DNA from: Bolinopsis microptera
Lineage: Eukaryota > Ctenophora > Tentaculata > Lobata > Bolinopsidae
Assembly (NCBI RefSeq): GCF_026151205.1
Contig: NC_087082.1
Coordinates: forward strand, 10,734,901-10,798,900
Length of the DNA stretch: 64,000 nucleotides
Direction of reading: 5' to 3'
Shown here: positions 1 to 64,000 of the stretch, piece after piece
How the letters are laid out: every line of letters begins with the position of its first letter
Numbering within the stretch: the first letter of the stretch is position 1
Program-made: the position numbers and the translations under genes
The notes under the pieces: generated by a model
The model's input: the letters and a program-made list of their open reading frames with translations, nothing else
Databases searched by the model: none
What the model was told of the DNA's origin: nothing

Positions 1-323
1 CAATTTATCTGCTTACGTGTAATTTCAAAGTTATCAGTTACCATGTCTTTTATCTAATTTTTATCAGCAGATTTATAAATCTGCTGTTCATTTGTAGTTA
101 TTACCTTGCTAGTTATGAGTAAATTTTTGCCTTCCATCAATTGAGTGCAGCTTTCAGTTTTAAAATTTTCAGTTTATTCAGATTTTTCGTTTTCGATATT
201 GCAAATTTTTAATAAATCATGTTCAGATTATGGTGATAATGGATGTAAAGGTACTTCAACCGAATTAACAATCCAACCGTGTGTATGACGTGTCCCAGTA
301 GCCAATCATAATATATATATATA
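1..323. other. AT-rich flank, no gene seen
   Basis: AT-rich sequence with a short (TA)n run at 311-323 just before the TIR element. I see no coding exon or RNA gene here. Confidence 0.4.
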
Positions 324-1420
324 TACCTTACAAGACTTTTTTGTTGCGGACCAATTTGCGACGACCGAAATTTTGGCGGTCCAAAAATATGGCGAAATTG
401 ATCAAAAACCGTCACATTTCGGACGTCACAGAAAATAAGGGTATTTTTCATCATTTTGTTTTCTGACACAAAGGAAATTCAAAATTTTCTAAAAATCGGT
501 AAAATCATGTTGAAACAAAATGAAACTTATAAATCGATTTCTTCATCTTCCTCTAAGGGGTCCGGCTCGACTCTTTCAGTTTCACGCTGTTCTCCAGTGT
601 ACTCCCAGGAGTAAGATTCTCGGATAAGCTGCTTCATCTTGTACACGATGTCTCCGAGGCCTTTGAAAGTAAGTTTCAACTTGACTTCCAATCCACCGGA
701 GGGTATAGCCATAGGGGAACGACGGTGTCTGCTATCCTCAACAACTCCATTAATTTCCCCACCGTGGCACATAAAATAGTGACAATGTTTACTAACTTCT
801 AACGGAATATGTCCAACGGTTACCAACTGTGGAACAAGCAAACCTCTTCCGTCCTTTATCCGCTTCACGGCACACGCATACCGATCATGTTGAAGAGACA
901 CATCGTTAGTTTCCCGACGGATAGTAACCTTCTCGTAGATATCAGTCCATGTGGTTACTTTTCCGGAACAAGATCCTTTTTAAATTGACTTGAGTAATAA
1001 GATGATTACTGATTAGTGCTGATTTTAGTATTTCAATCTAAAATCTAAATTTTACTCTACTGATCAATGACAGTATATCTGCATCACATGACTTATTGAG
1101 TTTGGTATTAAATTGTTTATCTTGACTTAGTCTCTTATAAGACTTTTATGTTAGCACATAAATGTAATTTATTGTAAATTTAAAACGTATTACTTGACAT
1201 TAAATTCATCATGTAATATTGTGTTTTTTTGTCCCACCATTATATCACTAACTTTTCAAGAACAAAATGAATCGATGAAGCCACAATTATTGGAATAAGC
1301 TAAAAATAATGCGACGGATTCTATTACGACGACCGAAATTTTGGCGGTCCGAAAATATGGCGAAATTTCGGGAAAACCGTCGCATTTCGTACGTTAGGTA
1401 TGAAAAGGTCTTGTAAGGTA
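324..1420. mobile_element. DNA transposon with TACCTTACAAGAC terminal inverted repeats
   Basis: The left end TACCTTACAAGACTTTT (324-340) is matched in reverse at the right end, AAAAGGTCTTGTAAGGTA (1403-1420). The outer TA on each side looks like the TA target duplication of Tc1/mariner-type elements. Just inside each end lies a related block of about 68 bp (360-427 and 1328-1396) sharing GACGACCGAAATTTTGGCGG, and these two blocks are in direct orientation. The element is about 1.1 kb and carries one open frame, the HIRAN-like frame on the minus strand. I see no DDE transposase in it, so it is probably non-autonomous or a capture vehicle. The superfamily is inferred only from the TA duplication. 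Confidence 0.6.
527..979 (-). CDS. HIRAN-like domain exon inside the TIR element
   Basis: The frame is open from a stop at 980-982 down to a stop at 527-529. The first Met is at 899-901, but similarity starts further upstream, so the true 5' end is probably an exon border or truncation near 976. The order of motifs is that of HIRAN-like proteins common in cnidarians and fish: TTWTDIYEKV, then the acceptor-like REtNd..HDRYACAV, VGHIPLEVSKHCHYF, a GGEI strand, and GGLEVKLKLTFKG. The C-terminus is acidic (EPDPLEEDEEIDL). HIRAN domains bind DNA 3' ends in HLTF-type proteins; a role for this single-domain form is unknown. It lies wholly within the TIR element, so it may be element cargo rather than a host gene. 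Confidence 0.55.
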   Translation of the reverse strand, partial: KGSCSGKVTTWTDIYEKVTIRRETNDVSLQHDRYACAVKRIKDGRGLLVPQLVTVGHIPLEVSKHCHYFMCHGGEINGVVEDSRHRRSPMAIPSGGLEVKLKLTFKGLGDIVYKMKQLIRESYSWEYTGEQRETERVEPDPLEEDEEIDL

Positions 1421-2129
1421 GATAATTGTTCAAGCATTCTGAAAATCTACCGGAAAAGTTTCCTACCTTACTCCTTCATAAAGATATTCGCTATTGAAGT
1501 TAGTGCTTTTTTGAAGAATACTTTTATAAAAACACAAAAGTTGTGAATTAGTATTCTCTGGTGTTGGACTTGGACCATCCCTTGGGTTGTGGAGCTCAAT
1601 TTTGCTTCTTAAAGGTCTAAATTGTGTTATTAAGGTCTAAATATTATTATTATTAAGGTCTAAATATTATTATTATATAGGCTAGTTTTAAAGTTGAAAA
1701 TCTAAAAGTTGCACACGTGGGGACACGCCCAAATTGATTTAAAATAGCTAAAATCACTGAAAATCGTTATTTTCACGATTTTTATCAACTTTGGAGTCCC
1801 GTTGTGATTCAAGTTCTTTTTGAAATCTTCTGAAACTTTGCATGCTTATCAAACTATATATTAAATACCACTATGCAAAAATTTACGGTGATTCAATATT
1901 GTTTGCGCACGCAACGTCCGCTCAAAGTTTGCACGTGCGAAAGGTGAGAATTTTGCTCATTCTTGATTTCGAATATATTCTGCTTTCCCACGATATTTAA
2001 ATGGCATTATATATAAATTAAATGCCAACTTGAATGAGTATAAAGTGCCATATTCAGTCTGTTATCGACAGATATACCTACCTAAACACAAGGGAATGTT
2101 TTTAAAGGTAAAATTTCGAAATCGTTGAA
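1421..2129. other. Intergenic AT-rich stretch
   Basis: A 25-bp duplication, aaggtctaaatattattatt, lies at about 1632-1678. The rest (about 1680-2090) is dispersed-repeat-like AT-rich sequence with no frame I can support. Confidence 0.4.
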
Positions 2130-2407
2130 ATTACCTCCTTATTATTATAAGGCAACCCTCGAGATATAATGAAGTTGATACATCTCAAATGCCTGATATC
2201 AACCAGAGGCGACAGAACAGACACGACCACCTTTCCCTGAAGTGTACTGTGGAAGCAAAAGCTCACTCCTTTAAGAAAAGCTTCTTCTTCAGAACACACA
2301 GTGTCTGGAATGACCTACCAACTGACCTTAAAGAGATAAGTGATGCCGGAACTTTTAAGGCAAACCTGGCAAAACACTTTTGGGACAAATTGACAGACCC
2401 TGACTAA
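2130..2407 (+). mobile_element. LINE reverse transcriptase C-terminal fragment
   Basis: The open frame ends at 2407 and shows the typical last segment of CR1/L2/Rex-type LINE ORF2: a basic stretch RRQNRHDHLSLKC, then SFFFRTHSVWNDLPTDLK and GTFKANLAKHFW. The tail after the stop contains CCCCCGCC and then AT-rich sequence, as in 3' ends of such LINEs. It is 5'-truncated and dead as an element. Confidence 0.75.
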
Positions 2408-2755
2408 GTTAATGAGTGCAAATGATATTTATATGTGGCCCCCGCCACTGATAGATCGGTCACGATACTGAATATAACAACTATAATATAAAAATAAATC
2501 TATTAAATAATATTAAATAACATTTACGTTCTGTCACCATGATTTGACCCTGGTGCAGTCCTCAGTTAATATACTTAACTGGATTACGCGAACTTTATAT
2601 CCGACTGTAATCTTGCTTCTAAGCGCTGTGTTATATTCTAGAAGACTGACAGTCTTGTGTTGAAAGACGAATGTGATTTAGAAGCTTATCAAAAAATTAA
2701 AATCTTAGCGAGCCACGAATCCATAAATCCAAACAAAACTCTGTCTTAACACATT

Positions 2756-3091
2756 TCAAACAACAGTTTTGTCCACACTACACACTTTACCTCCTCTAAT
2801 GAAGTGTCTCTTATCTGGCTCGTCGTTTGATCTCTTCTTGAGTTCTAAAACAAGCTTTTGCTGTTCGGCATGTTCCTCTGGAGACCTATCTGGACTGATG
2901 AAGACTTTACCGAAATGCTCCGAGCTACGGAGATGCCTTGCTCTAGTCAAAATCTGCTGCACGATTGTAGAGCTCGTCAAAGTCACCTTAACAGGTCTAT
3001 CAGCCACCTGTTTCTTATCCTTGGATTTGATCAAACCAATTCTGCTAGCTTCTATTTTTGGCTTTTCACCAAGTTCCAAAAATAGAAGCAA
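2756..3091 (-). mobile_element. LINE ORF1-like fragment
   Basis: The 111-codon frame contains PVKVTLTSSTIVQQIL, then a stretch of charged helix, VFISPDRSPEEHAEQQKLV and RRHFIRGG-like KRHFIRGGKVCS. This order (PIKV, ISPDRTPEE, EPDKRW-IRG) is recurrent in ORF1 proteins of CR1-like LINEs. It is opposite in strand to the RT fragment at 2130-2407, so the two are not one intact element. Confidence 0.6.
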
Positions 3092-3271
3092 GTTCTGAAA
3101 ATGGTAAGGCTGAAAATGGTAGGGCTACAAAACTAAGTTGGAACACATCTTGTTTGAATACTGTTGAACCAAATTCAACTCTCTGCAACAACACAAGCAG
3201 ACAAAATTTCTCAAAATCCGTTTTATCTGCTCAACTGGTTCTAAATTCTTGAATCCAGCCAAGGGTATAAT

Positions 3272-3850
3272 GGGTGTTCTGGGAGTGCTAGGGCCACCAA
3301 ATTTCGTAGGAACATTATTAGGGTCAATACCAAACGATTCCGACCTGTTTTGGGGCCATCCGACGAGTTTTAGAAAAATGTTCATTTTTGTTCATTTCGT
3401 TCATACCATGACTCAGGGAGTCTTGGGCGACTATTTTGACGTCAAAATAGTTAGTAAACACATCCCCCTACACCGTACAATCATCTCCAGCACTCTGCAG
3501 CCCCTTTAACAGACTGAAATGACCGTATCAATATCGGATACTCAGGAACCAGCTTTCTGATACGGAAATGGAATCAAGTCTCTAGTGGGCGTTCTGGGAG
3601 TGCTAGGGCCACCAAACTTTGTAGGAACACTATAAGGGTCAATACCAAACGATTCCGACCTGTTTTGGGGCAATCCGACGAGTTTTAGAAAAAATTTCAT
3701 TTTTGTTCATTCCGTTCATTCCATTACTCAGGGAGCCTCTGGCGACAATTTTGACGTCAAAATAGTTAGTAAACACATCCCCCTACAGTTACACCGTGAA
3801 ACCATTTCCAGCACTCTGAGACTACTTTAACAGACTAAAATGACCGTATC
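3272..3850. repeat. Pair of direct repeats, about 260 bp each
   Basis: Copy 1 (3272-3530) and copy 2 (3587-3850) share long stretches such as TTCTGGGAGTGCTAGGGCCA, CGATTCCGACCTGTTTTGGG and TTTGACGTCAAAATAGTTAG, with scattered substitutions and small indels. They are separated by about 56 bp. The nature is unknown: this could be a dimeric interspersed repeat or a local tandem duplication. Confidence 0.75.
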
Positions 3851-3968
3851 AAAATGCCTCAAAAACCGTATCATCTGGTTCCACAATTTCCGATTTATCT
3901 TCTGTTTGCCGCGGACGCGATACCTAAAACCTAATGAAAGCTTACGGCGCGGCTGACATTGTCATGCT

Positions 3969-4020
3969 TTCAGGCGCGCTACGTTTCAGGCGCGCTACGT
4001 TTCAGGCGCGCTACGTTTCA
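3969..4020. repeat. 16-bp tandem repeat, about 3 copies
   Basis: Three head-to-tail copies of tttcaggcgcgctacg, GC-rich against an AT-rich background. Confidence 0.85.
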
Positions 4021-4221
4021 ATACCACTCGTAGGTGGGCGCACCACTGTGAGTCTAGCTTCCTTGCTATTCATATTTCCCCCGACAGATGATACTCACTT
4101 AAAGTTGAATCGATGCATTTTCGAACGCTGATTCCGAATCACCCCACATGACATAGGGTTTAAATGCTCCCCTGGCGAAAAACTCTCTCGATGACCATAT
4201 TAGGAAGTTTGCCTAATTTCT

Positions 4222-4305
4222 CGTTAGGGTTAGGGTTTCAGCATATGCTTTAGTTAGGGATTGGGTTAGGGTTAGGGTTGGGATCAGATTAGAGAGTTAG
4301 GGTTT
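4222..4305. repeat. Degenerate interstitial telomere-like repeats
   Basis: Clusters of TTAGGG and variants (gttagggttagggtttcag, then gggttagggttagggttggg, then gagttagggtttcg) interrupted by other bases. The motif is the animal telomere repeat. The tract is short and degenerate, so it is an internal remnant and not a chromosome end. Confidence 0.6.
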
Positions 4306-5866
4306 CGAATACTGAATAGCTATTCATGATTCAGGGCCACATAGAGAACGTGTTAAAAAAGTCACGTGACAATCGAGTGTAGACAGTAGAGTGATTTATC
4401 ATTATTATTACATTGTCCTGCGAGGGTGATGTTTTTCAATAATCAATAAAAACTTGAAGAAAGAAAGTTATCAATTATGACGAACAAGTTAAAAGATCAA
4501 TTTATCAATAATCAAGATGTAAACTCAGATAATCTATGAAAATAATACTTGTTATAATAAATTGCATGATATAGTTATACTTTCTTGAGCTCATTTTTTA
4601 ATATTTTAAATAAACTATCTTTTCGGCCCTTTAAGCTTAAAAGTGATCCCGCCACTCGGGATCATTTTTATCCCGAGTTGGCACATGGCCAACCTGTATG
4701 CTGTAAGTATTTTGGAATGATTAGTGAGTTTCGCCTAGGTGCCATATTTGATGGTGCGCGGCTTTTGGAGCAAAATTAGGTGTAAAAGTCGCGTAATTTG
4801 ACGAAATTCGTTGATTTTTGTCGTATTATTCTGTCATATCTTCGGTTCCTGAACATGAATCATGCTGAAAATTTGTCAGAACCTTTCAATCATACTTAAC
4901 TACCGAACCTAATTTAGTTGGGAGAGATTGGCCTTGATTAAGAGGTCTAAAAATGACAAAATAGGTATAAATTCGTTGATAACTCAAATTCTGAGCATCG
5001 AAATTGCTCAAACTAAATTAGGTTCAGTAGAACATAAGTGTTTACGTAAGCTGACCAAATTTCAACAAAATTGTTATATGGGAAGTATTATAACTTTTCG
5101 ATTGTTTCAAAAATAATGTGCTGGCCGAAATAAGAGCTAAAAACCATTCAATGGTCAGCGCGCGCGTCTTATTGTCGATGGCGCACTGCCTACTGTAAGT
5201 ATTTTTACATTTTTCTACTTTCTATCAATTTTCCATTTATCTACCTCGTCTATCAATAATTTTACCTGAGGACCCCAGGCTTTTATGTTCATTAACATAT
5301 AAGAATATAGATTTAGCGGAATGACAGGCTGAGCGCGGCCCAGTAATCAATAATTTTGACTAATTTTTTAAATAATCGCATGTAAATTGTAACAAATATC
5401 GCCAGCCACCAACTTTAACAAAAGGTTGATATGCAATACTGGATGAGAGTGATACCGAAGGTGAATGGAAGTTATCTTAGTACTTTAGTAAAATAAACAA
5501 TCGTAATAAATGAAAAAGGTGATAATTTTGATAAAGTCTCGTTCACAGACACAGAATCTAAAACATACAAAATAAAATAGCGTCTAAATCTACAAATAAA
5601 ATATCGTCTATGATCTAAATCTAGAATTAAAATAAAATAATCGAATAATGTCACATAAAAGTTCTAAAAATATATCTATGATGTTTGATAAAATAAAACA
5701 TATCACAGTGATAAATTAATAAATTAGAGTTTGGGCAGTAGCCATTTCAGTCATCATGATAAAATAGGGCGGAAAACAGAACAACGCCCATAAAACAGTG
5801 GCCCAAGAATCTGTCAAACAGAATCGAGTAAAAAATAAATCCACTTCCATGACAAACTGGCCTCCG
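4306..5866. other. Intergenic region with small inverted repeats
   Basis: No coding exon is supported. A short hairpin (ctcgggat / atcccgag) lies near 4655-4676. The words gaacctaatttagtt (about 4907-4921) and aactaaattaggttc (about 5012-5026) face each other. The last 400 bp before 5867 are AT-rich and should hold the 3' UTR of the minus-strand receptor gene. Confidence 0.4.
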
Positions 5867-8800
5867 TTATATCCGCTCATAATGCGGTTCCGAGTGCCTG
5901 CTAATCCCGGACCCGTTCTGTCCTGGGTAGCTGGACCCTTGCTTGTAGTTATACCGCTCATAGTCCGGCCCGGAATTTGTATCACTTCCGCAGCTGTTTA
6001 TAGTTTTCATCTTGATATAGCTGTTGTCAGCGGGGCCCGGTTTGGGGCTGTCGCAGTGGTTGGAAGAGTTGAAGCTACGGTACGGGGCTGCTGCTGTGTC
6101 TTGGTCCGGGGTTGGCATCTGGAGATTGTAATGTTAACAATTGAGAATATGTTCCGAAACTAAAGTTGTGAAATACCGAGTAACTACCGGTATTGGGGAT
6201 GATAATATCCTATTTCAAGGGTAACGTTAGATCACCCCTTTATTTCAATGTTTTGAGCGTATATCCCCTTACTCTCAGTGCAATGGGATTCCGCCATACT
6301 CGAACATAACAGAATAATCCATATGGTAAAATACCACAATGACCCTAAAAAGCAGTACAGATAATACAAGAAGCGCGGTGTCTAGGAACACACAACGAGA
6401 TAACCCACTCACTAGCTGACGGAGACAGGCTCTATTACATTTCTTGTAGAAAACAGCTGCAGCCACGCCCAGTATAACCACTGCTGACAGTCCTAAAACT
6501 AATGGAGTCCACATCTCTGAAAAATAGTTGGTAAAATATTTGCACAAAAGATTTTAATAAACCCGCGTGTCGCGTATCCTCATGTTTTCATAGTTTATCG
6601 GTCGATTAAAGAGTTTGGTTTAAAGACGTCTAGATAACTTAAGTTGTGGATTTTCTTTTTGTTATTATAAATTATAATAATCACTGATAGAAAGAAAACC
6701 ATCTTGTCGCTAGAGAAGAATACGTAGATGGTAACGACCAAATATGGTATTAATAAATCGTATTTTCAATCGCCTTTTCAACCAACCTTCAATCAACCGA
6801 TGAAGAAACACTATACATTGTGTTATTCAACCAAAAAAATGGACAGTAGAAAGTTGCTATTCGCTGTATTTGGCAAACTTCTCGATTTCTTCAAAGTGGC
6901 GAGGTCCAACAAAAAGCATACAAACTTTTATCGAATACAATAAAATCAAAACATTAAAATGAGGCACATTCTTATCATTTCTTTCATTCCATTATACTCC
7001 TGATGCGGTAGCGATGATTTGCCCACACTCTCTTTTATTCTACTGATAAATGCCTCAATAGTCTTGGACCACCTATGAACTTATCATTTGACCAAACAAA
7101 TGTTAAATTATAATTCTTTGCATACACTTTACAGTTCTTAACGTATAAAAGCACAAAGGTGCACCAAATATGACTAATGATGTACCTAATTGTGATTGTC
7201 TCGAGAGCATTACTTATTCTTAAACCAGACACCCCAATGAGCATCCGTGGTTCGGAACAATCGAGTAAATGTTACCTCACAAAAACCGCGTTAAAAGATA
7301 TGTAGCCTACTTGGCGTTTCTTTTGTGTGTTCTATTAAGCTTAGGCTATAGATTTAACCGGTAAAAGTGAAACATTCAATCTTGCTCACTTGCTGTACCG
7401 TTTAACACGTACGTCGCGTATCTTTTGTTTTTTAGTGTCTGTGGACAAAGAGGACAAAAAGGAAAAAAAGGATCAAAAACCCAGAAACCTTTCTTATCTT
7501 AGACTGTGAGATGGCGGAGGACAGTGATTCGTTTTCAGACACCAACCCAAAAGTTGACAAAGCTATTGGAAGTGTTATAGCCCTTATCTTTATTGTCGGA
7601 ATCCTGGGAAACTCCTCGGCATTCTGCTACTTTTTGCAAAAGAGAAAGAGTTGGGTCCCCAACATGAACAAACTCTACATAGTTATCACATCATTTGATA
7701 TTTTAACTACTCTTTTAACCATTCCAGTGATGATGTCATTGTTTAACCACCGTAAACCCATGCTATTTGAATCTTCTGTATTTTGTGGAGCCTGGACCAC
7801 CACGCACGTCTTCTTGATAAGGATGTCCATATTTTTAGTCGCTGTCTTGAGCATAACAAGAACAATTGAAATCTGGCCCTTTATCAAGCTCCCTTTCGAA
7901 CAAGTCAAGCTGTCCTCCATATTTGTGATGATAACAGGATATGGAACTCTAGTGCTCACTCTGGATGGTGCATTCTTTGCTTCTGGCTGGATAAAAGGAT
8001 CCTACTACCCTACTCTCTGGTCCCACTGCGTGTTCGCAACAACCGAACACGTGCAGTCTCTAAGAGCCAAGACGTTTCTCTTCGTGCTCTTTCAGGTTGA
8101 AGTAATCCTGCCTTCTATATTGATCTTCATCAGTCTTGTTGCGTCCACCATATCGCTGATTAAAGGGCGGCGTAGTGTTACAACTGAGAGCGAAAGTGAG
8201 GCTCGGCACGCCTCGATTACCATTACGCTTGTTATAGTTGTTTTCTTGTTATGTAACATGCCAACTTTTGTCTACCAATTTCTGTTGGACTTTAAACCAT
8301 CTTTGCTGGAAGCCAAGACAAGCAACGGAATGTTCAAAAAGTACGGAAACTTGTTATTCCTGTATGTCCCGTATATTCTGAATGCTGCACTAAACCCGTT
8401 GGTGTATTGGCTGAGGATGTCCCCATACAGAGAGCAGCGCCGGACATTTGCTAGATATTTAGGGAGTACTCTTAAGTGCTCAAGAGTGAAGCGAAAAGAT
8501 CATCAGGAGAGATCAGAAAAAGAAGAGATAAAACCTAGAAAGAAGGTTAAATTTAACCTTTAAAAAAGACATTACAATCTCCAGTGTTAGCAAGGCTTGG
8601 AACTATTTCTATTTCCTCAAATTCGAACTTGTCATGTGTATCTTGAAAGGATATGACGAAATTTATGTGTTTATGATTATGATTCATCATCTAGTTTAAA
8701 TATGAACTTTCCTTGAACCTTAGAAATAGAATTTAAGATTTAAGAACCGGGCAAGAAACGTTACTGATTCTAGAGTGCGCTGACTTGTGAACTGTGCTTT

Positions 8801-11800
8801 TAACTGTTTTAGAAATAAATAACGTCTTATGTTTTGACCATGCTCGATAATATATGACAAACTTAGCTATAGTTTTTTAAAAAGGGTTAAAATAGATTAA
8901 ATACAAATGCTTCCGACCAGAGTTGAAATTCTGTTAGAATTGAGGATAAAAACATACCCATAACTTTAGTGTCGATCTGCTGAGAGAAGAAAACGCACTC
9001 GAACATTGAACTGACAGTAAGATTCTGCTTCATGATAACGAAATTGAGGTTCTCTGGCGATAAATCCTTGATGAAACTGCAAAGATAGGGGTGTCATTAT
9101 TATTAGCTGTCAGTTTTATGTTTCTTTCAAGTACGTCTGTGTCATTTTAGAAGCGCAATTTGATGAAAAAACATGTTTTATAAAACGAAAATGTTTTTAC
9201 CACATATATAATGATTATATATAATTTTGATTTACGAGATTCTTTTTAAAAGATTTTCAAATTCATCAAATTTCTGATCATTTATTATAATGATCTGCCA
9301 AACAATGTCAACCCATCTCATCGGAAATTTAATGAATTTGAAAATCGTTTAAAAAGAATCTCGTAAATCAAAATTAAGAATTCCACATTGCCCGTACTTC
9401 ATACTTACTGGCAAAGTACAGTGTGTCTAGAGTACTCTATCGTGATGTTCCATTTCTGAGATTTAGACTCGCTGTTAGGAATTCCAAACTCCAGACTGCT
9501 TCCCCGGATATGGGGCCGTATTTTATATTTTGTACAGTCTGAAATAATTGTCACGTGGTTATTTGTCACGTGGTTAATTGTCACGTGGTTATTTGTCACG
9601 TGGTTATTTGTCACGTGGTTATTTGTCACGTGGTTATTTGTCACGTGGTTATTTGTCACGTGGTTATTTGTCACGTGGTTATTTGTCACGTGGTTGTTTG
9701 TCACGTGGTGATTTGTCCGCGCGGCTCTGCCTTGTGCTGAGACGTGGATTCTGGTTGGGAAGTGAAACAAACACGTGACAGCAGTTAACTAGTCAGCTTC
9801 CACTATTGACCTATCAAACCCCAGACTCTCCTATCAAAAATAGATGCTCAACCTCCTCACCAGAATCAAATTAAACATCTATTATTATAGTTAAAGCAAC
9901 TTCTCACGAACAAACATCACCACCATGGCTACCATTAAATTGGACGTTGATCCAATACTGGAGTGCTTCTTAATAACTATAAAAGAATCTACCGATAAGA
10001 AAAAATATCAACCAAACTTAATAAAAATGTGTACCTGAGCAGCCAGCCTCTTTTACGAGTATTTTAATCCCTGAAGGGTCGATATTTCCGTAATCCGTTA
10101 CATTGTGCAGGCATATGTTAACGAATGTCTTTTTTCCATGAACTCGTTCGCTGAAATTAAAACAAATATAATTTAATCATGATGTCACGATTCATGAATC
10201 CTTCCCCTAATTTTAAAATTTCCTTGGAGTAAAAACAAGAGTCTAGTTAAAAAGCCATGTAGGAATCGATTGCTTAGGACTGTGTGAACTATGAAATCCC
10301 CATCCTTCAAAAGGTGACGATATTTGAGGTGATCAGGATTAATCAGGTTGTTCCCTCTTATTAAACATTCTAAGATCTGTTCCAGTATTCAATCTCTCTT
10401 CGATCCTTTTCTTAAAAATCTTAGTGCCTTGGCCAGTAAAAAGTGCCAAGGATTGAGTAGAAATCCAATACAAGCAGGGTGACACCTTCAACAAAAGCTT
10501 AACTACAATAGTATTTATATTTATTATTTATATTGTAGACAATAGAGGCTGTTAGTCCTTGGTCCGGGTATGGGAACGAACAATGGTCCAGAACAAAAGC
10601 CTCGTTTTCAGAAATTTACTGGCACTGTAGTGGTTAGTATCATATTTTAAACATGTTTTAAACTAATTAAAACACTACAAATCTATTGCATTTATTGAGG
10701 ACGTTACAGAAGGAATTGATTTAATATAGTTTGAGAAGTCCTAACTCTCCTCACGTCCGAAAATGTCGTTTCTCTTGTATCAAATATAAGCACAGCTATT
10801 ATATTCGGTAGAACACAGTATGTATAACCCTGGGCAGTATCTAGATAGCCCGACCACTGTCACGAACAACTGTCTACCAGATCATATTACTGCATAATAA
10901 CAGTATCCCCTGAATCAAGCAGGGTTCACATTATCGCACGCGAATTTCAATCAGCGGTGGTGTCAAGGCTTATTAAACGATTAAGCAACCTTACGAGATC
11001 AGTTCACCACCTCCAGCCGCTGTATTACAACCCAGTCATCCAGCTGATGTATTACAGCCTAGTCCTCCAGTTGCAGTTGATCATCCCCCTTCTACAAGCA
11101 GAGTAGCAACTGATAATGCTTCACAAAAAACGAACGACTTAGGCCCTTTGTTTCTGTCTAGTTCTAATGTACCGTCACAATAGTGACTTTAAATATATAA
11201 TCAAGAGTACTAGCCTGCTGATTTATCGCGGCTGTTCTCATCTGAAACTATGCTTGGTGTAGCTCGTTGGGATAATGGATATAAAACCAAATTATTCTCC
11301 CTTCTCTAGGTTACGCTGCATTCGCATGGCAGCATAGAATAGACGAAGCCCAATACATAAAGACCAAGATGCAGGCAATTCAGAGACACGCTAGTATCAT
11401 GATATCAAGAGGACTCAAAAGCACACCACTAGAAAACTTGGAAATCATGGCAGGAATCAAACCCATTGATCTAAAACTCAAGGAACTGGCCATACTTTCA
11501 GCTCGGAGACTCAAAATTAACGGTAATTGGAATTCTAACTACCAGTTTAGCAGAACAGGAAACTGTAAGTCCCATGCATACAATCTGGACAAAGCTATGT
11601 CAACCATACCAGCGATGGAATGTAAAATTACGGACATTATCGAAACTACCACAGTTTTGGATCGGAAGTTTAAAACAATAATACAGGAGCGGTCTAAAGC
11701 AACACAGCAGGTCGGAATCACCCCAGCAACACATTGGGCTATTTTCACAGACGGCTCAAAAATAGAACAGTTCCCAGGTGCAGGTTACTGTGTAATAAGA

Positions 11801-14800
11801 AACGCAATCGAGGTCCAGAGACAAAGTTTCCACCTAGGCACTAATGCAACGGTATACCAGTGTGAACTGTTTGCTCTCAACACATCAGCTCACTGGGCAA
11901 CTATCAATATTTCAGAACCTGGGAGTATAACATTCTTTTCAGACTCACAGGCAGCAATCCTAGCAGTCACACACCACACGGTCACATCTAACTTAGTTCT
12001 TGATACCATTAACTACCTTAACAAACTAGGACAAACCCACTCAGTCAATGTCAGGTGGGTCCCAGGACATGCAGGAATTCCAGGAAACGAAAGAGCTGAT
12101 GAACTAGCCAGAGAAGGATCACTCACAATCGCTCTAGGTCCTGAACCCTTCATCAGCATATCCGAAGGAGCAATTAAGACGGCAGTAAAGGAGTATTTAC
12201 ACGGAATTCATCTTCGTAGATACAGGAACACGGCACTGAGCGAGAAAGGGAAAATACCACTAACAATCCTACTCACCAAATATAAATACAGGAATCTTGG
12301 ACTTGCAGGAAATCATCAAAGATGGCTAACCTGGCTCTTCACAGGACATAGCCCCCTAGCCTACTTCCAATACAAGGCAAACAATTTCACATCCCCCCGT
12401 TGTGAACACTGTCCAGAAGAGGAAGAAACCTCGGAACACTTCATGTGTCACTGTATAGGATACATGACCATTAGGTTAAGAATTTTCGGTAATATATTTC
12501 TAACCTGGGAAGACATAGTATCAGCTAGAATTAGTACGGTTATAAAATTTATCGAGGCAACCAATAGACTTTTAAAGGAGGATCTTTTCGAGGATCCCAT
12601 TAACCACTAATACAAATAGGACATCTTGCAGTTTACTAGGCATTGACTGTCCCTGGAAGTCCCTGTCTCCCCATCGTTAACCCGTAAGGGGTTGCACCAG
12701 GGGCGGTGGTAACAGAACTTCAAGACTCTCGGAGTCTGTTGTCGATATCTATGTATAATATATTTATGGTATATAATTTGGGAGTCTCTCTCTCCAGCAG
12801 CAGGAGTTGGAGAATGGGGACGCGTTGTGAAAGCCACCGCAAGGAAGGCTTACAGTCGACGCCGACCAATCAAAAGAAGCTCGTTGGGATAGTATAGGAA
12901 TTCTAGTTCCTATAGTTGGGAATGAGGTAGTTGTCTGTTCACAGATCGCCCTCTAAAAACTTACAAGGAAATATTTCCTGTAGATCCTTGGTATATAAGC
13001 AACATTTGACAGAGCTGGTAGACAGGTGTTCGTGGACAGTTGTTCGTGGACAGTTGTCCGCGGACAGTGGTCGGGCTATCTAGATACATGGTTAGTGCGT
13101 TTACTCGAGTATTGCAACCCCTGAGCGCTTATTACAAGAACATTGATACCACGATGAATAATGGATCAACTGTTTTACCGATAAAAAGAGATTTTGGAAG
13201 ATTTTTGAAGATGAGCTTTTCTGCCGTGCCCGTCTCCTAGACAGAAATTTCGCGGTTTGACTGAAATTTTGACCAGTAAACAATTAGTGAGGTCGGTCAG
13301 AGTGGCACAAGTCGCCATCAAGGTACTGGAAGCAGTATATCCGGAGAAAACTTTGTAACTTTGATGCAATGAACATTTTTAATATGTCCTAACGGTAGAA
13401 CATATTCGAATTGCAGCTTTCCGCGACCCAAATTGCACTGTTTTAACTCAATTTTCCTTAAATGACCATCTTACAGGGTCACTGAGGATGGTACAAGACA
13501 CTATTGAGGTACTCAACGTTCTATCTGTTGAAGTGCAATTTTAAAATTTTCGGCTCATGTCCCAGAATAAATGGGCCGCCATAGTGCCACGAGATTGCCA
13601 CGAGAGTGCCACGAGAGTGCCACGAGAGTGCCACGGGAGTGCCACGAGAGTGCCACGAGAGTGCCACGAGAGTGCCATCGAGATCCGGATGTATTACCGG
13701 TATTTTCAGCGAAATAAAACTCCAAGGATAAACAGGACTTACCCCACACTACTAATACCACTACTAGTTACTACTGCTAGTTTTTACTCACCCCATGTTA
13801 CAGAGATATCCAGAGAATTCCTGGTCATTCCTCACTACAGACATTACACTGTGGTCTTCTGCTTGAACCGTCATGTTACCTGCCCGGATAAATAAAGTGA
13901 GGAAACATTCCTAAAACTCTAATTTGTACATCCCTAGTACAACTTCTTGGTAATTCGGTAATCTGTCGATGGTCACATAACGCTCCTTAACCTAGCGGTT
14001 TGTGACCATGTGCCCCCCCCCCCTCCCCGATTGATAAAGTACCCGATAATAACTGAGTAAAAGAACCTTGAAATTTGAGAACATTGTGCTCAACATCCTC
14101 GTTGGCGTAATTGCGAGTAAAGACACTGACTCTGCCGAAGTACATCGTATCTGGAGGAGGTGTTAAAATGTTAACAATGTTAATCGTGTTAACAACGTTA
14201 AAAAAAGATTGAGATGGCTTTTTAAAAAGGAACTTTGAGAACAGACATGTTAAAAAAGAATTGCAACATGATCAACTTACCGTTTATATAAGTCCACTCT
14301 TCAGAAAGTCCATAGTACGGAGCACTCTTTATAGGAATTCTTGTTTGCTCTGCCTCCTGTGTGTACATTGTGTGTACATTGTGTGTACATTGTATGTACA
14401 TTATGTGTACATTGTGTGTACATTGTGTGTACATTGTGTGTACACTGTGTGTACATTGTGTGTACATTGTGTGTACATTGTGTGTACATTGTGTGTACAT
14501 TGTGTGTACATTGTGTGTACATTGTGTGTACATTGTGTGTACATTGTGTGTACATTGTGTGTACACTGTGTGTACATTGTGTGTACATTGTGTGTACACT
14601 GTGTGCACATTGTGTGTACATTGTGTGTACACTGTGTGTACATTGTGTGTACATTGTGTGTACATTGTGTGTACATTGTGAAGTGAACATACTCATTTAT
14701 TTTCAATAAACTCTATTGCTCACAGTGCTGACATAATTAAAACACTACAAAGTACAAATCTGTCGCATTTCTTGGGGTAAATAAGAGGGAAGTATGATTT

Positions 14801-15001
14801 GAGATATTCGAATAAAGAACCCACCGTATCAACTGCGAGGACGAGCAAGTCATCCTCAGTCTTCCCTAGAGGAGTGAGAATCTGATCGTAGCGAGGGTGT
14901 GAGTAGAAGTTAGCTACTTTAACCCATCCTCCAGTGCTGGGGGCTATGAGAAGGAACCAGACCGCTACATATGGGAGCATTACATGGGTCCTATCTGGCA
15001 T
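5867..15001 (-). CDS. Type I membrane receptor-like protein, nine exons, novel
   Basis: I reconstructed this by hand from splice sites and phases. Exons, 5' to 3': 14825-15001 (or donor at 14756), 14281-14356, 14067-14150, 13792-13879, 10035-10150, 9409-9538, 8958-9076, 6413-6516, 5867-6118. All have GT-AG borders and all phases join, giving about 381 residues. Exon 1 is a signal peptide (hydrophobic PYVAVWFLLIAP). The ectodomain has five N-glycosylation sequons (NDT, NMT, NVT, NIT, NLT) and six cysteines. Exon 8 is one membrane helix (PLVLGLSAVVILGVAAAVF) followed by YKKCNRAC. The roughly 83-residue tail is rich in tyrosines: SYIKM (a YxxM PI3-kinase-type motif), DYERYNY, HYERI. I recognise no known family. 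It is likely a surface receptor or adhesion protein; the ligand is unknown. The exon 1 donor is the weakest call. The shorter form keeps the cysteine number even, which favours it. Confidence 0.75.
7511..8563 (+). CDS. Class A (rhodopsin-like) GPCR, orphan, intronless
   Basis: A single-exon frame of 350 codons with seven hydrophobic segments. TM1 carries the GN pair (GILGNSSAF, about residue 34). TM2 has a D (SFDILTT). TM3 follows an extracellular Cys (FCGAWTT) and ends in LSITRTIE, where the usual DRY is TRT. TM6 has LLCNMPTF in place of CWxP. TM7 carries NPLVYW at about residue 295, a good NPxxY match. The C-terminal tail is basic (RVKRKDHQERSEK). Such divergent intronless receptors are abundant in cnidarians and other invertebrates. 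The ligand cannot be predicted. The gene lies on the opposite strand inside the intron of the receptor gene between exons 7 and 8 (6517-8957). Confidence 0.9.
   Translation: MAEDSDSFSDTNPKVDKAIGSVIALIFIVGILGNSSAFCYFLQKRKSWVPNMNKLYIVITSFDILTTLLTIPVMMSLFNHRKPMLFESSVFCGAWTTTHVFLIRMSIFLVAVLSITRTIEIWPFIKLPFEQVKLSSIFVMITGYGTLVLTLDGAFFASGWIKGSYYPTLWSHCVFATTEHVQSLRAKTFLFVLFQVEVILPSILIFISLVASTISLIKGRRSVTTESESEARHASITITLVIVVFLLCNMPTFVYQFLLDFKPSLLEAKTSNGMFKKYGNLLFLYVPYILNAALNPLVYWLRMSPYREQRRTFARYLGSTLKCSRVKRKDHQERSEKEEIKPRKKVKFNL
8814..8819 (+). promoter_or_regulatory. Candidate polyadenylation signal for the GPCR at 7511
   Basis: AATAAA about 250 bp after the stop codon of the GPCR, in AT-rich sequence. 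Confidence 0.45.
9223..9375. repeat. Inverted repeat with 52-bp arms
   Basis: The left arm (9223-9274) and right arm (9324-9375) are near-perfect reverse complements, starting aattttgatttacgagattc and ending in its reverse. The 49-bp loop plus the right arm can be read as YNDLPNNV, resembling the WNDLP box of LINE RT C-termini, so it may be a folded-back LINE scrap. It lies in an intron of the type I receptor gene. Confidence 0.75.
9549..9716. repeat. 15-bp minisatellite, about 11 copies
   Basis: The unit is tgtcacgtggttatt with few variants. It begins about 10 bp from the splice acceptor of the receptor exon at 9409-9538, on the intron side. Each unit contains CACGTG. Open frames across it are by-products of the 15-bp period. 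Confidence 0.95.
11275..12877 (+). mobile_element. 5'-truncated I-type LINE with 14-bp target duplication
   Basis: The same 14 bases, AGCTCGTTGGGATA, stand at 11261-11274 and 12878-12891 and look like the target-site duplication. Between them is the end of ORF2 (RNase H and zinc knuckle) and a 3' UTR of about 270 bp. The element sits in the intron between exons 5 and 4 of the type I receptor gene and points against that gene. Confidence 0.75.
11286..12610 (+). CDS. LINE ORF2 C-terminus: RT thumb, RNase H, zinc knuckle (truncated)
   Basis: The open frame runs from about 11286; the first Met is at 11369 but coding similarity (GYAAFAW, QHRIDEAQYIKTKM) begins before it. RNase H acidic residues are visible: FTDGS (D), CELFAL (E), FFSDSQAA (D), then VRWVPGHAGIPGNERADELA with the conserved H and last D. 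A CxxC-H-C knuckle follows (CEHC ... EHFMCHC). An RNase H domain in ORF2 followed by this knuckle is typical of the I/R1/Jockey-related LINE clades. The endonuclease and RT core are missing, so it cannot mobilise itself. Codons are otherwise intact over 413 residues, pointing to a fairly recent insertion. Confidence 0.85.
12611..13582. other. LINE 3' UTR and intron sequence
   Basis: 12611-12877 is the LINE 3' UTR. The rest is intron of the type I receptor gene, with short repeats such as gttcgtggacagtt near 13027-13055. I see no exon here. Confidence 0.4.
13583..13677. repeat. 11-bp minisatellite, about 9 copies
   Basis: The unit is gtgccacgaga with single-base variants. It lies in the same intron of the type I receptor gene, about 115 bp from the donor of the exon at 13792-13879. 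Confidence 0.95.
14357..14685. repeat. 11-bp minisatellite, about 30 copies, touching a splice acceptor
   Basis: The unit is tgtgtacattg. On the coding (minus) strand the last unit reads TGTACACACAG and its final AG is the acceptor of receptor exon 14281-14356. The array therefore supplies the acceptor of this exon. Confidence 0.95.
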
Positions 15002-16335
15002 TTTGTCATTTTGTGATTAAAAACAAAATTAAATAGTAGTGTAACAAGAAATCATTTAAAAACTGTCATGAATAGTGAGGAATGAGTATAATATGAAGAT
15101 TGAGAATATTATATGTGGTCTAAAGAACACTGAGTAGCATTGTTCAAATGACATGGCACAGAGTAGAGAGTAAAAATGACAAGCAAACATCTCACTGGCG
15201 AGCCACTTTCCATCTTAAGATATTTCATTGTGTTTAAATTAGCGCGGACGTGACGGTCGTTTAAAGCTGCGAAGTTTAAAGTAGAGAGAATAATACCTAC
15301 CTATTTAATCTCAATATGATTTTACAGACGATGCTCCAATTAATTTACACTATGCTATTCCTGGACGGCTCCAGCTAAACTCACACTTTCACCCAATGCA
15401 GCATTGTCCACAGTTTTCCTCACCTTAACTTCATACCAGTTTTATAGCACCTTCTTCACTTCATTCATCCCAGTCACACACGGGCCAGGCCTATCTCTAA
15501 ATCTAATCAGTGGAAAGTTCTAAGACAATAAATGTTTGTAAACGTACGATTATTATCACCTTTTTGACGAAGATATTTTGATTCACAAATCATTAATCAA
15601 ACCATCTTTTATCACCTTGAAATTTAGATTCAGTTTTCTCTTGATCTAGTCCTCAACATCCCTATTTACGCTCCACTATTACAAATCTTGAGTCGATATG
15701 TCGTCGGTTTTCAATCAGCGATTGGGGTTTATAAATGATTACGCTACTGTAATTTCAACACAATAGTTAATAATTATCTGTAAAAGTAAAACTGATCATT
15801 GCATGAAATTTGTATTTTGTCGCCGATAGCAGTTGTTTCTCGTCTACTTTCCAGCAAGTGGTCATAAGTTTGCCAGAAGGTGATTAGTAGCTGCTTAACT
15901 TGGTAACCCATAACCCAGCCATAATCGTTCAGATTATTCCGGTCCAAATAAGGTCCGATAAGGCAAATCACAGTCCAAATTAGAGTCACTTATATTAGAT
16001 AGGATTCAGCGATATTTACATCACATTTCAATGATGTAGGCAGATCAGGCGATGATTTACGCTGGAAGTTACATGGTAGATTATTAAAGGATTTAGCTGT
16101 CTTGATCGCTCCCACTTCTGGTTTAGATCTTGGCTCTGAATTGTAAAAACTTTTGTAGAGTATCACGCTTAAGAACATTTTTATGGTGAATCACTGCTCC
16201 TTACTGATCACAAAAGTGGAATATACCAGTTCTACACTGACTTCATGATCAATTGTTATTTAAAGCTCTTTGCGGTCTAAATAGTCATGAATAACAAAAT
16301 TATATCACAATTTAGCAAAAAGCTGTCTTCATACA
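15002..16335. promoter_or_regulatory. Divergent intergenic region between receptor and SLC22 genes
   Basis: The two genes point away from each other, so this 1.3-kb gap should hold both promoters. I see no strong TATA or other element that I would name, and no supported exon. Confidence 0.35.
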
Positions 16336-17939
16336 ATGGAAGAATCAGTCGCCGATTCTGAGGGACAGTCGTCGAATCTGGACTTCAAGCAGAAAGCATC
16401 CCTATCGCTTGAAGATTTAGTCGATAGAATCTTTCCTAGATTGAACTTGAAGCTTTTCTTACTGTTTCTGAGTGCTCTGAGCACTATTTTCCATGCTGCT
16501 GCAGTGACATATGTAACCGCCCTCGCTGGAAACATACCATACAAGGATTGGGTATGTGTTTCAGAGGATTGTGTGTCACTCTTCAGAACCGCATCAGCAG
16601 CCGGCTTGGAAGGGGACTTCTTCTCACAGAAGACGATCTGCGAAAACAATTTAGTAGCTGGCACCGATTTTGATTGGACGACTCAAAAGACAACTTTCAC
16701 GACGGATTGGAACATATATTGCAAGGACGAGGCCAAGTTGTCCCTCATCTCCAGTATCTCCTTTTTTGGAGCTCTCTTTGGTTTACTGTGTTCAACAGCC
16801 ATATTCGACAGAATAGGCCGGAAAAGAGGTGCCCTCCTAGGCTGTGTTATTGTAACAATGGGAACAGCTGCCAGTGCTGCTGCTCCCAACTACCAGACAC
16901 TGCTAGTCCTGAGGGTCATATCAGGGTTCGGGCTCCTGATCAACTACACCGGCTCCTACTGCTGGATCATAGAGTTCGCACCCACTCACCTCAGGAACCT
17001 TGTGAGTGGGTGCTATAATCTGGGATGGACGTGTAGCTATGTGATGATGGTGGTGCTAGGGTACCTTATAGACAAGTGGGAACATCTCTACCTTGCGGTG
17101 GGTGGGCTCTGTGTTTTTAGTTTAGTCATGTTCTTCATTACTCCGCTTCCTGAGTCTGCTCGCTTTCATCTGGTCAGAGGACGGGACGAGGAGGCAAAGA
17201 AAACCTTAGAATATCTGTCCAACATCAGTGGGCACCCAATTTCTTTCGGTACCGTTCATCTTGTATACGACAAAAGAGTGCAGAACTACTTGAAGCAGGT
17301 CAAAGACTTCATGAAGTATCCGAGCATGCTTAAAGGTCCCTCCTATGTATGGTTGGCTGGTTTCTAGCCGCTCTGATAACCTACGCTTACACGTTCGGAT
17401 GGAGTAAGATAGGTACTGATCTGTACACCAGCTACATGTCTGCTGCCCTCGGAGGAGGACTTGGATACATCCTCTCTATCCTTGTCTGTCGGGTCCTCGG
17501 GAGAAAGCGAGCAACCTTGTTCTTCTTCGGTTCTGTTGCTGTGGTGAATGTCATCGCCATGCTGGATGTGGACCTCTCAGACACGTGGACTTTAGAGCAC
17601 GTGGCGAGTTTGCTGGGGAATGTGAGTATTCTAGGAGCGTTTGCAATGTTGTATCTCTACACCGGGGAACTGGCTCCAACCTCGCACCGTGGTATGATCA
17701 TGTGTCTCAGTTCTAGCTGTGCTCGATTCGGCAGCTTTATTGGCCCGTATGTGAGCTTGTTGTACGGGGTGACTGATAGGAAGATCCCTTTGGCTCTGTT
17801 TGCTGGTTTGTCCGTGTGTGCGTTTGTGGCAGTCTTGTTCCTTCCTGATACTACTGGAGTTGGGATACCAGAGACACCCAAAGATATTGAGATCGTGAGC
17901 GAAGAAAAGAACGGGGTTGATAATGCTTGTAGTCAATAA
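16336..17939 (+). pseudogene. SLC22-family organic ion transporter, one frameshift
   Basis: Two overlapping frames (16336-17367 and 17349-17939) together make one full-length SLC22 protein of about 530 residues. TM1 is followed by the long Cys-containing outer loop (WVCVSEDCV, TICENN, IYCKDE). The MFS loop motif is FDRIGRKRG at about residue 158. The family box LPESARFHLVRGR comes after TM6, and GELAPTSHRG is in the second half. SLC22 proteins carry organic cations, anions or zwitterions across the plasma membrane; the substrate is not predictable. Frame changes at about 17352-17358 (YVWLAGF-stop against VGWFLAAL), explained by loss of one base. Both halves are well conserved, so this could be a consensus error and not a true pseudogene. 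No introns are seen. Confidence 0.8.
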
Positions 17940-18187
17940 AGCAATAATGACACATTCATATCACCTTACACATGCACCCTCAGTAGATCTAATTTCAGAT
18001 GGCCAATCTATAAGTCCATAAACTTGAGAAACTTATTAATTTCAACGTCGATACTTTCAATTGGCATGACCCCCAAACGATCTGACTGTAAGACTTCGTA
18101 CGAACTGTATCTTATGTAATTGTACATGTATCCTACGTAACATGTAAGTTACAGGTGAACCCTCAAACCTCAGTATTGAATAATAAA
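17935..18187 (+). promoter_or_regulatory. Candidate polyadenylation signals of the SLC22 gene
   Basis: AATAAA overlaps the stop codon (17935-17940) and occurs again at 18182-18187. The second gives a more usual 3' UTR length. Confidence 0.4.
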
Positions 18188-18254
18188 CAGTCGTTACGTA
18201 AGCCAACAGAAGGTCTGTGTCAGATTTGTATACTGTTATTTTAATTTATTTAGA

Positions 18255-18381
18255 TACCTTAGTTCGTATATTTATGGCGGGTAATATCATGGGGGGTAAT
18301 ATTGACTTGGCGGGTTTTATTATGGCGGGTAAAAATATAGATATGGTAGTGTAACCCGCCATAATAAAACGAACTAAGGTA
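18255..18381. mobile_element. Short MITE with TACCTTAGTTCG inverted ends
   Basis: The left end TACCTTAGTTCG (18255-18266) is reversed at the right end, CGAACTAAGGTA (18370-18381). The arms extend to about 28 bp (TTTATGGCGGGTAA). TA lies at both borders. Outside it, the words actgttattttaa-t/c-ttattta flank both sides (about 18232-18254 and 18381-18403). Confidence 0.7.
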
Positions 18382-18403
18382 CTGTTATTTTAACTTATTT
18401 ATA

Positions 18404-19312
18404 CCTATCAATTGCAAAGTCGAGATTTTATGTTTAAATGACCCTCAAACTTATTTTAACTTATTTGTATGTATTGTACATATTCATGAAATTTTATTAG
18501 TCAAAATTCCTAATGTTTTCCTTAGTATCATTACAAAATACTAGGGATCAGAAAATAATGTACATAATACTAATAGAAAATTTATGGGAATAAAGTGGGA
18601 CCTAAGTGTCCAATCTAACTCATAATGGGACATTATTTAAAAGAAAAGTTAATTAATTGAAAAAATATGATTGACAAAAATAGGTTGAAGCTGATTCATT
18701 TCACGGTGTGAGCTCAGCTTCTAACTACTCACCATTCTACGAATTCGGTAATATTAACCCCCTTTTTTGTCATCTCTACCTAAAATGGTAACAAATGTTA
18801 TGATCAATATTCGAGTCTCTATAAGTATACTTCGACGTATAATAGATAAGGACACAAACAGATTCAAATAAATTAAAATATAAATCTATTGCATGTTTTT
18901 CACAGCAGTCCATACCACCAAAAAGAAACTTCGTAAGTTTCAGATTATTTTGTTATAAATTTCATGGAGCAACACATTTTTTAAAGGGGTTATAAATCAG
19001 TAGGAAACAAAACGACATGACGCTATACCGAAATAATTCACATAATAAGTATTATTTATGCAATGGAAATATGGAAGAATATAACGAAAACGTTCTGACA
19101 ATCAATGACATTTTTTACATGATTCATTTCATATCATATACCTAACACATATTCGAACTTTTCGTTAAAAATTAAAACAATTCCTTTGGACCTTTATAAT
19201 ATTATGGGGCCAGCTACACCTGGCTAAAGCACTTAAACCCCGAGTATCATTTGTCAATTTACAACTCAAATACAAATCAGTTACAAGTCAGAGCCTTGGA
19301 CAGTGTAATCCT
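18404..19312. other. Intergenic, convergent 3' ends
   Basis: AT-rich sequence between the SLC22 gene (plus) and SLC17 copy A (minus). It should hold the 3' UTR of copy A. No other feature is supported. Confidence 0.35.
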
Positions 19313-21987
19313 CTAAATACCGAAACCTCGGCTGCTTTCTTCGGCGTAAGCATATAGAAGATCTTCATCCTCCACAGACGTTTCCTTCTCCAACCCATGG
19401 GAATTCCAGGGCTGCACCTCAGCGGAACCAAACACACAATATTGGAGAGAGCCAAATACCCAGACTGCTGAAGCCGACAGGAAGGCTATTTTCCACCGTC
19501 CATGCACTTTCTCATAATCGTTTGGATCAACATTATTGACAAGGAATCCAACAACAATGGGCCCCATGATTCCAGCTACAGCACTAAGGCCGTTACCAAA
19601 ACCACAGAGGATCGGAGAAAAGCGAGGAGAGAGATCAACATAGTTCGCATAGTAGCATAGGTTAGCATAACCCTGGAAATACATTGCTATGTTCAAGAGA
19701 ATCAGGATGGGGACATTGTTCTCACAGTAGGCCATGCCAGTCAAAAGAATGGCCGAAATAACGTGGGAGGTAACACTACACCATTTTCTTGTCCATGTTT
19801 TTGACAGAATTTCGTTTCTTACAAGAAGATCAGAAAAGTATCCACCCGAAATGTAACCAATGTAAATCATGACGTAAGGTAGCGAGGCTATAAACCCGGA
19901 GTCTTTCATGTTGTACTGCAAAACTTCGATCATAAACTTGGGAATGTCTGACAGTAACATGAAGTACCCATACCTGAGAATTTTGTATTGTAATTCATAA
20001 TTCGTAAATAAAGGGCCAAAGATTCCTGAATTTGCCTTACATTTAAAAGGTACGAGTAGAAATAGTCATTCCTTGAGATTAACATTAACATAAAAATATT
20101 ATGATCAACATACCCATTACACATGTGCATGACACAAGTTGACCAAACTCTTCCGCTTTTCAGAATACCTTTCCAGGGTATTTCAGATATCTGAACTGCT
20201 TTCTTAGGGACTGTAGTCGCGGCCAAGTACTCCTTTTCAGCGGTGGAAGTCCAGTATGATGTGGCCGGATCATCTCTAACAAAGACAAACCATAGCAGAG
20301 CCCATAGTACTCCACAGCCTCCATACACATAGAAAAGACTGGGCCAGCCCCCCAAAAAGCTACCAGAAGCTAACAGTCCAGAAAAAGAGTTCGCCAGGAC
20401 ACCCCCCAGATACTGACCCCCGGCACATAAAGCTATAAACGTGGCAAACTGAGAAGAAGGGGCCCAGTTTCTAATGATGTTCAAGGCCACCGGGAATGTT
20501 ACACCTTGCCCCAATCCAATGAAAAGACGCAGTGCAATAAACAGCCAAAAGTTGACACCAGAGATAAAAGGACAAAGGAAGGTTGCTAGGATGGCGATGA
20601 AGAGGCCGATACCAAAGACTTTGCTGGCCCCAAAATAACAGCAGATCACAGCGCCCGGAAGCTGCGTGGCAAAGTAGCCCCAGAAAAAGGAGCTCAAAAT
20701 GTAACCTAGGAAAACATGTATTAACCTTTTGTAATGTTAACGGACTTGAGAAATATAGAAAATACAGGATAAATAAGTACCTTGTTGAGCCTGGGACCAA
20801 CATCTTTTATCATTTGCAGTACAATTTTCTGGTGCAGCCACCATATCACTATCCAACGCGAAACTGAAAAATCATCATTCAATCAAAAATATTTATTATC
20901 TTAAATATATGGGTTGTAATGATAAGTGGAATGAACTAGAGCAGTAGTTAAGAACGGAGGTTGACTGGACTACCTGTAGTCAGGAAATCGTGGCTGAAAT
21001 AGGACAAAATATGAACGAAGAATACAGTTAGTAAAAATGTATAAGAATTGAACATGCCCCTCAACAGAGCTGAAATGTATTTAAATAAGAACACACTGTA
21101 CCTGACGTTCATACGTAAGATGTAGTCCATTATGAACCCGCAACACACAAGCAAAACTATCACATATCTAAACCAGCCCTGGAGGAAGAAAAAACAGGTT
21201 AAACAAAAAAGTAAAATGTGTCTTCTCCTTTTAACCAATCTAGCCGACATGAATAGAAATATGATAATCACACCGTTAAGATGGCGCGGAAAATATTGGG
21301 GTCAGTTCGCAGTGTTAAGGTAATTGGTGGTGGGGCTGACCATATTAAAGTATATTAAAATGTAGATTTTTTCCCGATTTAGGGGCGGGGATATACTTTA
21401 ATAAACCTATATCCCTATCTTTTTTGAGGCCTAAATCAAAAATCGTTGTCCACAATAAGCTTGAAATGCAATTCTTAATCGATTTCGAAACTTTCATGCA
21501 AAAATATTGAAAACTGATAGAGTTATCTTAATTTCAAAGAAGTCATTTTGAATAGTATCCCGAACGGCCGAACCGAGATATGTGCAATTTTGTTCATGGA
21601 GGTCTTTTTACTTAGTATCCACTATTCAACAGATATTGCGCTATATCTTTCACATAAAGTTAGACTCGTTCAAAAATATTAAAATTTGATCGAATTTTGG
21701 GCAAAAGCTTTCAAATTTGGTGCGTATGCCCAAATATGGACATATGATTTTAAGCCATTTTTTGACCAAACTGGATGTAAAAGTGTAAATTCATGAACTA
21801 GTCCAAAACAGGCTCTTCTTGCAAATCTAAACGAAGAATATAGCGCGACTAATTTGGGTATATTAAAATAAAATAAAAAATATTAGATAAATAATAACGA
21901 ATAACTTACAGCAGGTTTAGCTGATGTTTTGTTCTGTGCAAAGTTCTCTTTCCTCCCACCGAGCAAAGGAAATATTTCGCCTTTCAT
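19313..21987 (-). CDS. SLC17 (sialin/VGLUT-like) transporter, copy A, five exons
   Basis: Exons: 21910-21987, 21102-21178, 20781-20863, 20114-20705, 19313-19973. All borders are GT-AG and the phases join, giving 496 residues. Exon 1 has an acidic dileucine, EIFPLL, in the position of the DRTPLL lysosomal signal of sialin. Exon 2 is TM1 with the conserved Arg (DYILRMNV). Exon 4 has SSFFWGYFATQLPGA (TM2), RLFIGLGQGVTFPVALN (TM4) and a FYVYGG box. Exon 5 has MLLSDIPKFM (TM7) and the family C-terminal box GSAEVQPWN. SLC17 proteins are anion transporters of lysosomes, vesicles or plasma membrane (sialic acid, glutamate, aspartate, nucleotides, phosphate). An endolysosomal location is inferred from the dileucine. 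The substrate is not known. Confidence 0.88.
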
Positions 21988-22038
21988 AATATGTTCAACT
22001 GAAACAACGTCTATCAGGCGAATCTACAACATCTTTAA

Positions 22039-22712
22039 GGGGGGTTCAGCCTGAAATTTTGGTGAAACTTGATTCTGACATAGCAGACCAACAAACTAGG
22101 ACCTGTTACCAAACTTTTGAGGGGGTCCTAGGGCTTTTTCAAAATGTTCAAAATGTTCCCATGAAATTTTTCATGATTTAGGCCTTATGATTTGCCGAAG
22201 TCACTTTCGCAAAAATCGCGAACTGGGATATGGGCAGTTTTCTTCATTTTTAGTGGTCTTTTGGCCTTAGTCTCCATATTTCTATAAATTTATCAAGCTA
22301 TATATCTCAGAGAATGTATAGTTTAGGCTTACCTTTTATAGAAAGTTGGTCTCATTCAAAAATATTGATAATTTATGGCTCAAAATCTATCAAATGTGGT
22401 GCGTATGCCCAAAAATGGGCAATAGTTTTTGGCTCATAGCTCAATCATTTTTTGTCTAATTCGGATGAGGATTCATATACGAGTTCAGGGGACCACTAGC
22501 TACACGTAGAACACCTAATATCTGGGGATGTTAAGGTAATTTGGCCTAATTGGGCTCAAATATGGGCGCGGCTGCACCACAGGCACCGGTGGGCGGTTGG
22601 AGTCCGGTACCCCCTCAAAAGTTTGGTCACGGGTCTTAGTTTGTTGGTCAACTGCTATGTCAGAATCAAGTTTCACAAAAATTACAGGCTGAACCCCCCC
22701 CCCCCCCCCCCC
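22039..22712. mobile_element. Foldback element FB1 in a TTAA site
   Basis: Palindromic element with G-run at left and C-run at right: ggggggttcagcctgaaatt ... aattacaggctgaacccccc. TTAA flanks both ends (22035-22038 and 22713-22716). The arms continue inward through the AGTTTGTTGGTC words. The matching spot upstream of SLC17 copy B (TTAA at 27841-27844, same flanking words acaacatct and acgaaata) lacks the element and is an empty site. Confidence 0.85.
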
Positions 22713-23039
22713 TTAAACGAAATAAAATTCTTCATATCCAAGTTATAAACAGCAATAAGGTAAGCATCTGGTCTTCTATTAATTCAAAAAAGTAAAAAGC
22801 ATTGGCAAGTGATTTAGGGGGAACGACTAACGAGGCATCTGTTGTAAATTCAGTCTGTGAAGGTACAAATCAAACTGACAAAATCTAAGGAATGGTGGCT
22901 GGATTTAGATGAGCACTCAATTAGATACTTAGTGCAGAGAGCAGAGAACATGCCTGTTATTGGCTGGTAGTAGTACTACCACTGAATGCAAGTGATATGT
23001 GATAAGATAAGAGATATGAGAAAACCTGAGATGATGGGG

Positions 23040-23274
23040 TTAGGGGGGGGGGCAGCCTGAAATTTGTGTGAAACTTGATTCTGACATAGCAGTTGACCAA
23101 CAAACTAAGACCCGTGATCATATTTTTGAGGGGGTCCCAGACCCCAAATCACCTTAACATGCCCAAAACCCAAAAACTATATACCCATGTTTGGGCATAC
23201 GCACCAAATTTGATAGATTTTGGCCAATAAATTGGTCAAATATCAATATTTCAGGCTGGACCCCCCACCCCTAA
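23040..23274. mobile_element. Short foldback element FB2 of the same family
   Basis: It starts TTAGGGGGGG...CAGCCTGAAATT and ends CAGGCTGGACCCCCCACCCCTAA. Inside are the same family words (gaccaacaaacta, gggcatacgcaccaaatttg). It looks like an internal deletion derivative. The copy-B unit has plain TTAA at 28233-28236 between the same flanks (gatgatg-gg), an empty site. Confidence 0.75.
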
Positions 23275-23425
23275 TTTAATACAACGATTCAAAATTGGAT
23301 CTCAAAGAAACACGACGCCTCATTATCAGGTCATCTTAACAAACTCACATACAACATAATGTAAGATAATACTAGCCTATCAATACTAGCCTAGTATTAC
23401 GTGATGGGCGCTCAGAATTAAATTT

Positions 23426-23691
23426 ACTCTAATGCGGTTGGTTTCAACTGAGCGAGTTTATGCTTTTGCACAATTTTAACTTTTGCACTGTCTATACTTT
23501 CGCAATTCAACTACGATAGTGAAGTCCCGGCCGTAGGCACGGGTTACACTAGTTATAATATACTAGTGTAACCCGTTCCTATAACGGCCGGGACTTCACT
23601 ATCGCAGTTGAATTGCAAAAGTACAAACAGTACAAAAGTTTAAACGTTGCAGAAATATGAACTCCCTCATTCGAACCGGCCGCATTAGAGT
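23426..23691. mobile_element. Palindromic MITE, 266 bp
   Basis: It starts ACTCTAATGCGG and ends CCGCATTAGAGT. The arms match over about 120 bp, including gatagtgaagtcccggccgt and its reverse. The centre is cactagttataatatactag. It is a different family from the TTAA foldbacks; no clear target duplication is seen. Confidence 0.75.
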
Positions 23692-24243
23692 TCCTAACAC
23701 GTAGCTCTTTACTAATTTTCATGGAGTGATTAAATTTTGTTCGGCTACATGTCATTTAATTATTCTACTGTGTTACTGTTTCAAGGATAACTAAGTCATT
23801 ATGTAACCCGATTTACGGTCCGTTGAACCTGCACCATGATCATTAGCGGGGGATGACAATTAAGTTTCGTAAAAATAGGAGCGGAACAGATTAATGAAGG
23901 AAAAGTGGGTGCAAAACCGTACACCACATACGACTGATACAGCACTCTGATCTACCTTTTTCAAGCTCTGTTCTGTCAGTGCAGTTTCCGGCGGGACCTT
24001 TGAAACAGCTTTACTGTATTTAACCTGATCTCAGCTTGTACACTTTCCTGAACGGCAGATTCCACGGTGGTCTGAACAGATTCCAACTGCTTTAATTTAC
24101 CCTCAAGAAGTTCACTCTGCAGTTTGATAACCAAATTTTGTTGCCGAATAAGAAAGCTCTTCAACTCCGAGCCGCATCTTATTTCATTTTCATAGCTTCT
24201 CTGACAAATAGATATTATATAAAATATAAATCGTAAGGAATAC

Positions 24244-24571
24244 CTGATGTTGGTATGTAAAATATAATCCATTGTAAACCCGTAACTCAGCAACAAAACT
24301 AGATCTGAACTTTGGGACTGTCACCCTGAAGTGAAAAACTATTAAATTAAGCTTTTTTAGCATCTGCATTAAAAGCTAAGATCTAATGAAATATTATATA
24401 AAGAAGATCAAGAGAAGGAAAATTAAAATTCTTCCTTGCTAATGCGGATAAAACTAAATTATTTATCTTTTAGCCGGTCTTACCTTTCTTCAGTGGCAGA
24501 ACACTAAAGTTTATGACGAATTCATATGAATGATCTTCTTTCATCTTGAACCAGTTGTTTCGGTATGCCAT
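24244..24571 (-). CDS. Alternative 5' exon pair upstream of SLC17 copy A (module M1)
   Basis: Exon 1' (24484-24571) codes for MAYRNNWFKM...SVLPLKK, ends with one base and has a GTAAGA donor. Exon 2' (24244-24304), if accepted at AAAGTTCAG, adds LVLLLSYGFTMDYILHTNI, an exon-2-like TM1, and ends with the same phase as normal exon 2. It could splice to exon 3 of copy A. TM1 reads LHTN where normal copies have LRxN. The alternatives are a truncated SLC17 copy or a dead duplication. Support is the open frame and matching phase in three related modules. A stronger-looking acceptor a little upstream would hit a stop. Confidence 0.45.
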
Positions 24572-25275
24572 TACTTTTAAACCTCCTACGAAAAGATACC
24601 ACATTAATTAAAGAAAATAATAGAAAAAACAAATAATATCTGTTTTAACAAACTTGTTGAGTTTTTCTCGTGAAACCAGCTGAAGATCGAAAACTCTAGC
24701 AAGGAGTTCGAACAATTGCATAGTCTAATATGAATTTGGAACACTTGGCGAATATTGATAAGCATATTTGTGGAAGCTTTACATAGTGCAAACAACTCTC
24801 ATAAAATTAAAGCTCGTTATTCACAATAATTAAATTTCATCGTGTGACAAAGAACAAAAACAAGTTTATTTCCTGAGTTTTAAAATCTGCACAAAACATA
24901 TCTAAATACAATGTGATTCGTCATGACGTAACAAATGAAATCAAAAAATAAAATCAAAAACAATTCATACTTTCTGACATAAATTAGATTTAACAATAGT
25001 TGGTCAATTAAAAATAAAGCATAAACAAAGGTACACTCAACAAAACAATCATTCTTCTGAATATAAAAATACTCATACTGTAACCACTACATAATTATAA
25101 CAAATATCAATTTTAAAACAACAAATAATTACTTTTAGTCACTAGCCAGTGAATGTGTGTAATAGGATGAAAACACTTTATCACCTTATTATTCAGTCAA
25201 TGAAGAGCTCAAATACATATCAGTTACAAGTCAGAGTCCTGGAAAGTGTAATCCTCTAAATACCGAATCCCCTGC

Positions 25276-27793
25276 TCATGCTTCGACATCAGTATACATA
25301 ATATCTTCATCCCTCACAGACGTTTCCTCCTCCAACCCATGGGAATTCCAGGGCTGAACTTCTGCAGAACCAAACACACAGTACTGTACAGATCCAAACA
25401 TCCAGACTGCTGAAGCCGATAGGAAGGCTATCTTCCAACGTTCATGCAGTTTCTCATAATCGTCTGGATCAACATCGTTGACAAGGAATCCAACAGCGAT
25501 GGGGCCCAGGATTCCAGCTACAGCACTAAGGCCGTTACCAATACCGCAGAGGATCACAGAAAAGCGAGGAGAGAGATCAACATAATTCACATAATAGCAG
25601 AGGTTGGCGTAACCCTGGAAATACATTGTTATGTTCAAGAGAATCAGAATGGGGACATTGTTCTCACAGTAGGCCATGGCAGCCAGAAGAATGGCCGGAA
25701 TAATCTGGGCAGCAACACTACAAAATTTTCTTGTCCATGTTTTTGACAGTATTCCGTTTCTTATAAGAAGATCAGAAAAGTATCCACCGGAAGTGTAACC
25801 AAGGTAAATCATGACGTAAGGTAGCGAGGCTATAAACCCGGAGTCTTTCATGTTGTACTGCAAAACTTCGATCATAAACTTGGGAATGTCTGACAGTAAC
25901 ATGAAGAATCCATACCTGAGAAATTTCGGATTGAATTTCATATTTCGAAAATAAAGGGTTAAAGATTCTTAACTTTTTCTTAAATTTAAAAGTTACGAGT
26001 AGAAATAGTCATTCTTCGATATATTAACATTAACTCATTAACGTAAAAAAATTATGATTAACATACCCATTACACATGTGCATGACACAAGTTGACCGAA
26101 ATCGTCCGCTCTTCAGAATACTTTTCCAAGGTATTTCAGATATCTGAACTGCTTTCTTAGGGACTGTAGTCGCGGCCAAGTATTCCCTTTCAGCGTTGGA
26201 AGTCCAGTATGATGTGGCCGGATCATCTCTAACAAAGACAAACCATAGCAGAGCCCATAGTACTCCACAGCCTCCATACACATAGAAAAGACTGGGCCAG
26301 CCCTCTAAAAAGCTACCAGAAGCTAACAGTCCAGAAACAGAGTTCGCCAGGACAGCCCCTAAATACTGACCCCCGGAACTTAAAGCTGAAAATGTGGCAA
26401 ACTGAGAAGTAGGGGCCCAGGTTGCTATGATGTTCAGGGCCACCGGGAATGTTACACCTTGCCCCAATCCAATGAAAAGACGCAGTGCAATAAACAGCCA
26501 AAAGTTGACACCAGAGATAAAAGGACAAAGGAAGGTTGCTAGGATGGCGATGAAGAGGCCGATACCAAAGACTTTGCTGGCCCCAAAATAACAGCATATC
26601 ACAGCGCCCGGAAGCTGCGTGGCCCAGTATCCCCAGAAAAAGGAGCTCAAAACGTAACCTAGAAAAAATATGTAAAAGTTTTAATCTGGAACAAATGCGA
26701 ATGTATATTGTATAACTCTCACGATATCATTATGTTATAATTATTTTGTTCACAATAATATCTTTGCAATATTTGTACAACGTTTAAGTACAAGGAAATA
26801 GTTGGTCACTGGCTATGGGGCCAAGCTTCATCGAATTTAAAAACCGTTTGAGTTTAAAACTGGACTTGAGAAACATAGAAAATACAGGATAAATAAGTAC
26901 CTTGTTGTTCCTGGGACCAACATCTTGTTTCATTTTCAGTACAATGTTCTGGTGCAGCCACCATATCACTATCCAACGCGAAACTGAAAAATCATCATTC
27001 AATCAAAAATAATTATCTTAAATAAGGGGAGGGGGTTGTGAAATGAAATTAGAGCAGTAGTGAGGGACTGAGGTTAACTGGAAATCGTGGCTGTGATAGG
27101 AAAAAATATGAACGAACAATACAGTCAGTAAAATTATATAAGAATCGAACAAGCCATCAACAGAGCTGAAATGTACCTAAATAAGAACTTAGAACACACT
27201 GTACCTTATGTTCATACGTAGGATGTAGTCCATTATGAACCCACAACACACCAGCAAAACTATCACATATCTAAACCAGCCCTGGTGGAAGAAAAAAAGG
27301 TTAAACAAAAAAAAGTAAAATGTGCTTTCTCCTTTTAACCAATAGCCCACATGAATAGAAATCTGATAATCACACCGTTAAAATGGCGCGGAAAATATTG
27401 GGGTCAGTTCGCAGTGTTAATGTTTGTTTGTTTGGTGACTGGTTTATTAGCCAGTCAATGTTTACGAATATAATAACTTTATTACTTAATTATAAAATAC
27501 AAAAATTAAAAAGATGATTTATTGATTTAAACAAAAGATCAAGCACACTGTGCTTCCAGTTAATTTGGTAAAGTGTAAAATACACAATCCATCATCAAAG
27601 CACGTGAAAACTGTGTGTGACAATTAATAAAATAATCAACAAATATTAGATAATAATATAATAATATAATAAACAATTATTAGATAATTAATAACGAATA
27701 ACTTACAGCGGGTTTAACACTTTTAACAGATGTTTTGTTCGGTGCACAGTTCTCCCTCCTCCCACCGAGCAAAGGAAATATTTCACCTTTCAT
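25276..27793 (-). CDS. SLC17 (sialin/VGLUT-like) transporter, copy B, five exons
   Basis: Exons: 27707-27793, 27205-27281, 26901-26983, 26067-26658, 25276-25915, giving 492 residues. Exon sizes 77, 83 and 592 are the same as in copies A, C and D. Exon 1 has the EIFPLL dileucine, and TM1 has LRMNI. The middle and last exons keep GLGQGVTFP, FYVYGG and AEVQPWN. The C-terminus is shorter and different from the other copies (DEDIMYTDVEA). Intron 4 is 151 bp and has stops, so it must be spliced. No damage is seen, so this is the cleanest functional copy together with A. Confidence 0.88.
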
Positions 27794-29170
27794 ATTATGT
27801 TCAACTGAAACAACGTCTATCAGGCAAATCTACAACATCTTTAAACGAAATAAAAGCTCTTCATATTAGTTATAAACAACAATAAGGTAATCTGGGCTTC
27901 TATTAATTCAACCGAGCCCTAAACAATCGAATTCGTGTTCTACTAGCCTGTCACGTGACCAAAACAGTTTTTTGCTCAGTGCCCTCCTGTCAAAAGTCAA
28001 AAAATTAAAAATCATTGGCGAGTGATTTAGTGGAATCGAGGCATCTGATATCAATTCAGTCAGTGAAGGTACGAATCAAACAGACAGAATTTAAGGAATG
28101 ATGGCTGGATTTAGATGAGCACTCAATTAGATAATTAGTGCAGAGAGCAGGCCTTTTATCGGCTGGTAGTAGTACTGCCACAGGGTGGTATGTGATAAGA
28201 TAGGAGATATGAGAAAAATGGAGATGATGAGGTTAAAAAGCAATTATTCAATAAAACAATACAAGATTAGATATGTATCTCAAAGAAACACGACGCCATT
28301 TTATCAGGTTATCTTTACAACTTTACAAAATCACACGAAACATAATATAAGACAATACTAGCCTATCATAATAATTATATGGACACGATCATTTTAAGTT
28401 GAGGATATTTGTACGAATTAAACAAGAATTGCGCCCGTTGTTTCGTTTGGCGGACGCTAGATTTCCGTTCACTATAACTTAAAGTATTTAAGCTCCAAAT
28501 AGCTCACTTCATAATAATATTGATAAATTATGCATTAAATACGGGGAACACTCGAAATCCAATTCAATTGCTGTAGAACTTAAATTGTATCTGTAATTCA
28601 AGAAACTGTTAGCAATTTAAGTAAACTATATTATATAATACTCGTATACACATCAATACACTAATACACTACGCGTGCCACGTACAAATTGGGCTTACAA
28701 CTTAATATTATAATATATTAAAATACACTCGCGCCGCGAATTTATTAACCAAAAGCTATCTATAATTCACATCTCCGCAAGCTCAAGCAATCCTCGCGCG
28801 CGGATATTTCGTTCTATGGTAACGGACGTAAGGAACACGACATATTTAAACCCACCTAGCTACCGCAATCTCCAAAATCCACTTTTTTCTGCAAAAAACG
28901 TCCATTCGTAACCTTTCACTATTGCCTTTTTTTAAAAGGGTGTGAACGGAAAAAATTGCATTTTTGACATTAGTGGCATAAATTTGACGTTTATCACTAC
29001 TAGAGTATTGTCAAAAGTACTGAAAATCAACCACGTGACCCATACTTCCAATGATGCCCGCAACTATATCAAAAGCATCGGAAAGAAGAATTACTTTAAA
29101 AAATCAGTAAGATACAAAAATAAATAAAATATAATAAATAGATATATAAATTGTAAATTGTAAGTAATAC
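27794..29170. other. 5' flank of SLC17 copy B with transposon-empty sites
   Basis: Collinear with the copy-A flank (21988-24243) but without its foldback insertions. The TTAA at 27841-27844 and at 28233-28236 mark the empty sites of FB1 and FB2. No separate gene is supported; a small plus-strand frame at 28942-29127 lacks similarity. Confidence 0.6.
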
Positions 29171-29486
29171 CTGATGTTAGTATGTAGGATGTTTTCCATT
29201 ATAAACCCGTAACTAAGCAACACAACTAGATCTGAACTTTGGGACTGTCACCCTAAAGTGAAAAACTATTAAATTAAGCTTTTTTAGCAGCTGCATTAAA
29301 AACTACGATGTAATGACATAATATATAAAGAAGACAATCGAAAGTCTTCCTTGCTAATGCGGATAAAACTAAATTAATTATCTTTTAGCCGGTCTTACCT
29401 TTCTTCAGTGGCAGAACACTAAAGTTTATGACGAATTCATATGAATGATCTTCTAGCATCTTGAACCAGTTCTTTCTGTACGCCAT
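29171..29486 (-). CDS. Alternative 5' exon pair upstream of SLC17 copy B (module M2)
   Basis: Same layout as the module upstream of copy A. Exon 1' (29399-29486, 88 nt) begins MAYRKNWFKM. Exon 2' (29171-29231, 61 nt) codes for LVVLLSYGFIMENILHTNI. Both keep open frames and GT donors. The function is inferred only. Confidence 0.42.
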
Positions 29487-30094
29487 TACTTTTAAACGTC
29501 CTACAAAAATTAATTAACAAAAATAATAGAAAAAAACAATAATGTCTGTTTTTATCAAACTTGTTGAGTTTTTGTCATGAAACCAGCTGAAGATCGAAAA
29601 CTCTAGCAAGGAGTTCGAACAATTGCATAGTCTAATATGAATTTGGAACACTTGTCGAATTTTGGTAACATATTTGTGGAAGCTTTACATAGTGCAAACA
29701 AGTTTACTCCTTGAGATTTAAAATCTGCACAAAACATAATATCTAAATACAATGTGATTCGTCATAAAAATGAAATCAAAAAATAAAATCAAAAACAATT
29801 CATACTTTCTGACATAATTGGTCGATTAAAAAATATAGCATAAACAACAGTACACTCAACAAAACAATCATTCTTCTGAATATCAAAATACTCATACTGT
29901 AACCACTACATAATTATAACAAATATCAATTTTAAAACAACAAATAATTACTTTTAGTCGCTAGTCAGTGAATGTGTGTAATAGGATGAAAATATTTTAA
30001 CCTTGTTATTCAGTCAAAACACCGAGTATCATTTGTCAATGAAGAGCTCAAATACCAATCAGTTACAAGTCAGAGCCTTGGACAGTGTAATTCT

Positions 30095-33000
30095 CTAAAT
30101 ACCGAAACCTCGGCTGCTTTCTTCGGCGTAAGCATACAGAAGATCTTCATCCTCCACAGACGTTTCCTCCTCCAACCCATGGGAATTCCAGGGCTGCACC
30201 TCAGCGGAACTAAACACACAGTACTGAAGAGATCCAAACATCCAAACCGCTGAAGCTGATAGGAAGGCTATTTTCCACCGTTCATGCAGTTTATCATGAT
30301 CATTTGGATCAACATCATTGACAAGAAGACCAACAGCGATGGGGCCCAGGATTCCAGCAACAGCACAAAGTCCATTACCAATACCACAGAGGATGGCAGA
30401 GAAGCGAGGAGAGAGATCAGCATAGTTCACATAATAGCAGAGGTGGGCGTAACCCTGGAAATACATTGCTATATTCATAAGAATCAGGATGGGGACATTG
30501 TTCTCACAGTAGGCCATGGCAGCCAGAAGAATGGCGGGAATAATCTGGGCAGCAACACTACACAGTTTCTTGTCCATGTTTTTGACAGTATTTCCGTTTC
30601 TTATAAGAAGATCAGAAAGGTATCCACCGGAAGTGTAACCAAGGTAAATCATGACGTAAGGTAGCGAGGCTATAAACCCGGAGTCTTTCATGTTGTACTG
30701 CAAAACTTCGATCATAAACTTGGGAATGTCTGACAGTAACATGAAGAACCCATACCTGAGGAATTTCGGATTGAATTGCATGTTTCGTAAACAACAGGTC
30801 AAAGATTCTTGAATTTTTCGAAATTTAAAAGTTGAGAGTAGAAATAACCATTCTTCGAGTTTGGCATTATTAACATACCCATTACAAGTGTGTATGACAC
30901 AAGTTGACCAAAATCGTCCGCTCTTCAGAATACTTTTCCAGGGTATTTCAGATATCTGAACTGCTTTCCTTGGGACTGTAGTCGCGGCCAAGTATTCCCT
31001 TTCAGAGGTGGAAGTCCAGTATGATGTGGCCGGATCATCTCTAACAAATACAAACCATAGCAGAGCCCATAGTACTCCACAGCCTCCATACACATAGAAA
31101 AGACTGGGCCAGCCCTCTAAAAAGCTACCAGAAGCTAACAGTCCAGAAACAGAGTTCGCCAGGACAGCCCCCAGATACTGACCACCGCCCCCTAAAGCTA
31201 TAAACGTGGCAAACTGAGAAGAAGGGGCCCAGTTTGCAATGATGTTCAGGGCCACTGGGAATGTTACACCTTGCCCCAATCCAATGAAAAGACGCAGTGC
31301 AATGAACAGCCAAAAGTTGACACCAGAGATAAAAGGACAAAGGAAGGTTGCTAGGATGGCGATGAAGAGGCCGATACTAAAGACTTTGCTGGCCCCAAAA
31401 TAACAGCATATCACAGCGCCCGGAAGCTGCGTGGCCCAGTAGCCCCAGAAAAATGAGCTCAGAACGTAACCTAGGAAAAATATTTTTAATTTTCACTCGA
31501 TGTGGAAATACGTTACCCGAACACTATTATCATTGAATTTAAAGACCGATCTTAAACTGGATAGGATATGTTAATTATCTGTAATGTTAATGAAAAAATA
31601 CAAGAGGCAGAAAAGAAAGCTAAATAAGAACCTTGTTGAGCTTGAGACCAACATCTTGTATCATTTGCAGTACAATTTTCTGGGGCAACCACCATCTCAC
31701 TATCCAACGCGAAACTGAAAAATCATCATTCAATCAAAACTATTCTGTTCGATGTGACTAAGAAGCTGCGTCATGCAACTCCTCTTTTTTCTGAACCCAT
31801 GCTGGTTCGTATTGATCATCATGTTCTCTTCCAAATGACGAACCAGGTTTTTTCTGATGACACACTCAAATGTCTTTATGATGTGCGAGGTTAAAGACAC
31901 TGGTCTATAGTTTGCTGGGTCCGTTCTGTCCCCCTTCTTATAGATAGGGGTGATATATTAGGTCTTTAATTCCGCTGGTATATACCCACTGCTGAACGAT
32001 TCCTGCCAGAGGAGTGTTAGCGGGTCTGCAAGTTGTTCTTTGCAGGCTGTGAGTATCCTAGCAGGAATCTCTCCGTCAGGTGCGGCAGAATAGGGATCCA
32101 GTTCTCCTAATGCTTCAATGATATCTTTTCTTGTGAAGCTTAGCTCATTGAATCCGGAATTCAGTCCCTGAGGTAATCCTTGGCTCTTCATACATTCATC
32201 AATATCAGCACTCATAGGGTTACTAAATACCTTCTGGTACTGCTTCTGAAGTAACTCTGCCTTGATACTGGGGTCGTCCACTAATGCCCCAGTCTCATCT
32301 CTCAACACCGGGATCGTAGATCTGGTCTTCTGAAAACGCTTGGCATACGAAAAGAAGTATTTCGGGTTCTTCTTTATTAGGTGTGCCTAAAGTACAGGGT
32401 GTGCCTAAACTACAGGGTGTGCCTAAACTACAGGGTGTGCCTAAACTACAGGGTGTGCCTACTGCCTAAAGTCTGGTCAGGATTTACGTTTTAAATAACC
32501 TTTTCTCCCCAACTGGAACCTTCGCAGTAAATCGGGGTTTTACTGTGCTAGGATTCGTATGATAGGTAGAACTACAGGGTGCAGTATTCCTAGTTTTATA
32601 TAAATATAACCTGCCCAAGCTAAAAAGCCATGGCAGGGCCAGCAGGCAAAGCCCAGACTAAATCCTACTGAGCTGACTAGTGACTACGTATGAAATAACA
32701 ATAGGGGAATGAACAATGAATAATGTGTACATACATATACATACATATACACATATACATACATATACATATACATTATACAGGTACCATGTATTATAGA
32801 GAGAAGGTGTACCAAAATAAGAATACTAGGTACCTGATGTTGAGAGCAGTACAAGTGTGTACCTAAATAATAACACTAGGTACCTGATGTTGAGAGCAGT
32901 ACAAGTGTGTACCTAAATAATAACACTAGGTACCTGATGTTGAGAGCATTGCAAGTGTGTACCTAAATAAGAACCTAAATACTAACCTAAATAATAACAC

Positions 33001-33508
33001 TAGGTACCTGATATTGATACGTAGGATGTAGTCCATAATAAAGCCGTAACTCAGCAACAAAACTATCACATATCTAAACCAGCCCTGAAGAGAGAAAACA
33101 ACAGGTTAAACACAAACAAGGGATGAAAAATTGAGAGGCGGTGTTATTTCATTAATAATGATTTACATATCGCGACTGTTTAGGTTCTGGGGAGGGCAAG
33201 GGTTGCAGTAGTCTGTAGGTGTTTTTAAAGCAGAAACCTATGTATTTATTAGGCTTGAACAGTTTGATATTCAAATTTTCACCAAAAATGATAATGAGCT
33301 ATTACTAGCTGGGCACCATAATTAACCATAGACATATGGTGTTAAATTATAAAATAATAAACAAATATTAGATAAATAATAACATATAACTTACGGCTGG
33401 TTTAACAGAAGTCTTGCTCTGAACGCTGTTCTCCGCTCCGTCTCCTCCTAGTAACGGAACACTCGAGTCTACAATACCTTCATCTGACATGTCATCATAA
33501 TCCACCAT
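30095..33508 (-). CDS. SLC17 (sialin/VGLUT-like) transporter, copy C, five exons
   Basis: Exons: 33395-33508, 33008-33084, 31632-31714, 30879-31470, 30095-30755, giving 508 residues. Exon 1 reads MVDYDDMSDEG...SSVPLLGGD, with the dileucine but the acidic residue one place further away than in A and B. TM1 is DYILRINI. A pair of opposite 1-bp shifts near 30570-30600 changes ten residues (NTVKNMDKKL where B has ILSKTWTRKF) and then restores the frame. Intron 4 is 123 bp, a multiple of three and without stops, so it could be retained. Intron 2 holds a LINE RT fragment, an 18-bp repeat and four units of the 50-bp minisatellite. Confidence 0.82.
31740..32390 (-). mobile_element. LINE reverse transcriptase fragment (CR1/Rex-like)
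   Basis: The frame reads through KNPKYFFSYAKRFQKTRS, VLRDETGALVDD, SFTRKDIIEALGELD and PAELKT, then one stop, then YITPIYKKGDRTDPANYRPV and SLTSHIIKTFECVI, the RT fingers. It is a pseudogene with at least one stop. It lies in intron 2 of SLC17 copy C in the same orientation as the gene. Confidence 0.8.
32387..32466. repeat. 18-bp tandem repeat, about 4-5 copies
   Basis: The unit is gtgtgcctaaactacagg, directly at the upstream border of the LINE fragment. Confidence 0.9.
32720..32785. repeat. Microsatellite (acatat/acat)n
   Basis: Run of tacatacatatacatacata type words, just before the short minisatellite in intron 2 of SLC17 copy C. Confidence 0.9.
32825..33007. repeat. Short array of the 50-bp SLC17 minisatellite
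   Basis: About four units of the same repeat as the giant array at 39922-50982, directly beside the donor of exon 2 of copy C. Here many units have GAGCAGTACAAG where the giant array mostly has GAGCATTGCAAG. Confidence 0.95.
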
Positions 33509-33576
33509 CTTAAGTGATTAAAAGGTTTAGAACAAGTAAATAATTAGTAAATAAATAATAAGTAACTAGTTATTAA

Positions 33577-34310
33577 GGGGGTGGGGGGGGGGTTCACCCT
33601 GAATTTTTTCGTGAAACTTGGTTTCGAGATAGCAGTTGACCAACAAACTAGGACCGGTGACCGAACTTTTGAGGGGGTCCCGGACCCCAACCGCCAAACG
33701 GTGCCCGCGGGGCAGCCACGCCCATATTTTGTCCAAATTAGGCCCAATTTAGCCAAATACCCTCAACATGCCGGAAACCCAGATTGTGCTATACTTGTAG
33801 CTAGTGATCTCCTGAACTTGTATATGAAATTTCATCAAGATTAGACAAAAAATGACTGAGTTATGAGCCCAAAACCATATGACCACATTTGGGCATACGC
33901 ACCAAATTTGATCGATTTTTGCCCATAAATTGGTCAAATATCAATATTTTTGAATGAAACTAACTTTATATGGAAGGTAAGCTTATACTACACATTCTCT
34001 ATGATTCCCATGATTGTAAGCTCAATATCACCTCACTGTGGATTCTGAGTTCAAATAATCGCAAAAAATTAACAAAATCGCCCATATCTCAGTTCGCGAT
34101 ATTTGCGAAACTGATTTCGTTCAAAACAATAGAACTCAATAGGGTTTCAATATTTTTACATGAAATTTTCAGAATCAACGTAGAATCGCATTTCGACCTT
34201 AAGTTTTAATATAGAATTTTGAGTTAGGCCTTTAAAAAAAGTTGGCGGCCAAATTCTGAAAAATGCCCGGCAAATTTCAGAATTTGGCCGCCAAATCAGG
34301 ATGAACCCCT
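33577..34310. mobile_element. Foldback-family element FB3 (asymmetric)
   Basis: The left end follows TTAA (33573-33576) with a G-run and ttcaccctgaattttttcg. The family words aacaaactaggaccggtgac and gggcatacgcaccaaatttg follow. The right end, tcaggatgaacccc, is only a short inverted match. Inside the right part a smaller palindrome (ttggcggccaaattctgaaa and its reverse) is nested. Copy D has an empty TTAA at 51541-51544 after the matching left flank. Confidence 0.7.
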
Positions 34311-34383
34311 GTAAAAGTGATCTCAACTAGGAATAAATAAAATATAATAAATAGATATATAAAATGTTAATTGTAAGCAATAC

Positions 34384-34705
34384 CAAATGTTGGTATGTAG
34401 GATGTAATCCATTGTAAACCCGTAACTCAGCAACATAACTAGATCTGAACTCTGGGACTGTCACACTGAAGTGAAAAACTATTAAATTAAGCTTTTTTAG
34501 CATCTACATTACAAACTACAATCTAATGACATAATATATCAAGAAGATCAAGACAATCGAAAGTCTTCCTTGCTAATGCGGATAAAACTAAATTAATTAT
34601 CTTTTAGCCGGTCTTACCTTTCTTCAGTGGCAGAACACTAAAGTTTATGACGAATTCATATGAATGATCTTCTAGCATCTTGAACCAGTTGTTTCGGTAT
34701 GCCAT
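34384..34705 (-). CDS. Alternative 5' exon pair upstream of SLC17 copy C (module M3)
   Basis: Exon 1' (34618-34705, 88 nt) begins MAYRNNWFKM. Exon 2' (34384-34444, 61 nt) codes for LVMLLSYGFTMDYILHTNI but ends ATTTG before the GT, not ATCAG. The frames are open and sizes equal to the modules upstream of copies A and B. Confidence 0.4.
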
Positions 34706-37700
34706 TACTTTTAAACTTCCTACGAAAAGATACCACATTAATTAAAGAAAATAATAGAAAAAACTAATAATATCTTGATTTAACAAACTTGTTGAGTTTT
34801 TCTCATGAAACCAGCTGAAGATCGAAAACTCTAGCAAGGAGTTCCAACAATTGCATAGTCTAATATTAATTTGGAACCCTTGTCAAATATTGGTAACATA
34901 TTTGTGGAAGCTTTACATAGTGCAAACAACTCTCATAAAATTAAAGCTCGTTATTCACAATATTTAAATTGCATCGTGTGACAAGAAACAAAAACAAGTT
35001 TACTTCTTGAGTTTTAAAATCTGCACAAAACATATTATCAAATACAATGTGATTCGTCATAACAATGAAATCAAAAAATGAAATCAAAAACAATTCGTAC
35101 TTTCTGACATATATATAATAGATTTTAAAATAATTGGTCAGTTAAAAAAATAAAGCATAAACAACGGTACACTCAACAAAACAATCATTCTTCTGATATC
35201 AAAATACTCATACTGTAACCACTACAATTATAACAAATATCAATTTTAAAACAACAAATAATTAATTTTTGTCGCTAGTCAGTGAATGTGTGTAATAGGA
35301 TGAAAATACTTTATTACCTTTTTATTCACACAAAACACTGAGTCTCATTTGTCAATGAAGAGCTCAAATACCAATCAGTTACAAGTCAGAGCCTTGGACA
35401 GTGTAATCCTCTAAATACCGAAGCCTCGGCTGCTTTCTTCGGCGTAAGCATACAGAAGATCTTCATCCTCCACAGACGTTTCCTCCTCCAACCCATGGGA
35501 ATTCCAGGGCTGAACTTCTGCAGAACCAAACACACAGTACTGAACAGATCCAAACATCCAGACCGCTGAAGCCGATAGGAAGGCTATTTTCCAACGTTCA
35601 TGCAGTTTATCATGATCATTCGGATCAACATCATTGACAAGGAGACCAACAGCGATGGGGCCCAGGATCCCAGCTACAGCACAAAGTCCGTTACCAATAC
35701 CACAAAGGATGGCAGAGAAGCGAGGAGAGAGATCAGCATAATTCACATAATAGCAGGGGTTAGCGTAACCCTGGAAATACATTGCTATATTCATGAGAAT
35801 CAGGATGGGGACATTGTTTTCACAGTAGGCCATGCCAGTCAGAAGAATGGCGGGAATGAACATGGCCGCAATACTACACCATCTTCTTGTCCACGTTTTT
35901 GACAGTATTTTGTTTCTAACAAGAAGATCAGAAAGGTATCCACCGAAGTGTAACCAAGGTAAATCATGACGTAAGGTAGCGAGGCTATAAACCCGGAGTC
36001 TTTCATGTTGTACTGCAAAACTTCGATCATAAACTTGGGAATGTCTGACAGTAACATGAAGTACCCATACCTGAGAAATTTCGGATTGAATTGCATAATT
36101 CGTAAATAACAGGTCAAAGATTCTTGAATTTTTCGAAATTTAAAAGTTGAGAGTAGAAATAACCATTCTTCGAGTTTGGCATTATTAACATACCCATTAC
36201 AAGTGTGTATGACACAAGTTGACCAAAATCGTCCGCTCTTCAGAATACTTTTCCAGGGTATTTCAGATATCTGAACTGCTTTCCTCGGGACTGTAGTCGC
36301 GGCCAAGTACTCCTTTTCAGCGGTGGAAGTCCAGTATGATGTGGCCGGATCATCTCTAACAAAGACAAACCATAGCAGAGCCCATAGTACTCCACAGCCT
36401 CCATACACATAGAAAAGACTGGGCCAGCCCTCTAAAAAGCTACCAGAAGCTAACAGTCCAGAAACAGAGTTCGCCAGGACAGCCCCCAGGTACTGACCAC
36501 CGCCCCCTAAAGCTATAAACGTGGCAAACTGAGAAGAAGGGGCCCAGTTTGCAATGATGTTCAGGGCCACTGGGAATGTTACACCTTGCCCCAATCCAAT
36601 GAAAAGACGCAGTGCAATGAACAGCCAAAAGTTGACACCAGAGATAAAAGGACAAAGGAAGGTTGCTAGGATGGCGATGAAGAGGCCGATACCAAAGACT
36701 TTGCTGGCCCCAAAATAACAGCATATCACAGCGCCCGGAAGCTGCGTGGCCCAGTAGCCCCAGAAAAAGGAGCTCAAAACGTAACCTAGGAAAAATATTT
36801 TTAATTTTCACTCGATGTGGAAATACGTTACCCGAACTCTATTATCATTGAATTTAAAGACCGATCTTAAACTGGATATGATATGTTAATTATCTGTAAT
36901 GTTAATGAAAAAATACAAGAGGCAGAAAAGAAAGCCGAGTTAAGTACCTTGTTTAGCTTGAGACCAACATCTTGTATCATTTAAAGTACAATTTTCTGGG
37001 GCAACCACCATCTCACTATCTAACGCGAAACTGAAAAATCATCATTCATTCAACTATTCAATCAAAAATAATTCTTATTTTAAGTATATATTTTTAAATA
37101 TTTATATTTAAAATATATATATGAGTTATAATGACTCCTAAGTGGATTGACCTAAATTTATTAATAATGAAGGACAGAGGTTGGCTGGACTTCATTAAAT
37201 CAAGAAAATGAGGTTATGATAGGAAAAATGCAGTGAGTAAAATAGGGTTACCAATAATGAACAATATATTAATATTATAATATTATATTATCTATACTAT
37301 GCCGTTACTATGCACCACTTTGCTTTTAGTTTTACCTAATTACCTCATATATCCAATTACCTACGATCTTTTTGCCTTCAGCAAGAGTAGGGAAAATATC
37401 TCTACCAATTTACAGAGTGAAGAAAATTATTGGAGCAAGGCATTTTCAGTGAAATTGCAGGGTCAGCACTCAGCATTTATGGGATCATTTGAAAAGGAAA
37501 ACTCATATCCAATTTACAACTCAAGTTTAGAAAGAAACAGACCAAACTTAACAAATTTTAAAACTCAAGGTACTAAACCAAAATGATCCATGATTTAACA
37601 TTATTGTTTAATAGAAATAGTACAACAAAACAAAATGAATTAGCAAAGTGATAAATGGGATGTCTGGTAATCGCACATATTTTCGTTAGTTAATACAGAT

Positions 37701-37893
37701 AGATTTTAATAATATGTCCATTATCCATCAGCAGAGATAAGAGACTTTACTTTTAGGGACCGTCGCAAAAAGTTTTAAAATCGCATCGCTGATTAATGTC
37801 TCATCAGCTTGTTAATCAGCGCTGTTCGTTTTATTAAATTAATTGTTAATTGCTCATCAAAAAATACGAGAGTATCGTGAAGTCAGCTCTTTA

Positions 37894-38901
37894 TTAGTCA
37901 CAAATAAGTCTTTGTCGTTCCTCTTCCCCAGAATTTATTCTAACTTCAGTTTGAGTAAACAATCTGCCGAGGATTGCTGATATCGTCACTATCCTGGAGT
38001 TAAGGAACTCCCTGAAGCTGCTGAGAGACAGTGTGTAAATGTAGAAGTTGGACATCAAATTCAGGGACCCAATCGCATACCCAATCCTAAAAAAATAAAA
38101 ATGCCAGAACTGGGACATCTCCGTTGGGGCATCCTTCACAAAGTAGCTAACTGCATCGCAGATAGCTCCCGGTAGATTAGCGACAGTGAAGACAGCTACA
38201 GTGAGCACCACTGTCATCACCCCCCTCCACTGGAGTCCTCCTGGTCCTCTAGCAGTGATCTTCTTAGCTGTGATGATAATCATGACATTGCTCACCATCA
38301 CAACCACCAAACTAATGAGCGATACTAATCCGATTAAGATGAAGGTGATCTTTAAGAACCAGCTGTCTTGAGATGAAGATCTGCTGAACTGACAGGTGTA
38401 GGTAAGGTAGCTGAAGTAGATATCATCTATCTTTGTCAGGACAGGCAGCGCTGCTAATACGAAGCTGCAAACGAAGCAGACGAGTGATGAAATATGAGCG
38501 ATCTTTGTGGAGAGATGGACAGCTCTGAACGGATATTTCAGGATCAGCAACTTGGTCAGAGACAGCGCAACAATTAGGAGAAGGAAAGTTCCTAAAACAC
38601 TGTAGGTAACACAATATTCTATACGACAGAAGAGTTCGCCGAACACCCATCTGTTCAGAGCTAGTGAGACTACTTCCGGCAAGACAGTGAAAATCACTAG
38701 GAAGATATCAGCAAGAGCAATGTACTGAATAAACACGACCATGACTTTTTGAAGATTAATTGCATTGTATGTCAAGGATCCTATCAATATTAGAGCATCG
38801 CCTATAAGAGATGATATGGCTATGGTAGAGGTGTATGCAGTTAGAAGCTGTCGTTCTGTGGAGCTGTGGATACCATACAGGGTATAGTTATCATACTTCA
38901 T
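37894..38901 (-). CDS. Class A-like GPCR, divergent, intronless
   Basis: A single-exon frame of 335 codons with seven hydrophobic segments and an N-terminal sequon (NYT). TM1 carries IGDALILIG in place of GN. TM2 has the conserved ALAD (D of TM2). TM3 follows the Cys of ELFCRIEYC and ends LSLTKLLILKYPF, so DRY is lost (TKL). TM6 has FTVANLPGA. TM7 ends NFYIYTLSLSSFREF, an NxxIY form of NPxxY. The tail is short and charged (NSGEEERQRLICD). It is a receptor of the divergent orphan type frequent in cnidarians; the ligand is unknown. It lies in intron 2 of SLC17 copy D on the same strand. AATAAA on the coding strand lies at 37830-37835, about 60 bp after the stop. Confidence 0.85.
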   Translation of the reverse strand: MKYDNYTLYGIHSSTERQLLTAYTSTIAISSLIGDALILIGSLTYNAINLQKVMVVFIQYIALADIFLVIFTVLPEVVSLALNRWVFGELFCRIEYCVTYSVLGTFLLLIVALSLTKLLILKYPFRAVHLSTKIAHISSLVCFVCSFVLAALPVLTKIDDIYFSYLTYTCQFSRSSSQDSWFLKITFILIGLVSLISLVVVMVSNVMIIITAKKITARGPGGLQWRGVMTVVLTVAVFTVANLPGAICDAVSYFVKDAPTEMSQFWHFYFFRIGYAIGSLNLMSNFYIYTLSLSSFREFLNSRIVTISAILGRLFTQTEVRINSGEEERQRLICD

Positions 38902-39639
38902 CCTAGCTCTAGAATCTTCGAAGAAGCACCAGTGGGGTTAAAATGTAAAAGAAAAAGAATGAACTAACCTCAGTAACTTGCCTTTGCTCGGAAAACGGTA
39001 TACGATAGGACAAATACGTATGATGAGTACTACAGTGTACAGGGTGTGCCGGGGGGATCAGGTACTATTACTAAGTGCCGTACGTGACGTCGAATAAGTG
39101 CAGTTTTGGACTTTACAAAAAGGACCCACCCACCCCCTTCACGGTACTAATTGCTTTTTCGGATAATATTTAGGACACCCACCCCCTTTTGCCGGCTTTT
39201 GCGGTACTAACTAGAACTGTTGCGAAATCACGGTACTTACTGAGTCTGGGTATATAAAATAAGATACCCACCCATAAATTGCTTTAAACAGCTCATTAAA
39301 CATTGGAAATGGGCAAATTATACCCGCTATTTAGTAGGGGTTTTGTTTTCAATGTAGTTGAATTAGATAAAAAGTTACAAAACAATTTTTAAATTACAAA
39401 AAAACCCTTAAAAAAACTCAAAAAAACCTCTATACAACCTCAAAACCCATTCCCAAAATTGAAATTTGAGGTAAAATGAAGCCCCTTACTACCATGTGCT
39501 AACTGTTTTTCTGGGAAATGAGCAGCAGACCCACCACTTAGTACAAGAGTACTAACTGTGTTTTGGAAGAAAATATGACCCACCCAATCACCCAACGTCA
39601 CGTACGATTCTGACCATATGGAAATAAACATTTCTTTCC

Positions 39640-39918
39640 AACACTCTCGTCTCTCAAAGAAGAGGGGTTACATGTCTTCGTCCTCTTGGCGGATCAAAAT
39701 ACAAAGGCACCAATACCATGAGGTTCCATTCTTTCCCTTCAGTGGCTTCTGCTTTGTATAACGCTGTGCCTCACGACATCAAGTCTATCCCAACCTTGCC
39801 AAAATTCAAGGCAGCACTTGATCGCTTTCTTCATACCGTCCCCGACACCCCTCCTACCCCTGGATATACAGCGGCTAACGGCAATTCAATCTTGGAATGG
39901 GCTGTGAGCAAGACATGA
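39640..39918 (+). mobile_element. LINE RT C-terminal fragment
   Basis: The frame reads RRGVTCLRPLGGSKYKGTNT, then MRFHSFPSVASALYNAVPHD and PKFKAALDRFLHTVPD, matching the last RT segment (SF...SALWN-LP, F+..L) of another LINE than the one at 2130. The minisatellite begins right after its end. Confidence 0.7.
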
Positions 39919-39921
39919 TAA

Positions 39922-42900
39922 CGTGCAAGTGTGTACCTAAATAATAACACTAGGTACCTGATGTTGAGAGCATTGCAAGTGTGTACCTAAATAAGAACCT
40001 AAATAATAACACTAGGTACCTGATGTTGAGAGCATTGCAAGTGTGTACCTAAATAATAACACTAGGTACCTGATGTTGAGAGCATTGCAAGTGTGTACCT
40101 AAATAATAACACTAGGTACCTGATGTTGAGAGCATTGCAAGTGTGTACCTAAATAAGAACCTAAATAATAACACTAGGTACCTGATGTTGAGAGTATTGC
40201 AAGTGTGTACCTAAATAATAACACTAGGTACCTGATGTTGAGAGCATTGCAAGTGTGTACCTAAATAAGAACCTAAATAATAACACTAGGTACCTGATGT
40301 TGAGAGCATTGCAAGTGTGTACCTAAATAATAACACTAGGTACCTGATGTTGAGAGCATTGCAAGTGTGTACCTAAATAAGAACCTAAATAATAACACTA
40401 GGTACCTGATGTTGAGAGCATTGCAAGTGTGTACCTAAATACTAACACTAGGTACCTGATGTTGAGAGCATTGCAAGTGTGTATCTAAATAATAACACTA
40501 GGTACCTGATGTTGAGAGCATTGCAAGTGTGTACCTAAATAATAACACTAGGTACCTGATGTTGAGAGCATTGCAAGTGTGTACCTAAATAAGAACCTAA
40601 ATAATAACACTAGGTACCTGATGTTGAGAGCATTGCAAGTGTGTACCTAAATAAGAACCTAAATAATAACACTAGGTACCTGATGTTGAGAGCATTGCAA
40701 GTGTGTACCTAAATAATAACACTAGGTACCTGATGTTGAGAGCATTGCAAGTGTGTACCTAAATAATAACACTAGGTACCTGATGTTGAGAGCATTGCAA
40801 GTGTGTACCTAAATAATAACACTAGGTACCTGATGTTGAGAGCATTGCAAGTGTGTACCTAAATAATAACACTAGGTACCTGATGTTGAGAGCATTGCAA
40901 GTGTGTACCCAAATAATAACACTAGGTACCTGATGTTGAGAGCATTGCAAGTGTGTACCTAAATAATAACACTAGGTACCTGATGTTGAGAGCATTGCAA
41001 GTGTGTACCTAAATAATAACACTAGGTACCTGATGTTGAGAGCATTGCAAGTGTGTACCTAAATAATAACACTAGGTACCTGATGTTGAGAGCATTGCAA
41101 GTGTGTACCCAAATAATAACACTAGGTACCTGATGTTGAGAGCATTGCAAGTGTGTACCTAAATAATAACCTAAATACTAACCTAAATAATAACACTAGG
41201 TACCTGATGTTGAGAGCATTGCAAGTGTGTACCTAAATAATAACACTAGGTACCTGATGTTGAGAGCATTGCAAGTGTGTACCTAAATAAGAACCTAAAT
41301 AATAACACTAGGTACCTGATGTTGAGAGCATTGCAAGTGTGTACCTAAATAAGAACCTAAATAATAACACTAGGTACCTGATGTTGAGAGCATTGCAAGT
41401 GTGTACCTAAATAATAACACTAGGTACCTGATGTTGAGAGCATTGCAAGTGTGTACCTAAATAATAACACTAGGTACCTAATGTTGAGAGCATTGCAAGT
41501 GTGTACCTAAATAAGAACCTAAATAATAACACTAGGTACCTGATGTTGAGAGCATTGCAAGTGTGTACCTAAATAATAACACTAGGTACCTGATGTTGAG
41601 AGCATTGCAAGTGTGTACCTAAATAATAACACTAGGTACCTGATGTTGAGAGCATTGCAAGTGTGTACCTAAATAATAACACTAGGTACCTGATGTTGAG
41701 AGCATTGCAAGTGTGTACCTAAATAATAACACTAGGTACCTGATGTTGAGAGCATTGCAAGTGTGTACCTAAATAAGAACCTAAATACTAACACTAGGTA
41801 CCTGATGTTGAGAGCATTGCAAGTGTGTACCTAAATAATAACACTAGGTACCTGATGTTGAGAGCATTGCAAGTGTGTACCTAAATAATAACACTAGGTA
41901 CCTGATGTTGAGAGCATTGCAAGTGTGTACCTAAATAATAACACTAGGTACCTGATGTTGAGAGCAGTACAAGTGTGTACCTAAATAATAACACTAGGTA
42001 CCTGATGTTGAGAGTATTGCAAGTGTGTACCTAAATAATAACACTAGGTACCTGATGTTGAGAGCATTGCAAGTGTGTACCTAAATAATAACACTAGGTA
42101 CCTGATGTTGAGAGCATTGCAAGTGTGTACCTAAATAATAACACTAGGTACCTGATGTTGAGAGCATTGCAAGTGTGTACCTAAATAAGAACCTAAATAC
42201 TAACACTAGGTACCTGATGTTGAGAGCATTGCAAGTGTGTACCTAAATAAGAACCTAAATAATAACACTAGGTACCTGATGTTGAGAGCATTGCAAGTGT
42301 GTACCTAAATAATAACACTAGGTACCTGATGTTGAGAGCATTGCAAGTGTGTACCTAAATAATAACACTAGGTACCTGATGTTGAGAGCATTGCAAGTGT
42401 GTACCTAAATAATAACACTAGGTACCTGATGTTGAGAGCATTGCAAGTGTGTACCTAAATAAGAACCTAAATACTAACACTAGGTACCTGATGTTGAGAG
42501 CATTGCAAGTGTGTACCTAAATAAGAACCTAAATAATAACACTAGGTACCTGATGTTGAGAGCATTGAAAGTGTGTACCTGAATAATAACACTAGGTACC
42601 TGATGTTGAGAGCATTGCAAGTGTGTACCTAAATAATAACACTAGGTACCTGATGTTGAGAGCATTGCAAGTGTGTACCTAAATAAGAACCTAAATACTA
42701 ACACTAGGTACCTGATGTTGAGAGCATTGCAAGTGTGTACCTAAATACTAACCTAAATAAGAACCTAAATAATAACACTAGGTACCTGATGTTGAGAGCA
42801 TTGCAAGTGTTTACCTAAATAATAACACTAGGTACCTGATGTTGAGAGCATTGCAAGTGTGTACCTAAATAATAACACTAGGTACCTTATGTTGAGAGCA

Positions 42901-45900
42901 TTGCAAGTGTGTACCTAAATAATAACACTAGGTACCTGATGTTGAGAGCATTGCAAGTGTTTACCTAAATAATAACACTAGGTACCTTATGTTGAGAGCA
43001 TTGCAAGTGTGTACCTAAATAATAACACTAGGTACCTGATGTTGAGAGCATTGCAAGTGTGTACCTAAATAATAACACTAGGTACCTGATGTTGAGAGCA
43101 TTGCAAGTGTGTACCTAAATAATAACACTAGGTACCTTATGTTAAGAGCATTGCAAGTGTGTACCTAAATAATAACACTAGGTACCTGATGTTGAGAGCA
43201 TTGCAAGTGTGTACCTAAATAATAACACTAGGTACCTGATGTTGAGAGCATTGCAAGTGTGTACCTAAATACTAACCTAAATAATAACACTAGGTACCTG
43301 ATGTTGAGAGCATTGCAAGTGTGTACCTAAATAATAACACTAGGTACCTTATGTTGAGAGCATTGCAAGTGTGTACCTAAATAATAACACTAGGTACCTG
43401 ATGTTGAGAGCATTGCAAGTGTGTACCTAAATAAGAACCTAAATAATAACACTAGGTACCTTATGTTGAGAGCATTGCAAGTGTGTACCTAAATAAGAAC
43501 CTAAATAATAACACTAGGTACCTGATGTTGAGAGCATTGCAAGTGTGTACCTAAATAAGAACCTAAATACTAACACTAGGTACCTGATGCTGAGAGCATT
43601 GCAAGTGTGTACCTAAATAATAACACTAGGTACCTTATGTTGAGAGCATTGCAAGTGTGTACCTAAATAATAACACTAGGTACCTGATGTTGAGAGCATT
43701 GCAAGTGTGTACCTAAATAAGAACCTAAATAATAACACTAGGTACCTGATGTTGAGAGCATTGCAAGTGTGTACCTAAATAAGAACCTAAATAATAACAC
43801 TAGGTACCTGATGTTGAGAGCATTGCAAGTGTGTACCTAAATAATAACACTAGGTACCTGATGTTGAGAGCATTGCAAGTGTGTACCTAAATAAGAACCT
43901 AAATAATAACACTAGGTACCTGATGTTGAGAGTATTGCAAGTGTGTACCTAAATAAGAACCTAAATAATAACACTAGGTACCTGATGTTGAGAGCATTGC
44001 AAGTGTGTACCTAAATAAGAACCTAAATAATAACACTAGGTACCTGATGTTGAGAGCATTGCAAGTGTGTACCTAAATAATAACACTAGGTACCTGATGT
44101 TGAGAGTATTGCAAGTGTGTACCTAAATAAGAACCTAAATTATAACACTAGGTACCTGATGTTGAGAGCATTGCAAGTGTGTACCTAAATAATAACACTA
44201 GGTACCTGATGTTGAGAGCATTGCAAGTGTGTACCTAAATAAGAACCTAAATAATAACACTAGGTACCTGATGTTGAGAGCATTGCAAGTGTGTACCTAA
44301 ATAATAACACTAGGTACCTGATGTTGAGAGCATTGCAAGTGTGTACCTAAATAATAACACTAGGTACCTGATGTTGAGAGCATTGCAAGTGTGTACCTAA
44401 ATAATAACACTAGGTACCTGATGTTGAGAGCATTGCAAGTGTGTACCTAAATAATAACACAAGGTACCTGATGTTGAGAGCATTGCAAGTGTGTACCTAA
44501 ATAATAACACTAGGTACCTGATGTTGAGAGCATTGCAAGTGTGTACCTAAATAATAACACTAGGTACCTGATGTTGAGAGCATTGCAAGTGTGTACCTAA
44601 ATAATAACACTAGGTACCTGATGTTGAGAGCATTGCAAGTGTGTACCTAAATAAGAACCTAAATAATAACACTAGGTACCTAATGTTGAGAGCATTGCAA
44701 GTGTGTACCTAAATAATAACACTAGGTACCTGATGTTGAGAGCATTGCAAGTGTGTACCTAAATAAGAACCTAAATTATAACACTAGGTACCTAATGTTG
44801 AGAGCATTGCAAGTGTGTACCTAAATAATAACACTAGGTACCTGATGTTGAGAACATTGCAAGTGTGTACCTAAATACTAACCTAAATAATAACACTAGG
44901 TACCTGATGTTGAGAGCATTGCAAGTGTGTACCTAAATAAGAACCTAAATAATAACACTAGGTACCCGATGTTGAGAGTATTGCAAGTGTGTACCTAAAT
45001 AATAACACTAGGTACCTGATGTTGAGAGCATTGCAAGTGTGTACCTAAATAATAACCTAAATTATAACACTAGGTACCTGATGTTGAGAGTATTGCAAGT
45101 GTGTACCTAAATAATAACACTAGGTACCTGATGTTGAGAGCATTGCAAGTGTGTACCTAAATAATAACACTAGGTACCTGATGTTGAGAGCATTGCAAGT
45201 GTGTACCTAAATAATAACACTAGGTACCTGATGTTGAGAGCATTGCAAGTGTGTACCTAAATAAGAACCTAAATAATAACACTAGGTACCTGATGTTGAG
45301 AGCAGTGCAAGTGTGTACCTAAATAATAACACTAGGTACCTGATGTTGAGAGCATTGCAAGTGTGTACCTAAATAAGAACCTAAATAATAACACTAGGTA
45401 CCTGATGTTGAGAGCATTGCAAGTGTGTACCTAAATAATAACACTAGGTACATGATGTTGAGAGCATTGCAAGTGTGTACCTAAATAAGAACCTAAATAA
45501 TAACACTAGGTACCTGATGTTGAGAGCATTGCAAGTGTGTACCTAAATAATAACACTAGGTACCTGATGTTGAGAGCATTGCAAGTGTGTACCTAAATAA
45601 GAACCTAAATAATAACACTAGGTACCTGATGTTGAGAGCAGTGCAAGTGTGTACCTAAATACTAACCTAAATAATAACACTAGGTACCTGATGTTGAGAG
45701 CATTGCAAGTGTGTACCTAAATAAGAACCTAAATAATAACACTAGGTACCTGATGTTGAGAGCAGTGCAAGTGTGTACCTAAATAAGAACCTAAATAATA
45801 ACACTAGGTACCTGATGTTGAGAGCATTGCAAGTGTGTACCTAAATACTAACCTAAATAATAACACTAGGTACCTGATGTTGAGAGCATTGCAAGTGTGT

Positions 45901-47120
45901 ACCTAAATACTAACCTAAATAATAACACTAGGTACCTGATGTTGAGAGCATTGCAAGTGTGTACCTAAATAATAACACTAGGTACCTGATGTTGAGAGCA
46001 TTGCAAGTGTGTACCTAAATAAGAACCTAAATAATAACACTAGGTACCTTATGTTGAGAGCATTGCAAGTGTGTACCTAAATAAGAACCTAAATAATAAC
46101 ACTAGGTACCTGATGTTGAGAGCATTGCAAGTGTGTACCTAAATAAGAACCTAAATACTAACACTAGGTACCTGATGCTGAGAGCATTGCAAGTGTGTAC
46201 CTAAATAATAACACTAGGTACCTTATGTTGAGAGCATTGCAAGTGTGTACCTAAATAAGAACCTAAATAATAACACTAGGTACCTGATGTTGAGAGCATT
46301 GCAAGTGTGTACCTAAATAATAACACTAGGTACCTGATGTTGAGAGCATTGCAAGTGTGTACCTAAATAAGAACCTAAATAATAACACTAGGTACCTGAT
46401 GTTGAGAGTATTGCAAGTGTGTACCTAAATAAGAACCTAAATAATAACACTAGGTACCTGATGTTGAGAGCATTGCAAGTGTGTACCTAAATAAGAACCT
46501 AAATAATAACACTAGGTACCTGAAGTTGAGAGCATTGCAAGTGTGTACCTAAATAATAACACTAGGTACCTGATGTTGAGAGTATTGCAAGTGTGTACCT
46601 AAATAAGAACCTAAATTATAACACTAGGTACCTGATGTTGAGAGCATTGCAAGTGTGTACCTAAATAATAACACTAGGTACCTGATGTTGAGGAGCATTG
46701 CAAGTGTGTACCTAAATAAGAACCTAAATAATAACACTAGGTACCTGATGTTGAGAGCATTGCAAGTGTGTACCTAAATAATAACACTAGTACCTGATGT
46801 TGAGAGCATTGCAAGTGTGTACCTAAATAATAACACTAGGTACCTGATGTTGAGAGCATTGCAAGTGTGTACCTAAATAATAACACTAGGTACCTGATGT
46901 TGAGAGCATTGCAAGTGTGTACCTAAATAATAACACAAGGTTACCTGATGTTGAGAGCATTGCAAGTGTGTACCTAAATAATAACACTAGGTACCTGATG
47001 TTGAGAGCATTGCAAGTGTGTACCTAAATAATAACACTAGGTACCTGATGTTGAGAGCATTGCAAGTGTGTACCTAAATAATAACAACTAGGTACCTGAT
47101 GTATTGAGAGCATTGCAAGT
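39922..47120. repeat. Giant minisatellite, 50/64-bp units (first block)
   Basis: About 130 near-identical units. The 50-bp form joins acctaaataataacactagg, tacctgatgttgagagcatt and gcaagtgtgt; the 64-bp form has an extra aagaacctaaat. On the minus strand each unit contains TTATTATTTAG, then GTACACACTTGCAATGC..., then CAACATCAG before GTACCT. The last part is the same as the exon 2 donor of the SLC17 genes. Single-base indels appear near the right end (46691, 46789, 46938, 47085), just before the scrambled block. Confidence 0.95.
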
Positions 47121-48390
47121 GGTAAATCACTAGGAATATCAGAGAGCAATGTACTAATAAATAAAACACTTATGTACTAATGTTGTATGCAGATCCTTCA
47201 ATGTGCATCGCTATAATAATAAACACTAGGTAAGTGATCGTTGAGCGCTATGTGCAGTGTGTACCTACATATAGATCTATACTTATCACTAGCTCTAAAA
47301 TGTCGAAGAAGCCAAGTGGTTACAAATTAAAAAAAAATAAGTACCTGTATTGTTGGAGAGACTATTGAACGGTACCGATAGAAATACTATGATGATATAA
47401 GATACAGGTGTGCAATCAGGTCCCTTTACTAAGTCGTATGAGCAATTGAAAGTGTTGGCCCTTTAAAAAAGGAACCCCCTTCAGACAAAATATATATTAG
47501 GACCCATCCTTGCCGGCTTTTGCGGTGATAACTAAATGTTAAATAGGTACTTACTGATGTTGGGTATTAAAGTAAGTACCCACATAATTCTTAAATTCAT
47601 AAACATAGGCAAATATACCGTATTAGTAGGGTATTGTCAATGTGTGACTTAATAATAAACTAGAAACATTTTTGAGATTACAAAAAATACCCTAAATAAA
47701 AACTAGAAACCTATATTGAGAGACATTGCAAGTTGAAATTGATAAATGAAGCCTTGTTACAGAGCATTAACTGTTTCTGGAAATGAGCAGAGACCTAATT
47801 AATAACAAGGTACTAACTGGTTTTGAAGATAGCAAGTGTACACACCAATAATACATTCGACCTATGGAAATAAACTTTCTTTCCAACATTCTAAAGAAGC
47901 AGTGAGTGTTGTACCTCTGGGATAAATAAAAACACAATACATGAGTTCCATCTTTCCTTCAGTGCTCTGCTTTGGACATTAGCGTGTGTACATATAATCT
48001 ATCCTAATTGCAAAAGTCAAGGACATGATTGAGACATTGTCAAGTGTGTACCTTAAATACAGCCTAAATTTAATTTAAATGGCTGTGTTGAGAAGCATGC
48101 AACGGAGACCTTAAAGCAATATCTTGGCCTGGGACGTGGTGGCTGAAGCCCATTGCAAGTGGTTTCCCGTAAATAAAACCTTTAAAATCCATAAACCTGG
48201 TTTACCTGTTTGTTGATAGGTGCTAAGTGTGGTATCCTAAATACTAACCTCAACAAAAAATAACACAAGCCGTACCTTGATGTTGATAGTATGAATAAAA
48301 TTGGAATAACAATAATAATGGAACCTAAAATAAATAACACATATACACGATGTCTGATACATTATAAGGGTTTTACCTTATTATAGAAGA
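47121..48390. other. Scrambled block inside the minisatellite, likely assembly artefact
   Basis: The sequence alternates between pieces of the satellite unit and pieces of other parts of this window in the same order. 47144-47155 matches 38715-38726 (gagcaatgtact), 47510-47526 matches 39189-39205 (ttgccggcttttgcggt), and 47940-48060 tracks the LINE fragment at 39712-39870. The last part (about 48100-48390) tracks 32480-32840, the left flank of the short array in copy C. This is what a consensus made from wrongly stacked reads looks like. Confidence 0.75.
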
Positions 48391-50982
48391 AATAATAACA
48401 CTAGGTACCTGATGTTGAGAGCATTGCAAGTGTGTACCCAAATAATAACACTAGGTACCTGATGTTGAGAGCATTGCAAGTGTGTACCTAAATAAGAACC
48501 TAAATAATAACACTAGGTACCTGATGTTAAGAGCATTGCAAGTGTGTACCTAAATAATAACACTAGGTACCTGATGTTGAGAGTAGTGCAAGTGTGTACC
48601 TAAATAATAACACTAGGTACCTGATGTTGAGAGCATTGCAAGTGTGTACCTAAATAAACACTAGGTACCTGATGTTGAGAGTAGTGCAAGTGTGTACCTA
48701 AATAATAACACTAGGTACCTGATGTTGAGAGCATTGCAAGTGTGTACCCAAATAATAACACTAGGTACCTGATGTTGAGAGCATTGCAAGTGTGTACCTA
48801 AATAATAACACTAGGTACCTGATGTTGAGAGCAGTGCAAGTGTGTACCTAAATAATAACACTAGGTACCTGATGTTGAGAGCATTGCAAGTGTGTACCTA
48901 AATAAGAACCTAAATAATAACACTAGGTACCTGATGTTGAGAGCAGTGCAAGTGTGTACCTAAATAATAACACTAGGTACCTGATGTTGAGAGCATTGCA
49001 AGTGTGTACCTAAATACTAACCTAAATAATAACACTAGGTACCTGATGTTGAGAGCATTGCAAGTGTGTACCTAAATAAGAACCTAAATAATAACACTAG
49101 GTACCTGATGTTGAGAGCATTGCAAGTGTGTACCTAAATAAGAACCTAAATAATAACACTAGGTACCTGATGTTGAGAGCATTGCAAGTGTGTACCTAAA
49201 TAAGAACCTAAATAATAACACTAGGTACCTGATGTTGAGAGCATTGCAAGTGTGTACCTAAATAAGAACCTAAATAATAACACTAGGTACCTGATGTTGA
49301 GAGCATTGCAAGTGTGTACCTAAATAAGAACCTAAATAATAACACTAGGTACCTGATGTTGAGAGCATTGCAAGTGTGTACCTAAATAAGAACCTAAATA
49401 ATAACACTAGGTACCTGATGTTGAGAGCATTGCAAGTGTGTACCTAAATAAGAACCTAAATAATAACACTAGGTACCTGATGTTGAGAGCATTGCAAGTG
49501 TGTACCTAAATAATAACACTGGGTACCTGATGTTGAGAGCATTGCAAGTGTGTACCTAAATAAGAACACTAGGTACCTGATGTTGAGAGCATTGCAAGTG
49601 TGTATCTAAATAATAACACTGGGTACCTGATGTTGAGAGCATTGCAAGTGTGTACCTAAATAATAACACTGGGTACCTGATGTTGAGAGCATTGCAAGTG
49701 TGTACCTAAATAAGAACACTAGGTACCTGATGTTGAGAGCATTGCAAGTGTGTATCTAAATAATAACACTGGGTACCTGATGTTGAGAGCATTGCAAGTG
49801 TGTACCTAAATAATAACACTAGGTACCTGATGTTGAGAGCATTGCAAGTGTGTACCTAAATAAGAACCTAAATAATAACACTAGGTACCTGATGTTGAGA
49901 GCATTGCAAGTGTGTACCTAAATAATAACACTGGGTACCTGATGTTGAGAGCATTGCAAGTGTGTACCTAAATAATAACACTAGGTACCTGATGTTGAGA
50001 GCATTGCAAGTGTGTACCTAAATAAGAACCTAAATAATAACACTAGGTACCTGATGCTGAGAGCATTGCAAGTGTGTACCTAAATAAGAACCTAAATAAT
50101 AACACTAGGTACCTGATGTTGAGAGCTTTGCAAGTGTGTACCTAAATAAGAACCTAAATAATAACACTAGGTACCTGATGTTGAGAGCATTGCAAGTGTG
50201 TACCTAAATAAGAACCTAAATAATAACACTAGGTACCTGATGTTGAGAGCATTGCAAGTGTGTACCTAAATAATAACACTAGGTACCTGATGTTGAGAGC
50301 ATTGCAAGTGTGTACCTAAATACTAACCTAAATAATAACACTAGGTACCTGATGTTGAGAGCATTGCAAGTGTGTACCCAAATAATAACACTAGGTACCT
50401 GATGTTGAGAGCAGTGCAAGTGTGTACCTAAATAAGAACCTAAATAATAACACTAGGTACCTGATGTTGAGAGCATTGCAAGTGTGTACCTAAATAAGAA
50501 CCTAAATAATAACACTAGGTACCTGATGTTGAGAGCATTGCAAGTGTGTACCTAAATAATAACACTAGGTACCTGATGTTGAGAGCAGTACAAGTGTGTA
50601 CCTAAATAATAACACTAGGTACCTGATGTTGAGAGCATTGCAAGTGTGTACCTAAATAAGAACCTAAATAATAACACTAGGTACCTGATGTTGAGAGCAT
50701 TGCAAGTGTGTACCTAAATAATAACACTGGGTACCTGATGTTGAGAGCATTGCAAGTGTGTACCTAAATAAGAACCTAAATAATAACACTAGGTACCTGA
50801 TGTTGAGAGCATTGCAAGTGTGTACCTAAATACTAACCTAAATAATAACACTAGGTACCTGATGTTGAGAGCATTGCAAGTGTGTACCTGAATAATAACA
50901 CTAGGTACCTGATGTTGAGAGCAGTACAAGTGTGTACCTAAATAATAACCTAAATACTAACCTAAATAATAACACTAGGTAC
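48391..50982. repeat. Giant minisatellite, 50/64-bp units (second block)
   Basis: About 47 further units of the same repeat, with own variants (cactgggtacc, gagcagtgcaag). It ends exactly at the donor of exon 2 of SLC17 copy D (50983). Confidence 0.95.
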
Positions 50983-51474
50983 CTGATATTGATACGTAGG
51001 ATGTAGTCCATAATAAAGCCGTAACTCAGCAACAAAACTATCACATATCTAAACCAGCCCTGAAGAGAGAAAACAACAGGTTAAACACAAACAAGGGATG
51101 AAAAATTGAGAGGCGGTGTTATTTCATTACTAATAATTTACATATCGCGACAGTTTAGGTTCTGGGGAGGGAAAGGTTGTAGTCTGTAAGTGTTTAAGCA
51201 GAAACCTATGTATTCATTAGGCTTGAATAGTTTAATATTTAAATTTTCACCAAAAATGATAATGCTATTAATAGCTGGGCACCATAATTAACCATAGACA
51301 TATGGTGTTTAATAATAAAATAATAAACAAATATTAGATAAATAATAACATATAACTTACGGCTGATTTAACAGAAGTCTTGCTCTGAACGCTGTTCTCC
51401 ACTCCGTCTCCTCCGAGTAACGGAACACTCGAGTCTACAATACCTTCATCTGACATATCATCATAATCCACCAT

Positions 51475-52254
51475 CTTCAAGTGATTAAAAGGTTAAGAAC
51501 AAGTATTTTAATTAGTAAATAAATAATTAGTAACTAGCTATTAAGTAAGTGTGTGTATAACTACTGTTTGAAACTAGAACAAGTGGAGAATAAAAGCTAT
51601 AACATTTCAACATTAACATGAAACTTAATACATAGAACTAGAAGTGACTGTGTTGACATACACATCATCTTGAGAAATAAGATATGTGAATTAAATATAT
51701 TATGAGCTGTTTTGCACCTGTTATGTCGAGAGCATGGCACGAGATAAGAAATGAGAGATAGGACATTTGAAATAAATAGTAAATACGAATTTCAAGAAAT
51801 ATGACACTTTGACATAACAAAATCAAACACAACGCTACATAAAATTATTCAAAGCTACGAATTATATTATTATATAATATAGATACCTACCGGCAACACT
51901 TCATGTTTAACCTATAACTTAAAAGATGGTCGGCCACACGCAAAATAAACAAAACCAAAACAGCTTTATCCTTTAAGATCCTCAAGTAAGCATATTTCCT
52001 CATCATGCGACTTTGTGGATCTTGAATATTGGAGATCAAATTCCACAAAAAAATGTATCTAGTAGATGCTCTGATGAAACTCTACACTGCCATGACTACA
52101 TTTTACTCCAACATCGCCACATTTCTTCCACACACTCCTATTTTTATCTAGACACTTATTTTACTTCGGTGTATTCCAACAGCCACAATGTTACACAAGT
52201 GCAACCAGCCAATTACAGGAAGCCGAAGGATCTTTTTGGCCAGTGACGGTTAAG
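51475..52254. other. 5' flank of SLC17 copy D
   Basis: Should hold the copy D promoter. TTAA at 51541-51544 is the empty counterpart of the FB3 insertion site. No exon of the MAYRNNWFKM type is found here, unlike upstream of copies A to C. Confidence 0.4.
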
Positions 52255-52492
52255 GTAGTGTGTACCATACTTTCTTCGTCCGAGACTTTGCTGCAATGTG
52301 CAGCTCCTCATTTAACCCTCACACCCGATTTCTCGAGTATTCGGCTGAGTAGACCGGGGGGCTGCATAGACCACTCATGATCCTTAGCTGAACGTCGACG
52401 ACGCTCACCCCACGACCAGGCAGTCAGTGGGTTTCGAACTCGCAACCTAACGATTGTAAGACAGGCGTTCTAACCAACTGCGCTACCTGGCG
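52255..52492 (-). mobile_element. tRNA-derived SINE
   Basis: On the minus strand it begins CCAGGTAGCGCAGTTGGTTA, with a pol III A box (tagcgcagttgg, 52474-52485) and a B box GTTCGAAAC (52432-52439 region). The anticodon arm does not fold properly, so this is not a working tRNA. After the tRNA part comes a GC-rich body with gtcgtcgacgttcagctaag and gcagccccccggtctactca. A 20-bp direct repeat (ggcgctacctaggcctaacc) lies just outside at 52489-52528. Confidence 0.7.
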
Positions 52493-52554
52493 CTACCTAG
52501 GCCTAACCTGGCGCTACCTAGGCCTAACAAACTTTAAACTATACACGCATTTAT

Positions 52555-52977
52555 TTGTTCATTGCTAATATCAATCATAGATACCGAACACCACCGATCA
52601 CAGGAGCATTTCATCGAGGGCAAGCAAAAGAACTGCGATATTTGACAATCTATTATGATGTTCACCGCAATGATATTCCTGACAGTTTCGTAACATACCA
52701 GCGGTGTAATAATAGTAATAATCTCTGTAGTCTGTAATGGTTCAAGAGAGTCGCAGCTCCTGACCATCACTGGAATATGACTTCAAGATTCAGGGACAGT
52801 TGCAGAAACCAGCTTCCCGACTTAGATAAAACTGTTCAAGGTTTGCCATTTTGTAATTTCGATATGTCTGGTATCAGTGCGTGGGCAAGAGAGAGACTTC
52901 TTCATTCTGACAATAGTGTCAAGCAGGTAATGGACAGGAGAAATGTCAAAATTCAAGAGAAAGCTTGTCAGCATTGA
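52555..52977 (+). pseudogene. Degenerate coding remnant, unknown
   Basis: Two consecutive plus-strand frames (52555-52737 and 52777-52977) are separated by a stop. The text looks protein-like (KELRYLTIYYDVHRNDIPDS; NFDMSGISAWARERLLHSDN) but I do not recognise a family. It may be a transposon or gene scrap, or chance. Confidence 0.2.
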
Positions 52978-53557
52978 TTGCGTGGTGATACTGGTTTCAT
53001 TTATTTTACTTCAGAATCTAAGTTCAGAACGGTAACCTATAATAATATACACAACTTGAAACAGACTCCACAGATCTGAAAAACTCAATTAATCGGTACA
53101 ATTATAGCATTAATGCTCAAAATACAACCACATATCTAAATTTAATTAAAGTACCACGGTATTATATCTCTCTAAACAACGACTGTCAAAATGGTGTTAT
53201 GACGTCACAAAACTCCTTATAAGGTAATAACGTGGTGTTGCGCCGTCAAAATGGTGTACACTAAATGACAGTTTCACTTTACAGTACCCCTCTGACGTCA
53301 GCTAACTGAGGTAATCTTGCTGGAACAGTGTGTTTGTGTCTGGAGTGCAGGGTTTCATGATTTGCTGGGGCCCGGCATTTCCGAGACTTTGGGGTTGTTG
53401 GGGTGCAGGGATTCAATCACCTGTATTGTAGAGTTTCAGAATTTCAGATATCAGAATTTCAGTTTAACTCGCGAGGTACCTAACAAGTGAGAAAAACGGG
53501 AATTTCCACGTCATTTTGAATTAAGATATTGTGACCGTTTAAAATAACAGGCCCTAA
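52978..53557. other. Intergenic, 3' flank of ABHD13
   Basis: Contains repeated words gtcaaaatggtgt near 53186 and 53247 and tgacgtca-like sites. No gene is supported. Confidence 0.35.
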
Positions 53558-56500
53558 TTAACGTTGTCCATACAGCCACAATAATAATCTACAAACCTCA
53601 GCCAGGAAGCGGTTGAGAGCCTCGTAGTAGCCGTAACATTGCCAAGTCCCATTGTGGGTTCCACTCTCAAAACACTCGATACGCTTCATGGTGCTGCCAC
53701 ATAACTGTGGGGTCAGATCAGCTAATATGTGAGATCAGATCAACTAATTTGTCAATTTGTGGGATCATATCAAATAATATGTGGGATCAGATCAACTAAT
53801 ATGTGGGATCAGATCAACTAATTTGTCAATTTGTGGAATGAGATCAAATAATATGTGGGATTAGATCAGCTAATATGTGGGATCAGATCAGCTAATATGT
53901 GGGATCAGATCAACTAATTTGTCAATTTGTGGGATCAGATCAAATAATATGTGGGATTAGATCAGCTAATATGTGGGATCAGATCAGCTAATATGTGGGA
54001 TCAGATCAACTAATTTGTCAATTTGTGGGATCAGATCAAATAATATGTGGGATTAGATCAGCTAATATGTGGGATCAGAGTAGCTAATATGTGGGATCAG
54101 AGTAGCTAATATGTGAGATCAGATCAAAAGGTTTTAAACCTGAAGGAAATTTAATTTGAGAAAGGTTAATTTAACCTGTTTGGAAGTCCCAGAGTCCAAC
54201 CAATTTCACCATTTTGCTCCAAATTTTCGGCCTTCCCAGTCCCCCATTGAATTTTTCAAAAGTGTTTCTAAACTGCTATAAAAATCTCTCTAAAAAAGCC
54301 AGGTTCAAACATTGTCAGCTTAGGTTGAGGTGCCACTTTTTGAACTTATTTTTTACCTATGGTGGCGTTTACAGTGCAATGCGCGCATCGTGTACACTAC
54401 AGTGCAATGAGCACCAAAGAATTGGTTCAGTACGCGAATCTCCATAAATCTATAAAAAGCTATACAACTAATAAATTAACAACGAAACTCTAAATACCCA
54501 TATATCGTTCAGAGCACCAAGAGAATATTAACTAATTGTACAACACTACAGATCAACTAATGGGATGGAAGCGTTCTAAATGAAAAGCTCAAATGAAGGA
54601 ATGCATTCTACTATTGTACTTATAATAAACCAAGTCTGCTCATACATCCAGAGCAGACTTAGAAATCATCATAATAATATAATAGTTAAGTAAAATACCG
54701 CTATATATAACATTATAATTAGTATGTCGCCTAAATAATTACAAGCATGTGCTCGCTATTCATGTTTATCCAGATCTCTCCGCATTGTTCTTCAACATTT
54801 TCTTAAACTTAGTTTCTTGAATTAAAGTCAAAGCAAGCTCATGAGAGAGGAAAACGCAGATAAAGATCTAACATATTCTAGAGCAAATCAAAGGTTATAT
54901 AATATAATATATTAATTAAGCGGCATAAATCAAATCAGTAAAATGTAAATTTGAATAGGTAAGTAATTAGGGAAGCGGAAGAAGATATTATATAATCAAC
55001 TTACAGTGTATAATGTACAATGTACAATGTATAATCAACTTACAGTGCATAATGTACAATGTATAATCAACTTACAGTGTATAATGTACAATGTACAATG
55101 TATAATCAACTTACAGACTATAATGTACAATGTACAATGTATAATCAACTTACAGTGTATAGATCGCGGGTCATTTTGGGAGGGACGAGTGTATCAGCCA
55201 TACCAGATATGAATAGAGTGGGAGAAGATACCCGTTTTATCTCCTCTACACTCAGAAACTGAAAGAAAACATCATCATCAAAAACATCATCATCAAAAAA
55301 CATTTAAATAATTATAAACAAGAATTTATCTTTGTGTCCATATTTCATTATAAGGGAGTCCTTTGTGTCCACATTTCATTATATTGGAGTCAACGCAAAG
55401 GCAACAAATTAACACTGGTCAAAATATTGCAACACATGGTTAGTGGTTACGGATGTTAAGAATTAAGATGCACCTGAAATCTGAGTGAGGAACAACATAC
55501 CGACCCGGCATTTAATTTAGTAGAGCAGACTCGGTCGTAGAAAGATATTAGAAATTAAAAAGAAGACCGATGTCCCAAATGATCACCCTACCGCATCCTT
55601 TATACTTTATAGAGCAATACTAGTTCAAGTTCAACCGTAACTCTGGAATGGGCACTCCTATACCCTAATGGGCACCCTAAGGGTACTAGTTAGGGGACCC
55701 TGACTAATTCCCAATTAATATTAATAGTCCGACAAGGCGACAAAGTTACTAAGAAATTATTTCTTCTTGAAAAGATGGACGAGCACAGCTGTGCCCAAAT
55801 ACCTAGTCAGACGTCCGGGGGAGGGGGGTGATCTGAAAATCTGCGATTTTAGCGGACGTCCTAAGTAGATGGCCCCCTAGTCAATGACGTAGTTATCAAG
55901 GAGTAAGGTGATAACAAACCGTGCGTGATGGCGCGCGCGGCGTGCGTCGGTACATTACCGAATTGGCCCCAAACCCACACACTAGCCTGGCTCCTTTTCT
56001 CTCTTCACTTAAATTGTTATCATTACTTAACCAATACTTAAATAGTGACTTCTGCCTTTCTGCTACTGCCAATGAAACGAAAGTCATTCACACAGAAATT
56101 AATCTACATTATATTTATAGTTAATGTTAGCACAAGATAATAAGTAAAAAGTCACCCTGCTAACCAATAGTAAATAGTAACCTTGTTTCTGTAGCAGAAT
56201 AAAGGAAGGTATTTAGTTAGAGGGAAGATGACATGTGCCATCTCTGGAATGGAAGTGAAGGTATTCTCCAGGATCAGGGCGAATATCTTGTCTTGATACA
56301 GTTTACTGGCAGACAGGTGAACCGCCACTCCTCCGCCTAAAGTTTTGTAATATTGTATTATCAATAATATAAATATTATTAATATTTACAATACTACACT
56401 ATCAATATCACAATTTAATTTACTTAATTAATATTATTACTTATTTATTTTAGTAATATAGCGGAGAGGTGAACCGCTACTCCTCCACCTAAAGTTTTTA

Positions 56501-59500
56501 ATATTTTATATCAATATTATGAATATTATTAATATTTACTATATTATTACAATATCAATATCACAATTTATTTAATTAATATTATTATTTATTTATTTTA
56601 ATAATATAGCGGAGAGGTGAACCGCTACTCCTCCACCTGTCATTAAATTGAAACTATTTCAGAAGTCCTGTTTAATAATTGATTTCCCACATATGACAAG
56701 AGATATTGGCAGAAACTGCAGTAACTTGTGAAGTTTTGACATTTAGAAAGATTAGACGTGGGCGTTTTTAAAGACTATCCCTTATTTAGAACTTTCATTT
56801 AATAAATTCCAGCATCAGAAGTCATGTTTACGAATTTATTTAAATTACGGGCAAATATCATTCAATTTAAGTCTTATGTTTCAGTACCTATTACTCAAAG
56901 TTAATAAAATTTCAAAGTTAACAGCTCAATAATATAAGGGAGAGATGAACCGCCACTTTAATGACTACTCCACCTGAGTTAAATTGTTACACTTTCCCGC
57001 GTTATGTTTCTATTATTATCGGAAATAACGCGCTCTTTAAAGTTATATTTACCAAGGCTCCGTCCATATACAATAATCCTTCGTCTATCGATATCTTCTC
57101 TTGAAAGAAGAAACTCTAATCCACCCTCAGCATCCATCTTCATTCCTGGATAAGAGTTTATTGGATCAAAAGAAACCCCATGTAGCCTAATTTGAATGTC
57201 CAGTAGAGAGAAATGATACTTTAAGGGGGCCGGGGGGGGTGTTCATCAAAATTCTCTCGAAATCGACTTTATAGTTGTTTCTGATAGAGGGGAGTGATAT
57301 CTATCAGCTGCTTTTGGTCCCATGGAAAAATATTGTTCCTAGCCGAAATTATTGCCGGTCTAAGGTCAGCGCTTATGTGTAATTGTATTGCGCGAGCGAT
57401 TTTCAATCGCAAATTCTGAAAATCGAGTCTAAAAATCTATCTTCTCCCACATTTTTTGAGTAATCACCCTGAAACTTTCAGGATATGTTCTAGGGACCAT
57501 TTAAAAGAGATCACTAGGACAAAATTTTGAGATAGGCCTTTAAAAAATTTTATTCAATTTTGAAAATCTTGGACCTCAAAAAATTGTAAAAAAACGAGGT
57601 CCAAGATTTTCAAAATTGAATAAAAAATTTTTAAAGGCCATCTCAAAATTTAGTCTGAGCGATCTCTTTTAAATGGTCCCTAGAACATATCCTGAAAGTT
57701 TCAGGGTGATTACTCAAAAAATGTGGGAGAAGATAGAATTTTAGACTCGATTTTCAGAATTTGCGATTGAAAATCGCTCGCGCAATACAATTACACATAA
57801 GCGCTGACCTTAAACCGGCGATAATTTCGGCTAGGAACAATATTTTTCCATGGGACCAAAAGCAGCTGATAGATATCACTCCCCTCTATCAGAAACAACT
57901 ATAAAGTCGATTTCGAGATAATTTTGATGAAGACCACCCCCAGCTGGGTAAAAAGTTGTGCTATCGGCTATAAAGTATAGATTCACCATATTCGGATGCC
58001 AGTCCATCACTCTTCCCGAATCCCCTCCACTCTAACAAGAAGATATTGCACCCACAGAAACTATGAAGAGCTTTAGCGTTTATCAGTCGGTGTCCCACGT
58101 TCCCCGCGTTGCCGTGCAGGAAGATAACAGTGGGCGCGGTCGCTAGCTGAGGGAGGGGGGCATGTTAGATACTGCACAGTAAACAAAACCTGATTTACCG
58201 TAGCATTAAAGTCATTGAAATGGCCCATCAAACATAAATACCGCGTCATTTGATTTTAAACTAAGTTTCACACTCTTTAGCAGAGTAGTAGAGCGGTTCA
58301 TTAAGGGGGGAGGGGGGTTCACCCTGATTTTTTGTGAACCTTGGTTTCGAGATAGCAAGTCCGGTGACCAACAAACTAGGACCGGTGACCGAACTTTTGA
58401 GGGGGTCCCGGACCCTAACAGCCAAACGGTGCCCGCGGGGCAGCCACGCCCATATTTGGTCCAAATTAGGCCCAATTTAGCCAAATACCCTAAACATGCC
58501 CAAAATCCAGATTTTAGGTTCTCTACTTGTAGCTAGTGGTCCCCTAAATTCGTAAATGAATTTTCATCAAGATTGGACAAAAAATGACTGAGTTATGAGC
58601 CAAAAACCATATGACCATATTTGGGCATACGCACCAAATTTGATCGATTTTGGCCCATAAATTGGTCAAATATCAATATTTTTGAATGAATCTAACTTTA
58701 TATGGAAGGTAAGCCTATACTACACATTATCTATGATTATCAGCTCAGTAGCTACCTAACTGTGGATTCTGTGTTCAAATAATCGCAAAAAATTAACAAA
58801 ATTGCCCATATCTCAGTTCGCGAAATTTTTTTAAAGGCCTAACTCAACATTTTAATACAAAACGTAAGGTCGAAATGCGATTCTACGTTGATTATGAAAA
58901 TTTCATGTAAAAATATTGAAACCCTATTGAGTTCTATTGTTTTGAGTGAAATCAGTTTTGCAAATATCGCGAACTGAGATATGGGCGGTTTTGTTAATTT
59001 TTGGCGATTATTTAAACACAGAATCCACAGTTAGTTAGATACTGAGCTGATAATCATAGAGAATGTGTAGTATATGCTTACTTTCCATATAAAGTTGGTT
59101 TGATTCAAAATTATTGATATTTGACCAATTTATGGGCCAAAATCGATCAAATTTGGTGTGTATGTCCAAATATGGTCATATGGTTTTTGTCTCATAACTC
59201 AGTCATTTTTTGTCCAATCTTGATGAAAATTCCTATACGAATTAAGGGGACCACTAGCTACAAGTACAGCACCTAAAATTTGGATTTTGGGCATGTTCAG
59301 GGTATTTGGCTAAATTGGGCCTAATTTGGACCAAATATGGGCGTGGCTGCCCCGCGGGCACCGTTTGGCTGTTAGGGTCCGGGACCCCCTCAAAAGTTCG
59401 GTCACCGGTCCTAGTTTGTTGGTCAACTGCTATCTCGAAACCAAGTTTCACAAAAAAATCAGGGTGAACCCCCCCCCCCCCCCCCCCCTTAAGTTCACCA

Positions 59501-60954
59501 GGAGCGTGTAACTGTAATCAACACGATTAACAAAAATGCCTCGTTTTAAAGGTGCCTGTGAAATACAAAATTGATTGCATTTGATATGCAACTTTACAAA
59601 GCAGTAAATATACAAATGTACAGCAAATCGAACAAACATTATTAGTGGCAAAGGATCTTAATAAGAACGTCAGTTCGGTGCTGATTGAAATCAAATCGAC
59701 ATGCACTATAAGCTGCCGGTATGTGTTACAAAAGCAGCCAAATTAATCAGTAGTCACTAGTCAGTACTGTGATGCAAAAGTTTTACCAGATCCTTATAAT
59801 TTATCCTTATAAGCGCCTCGAGGCACTATTAGTATTATCGGTTGATAACATATAAGCGCCCCCAGGCACTATTAGCGTTATCGGTTGATAACATATAAGC
59901 GCCCCCAGGCACTATTAGTATTATCGGTTAACAACATATAAGCGCCCCCAGGCACTATTAGTATTATCGGTTAATAACATATAAGCGCCCCCAGGCACTA
60001 TTAGTATTATCGGTTAACAACATATAAGCGCCCCCAGGCACTATTAGTATTATCGGTTAACAACATATAAGCGCCCCCAGGCACTATTAGTATTATCGGT
60101 TAATAACATATAAGCGCCCCCAGGCACTATTAGTATTATCGGTTAATAACATATAAGCGCCCCCAGGCACTATTAGTATTATCGGTTAATAACAAATTTA
60201 AATGGTAACGGCAGATACGGGCAAATTAGTCGTGTGCTGTGTACCCACAGCGAAATTAGACCATACTTATCAGGAATTTAGCACCGTTACGATTTGACAA
60301 AGAAGTGCAGGAAATATTTCTAATTTCGATCGGATTGACTTTGACTTTGATACTAAATATTTGTATTGGGTAAAAATAATATGTGCCGCGCTTAACTATA
60401 CGCCGAAGGAATCGGGAGACAAACTAATGAAGAAATAGCCAAAGCCCAAAATACTGTAAATTCTACAGAATTTTGGTTATTTGATTAAAAGTATTTAATT
60501 AAAACTAAAAGAACTGACCCTGTTGGCGGGTTGTTTGATGAAGACAGCATTTATCTTCACTCCGTCTTTAGTTTTAATGTAGATATTCTCATACGGTAAT
60601 CCTGGTCATATAAATAGAGAAATTATTAATCGTTAAATACTCTATTCATGTCTAGCCGGTACTATTTAAAGTAAGTACATATTACCTCTCAGAACTCCTA
60701 AATAAGAGATATCAAATTTAATTGCCATCCAAACTAGAACCTCTTAAATCGGAGTACATTAAAATAAGATTTTTTTTAAAGAAGAAAAAAGGTTTTACTG
60801 AATATAATAACATAATATGTTTGTACCTATAGTGTTGGGGGTCTGCACGAACACCCGACTTGATTCCGGCTGATCAGGAAAGTAGAGGAATGTGTCCTGA
60901 TACTGGTAGAGGGCAGCAAATATTGCGAGAACTAGCAGCACTAATATCGTCCAA
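53558..60954 (-). CDS. ABHD13: ABHD13-type alpha/beta hydrolase, seven exons seen, 5' end outside window
   Basis: Exons 5' to 3': 60827-60954, 60519-60601, 57987-58146, 57053-57145, 56182-56336, 55154-55258, 53558-53704. All are GT-AG and all phases join, giving about 290 residues; the first exon (short N-terminus) is not found and probably lies right of the window. The first exon seen is a membrane anchor (WTILVLLVLAIFAALYQYQ) followed by FLYFPDQPESSR. Then come PYENIYIKTKDG, the oxyanion-hole box FLHGNAGNVGHR, the nucleophile elbow YGRSLGGG (Ser), the acid in SGMADTLVPP (Asp), and the catalytic His in SGTHNGTWQC. All three catalytic residues are present. ABHD13 is a single-pass serine hydrolase (Bem46-like); its substrate is poorly known. 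In vertebrates the coding region is compact, while here introns are loaded with palindromes and minisatellites. Confidence 0.9.
53706..54125. repeat. 22-bp minisatellite at a splice acceptor of ABHD13
   Basis: Units of gtgggatcagatcaactaat type, some carrying ttgtcaattt, about 19 copies. It abuts the acceptor of the last exon (53558-53704); on the coding strand the acceptor tract GATCTGACCCCACAG is itself a variant unit. Confidence 0.95.
54126..55000. other. ABHD13 intron sequence
   Basis: Intron between the exons at 55154 and 53704. AT-rich, no further element recognised. A plus-strand frame at 54214-54447 has no similarity. Confidence 0.35.
55001..55153. repeat. Tandem repeat carrying copies of a splice donor, ABHD13
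   Basis: About four units of 34-44 bp built from tacaatgtataatcaactta and cagtgtataatg. Each holds ATCAACTTACAGTGTATA, which on the coding strand is the end of exon 55154-55258 plus its donor (TATACACT before GTAAGTTGAT). The exon-intron border has been copied several times into the intron. Confidence 0.9.
56337..56980. repeat. Duplicated exon-start units beside ABHD13 exon 6
   Basis: Units of about 130-150 bp repeat an AT-rich segment plus a copy of the 3' splice site and first 29 bases of exon 56182-56336. Copies of aggtgaaccgctactcctcc lie at about 56466 and 56613, beside the real aggtgaaccgccactcctcc at 56315. A more diverged copy is at about 56944. Confidence 0.85.
57225..57945. mobile_element. 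Foldback element FB4, about 345-bp arms
   Basis: Left end TTAAGGGGGCCGGGGGGGG (TTAA at 57221-57224). The arms are near-perfect reverse complements around a centre near 57588, for example tccatgggaccaaaagcagc against its reverse. The right end has ACCACCCCC but no intact TTAA. It fills nearly all of an 841-bp ABHD13 intron (57146-57986). Confidence 0.9.
58305..59489. mobile_element. Foldback element FB5, 1.19 kb, perfect TTAA flanks
   Basis: TTAA at 58301-58304 and 59490-59493. It begins GGGGGGAGGGGGGTTCACCC and ends GGGTGAACC followed by a long C-run. The arms are about 540 bp; words such as gggcatacgcaccaaatttg and gactgagttatgagcc are shared with FB3. No transposase is seen. It lies in an ABHD13 intron. 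Long frames across it are artefacts of the palindrome. Confidence 0.9.
59810..60193. repeat. Minisatellite, about 43-45-bp unit, 9 copies
   Basis: The unit joins ataagcgcccccaggcacta, ttagtattatcggttaataa and cat. It lies in the same ABHD13 intron as FB5. Confidence 0.95.
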
Positions 60955-60966
60955 CTGGGAGTAGGT

Positions 60967-61615
60967 TCATGTTACAACAAGTTATCATGGGTTACCAATG
61001 GCTACAACAAGTTAGTGTGGGTTACTAATGGCTACAACAAGTTACTGTGGGTTGCTAATGGCTACAACAAGTTAGTGTGGGTTACCAATGGCTACAACAA
61101 GTTACTGTGGGTTACTAATGGCTACAACAAGTTAGTGTGGGTTACTAATGGCTACAACAAGTTACTGTGGGTTACCAATGGCTACAACAAGTTAGTGTGG
61201 GTTACTAATGGCTACCACAAGTTACTGTGGGTTACCAATGGCTACAACAAGTTAGTGTGGGTTACTAATGGCTACCACAAGTTACTGTGGGTTACCAATG
61301 GCTACAACAAGTTAATGTGGGTTACTAATGGCTACAACAAGTTACTGTGGGTTACTAATGGCTACAACAAGTTAGTGTGGGTTACTAATGGCTACAACAA
61401 GTTACTGTGGGTTACCAATGGCTACAACAAGTTAGTGTGGGTTACTAATGGCTACCACAAGTTACTGTGGGTTACCAATGGCTACAACAAGTTAGTGTGG
61501 GTTACCAATGGCTACAACAAGTTACTGTGGGTTACTAATGGCTACAACAAGTTACTGTGGGTTACCAATGGTTACTACAAGTTACTGTGGGTTACCAATG
61601 GTTACTACAAGTTAC
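60967..61615. repeat. 30-bp minisatellite beside an ABHD13 acceptor, about 21 copies
   Basis: Units of gttactgtgggttaccaatg plus gctacaacaa, often alternating agttactgtg and agttagtgtg, giving a 60-bp higher order. It begins about 12 bp from the acceptor of exon 60827-60954. The long plus-strand frame over it only reflects the multiple-of-three period. Confidence 0.95.
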
Positions 61616-61682
61616 CCGTACTATTTGTTAGGTACCATTGGTTACCAAAACAATTGGTTTACAATTGGCGAAATACTTTAGA

Positions 61683-64000
61683 CCGGAAAAAGGTACTTTA
61701 ACCCGGCGAAAGAAGACTTTAGCCCGGCGAAAGAAGACCTTAGCCCGGCGAAAGAAGACTTTAGCCTGGCAAAAGAGGACTTTAGCCCGGCGAAAGAAGA
61801 GTGAAGACTTTAACCCGGCGAAAGAAGAATTTAGCCCGGCGAAAGAAGACTTTAGCCCGGCGAAAGAAGACCTTAGCCCGGCGAAAGAAGACTTTAGCCT
61901 GGCAAAAGAGGACTTTAGCCCGGCGAAAGAAGAGTGAAGACTTTAACCCGGCGAAAGAAACTTTAGTCCGGCGAAAGAAACTATAGCCCGGCGAAAGTTA
62001 CCTTAGCCCGGCAAAAGTTACCTTAGCCCGGCGAAAGAAGACTTTAGCCCGGCGAATAAAACTTTAGCCCGACGAATAAAGCTTTAGCCAGGCGAAAGAA
62101 ACTTTAGTCCGGCAAATAAAACTTTAGCCCGGCGAATAAAGCTTTAGCCCGGCAAATAAAACTTTAGCCCGGCGAATAAAGCTTTAGCCCGACGAAAGAA
62201 ACTTTAGTCCGGCGAAAGTTACCTTAGCCCGGCGAAAGAAGACTTAATCCCGGCGAAAGAAACTTTATTCCGGCAAAAGAAGCTTTAGCCCGGCGAAAGA
62301 AGACTTTAGCCCGGCAAATAAAGCTTTAGCCCGGCGAATAAAGCTTTAGCCAGGCGAAAGAAGACTTTAGCCAGGCGAAAGAAGACTTTAGCCCGGCGAA
62401 AGAAGACTTTAGCCAGGCAAATAAAGTTTCAGCCCGGCGAATAAAGCTTTGGTCCGGCGAAAGAAGACTTTAGCCCGGCAAATAAAGCTTTAGCCCGGCG
62501 AATAAAGCTTTGGTCTGGCGAAAGAAGACTTTAGCCCGGCAAATAAAGCTTTAGCCCGGCGAATAAAGCTTTAGCCAGGCGAAAGAAGACTTAATCCCGG
62601 CGAAAGAAACTTTATTCCGGCAAAAGAAGCTTTAGCCCGGCGAAAGAAGACTTTAGCCCGGCAAATAAAGCTTTAGCCCGGCGAATAAAGCTTTAGCCAG
62701 GCGAAAGAAGACTTTAGCCCGGCGAAAGAAGACTTTAGCCAGGCAAATAAAGCTTCAGCCCGGCGAATAAAGCTTTATTCCGGCAAAAGAAGCTTTAGCC
62801 CGGCGAAAGAAGACTTTAGCCAGGCAAATAAAGCTTCAGCCCGGCGAATAAAGCTTTAGCCAGGCGAAAGAAGACTTTAGCCCGGCGAAAGAATACTTTA
62901 GAGTTTAGCCAGGCAAATAAAGCTTCAGCCCGGCGAATAAAGCTTTGGTCCGGCGAATAAAGCTTTAGCCAGGCGAAAGAAGACTTTAGCCCGGCAAATA
63001 AAGCTTCAGCCCGGCGAATAAAGCTTTAGCCAGGCAAAAGAAGACTTTAGCCCGGCGAAAGAAGACTTTAGCCAGGCAAATAAAGCTTCAGCCCGGCGAA
63101 TAAAGCTTTGGTCCGGTGAAAGAAGACTTTAGCCCGGCAAATAAAGCTTTAGCCCGGCGAATAAAGCTTTGGTCCGGCGAAAGAAGACTTTAGCCCGGCA
63201 AATAAAGCTTTAGCCCGGCGAATAAAGCTTTAGCCAGGCGAAAGAAGACTTAATCCCGGCGAAAGAAACTTTATTCCGGCAAAAGAAGCTTTAGCCCGGC
63301 GAAAGAAGACTTTAGCCCGGCAAATAAAGCTTTAGCCCGGCGAATAAAGCTTTAGCCAGGCGAAAGAAGACTTTAGCCCGGCGAAAGAAGACTTTAGCCA
63401 GGCAAATAAAGCTTCAGCCCGGCGAATAAAGCTTTATTCCGGCAAAAGAAGCTTTAGCCCGGCGAAAGAAGACTTTAGCCAGGCAAATAAAGCTTCAGCC
63501 CGGCGAATAAAGCTTTAGCCAGGCGAATAAAGCTTTAGCCAGGCGAAAGAAGACTTTAGCCCGGCGAAAGAAGACTTTAGCCAGGCAAATAAAGCTTCAG
63601 CCCGGCGAATAAAGCTTTAGCCAGGCGAAAGAAGACTTAATCCCGGCGAAAGAAACTTTATTCCGGCAAAAGAAGCTTTAGCCCGGCGAAAGAAGACTTT
63701 AGCCCGGCAAATAAAGCTTTAGCCCGGCAAATAAAACTTTAGCCCGGCGAATAAAGCTTTAGCCCGACGAAAGAAACTTTAGTCCGGCGAAAGTTACCTT
63801 AGCCCGGCGAAAGAAGACTTAATCCCGGCGAAAGAAACTTTATTCCGGCAAAAGAAGCTTTAGCCCGGCGAAAGAAGACTTTAGCCCGGCAAATAAAGCT
63901 TTAGCCCGGCGAATAAAGCTTTAGCCAGGCGAAAGAAGACTTTAGCCCGGCGAAAGAAGACTTTAGCCAGGCAAATAAAGCTTCAGCCCGGCGAATAAAG
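61683..64000. repeat. Satellite of 18-21-bp units, runs off the window
   Basis: Over 100 units of actttagcccggcgaaagaa type with two main variants (gaaagaagactttagcc and aataaagctttagcc). A higher-order block starting gacttaatcccggcgaaaga recurs at about 62232, 62589, 63248, 63632 and 63809. It probably lies in the first intron or upstream of ABHD13. Confidence 0.95.

Follow-up and report, generated by a model that had tools for sequence, protein, structure and literature searches.

Minisatellite Arrays at Splice Junctions of a Ctenophore Genome and Their Likeness to the Mirages of Lancelets

Several minisatellite arrays in a 64,000-nucleotide stretch of Bolinopsis microptera DNA (NC_087082.1), hereafter called the window, touch or cross the splice sites of the genes that hold them. 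The arrangement raises the question of whether exon-intron junctions are favored sites of tandem duplication in this genome, or whether arrays are so common in introns that some are bound to end at an exon border. We approached this question with gene models in the window, and then with an independent sample of 35 myosin and kinesin genes.

Arrays at Splice Junctions in the Window

Analysis of the window with TRF yielded 63 rows, which hand merging reduced to 32 arrays. Six of these are located in the six modelled introns of a minus-strand gene that we call ABHD13-like for its presumed similarity to the human protein. The gene was modelled by spliced alignment against a peptide read from the same DNA, and one missing exon was added by reading. 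Because the peptide was our own reading, the alignment demonstrates that frames and splice sites agree with each other, and is no separate proof of homology. Such proof comes instead from the joined translation, which matches Hydrolase_4 (3.6e-16) and Abhydrolase_1 (3.4e-15), compared with 2.5e-4 when one part of it is taken by itself. When compared with a structure database, the joined translation matched generic alpha/beta hydrolases.

Four of the six merged arrays in this gene lie within 15 bp of a junction or cross one. All of the arrays described here for the gene are read on its minus strand. A 39/32-bp array (54991..55161) spans the donor at 55154 and reaches 8 nt into the modelled exon, and its unit holds CACT|GTAAGTTG. 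An array with a unit of about 148 bp (56315..56638) spans the acceptor at 56336, where its unit includes the acceptor and about 22 nt of the modelled exon start; a further degenerate copy of this unit can be read near 56938-56978. The 22-bp array at 53706..54127 is flush with the acceptor at 53704 (distance 1 bp), and its unit carries CACAT, not the CACAG of an acceptor. A 15-bp array (55266..55303) that had been overlooked in the preliminary description of the window lies 7 bp from the acceptor at 55258. Finally, a 30-bp array (60973..61615) lies 18 bp from an acceptor at 60954 that is placed by reading and frame only.

Introns of the same gene also contain, by reading, two long near-palindromic repeats (57250-57940 and 58305-59490). 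Their inverted arms are several hundred bases long, and a related stretch is located at 33570-34310.

A second set of arrays belongs to copies of an SLC17 gene. A 465-aa frame at 30098-31492 matches sialin, vesicular glutamate transporters, and MFS_1, and exon 2 of this gene is present in four copies (A to D) that carry AG|GT at the identical place. As judged by TRF and sequence comparison on the minus strand, copy C has a 50-bp array (32807..33017) across the exon-2 donor at 33008, with three inner donor copies. Copy D has a 50/62-bp array (39997..50992) across the exon-2 donor at 50983, in which 175 inner donor copies were found, spaced mostly by 50 or 62 bp and with the GT kept in 174. The unit shared by C and D agrees with 9 of the last 10 exon nucleotides and 25 of the first 30 intron nucleotides, but with only 11 of the last 20 exon nucleotides. 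Because the array at this donor is common to both copies, the two represent one case inherited via gene duplication. Copies A and B carry no array, and their intron opens with single-copy DNA that resembles the C/D unit.

Three shorter look-alikes of SLC17 exon 2 are also present in the window (24246-24302, 29173-29229, and 34386-34442). In addition, a single-exon frame for a rhodopsin-type receptor (7tm_1; 37897-38937, minus strand) lies between exon 2 of copy D, near 50985, and the main frame of that copy (35414-36807). It may therefore be a gene nested in an SLC17 D intron of about 14 kb.

A third candidate gene is a putative receptor. Its hand-joined peptide matched no Pfam family at E 0.001, and thus its acceptors at 9538 and 14356 are unverified, although the letters at both positions read as first described. 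By TRF and reading on the minus strand, a 15-bp array (9548..9717) lies 9 bp from the first putative acceptor, and an 11-bp array (14358..14680) is flush with the second. The latter array had been said to supply the AG of the acceptor. It supplies only the A, since the site reads CACAG and the unit CACAA. A 441-codon plus-strand frame at 11285-12607 resembles, by eye, the RNase H end of a non-LTR retrotransposon.

Thus, six of the junctions originally named (four in the ABHD13-like gene and two in SLC17) do carry arrays, and that at 55258 is added as a seventh, while the two in the receptor gene are putative. The proposal that three families in the window have units holding both a splice site and an exon end also stands, for SLC17, 54991-55161, and 56315-56638.

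A Surplus of Junction-Touching Arrays in Myosin and Kinesin Genes

The independent sample consists of 11 myosin genes (12 stretches, with a gap in one gene) and 24 kinesin loci, and its choice was guided by exon matches to Myosin_head (73) and Kinesin (109). Two more kinesin stretches whose motor has no introns were used as queries. Gene models were built with a GeneWise-like aligner whose splice scores were learned from a first pass. Introns were kept if both flanking exons were at least 25 nt, which retained 122 of 136 myosin introns and 125 of 137 kinesin introns, or 247 in total, and dropped 14 and 12, respectively. Centered in these introns are 134 arrays (76 myosin, 58 kinesin). We call an array "touching" if it lies no more than 15 bp from a splice site or crosses it, and "spanning" if it extends at least 3 nt into the exon. 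Short units were left out below 7 bp for edge identity, 10 bp for motif tests, and 12 bp for unit relatedness.

Touching arrays number 42 of the 134. Under a null that places arrays uniformly within introns, 10.9 would be expected (myosin, 20 of 76 versus 5.7; kinesin, 22 of 58 versus 5.2). We set this four-fold surplus aside, because uniform placement forbids crossing and makes spanning arrays impossible. It was replaced by a closed-form seed null and by a fairer simulation, in which duplications were placed anywhere in collapsed introns and their exon flanks, then re-detected by TRF (5,825 counted). Against this simulation, and with arrays taken as independent for every p value, 42 touching arrays compare with 18.4 expected (p = 1.4e-7), 27 touched donors with 9.3 (p = 5e-7), 15 touched acceptors with 9.4 (a weak surplus; p = 0.049), and 15 spanning arrays with 9.5 (marginal; p = 0.053). 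Junction-touching arrays are about twice as frequent as chance in the sampled genes, and those at donors about three-fold. The enrichment near splice sites relative to random positions that had been predicted from the window is therefore present in both gene families, and it holds, though with less strength, under the fairer null.

Under the closed-form null, the touching ratio is 2.11 (gene-bootstrap 1.69-2.57), and 33 touching arrays compare with 17.0 expected once the two richest genes are removed. A touching array is present in 19 of the 24 gene clusters that have arrays, and the kinesin result is unchanged without two near-identical loci. Distances cluster between -38 and 16 bp at donors and between -33 and 27 bp at acceptors and are sparser beyond. 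For spanning arrays, the closed-form null gives 4.4 expected versus 3 found in myosin genes and 6.1 versus 12 in kinesin genes.

One could argue that no junction bias exists, and that arrays common in introns sometimes end at or straddle an exon border. Arrays make up 17.6% of the 160,474 intron bases in the sample, array coverage of the sampled introns does not rise from the deep intron toward the junctions, and the number of spanning arrays is close to neutral. These observations favor such an edge effect. However, simulated neutral duplications re-detected by TRF give 18.4 touching arrays, compared with the 42 observed. Furthermore, flush arrays show no residual similarity past their edge: mean identity in the 20 nt outside is 0.41 for flush donor arrays, 0.37 for flush acceptor arrays, and 0.39 at interior edges. 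Flush arrays are thus not clipped spanning arrays, and a decay model, in which they are old spanning arrays whose outer copy has diverged, is not supported by these values. We therefore regard a pure edge effect as unlikely, though it merits some weight.

Spanning Arrays Multiply Functional-Looking Splice Sites

The 15 spanning arrays fall in 15 of the 247 introns (6%), with nine at donors and six at acceptors. This count is a lower bound, because TRF at the settings used misses some long units. An example is the kinesin gene L040, in which a 158-bp duplication includes the acceptor and about 56 exon nt, with a 21-bp array between its copies. Thirteen of the 15 are clear; kL043 has an ambiguous donor and kL044 has no inner copy that we could find, and both were set aside. 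When up to four mismatches in 16 nt were allowed, the 13 clear arrays hold 278 inner copies with an intact GT or AG, of which 271 score within one bit of the functional site. These copies include 51 donors in a single kinesin intron and 111 acceptors in a different one. The scores of the two ABHD13-like rows in this comparison, which were off by one base, are not used.

If the nearest inner copy were used instead, the reading frame would shift or run into a stop in 12 of the 13 clear arrays. Judged by this coding continuity, the exon-proximal copy is probably the splice site in use. None of the 134 arrays touches its intron at both ends; the 15 spanning arrays stop 87-2542 bp short of the opposite junction.

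Single-Copy and Array States in Paralogs

Paralogs in which a junction exists both with and without an array offer a view of how such arrays may begin. Two myosin-like paralogs, g9 and g10, have a third modelled intron that closes with TTTCAG|ACGAGTCAG. A segment of about 72 bp that contains this acceptor and 33 exon nt is present once in g9 and three times in g10. The g9 segment is flanked by a 10-bp direct repeat, CAACTATTTC, with one copy in the intron and one in the exon; g9 is the one single-copy paralog in which a flanking direct repeat was seen. If g9 represents the older state, then the pair would fit a duplication in which short direct repeats slipped or exchanged unequally. Together with SLC17 copies A and B, g9 upholds one part of the original seeding proposal, namely that a segment at the junction has been duplicated.

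Copy number was compared among paralogs only. Besides the g9 and g10 difference, SLC17 C has three inner donors compared with about 175 in D.

A further pair of near-identical kinesin loci differs in a different manner. The L024 intron at 991-2053 corresponds to the L025 intron at 1077-1199, and about 930 bp are present in one of the two. The flanks overlap by 9 bp, which is the trace expected of a mobile element that inserted and duplicated its target.

A Proposed Model for the Origin of the Arrays

We consider it likely that the arrays in the window and in the sample are mirage-type minisatellites, as named in lancelets (see below), and that tandem duplications arise everywhere, those at junctions being both tolerated and in surplus. 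The following steps could account for them. First, a tandem duplication would arise from a short stretch of DNA that either crosses a splice junction or begins at one. Short direct repeats on either side, of the kind seen around one acceptor in g9 and presumed elsewhere, would probably give rise to it through slippage or unequal exchange. Second, the exon-proximal copy would stay in use, and the extra exon fragments and splice sites would become intron. A junction duplication would be tolerated precisely because the spliceosome keeps the exon-proximal copy. Third, the array would be free to grow or shrink as intron, as the 3 and about 175 inner donors of the SLC17 paralogs suggest. Duplications would arise throughout introns, with about twice the neutral number at junctions and about three times at donors. 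We propose a local mutational bias at exon-intron borders as the likeliest cause of this surplus. Neither a step in GC content nor donor strength differs at touched junctions, and neither therefore appears to be the cause.

It is conceivable, though less likely than not, that splice junctions in the ctenophore genome, and most of all its donors, are true hot spots for tandem duplication, with seeding tied to the border and occurring at or just inside the splice signal. Such seeding might proceed via co-transcriptional splicing or RNA-DNA structure. If this were true, then a steady flow of duplicated splice sites would be available from which new exons and introns could form, and this in what may be the sister lineage of all other animals.

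A stronger form of the original proposal is that splice junctions seed intronic repeats as a general rule, and that these repeats then spread inward. The donor-proximal surplus is in its favor. However, 92 of the 134 arrays lie farther than 15 bp from any junction, and the units of interior arrays have no clear link to splice signals. At the lowest threshold, donor-like sites are present on the sense strand of 15 of 82 interior units, compared with 8 of 82 on the antisense strand and a background of 11%; at higher donor thresholds the same 82 units show no clear sense-strand excess of splice motifs. A splice origin of interior arrays in general is therefore not supported, as the donor-motif excess is at most slight and is confined to the lowest threshold. 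Given the flat coverage and these interior units, junctions appear to be a favored birthplace of arrays but not the sole one.

In a motif search of the array units, splice-donor-like and GTAAC-type words are among those enriched, with no single core. The octamer AGGTAAGT occurs 10,764 times genome-wide versus 7,968 for its reversal, and its triples with gaps of 6-36 bp give 1,212 matches versus 11 for the reversed control. We do not accept this apparent 110-fold enrichment, because two other patterns and their reversals gave 432, 143, 189, and 911 matches; triples of TTTTCAGG gave 186 versus 84 reversed. Such counts mainly reflect a handful of long arrays, and we treat them as weak support. 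When distinct triple arrays were counted by eye in the part of the genome that allowed comparison (contig C1 plus contig C2 up to 2.72 Mb), seven were found for AGGTAAGT, of which two pairs share a unit, compared with 0, 1, and 3 for control octamers and 1 for TTTTCAGG. Although the seven favor general seeding, the arrays that lack junction contact lead us to judge this stronger proposal very improbable, and we retain the model of widespread duplication with a surplus at junctions.

Insertion at or beside splice sites, be it of mobile, introner-like, or dispersed minisatellite elements, is still less probable. The observation that favors such elements is that L040 (G000:C12:14833001-14837200) carries an identical 21-bp unit, TTACCATAGTTACACTACTAG, arrayed in the introns indexed 1 and 3, and that similar GTTAC-containing units are present in L038. 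One of the two L040 arrays is 21 bp before an acceptor and the other is 5 bp after a donor. The first sits between two copies of its acceptor and exon start. Among 35 touching units of at least 12 bp, however, there are only four related pairs at E 1e-4, such that units at different junctions are mostly unrelated. Moreover, the sequence duplicated in g9/g10 and in SLC17 is that of the junction itself.

We assign an equally small probability to the idea that selection maintains the arrays because they serve splicing or gene regulation. Intronic minisatellites of Caenorhabditis elegans have been linked to alternative splicing (PMC4039745), which lends the idea no direct support. Against it, units at different junctions are mostly unrelated, paralogs tolerate very different numbers of inner copies, and splice-site strength does not differ at touched donors. 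Duplication tolerated at junctions remains our preferred explanation.

Relation to Known Systems

The preliminary description knew of no named process of this kind. The structure has in fact been named: mirages are lancelet minisatellites that span an exon-intron boundary, and they are described for Adh3, the globins BflGb6 and BflGb9, troponin C, and PGBD5 (PMC3087553, PMC3902484). As these reports outline them, mirages resemble the arrays here in having a unit that lies across the boundary, in occurring at both 5′ and 3′ ends, and in carrying splice signals in many copies. The same accounts call the origin of mirages unclear and their copy number unstable, and thus the mechanism is no better defined there. 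For mirages this instability is both allelic and somatic, and they leave the splicing of normal mRNA unaffected; in the arrays here, coding continuity would require the exon-proximal copy. Our arrays differ in that they come from another phylum and were counted over 247 introns. They are also larger, with up to 111 inner acceptors and 174 intact inner donors, versus 6 and 3 units given for one lancelet gene. In addition, they include a further class that is flush with the splice signal but excludes it. Among the listed titles and abstract openings of open-access literature, we recognized no mirages outside lancelets. Repeats found by TRF are reported to make up 13% of one ctenophore genome (PMC8527503). 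In a structure database, a glutamate-receptor segment has its best match in ML032222a, a Mnemiopsis protein, and that segment matches the present genome at 81%.

Three other systems share some of these features. In intron gain by tandem duplication of AGGT-bearing exon sequence (PMC4974935), the duplication likewise carries splice signals, but it provides both ends of a new intron, which none of the 134 arrays does. The tandem dual-specific splice sites of polyubiquitin UBC (PMC10809524) also repeat once per unit. There, the repeat is coding and one site is both donor and acceptor, whereas here the copies are intronic and of one kind. Introner-like elements (PMC4457414) again tie repetitive DNA to splice sites, but these are multiplied introns that share sequence, whereas the array units here, which are all that was compared, are mostly unrelated.

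In the literature surveyed, mirages are reported for a few lancelet genes, and the present analysis provides a count in a ctenophore genome. Where as many as 111 inner acceptors or 174 inner donors with intact signals accompany the one copy that coding continuity requires, an intron amounts to a natural experiment on how the spliceosome chooses among sites. A simple first-AG rule would not predict use of the last of about 112 acceptors. Spanning arrays also put a number on the duplicated splice sites that models of exon and intron gain can draw on. In the introns that carry such arrays, the prediction of genes and the mapping of short reads may fail.
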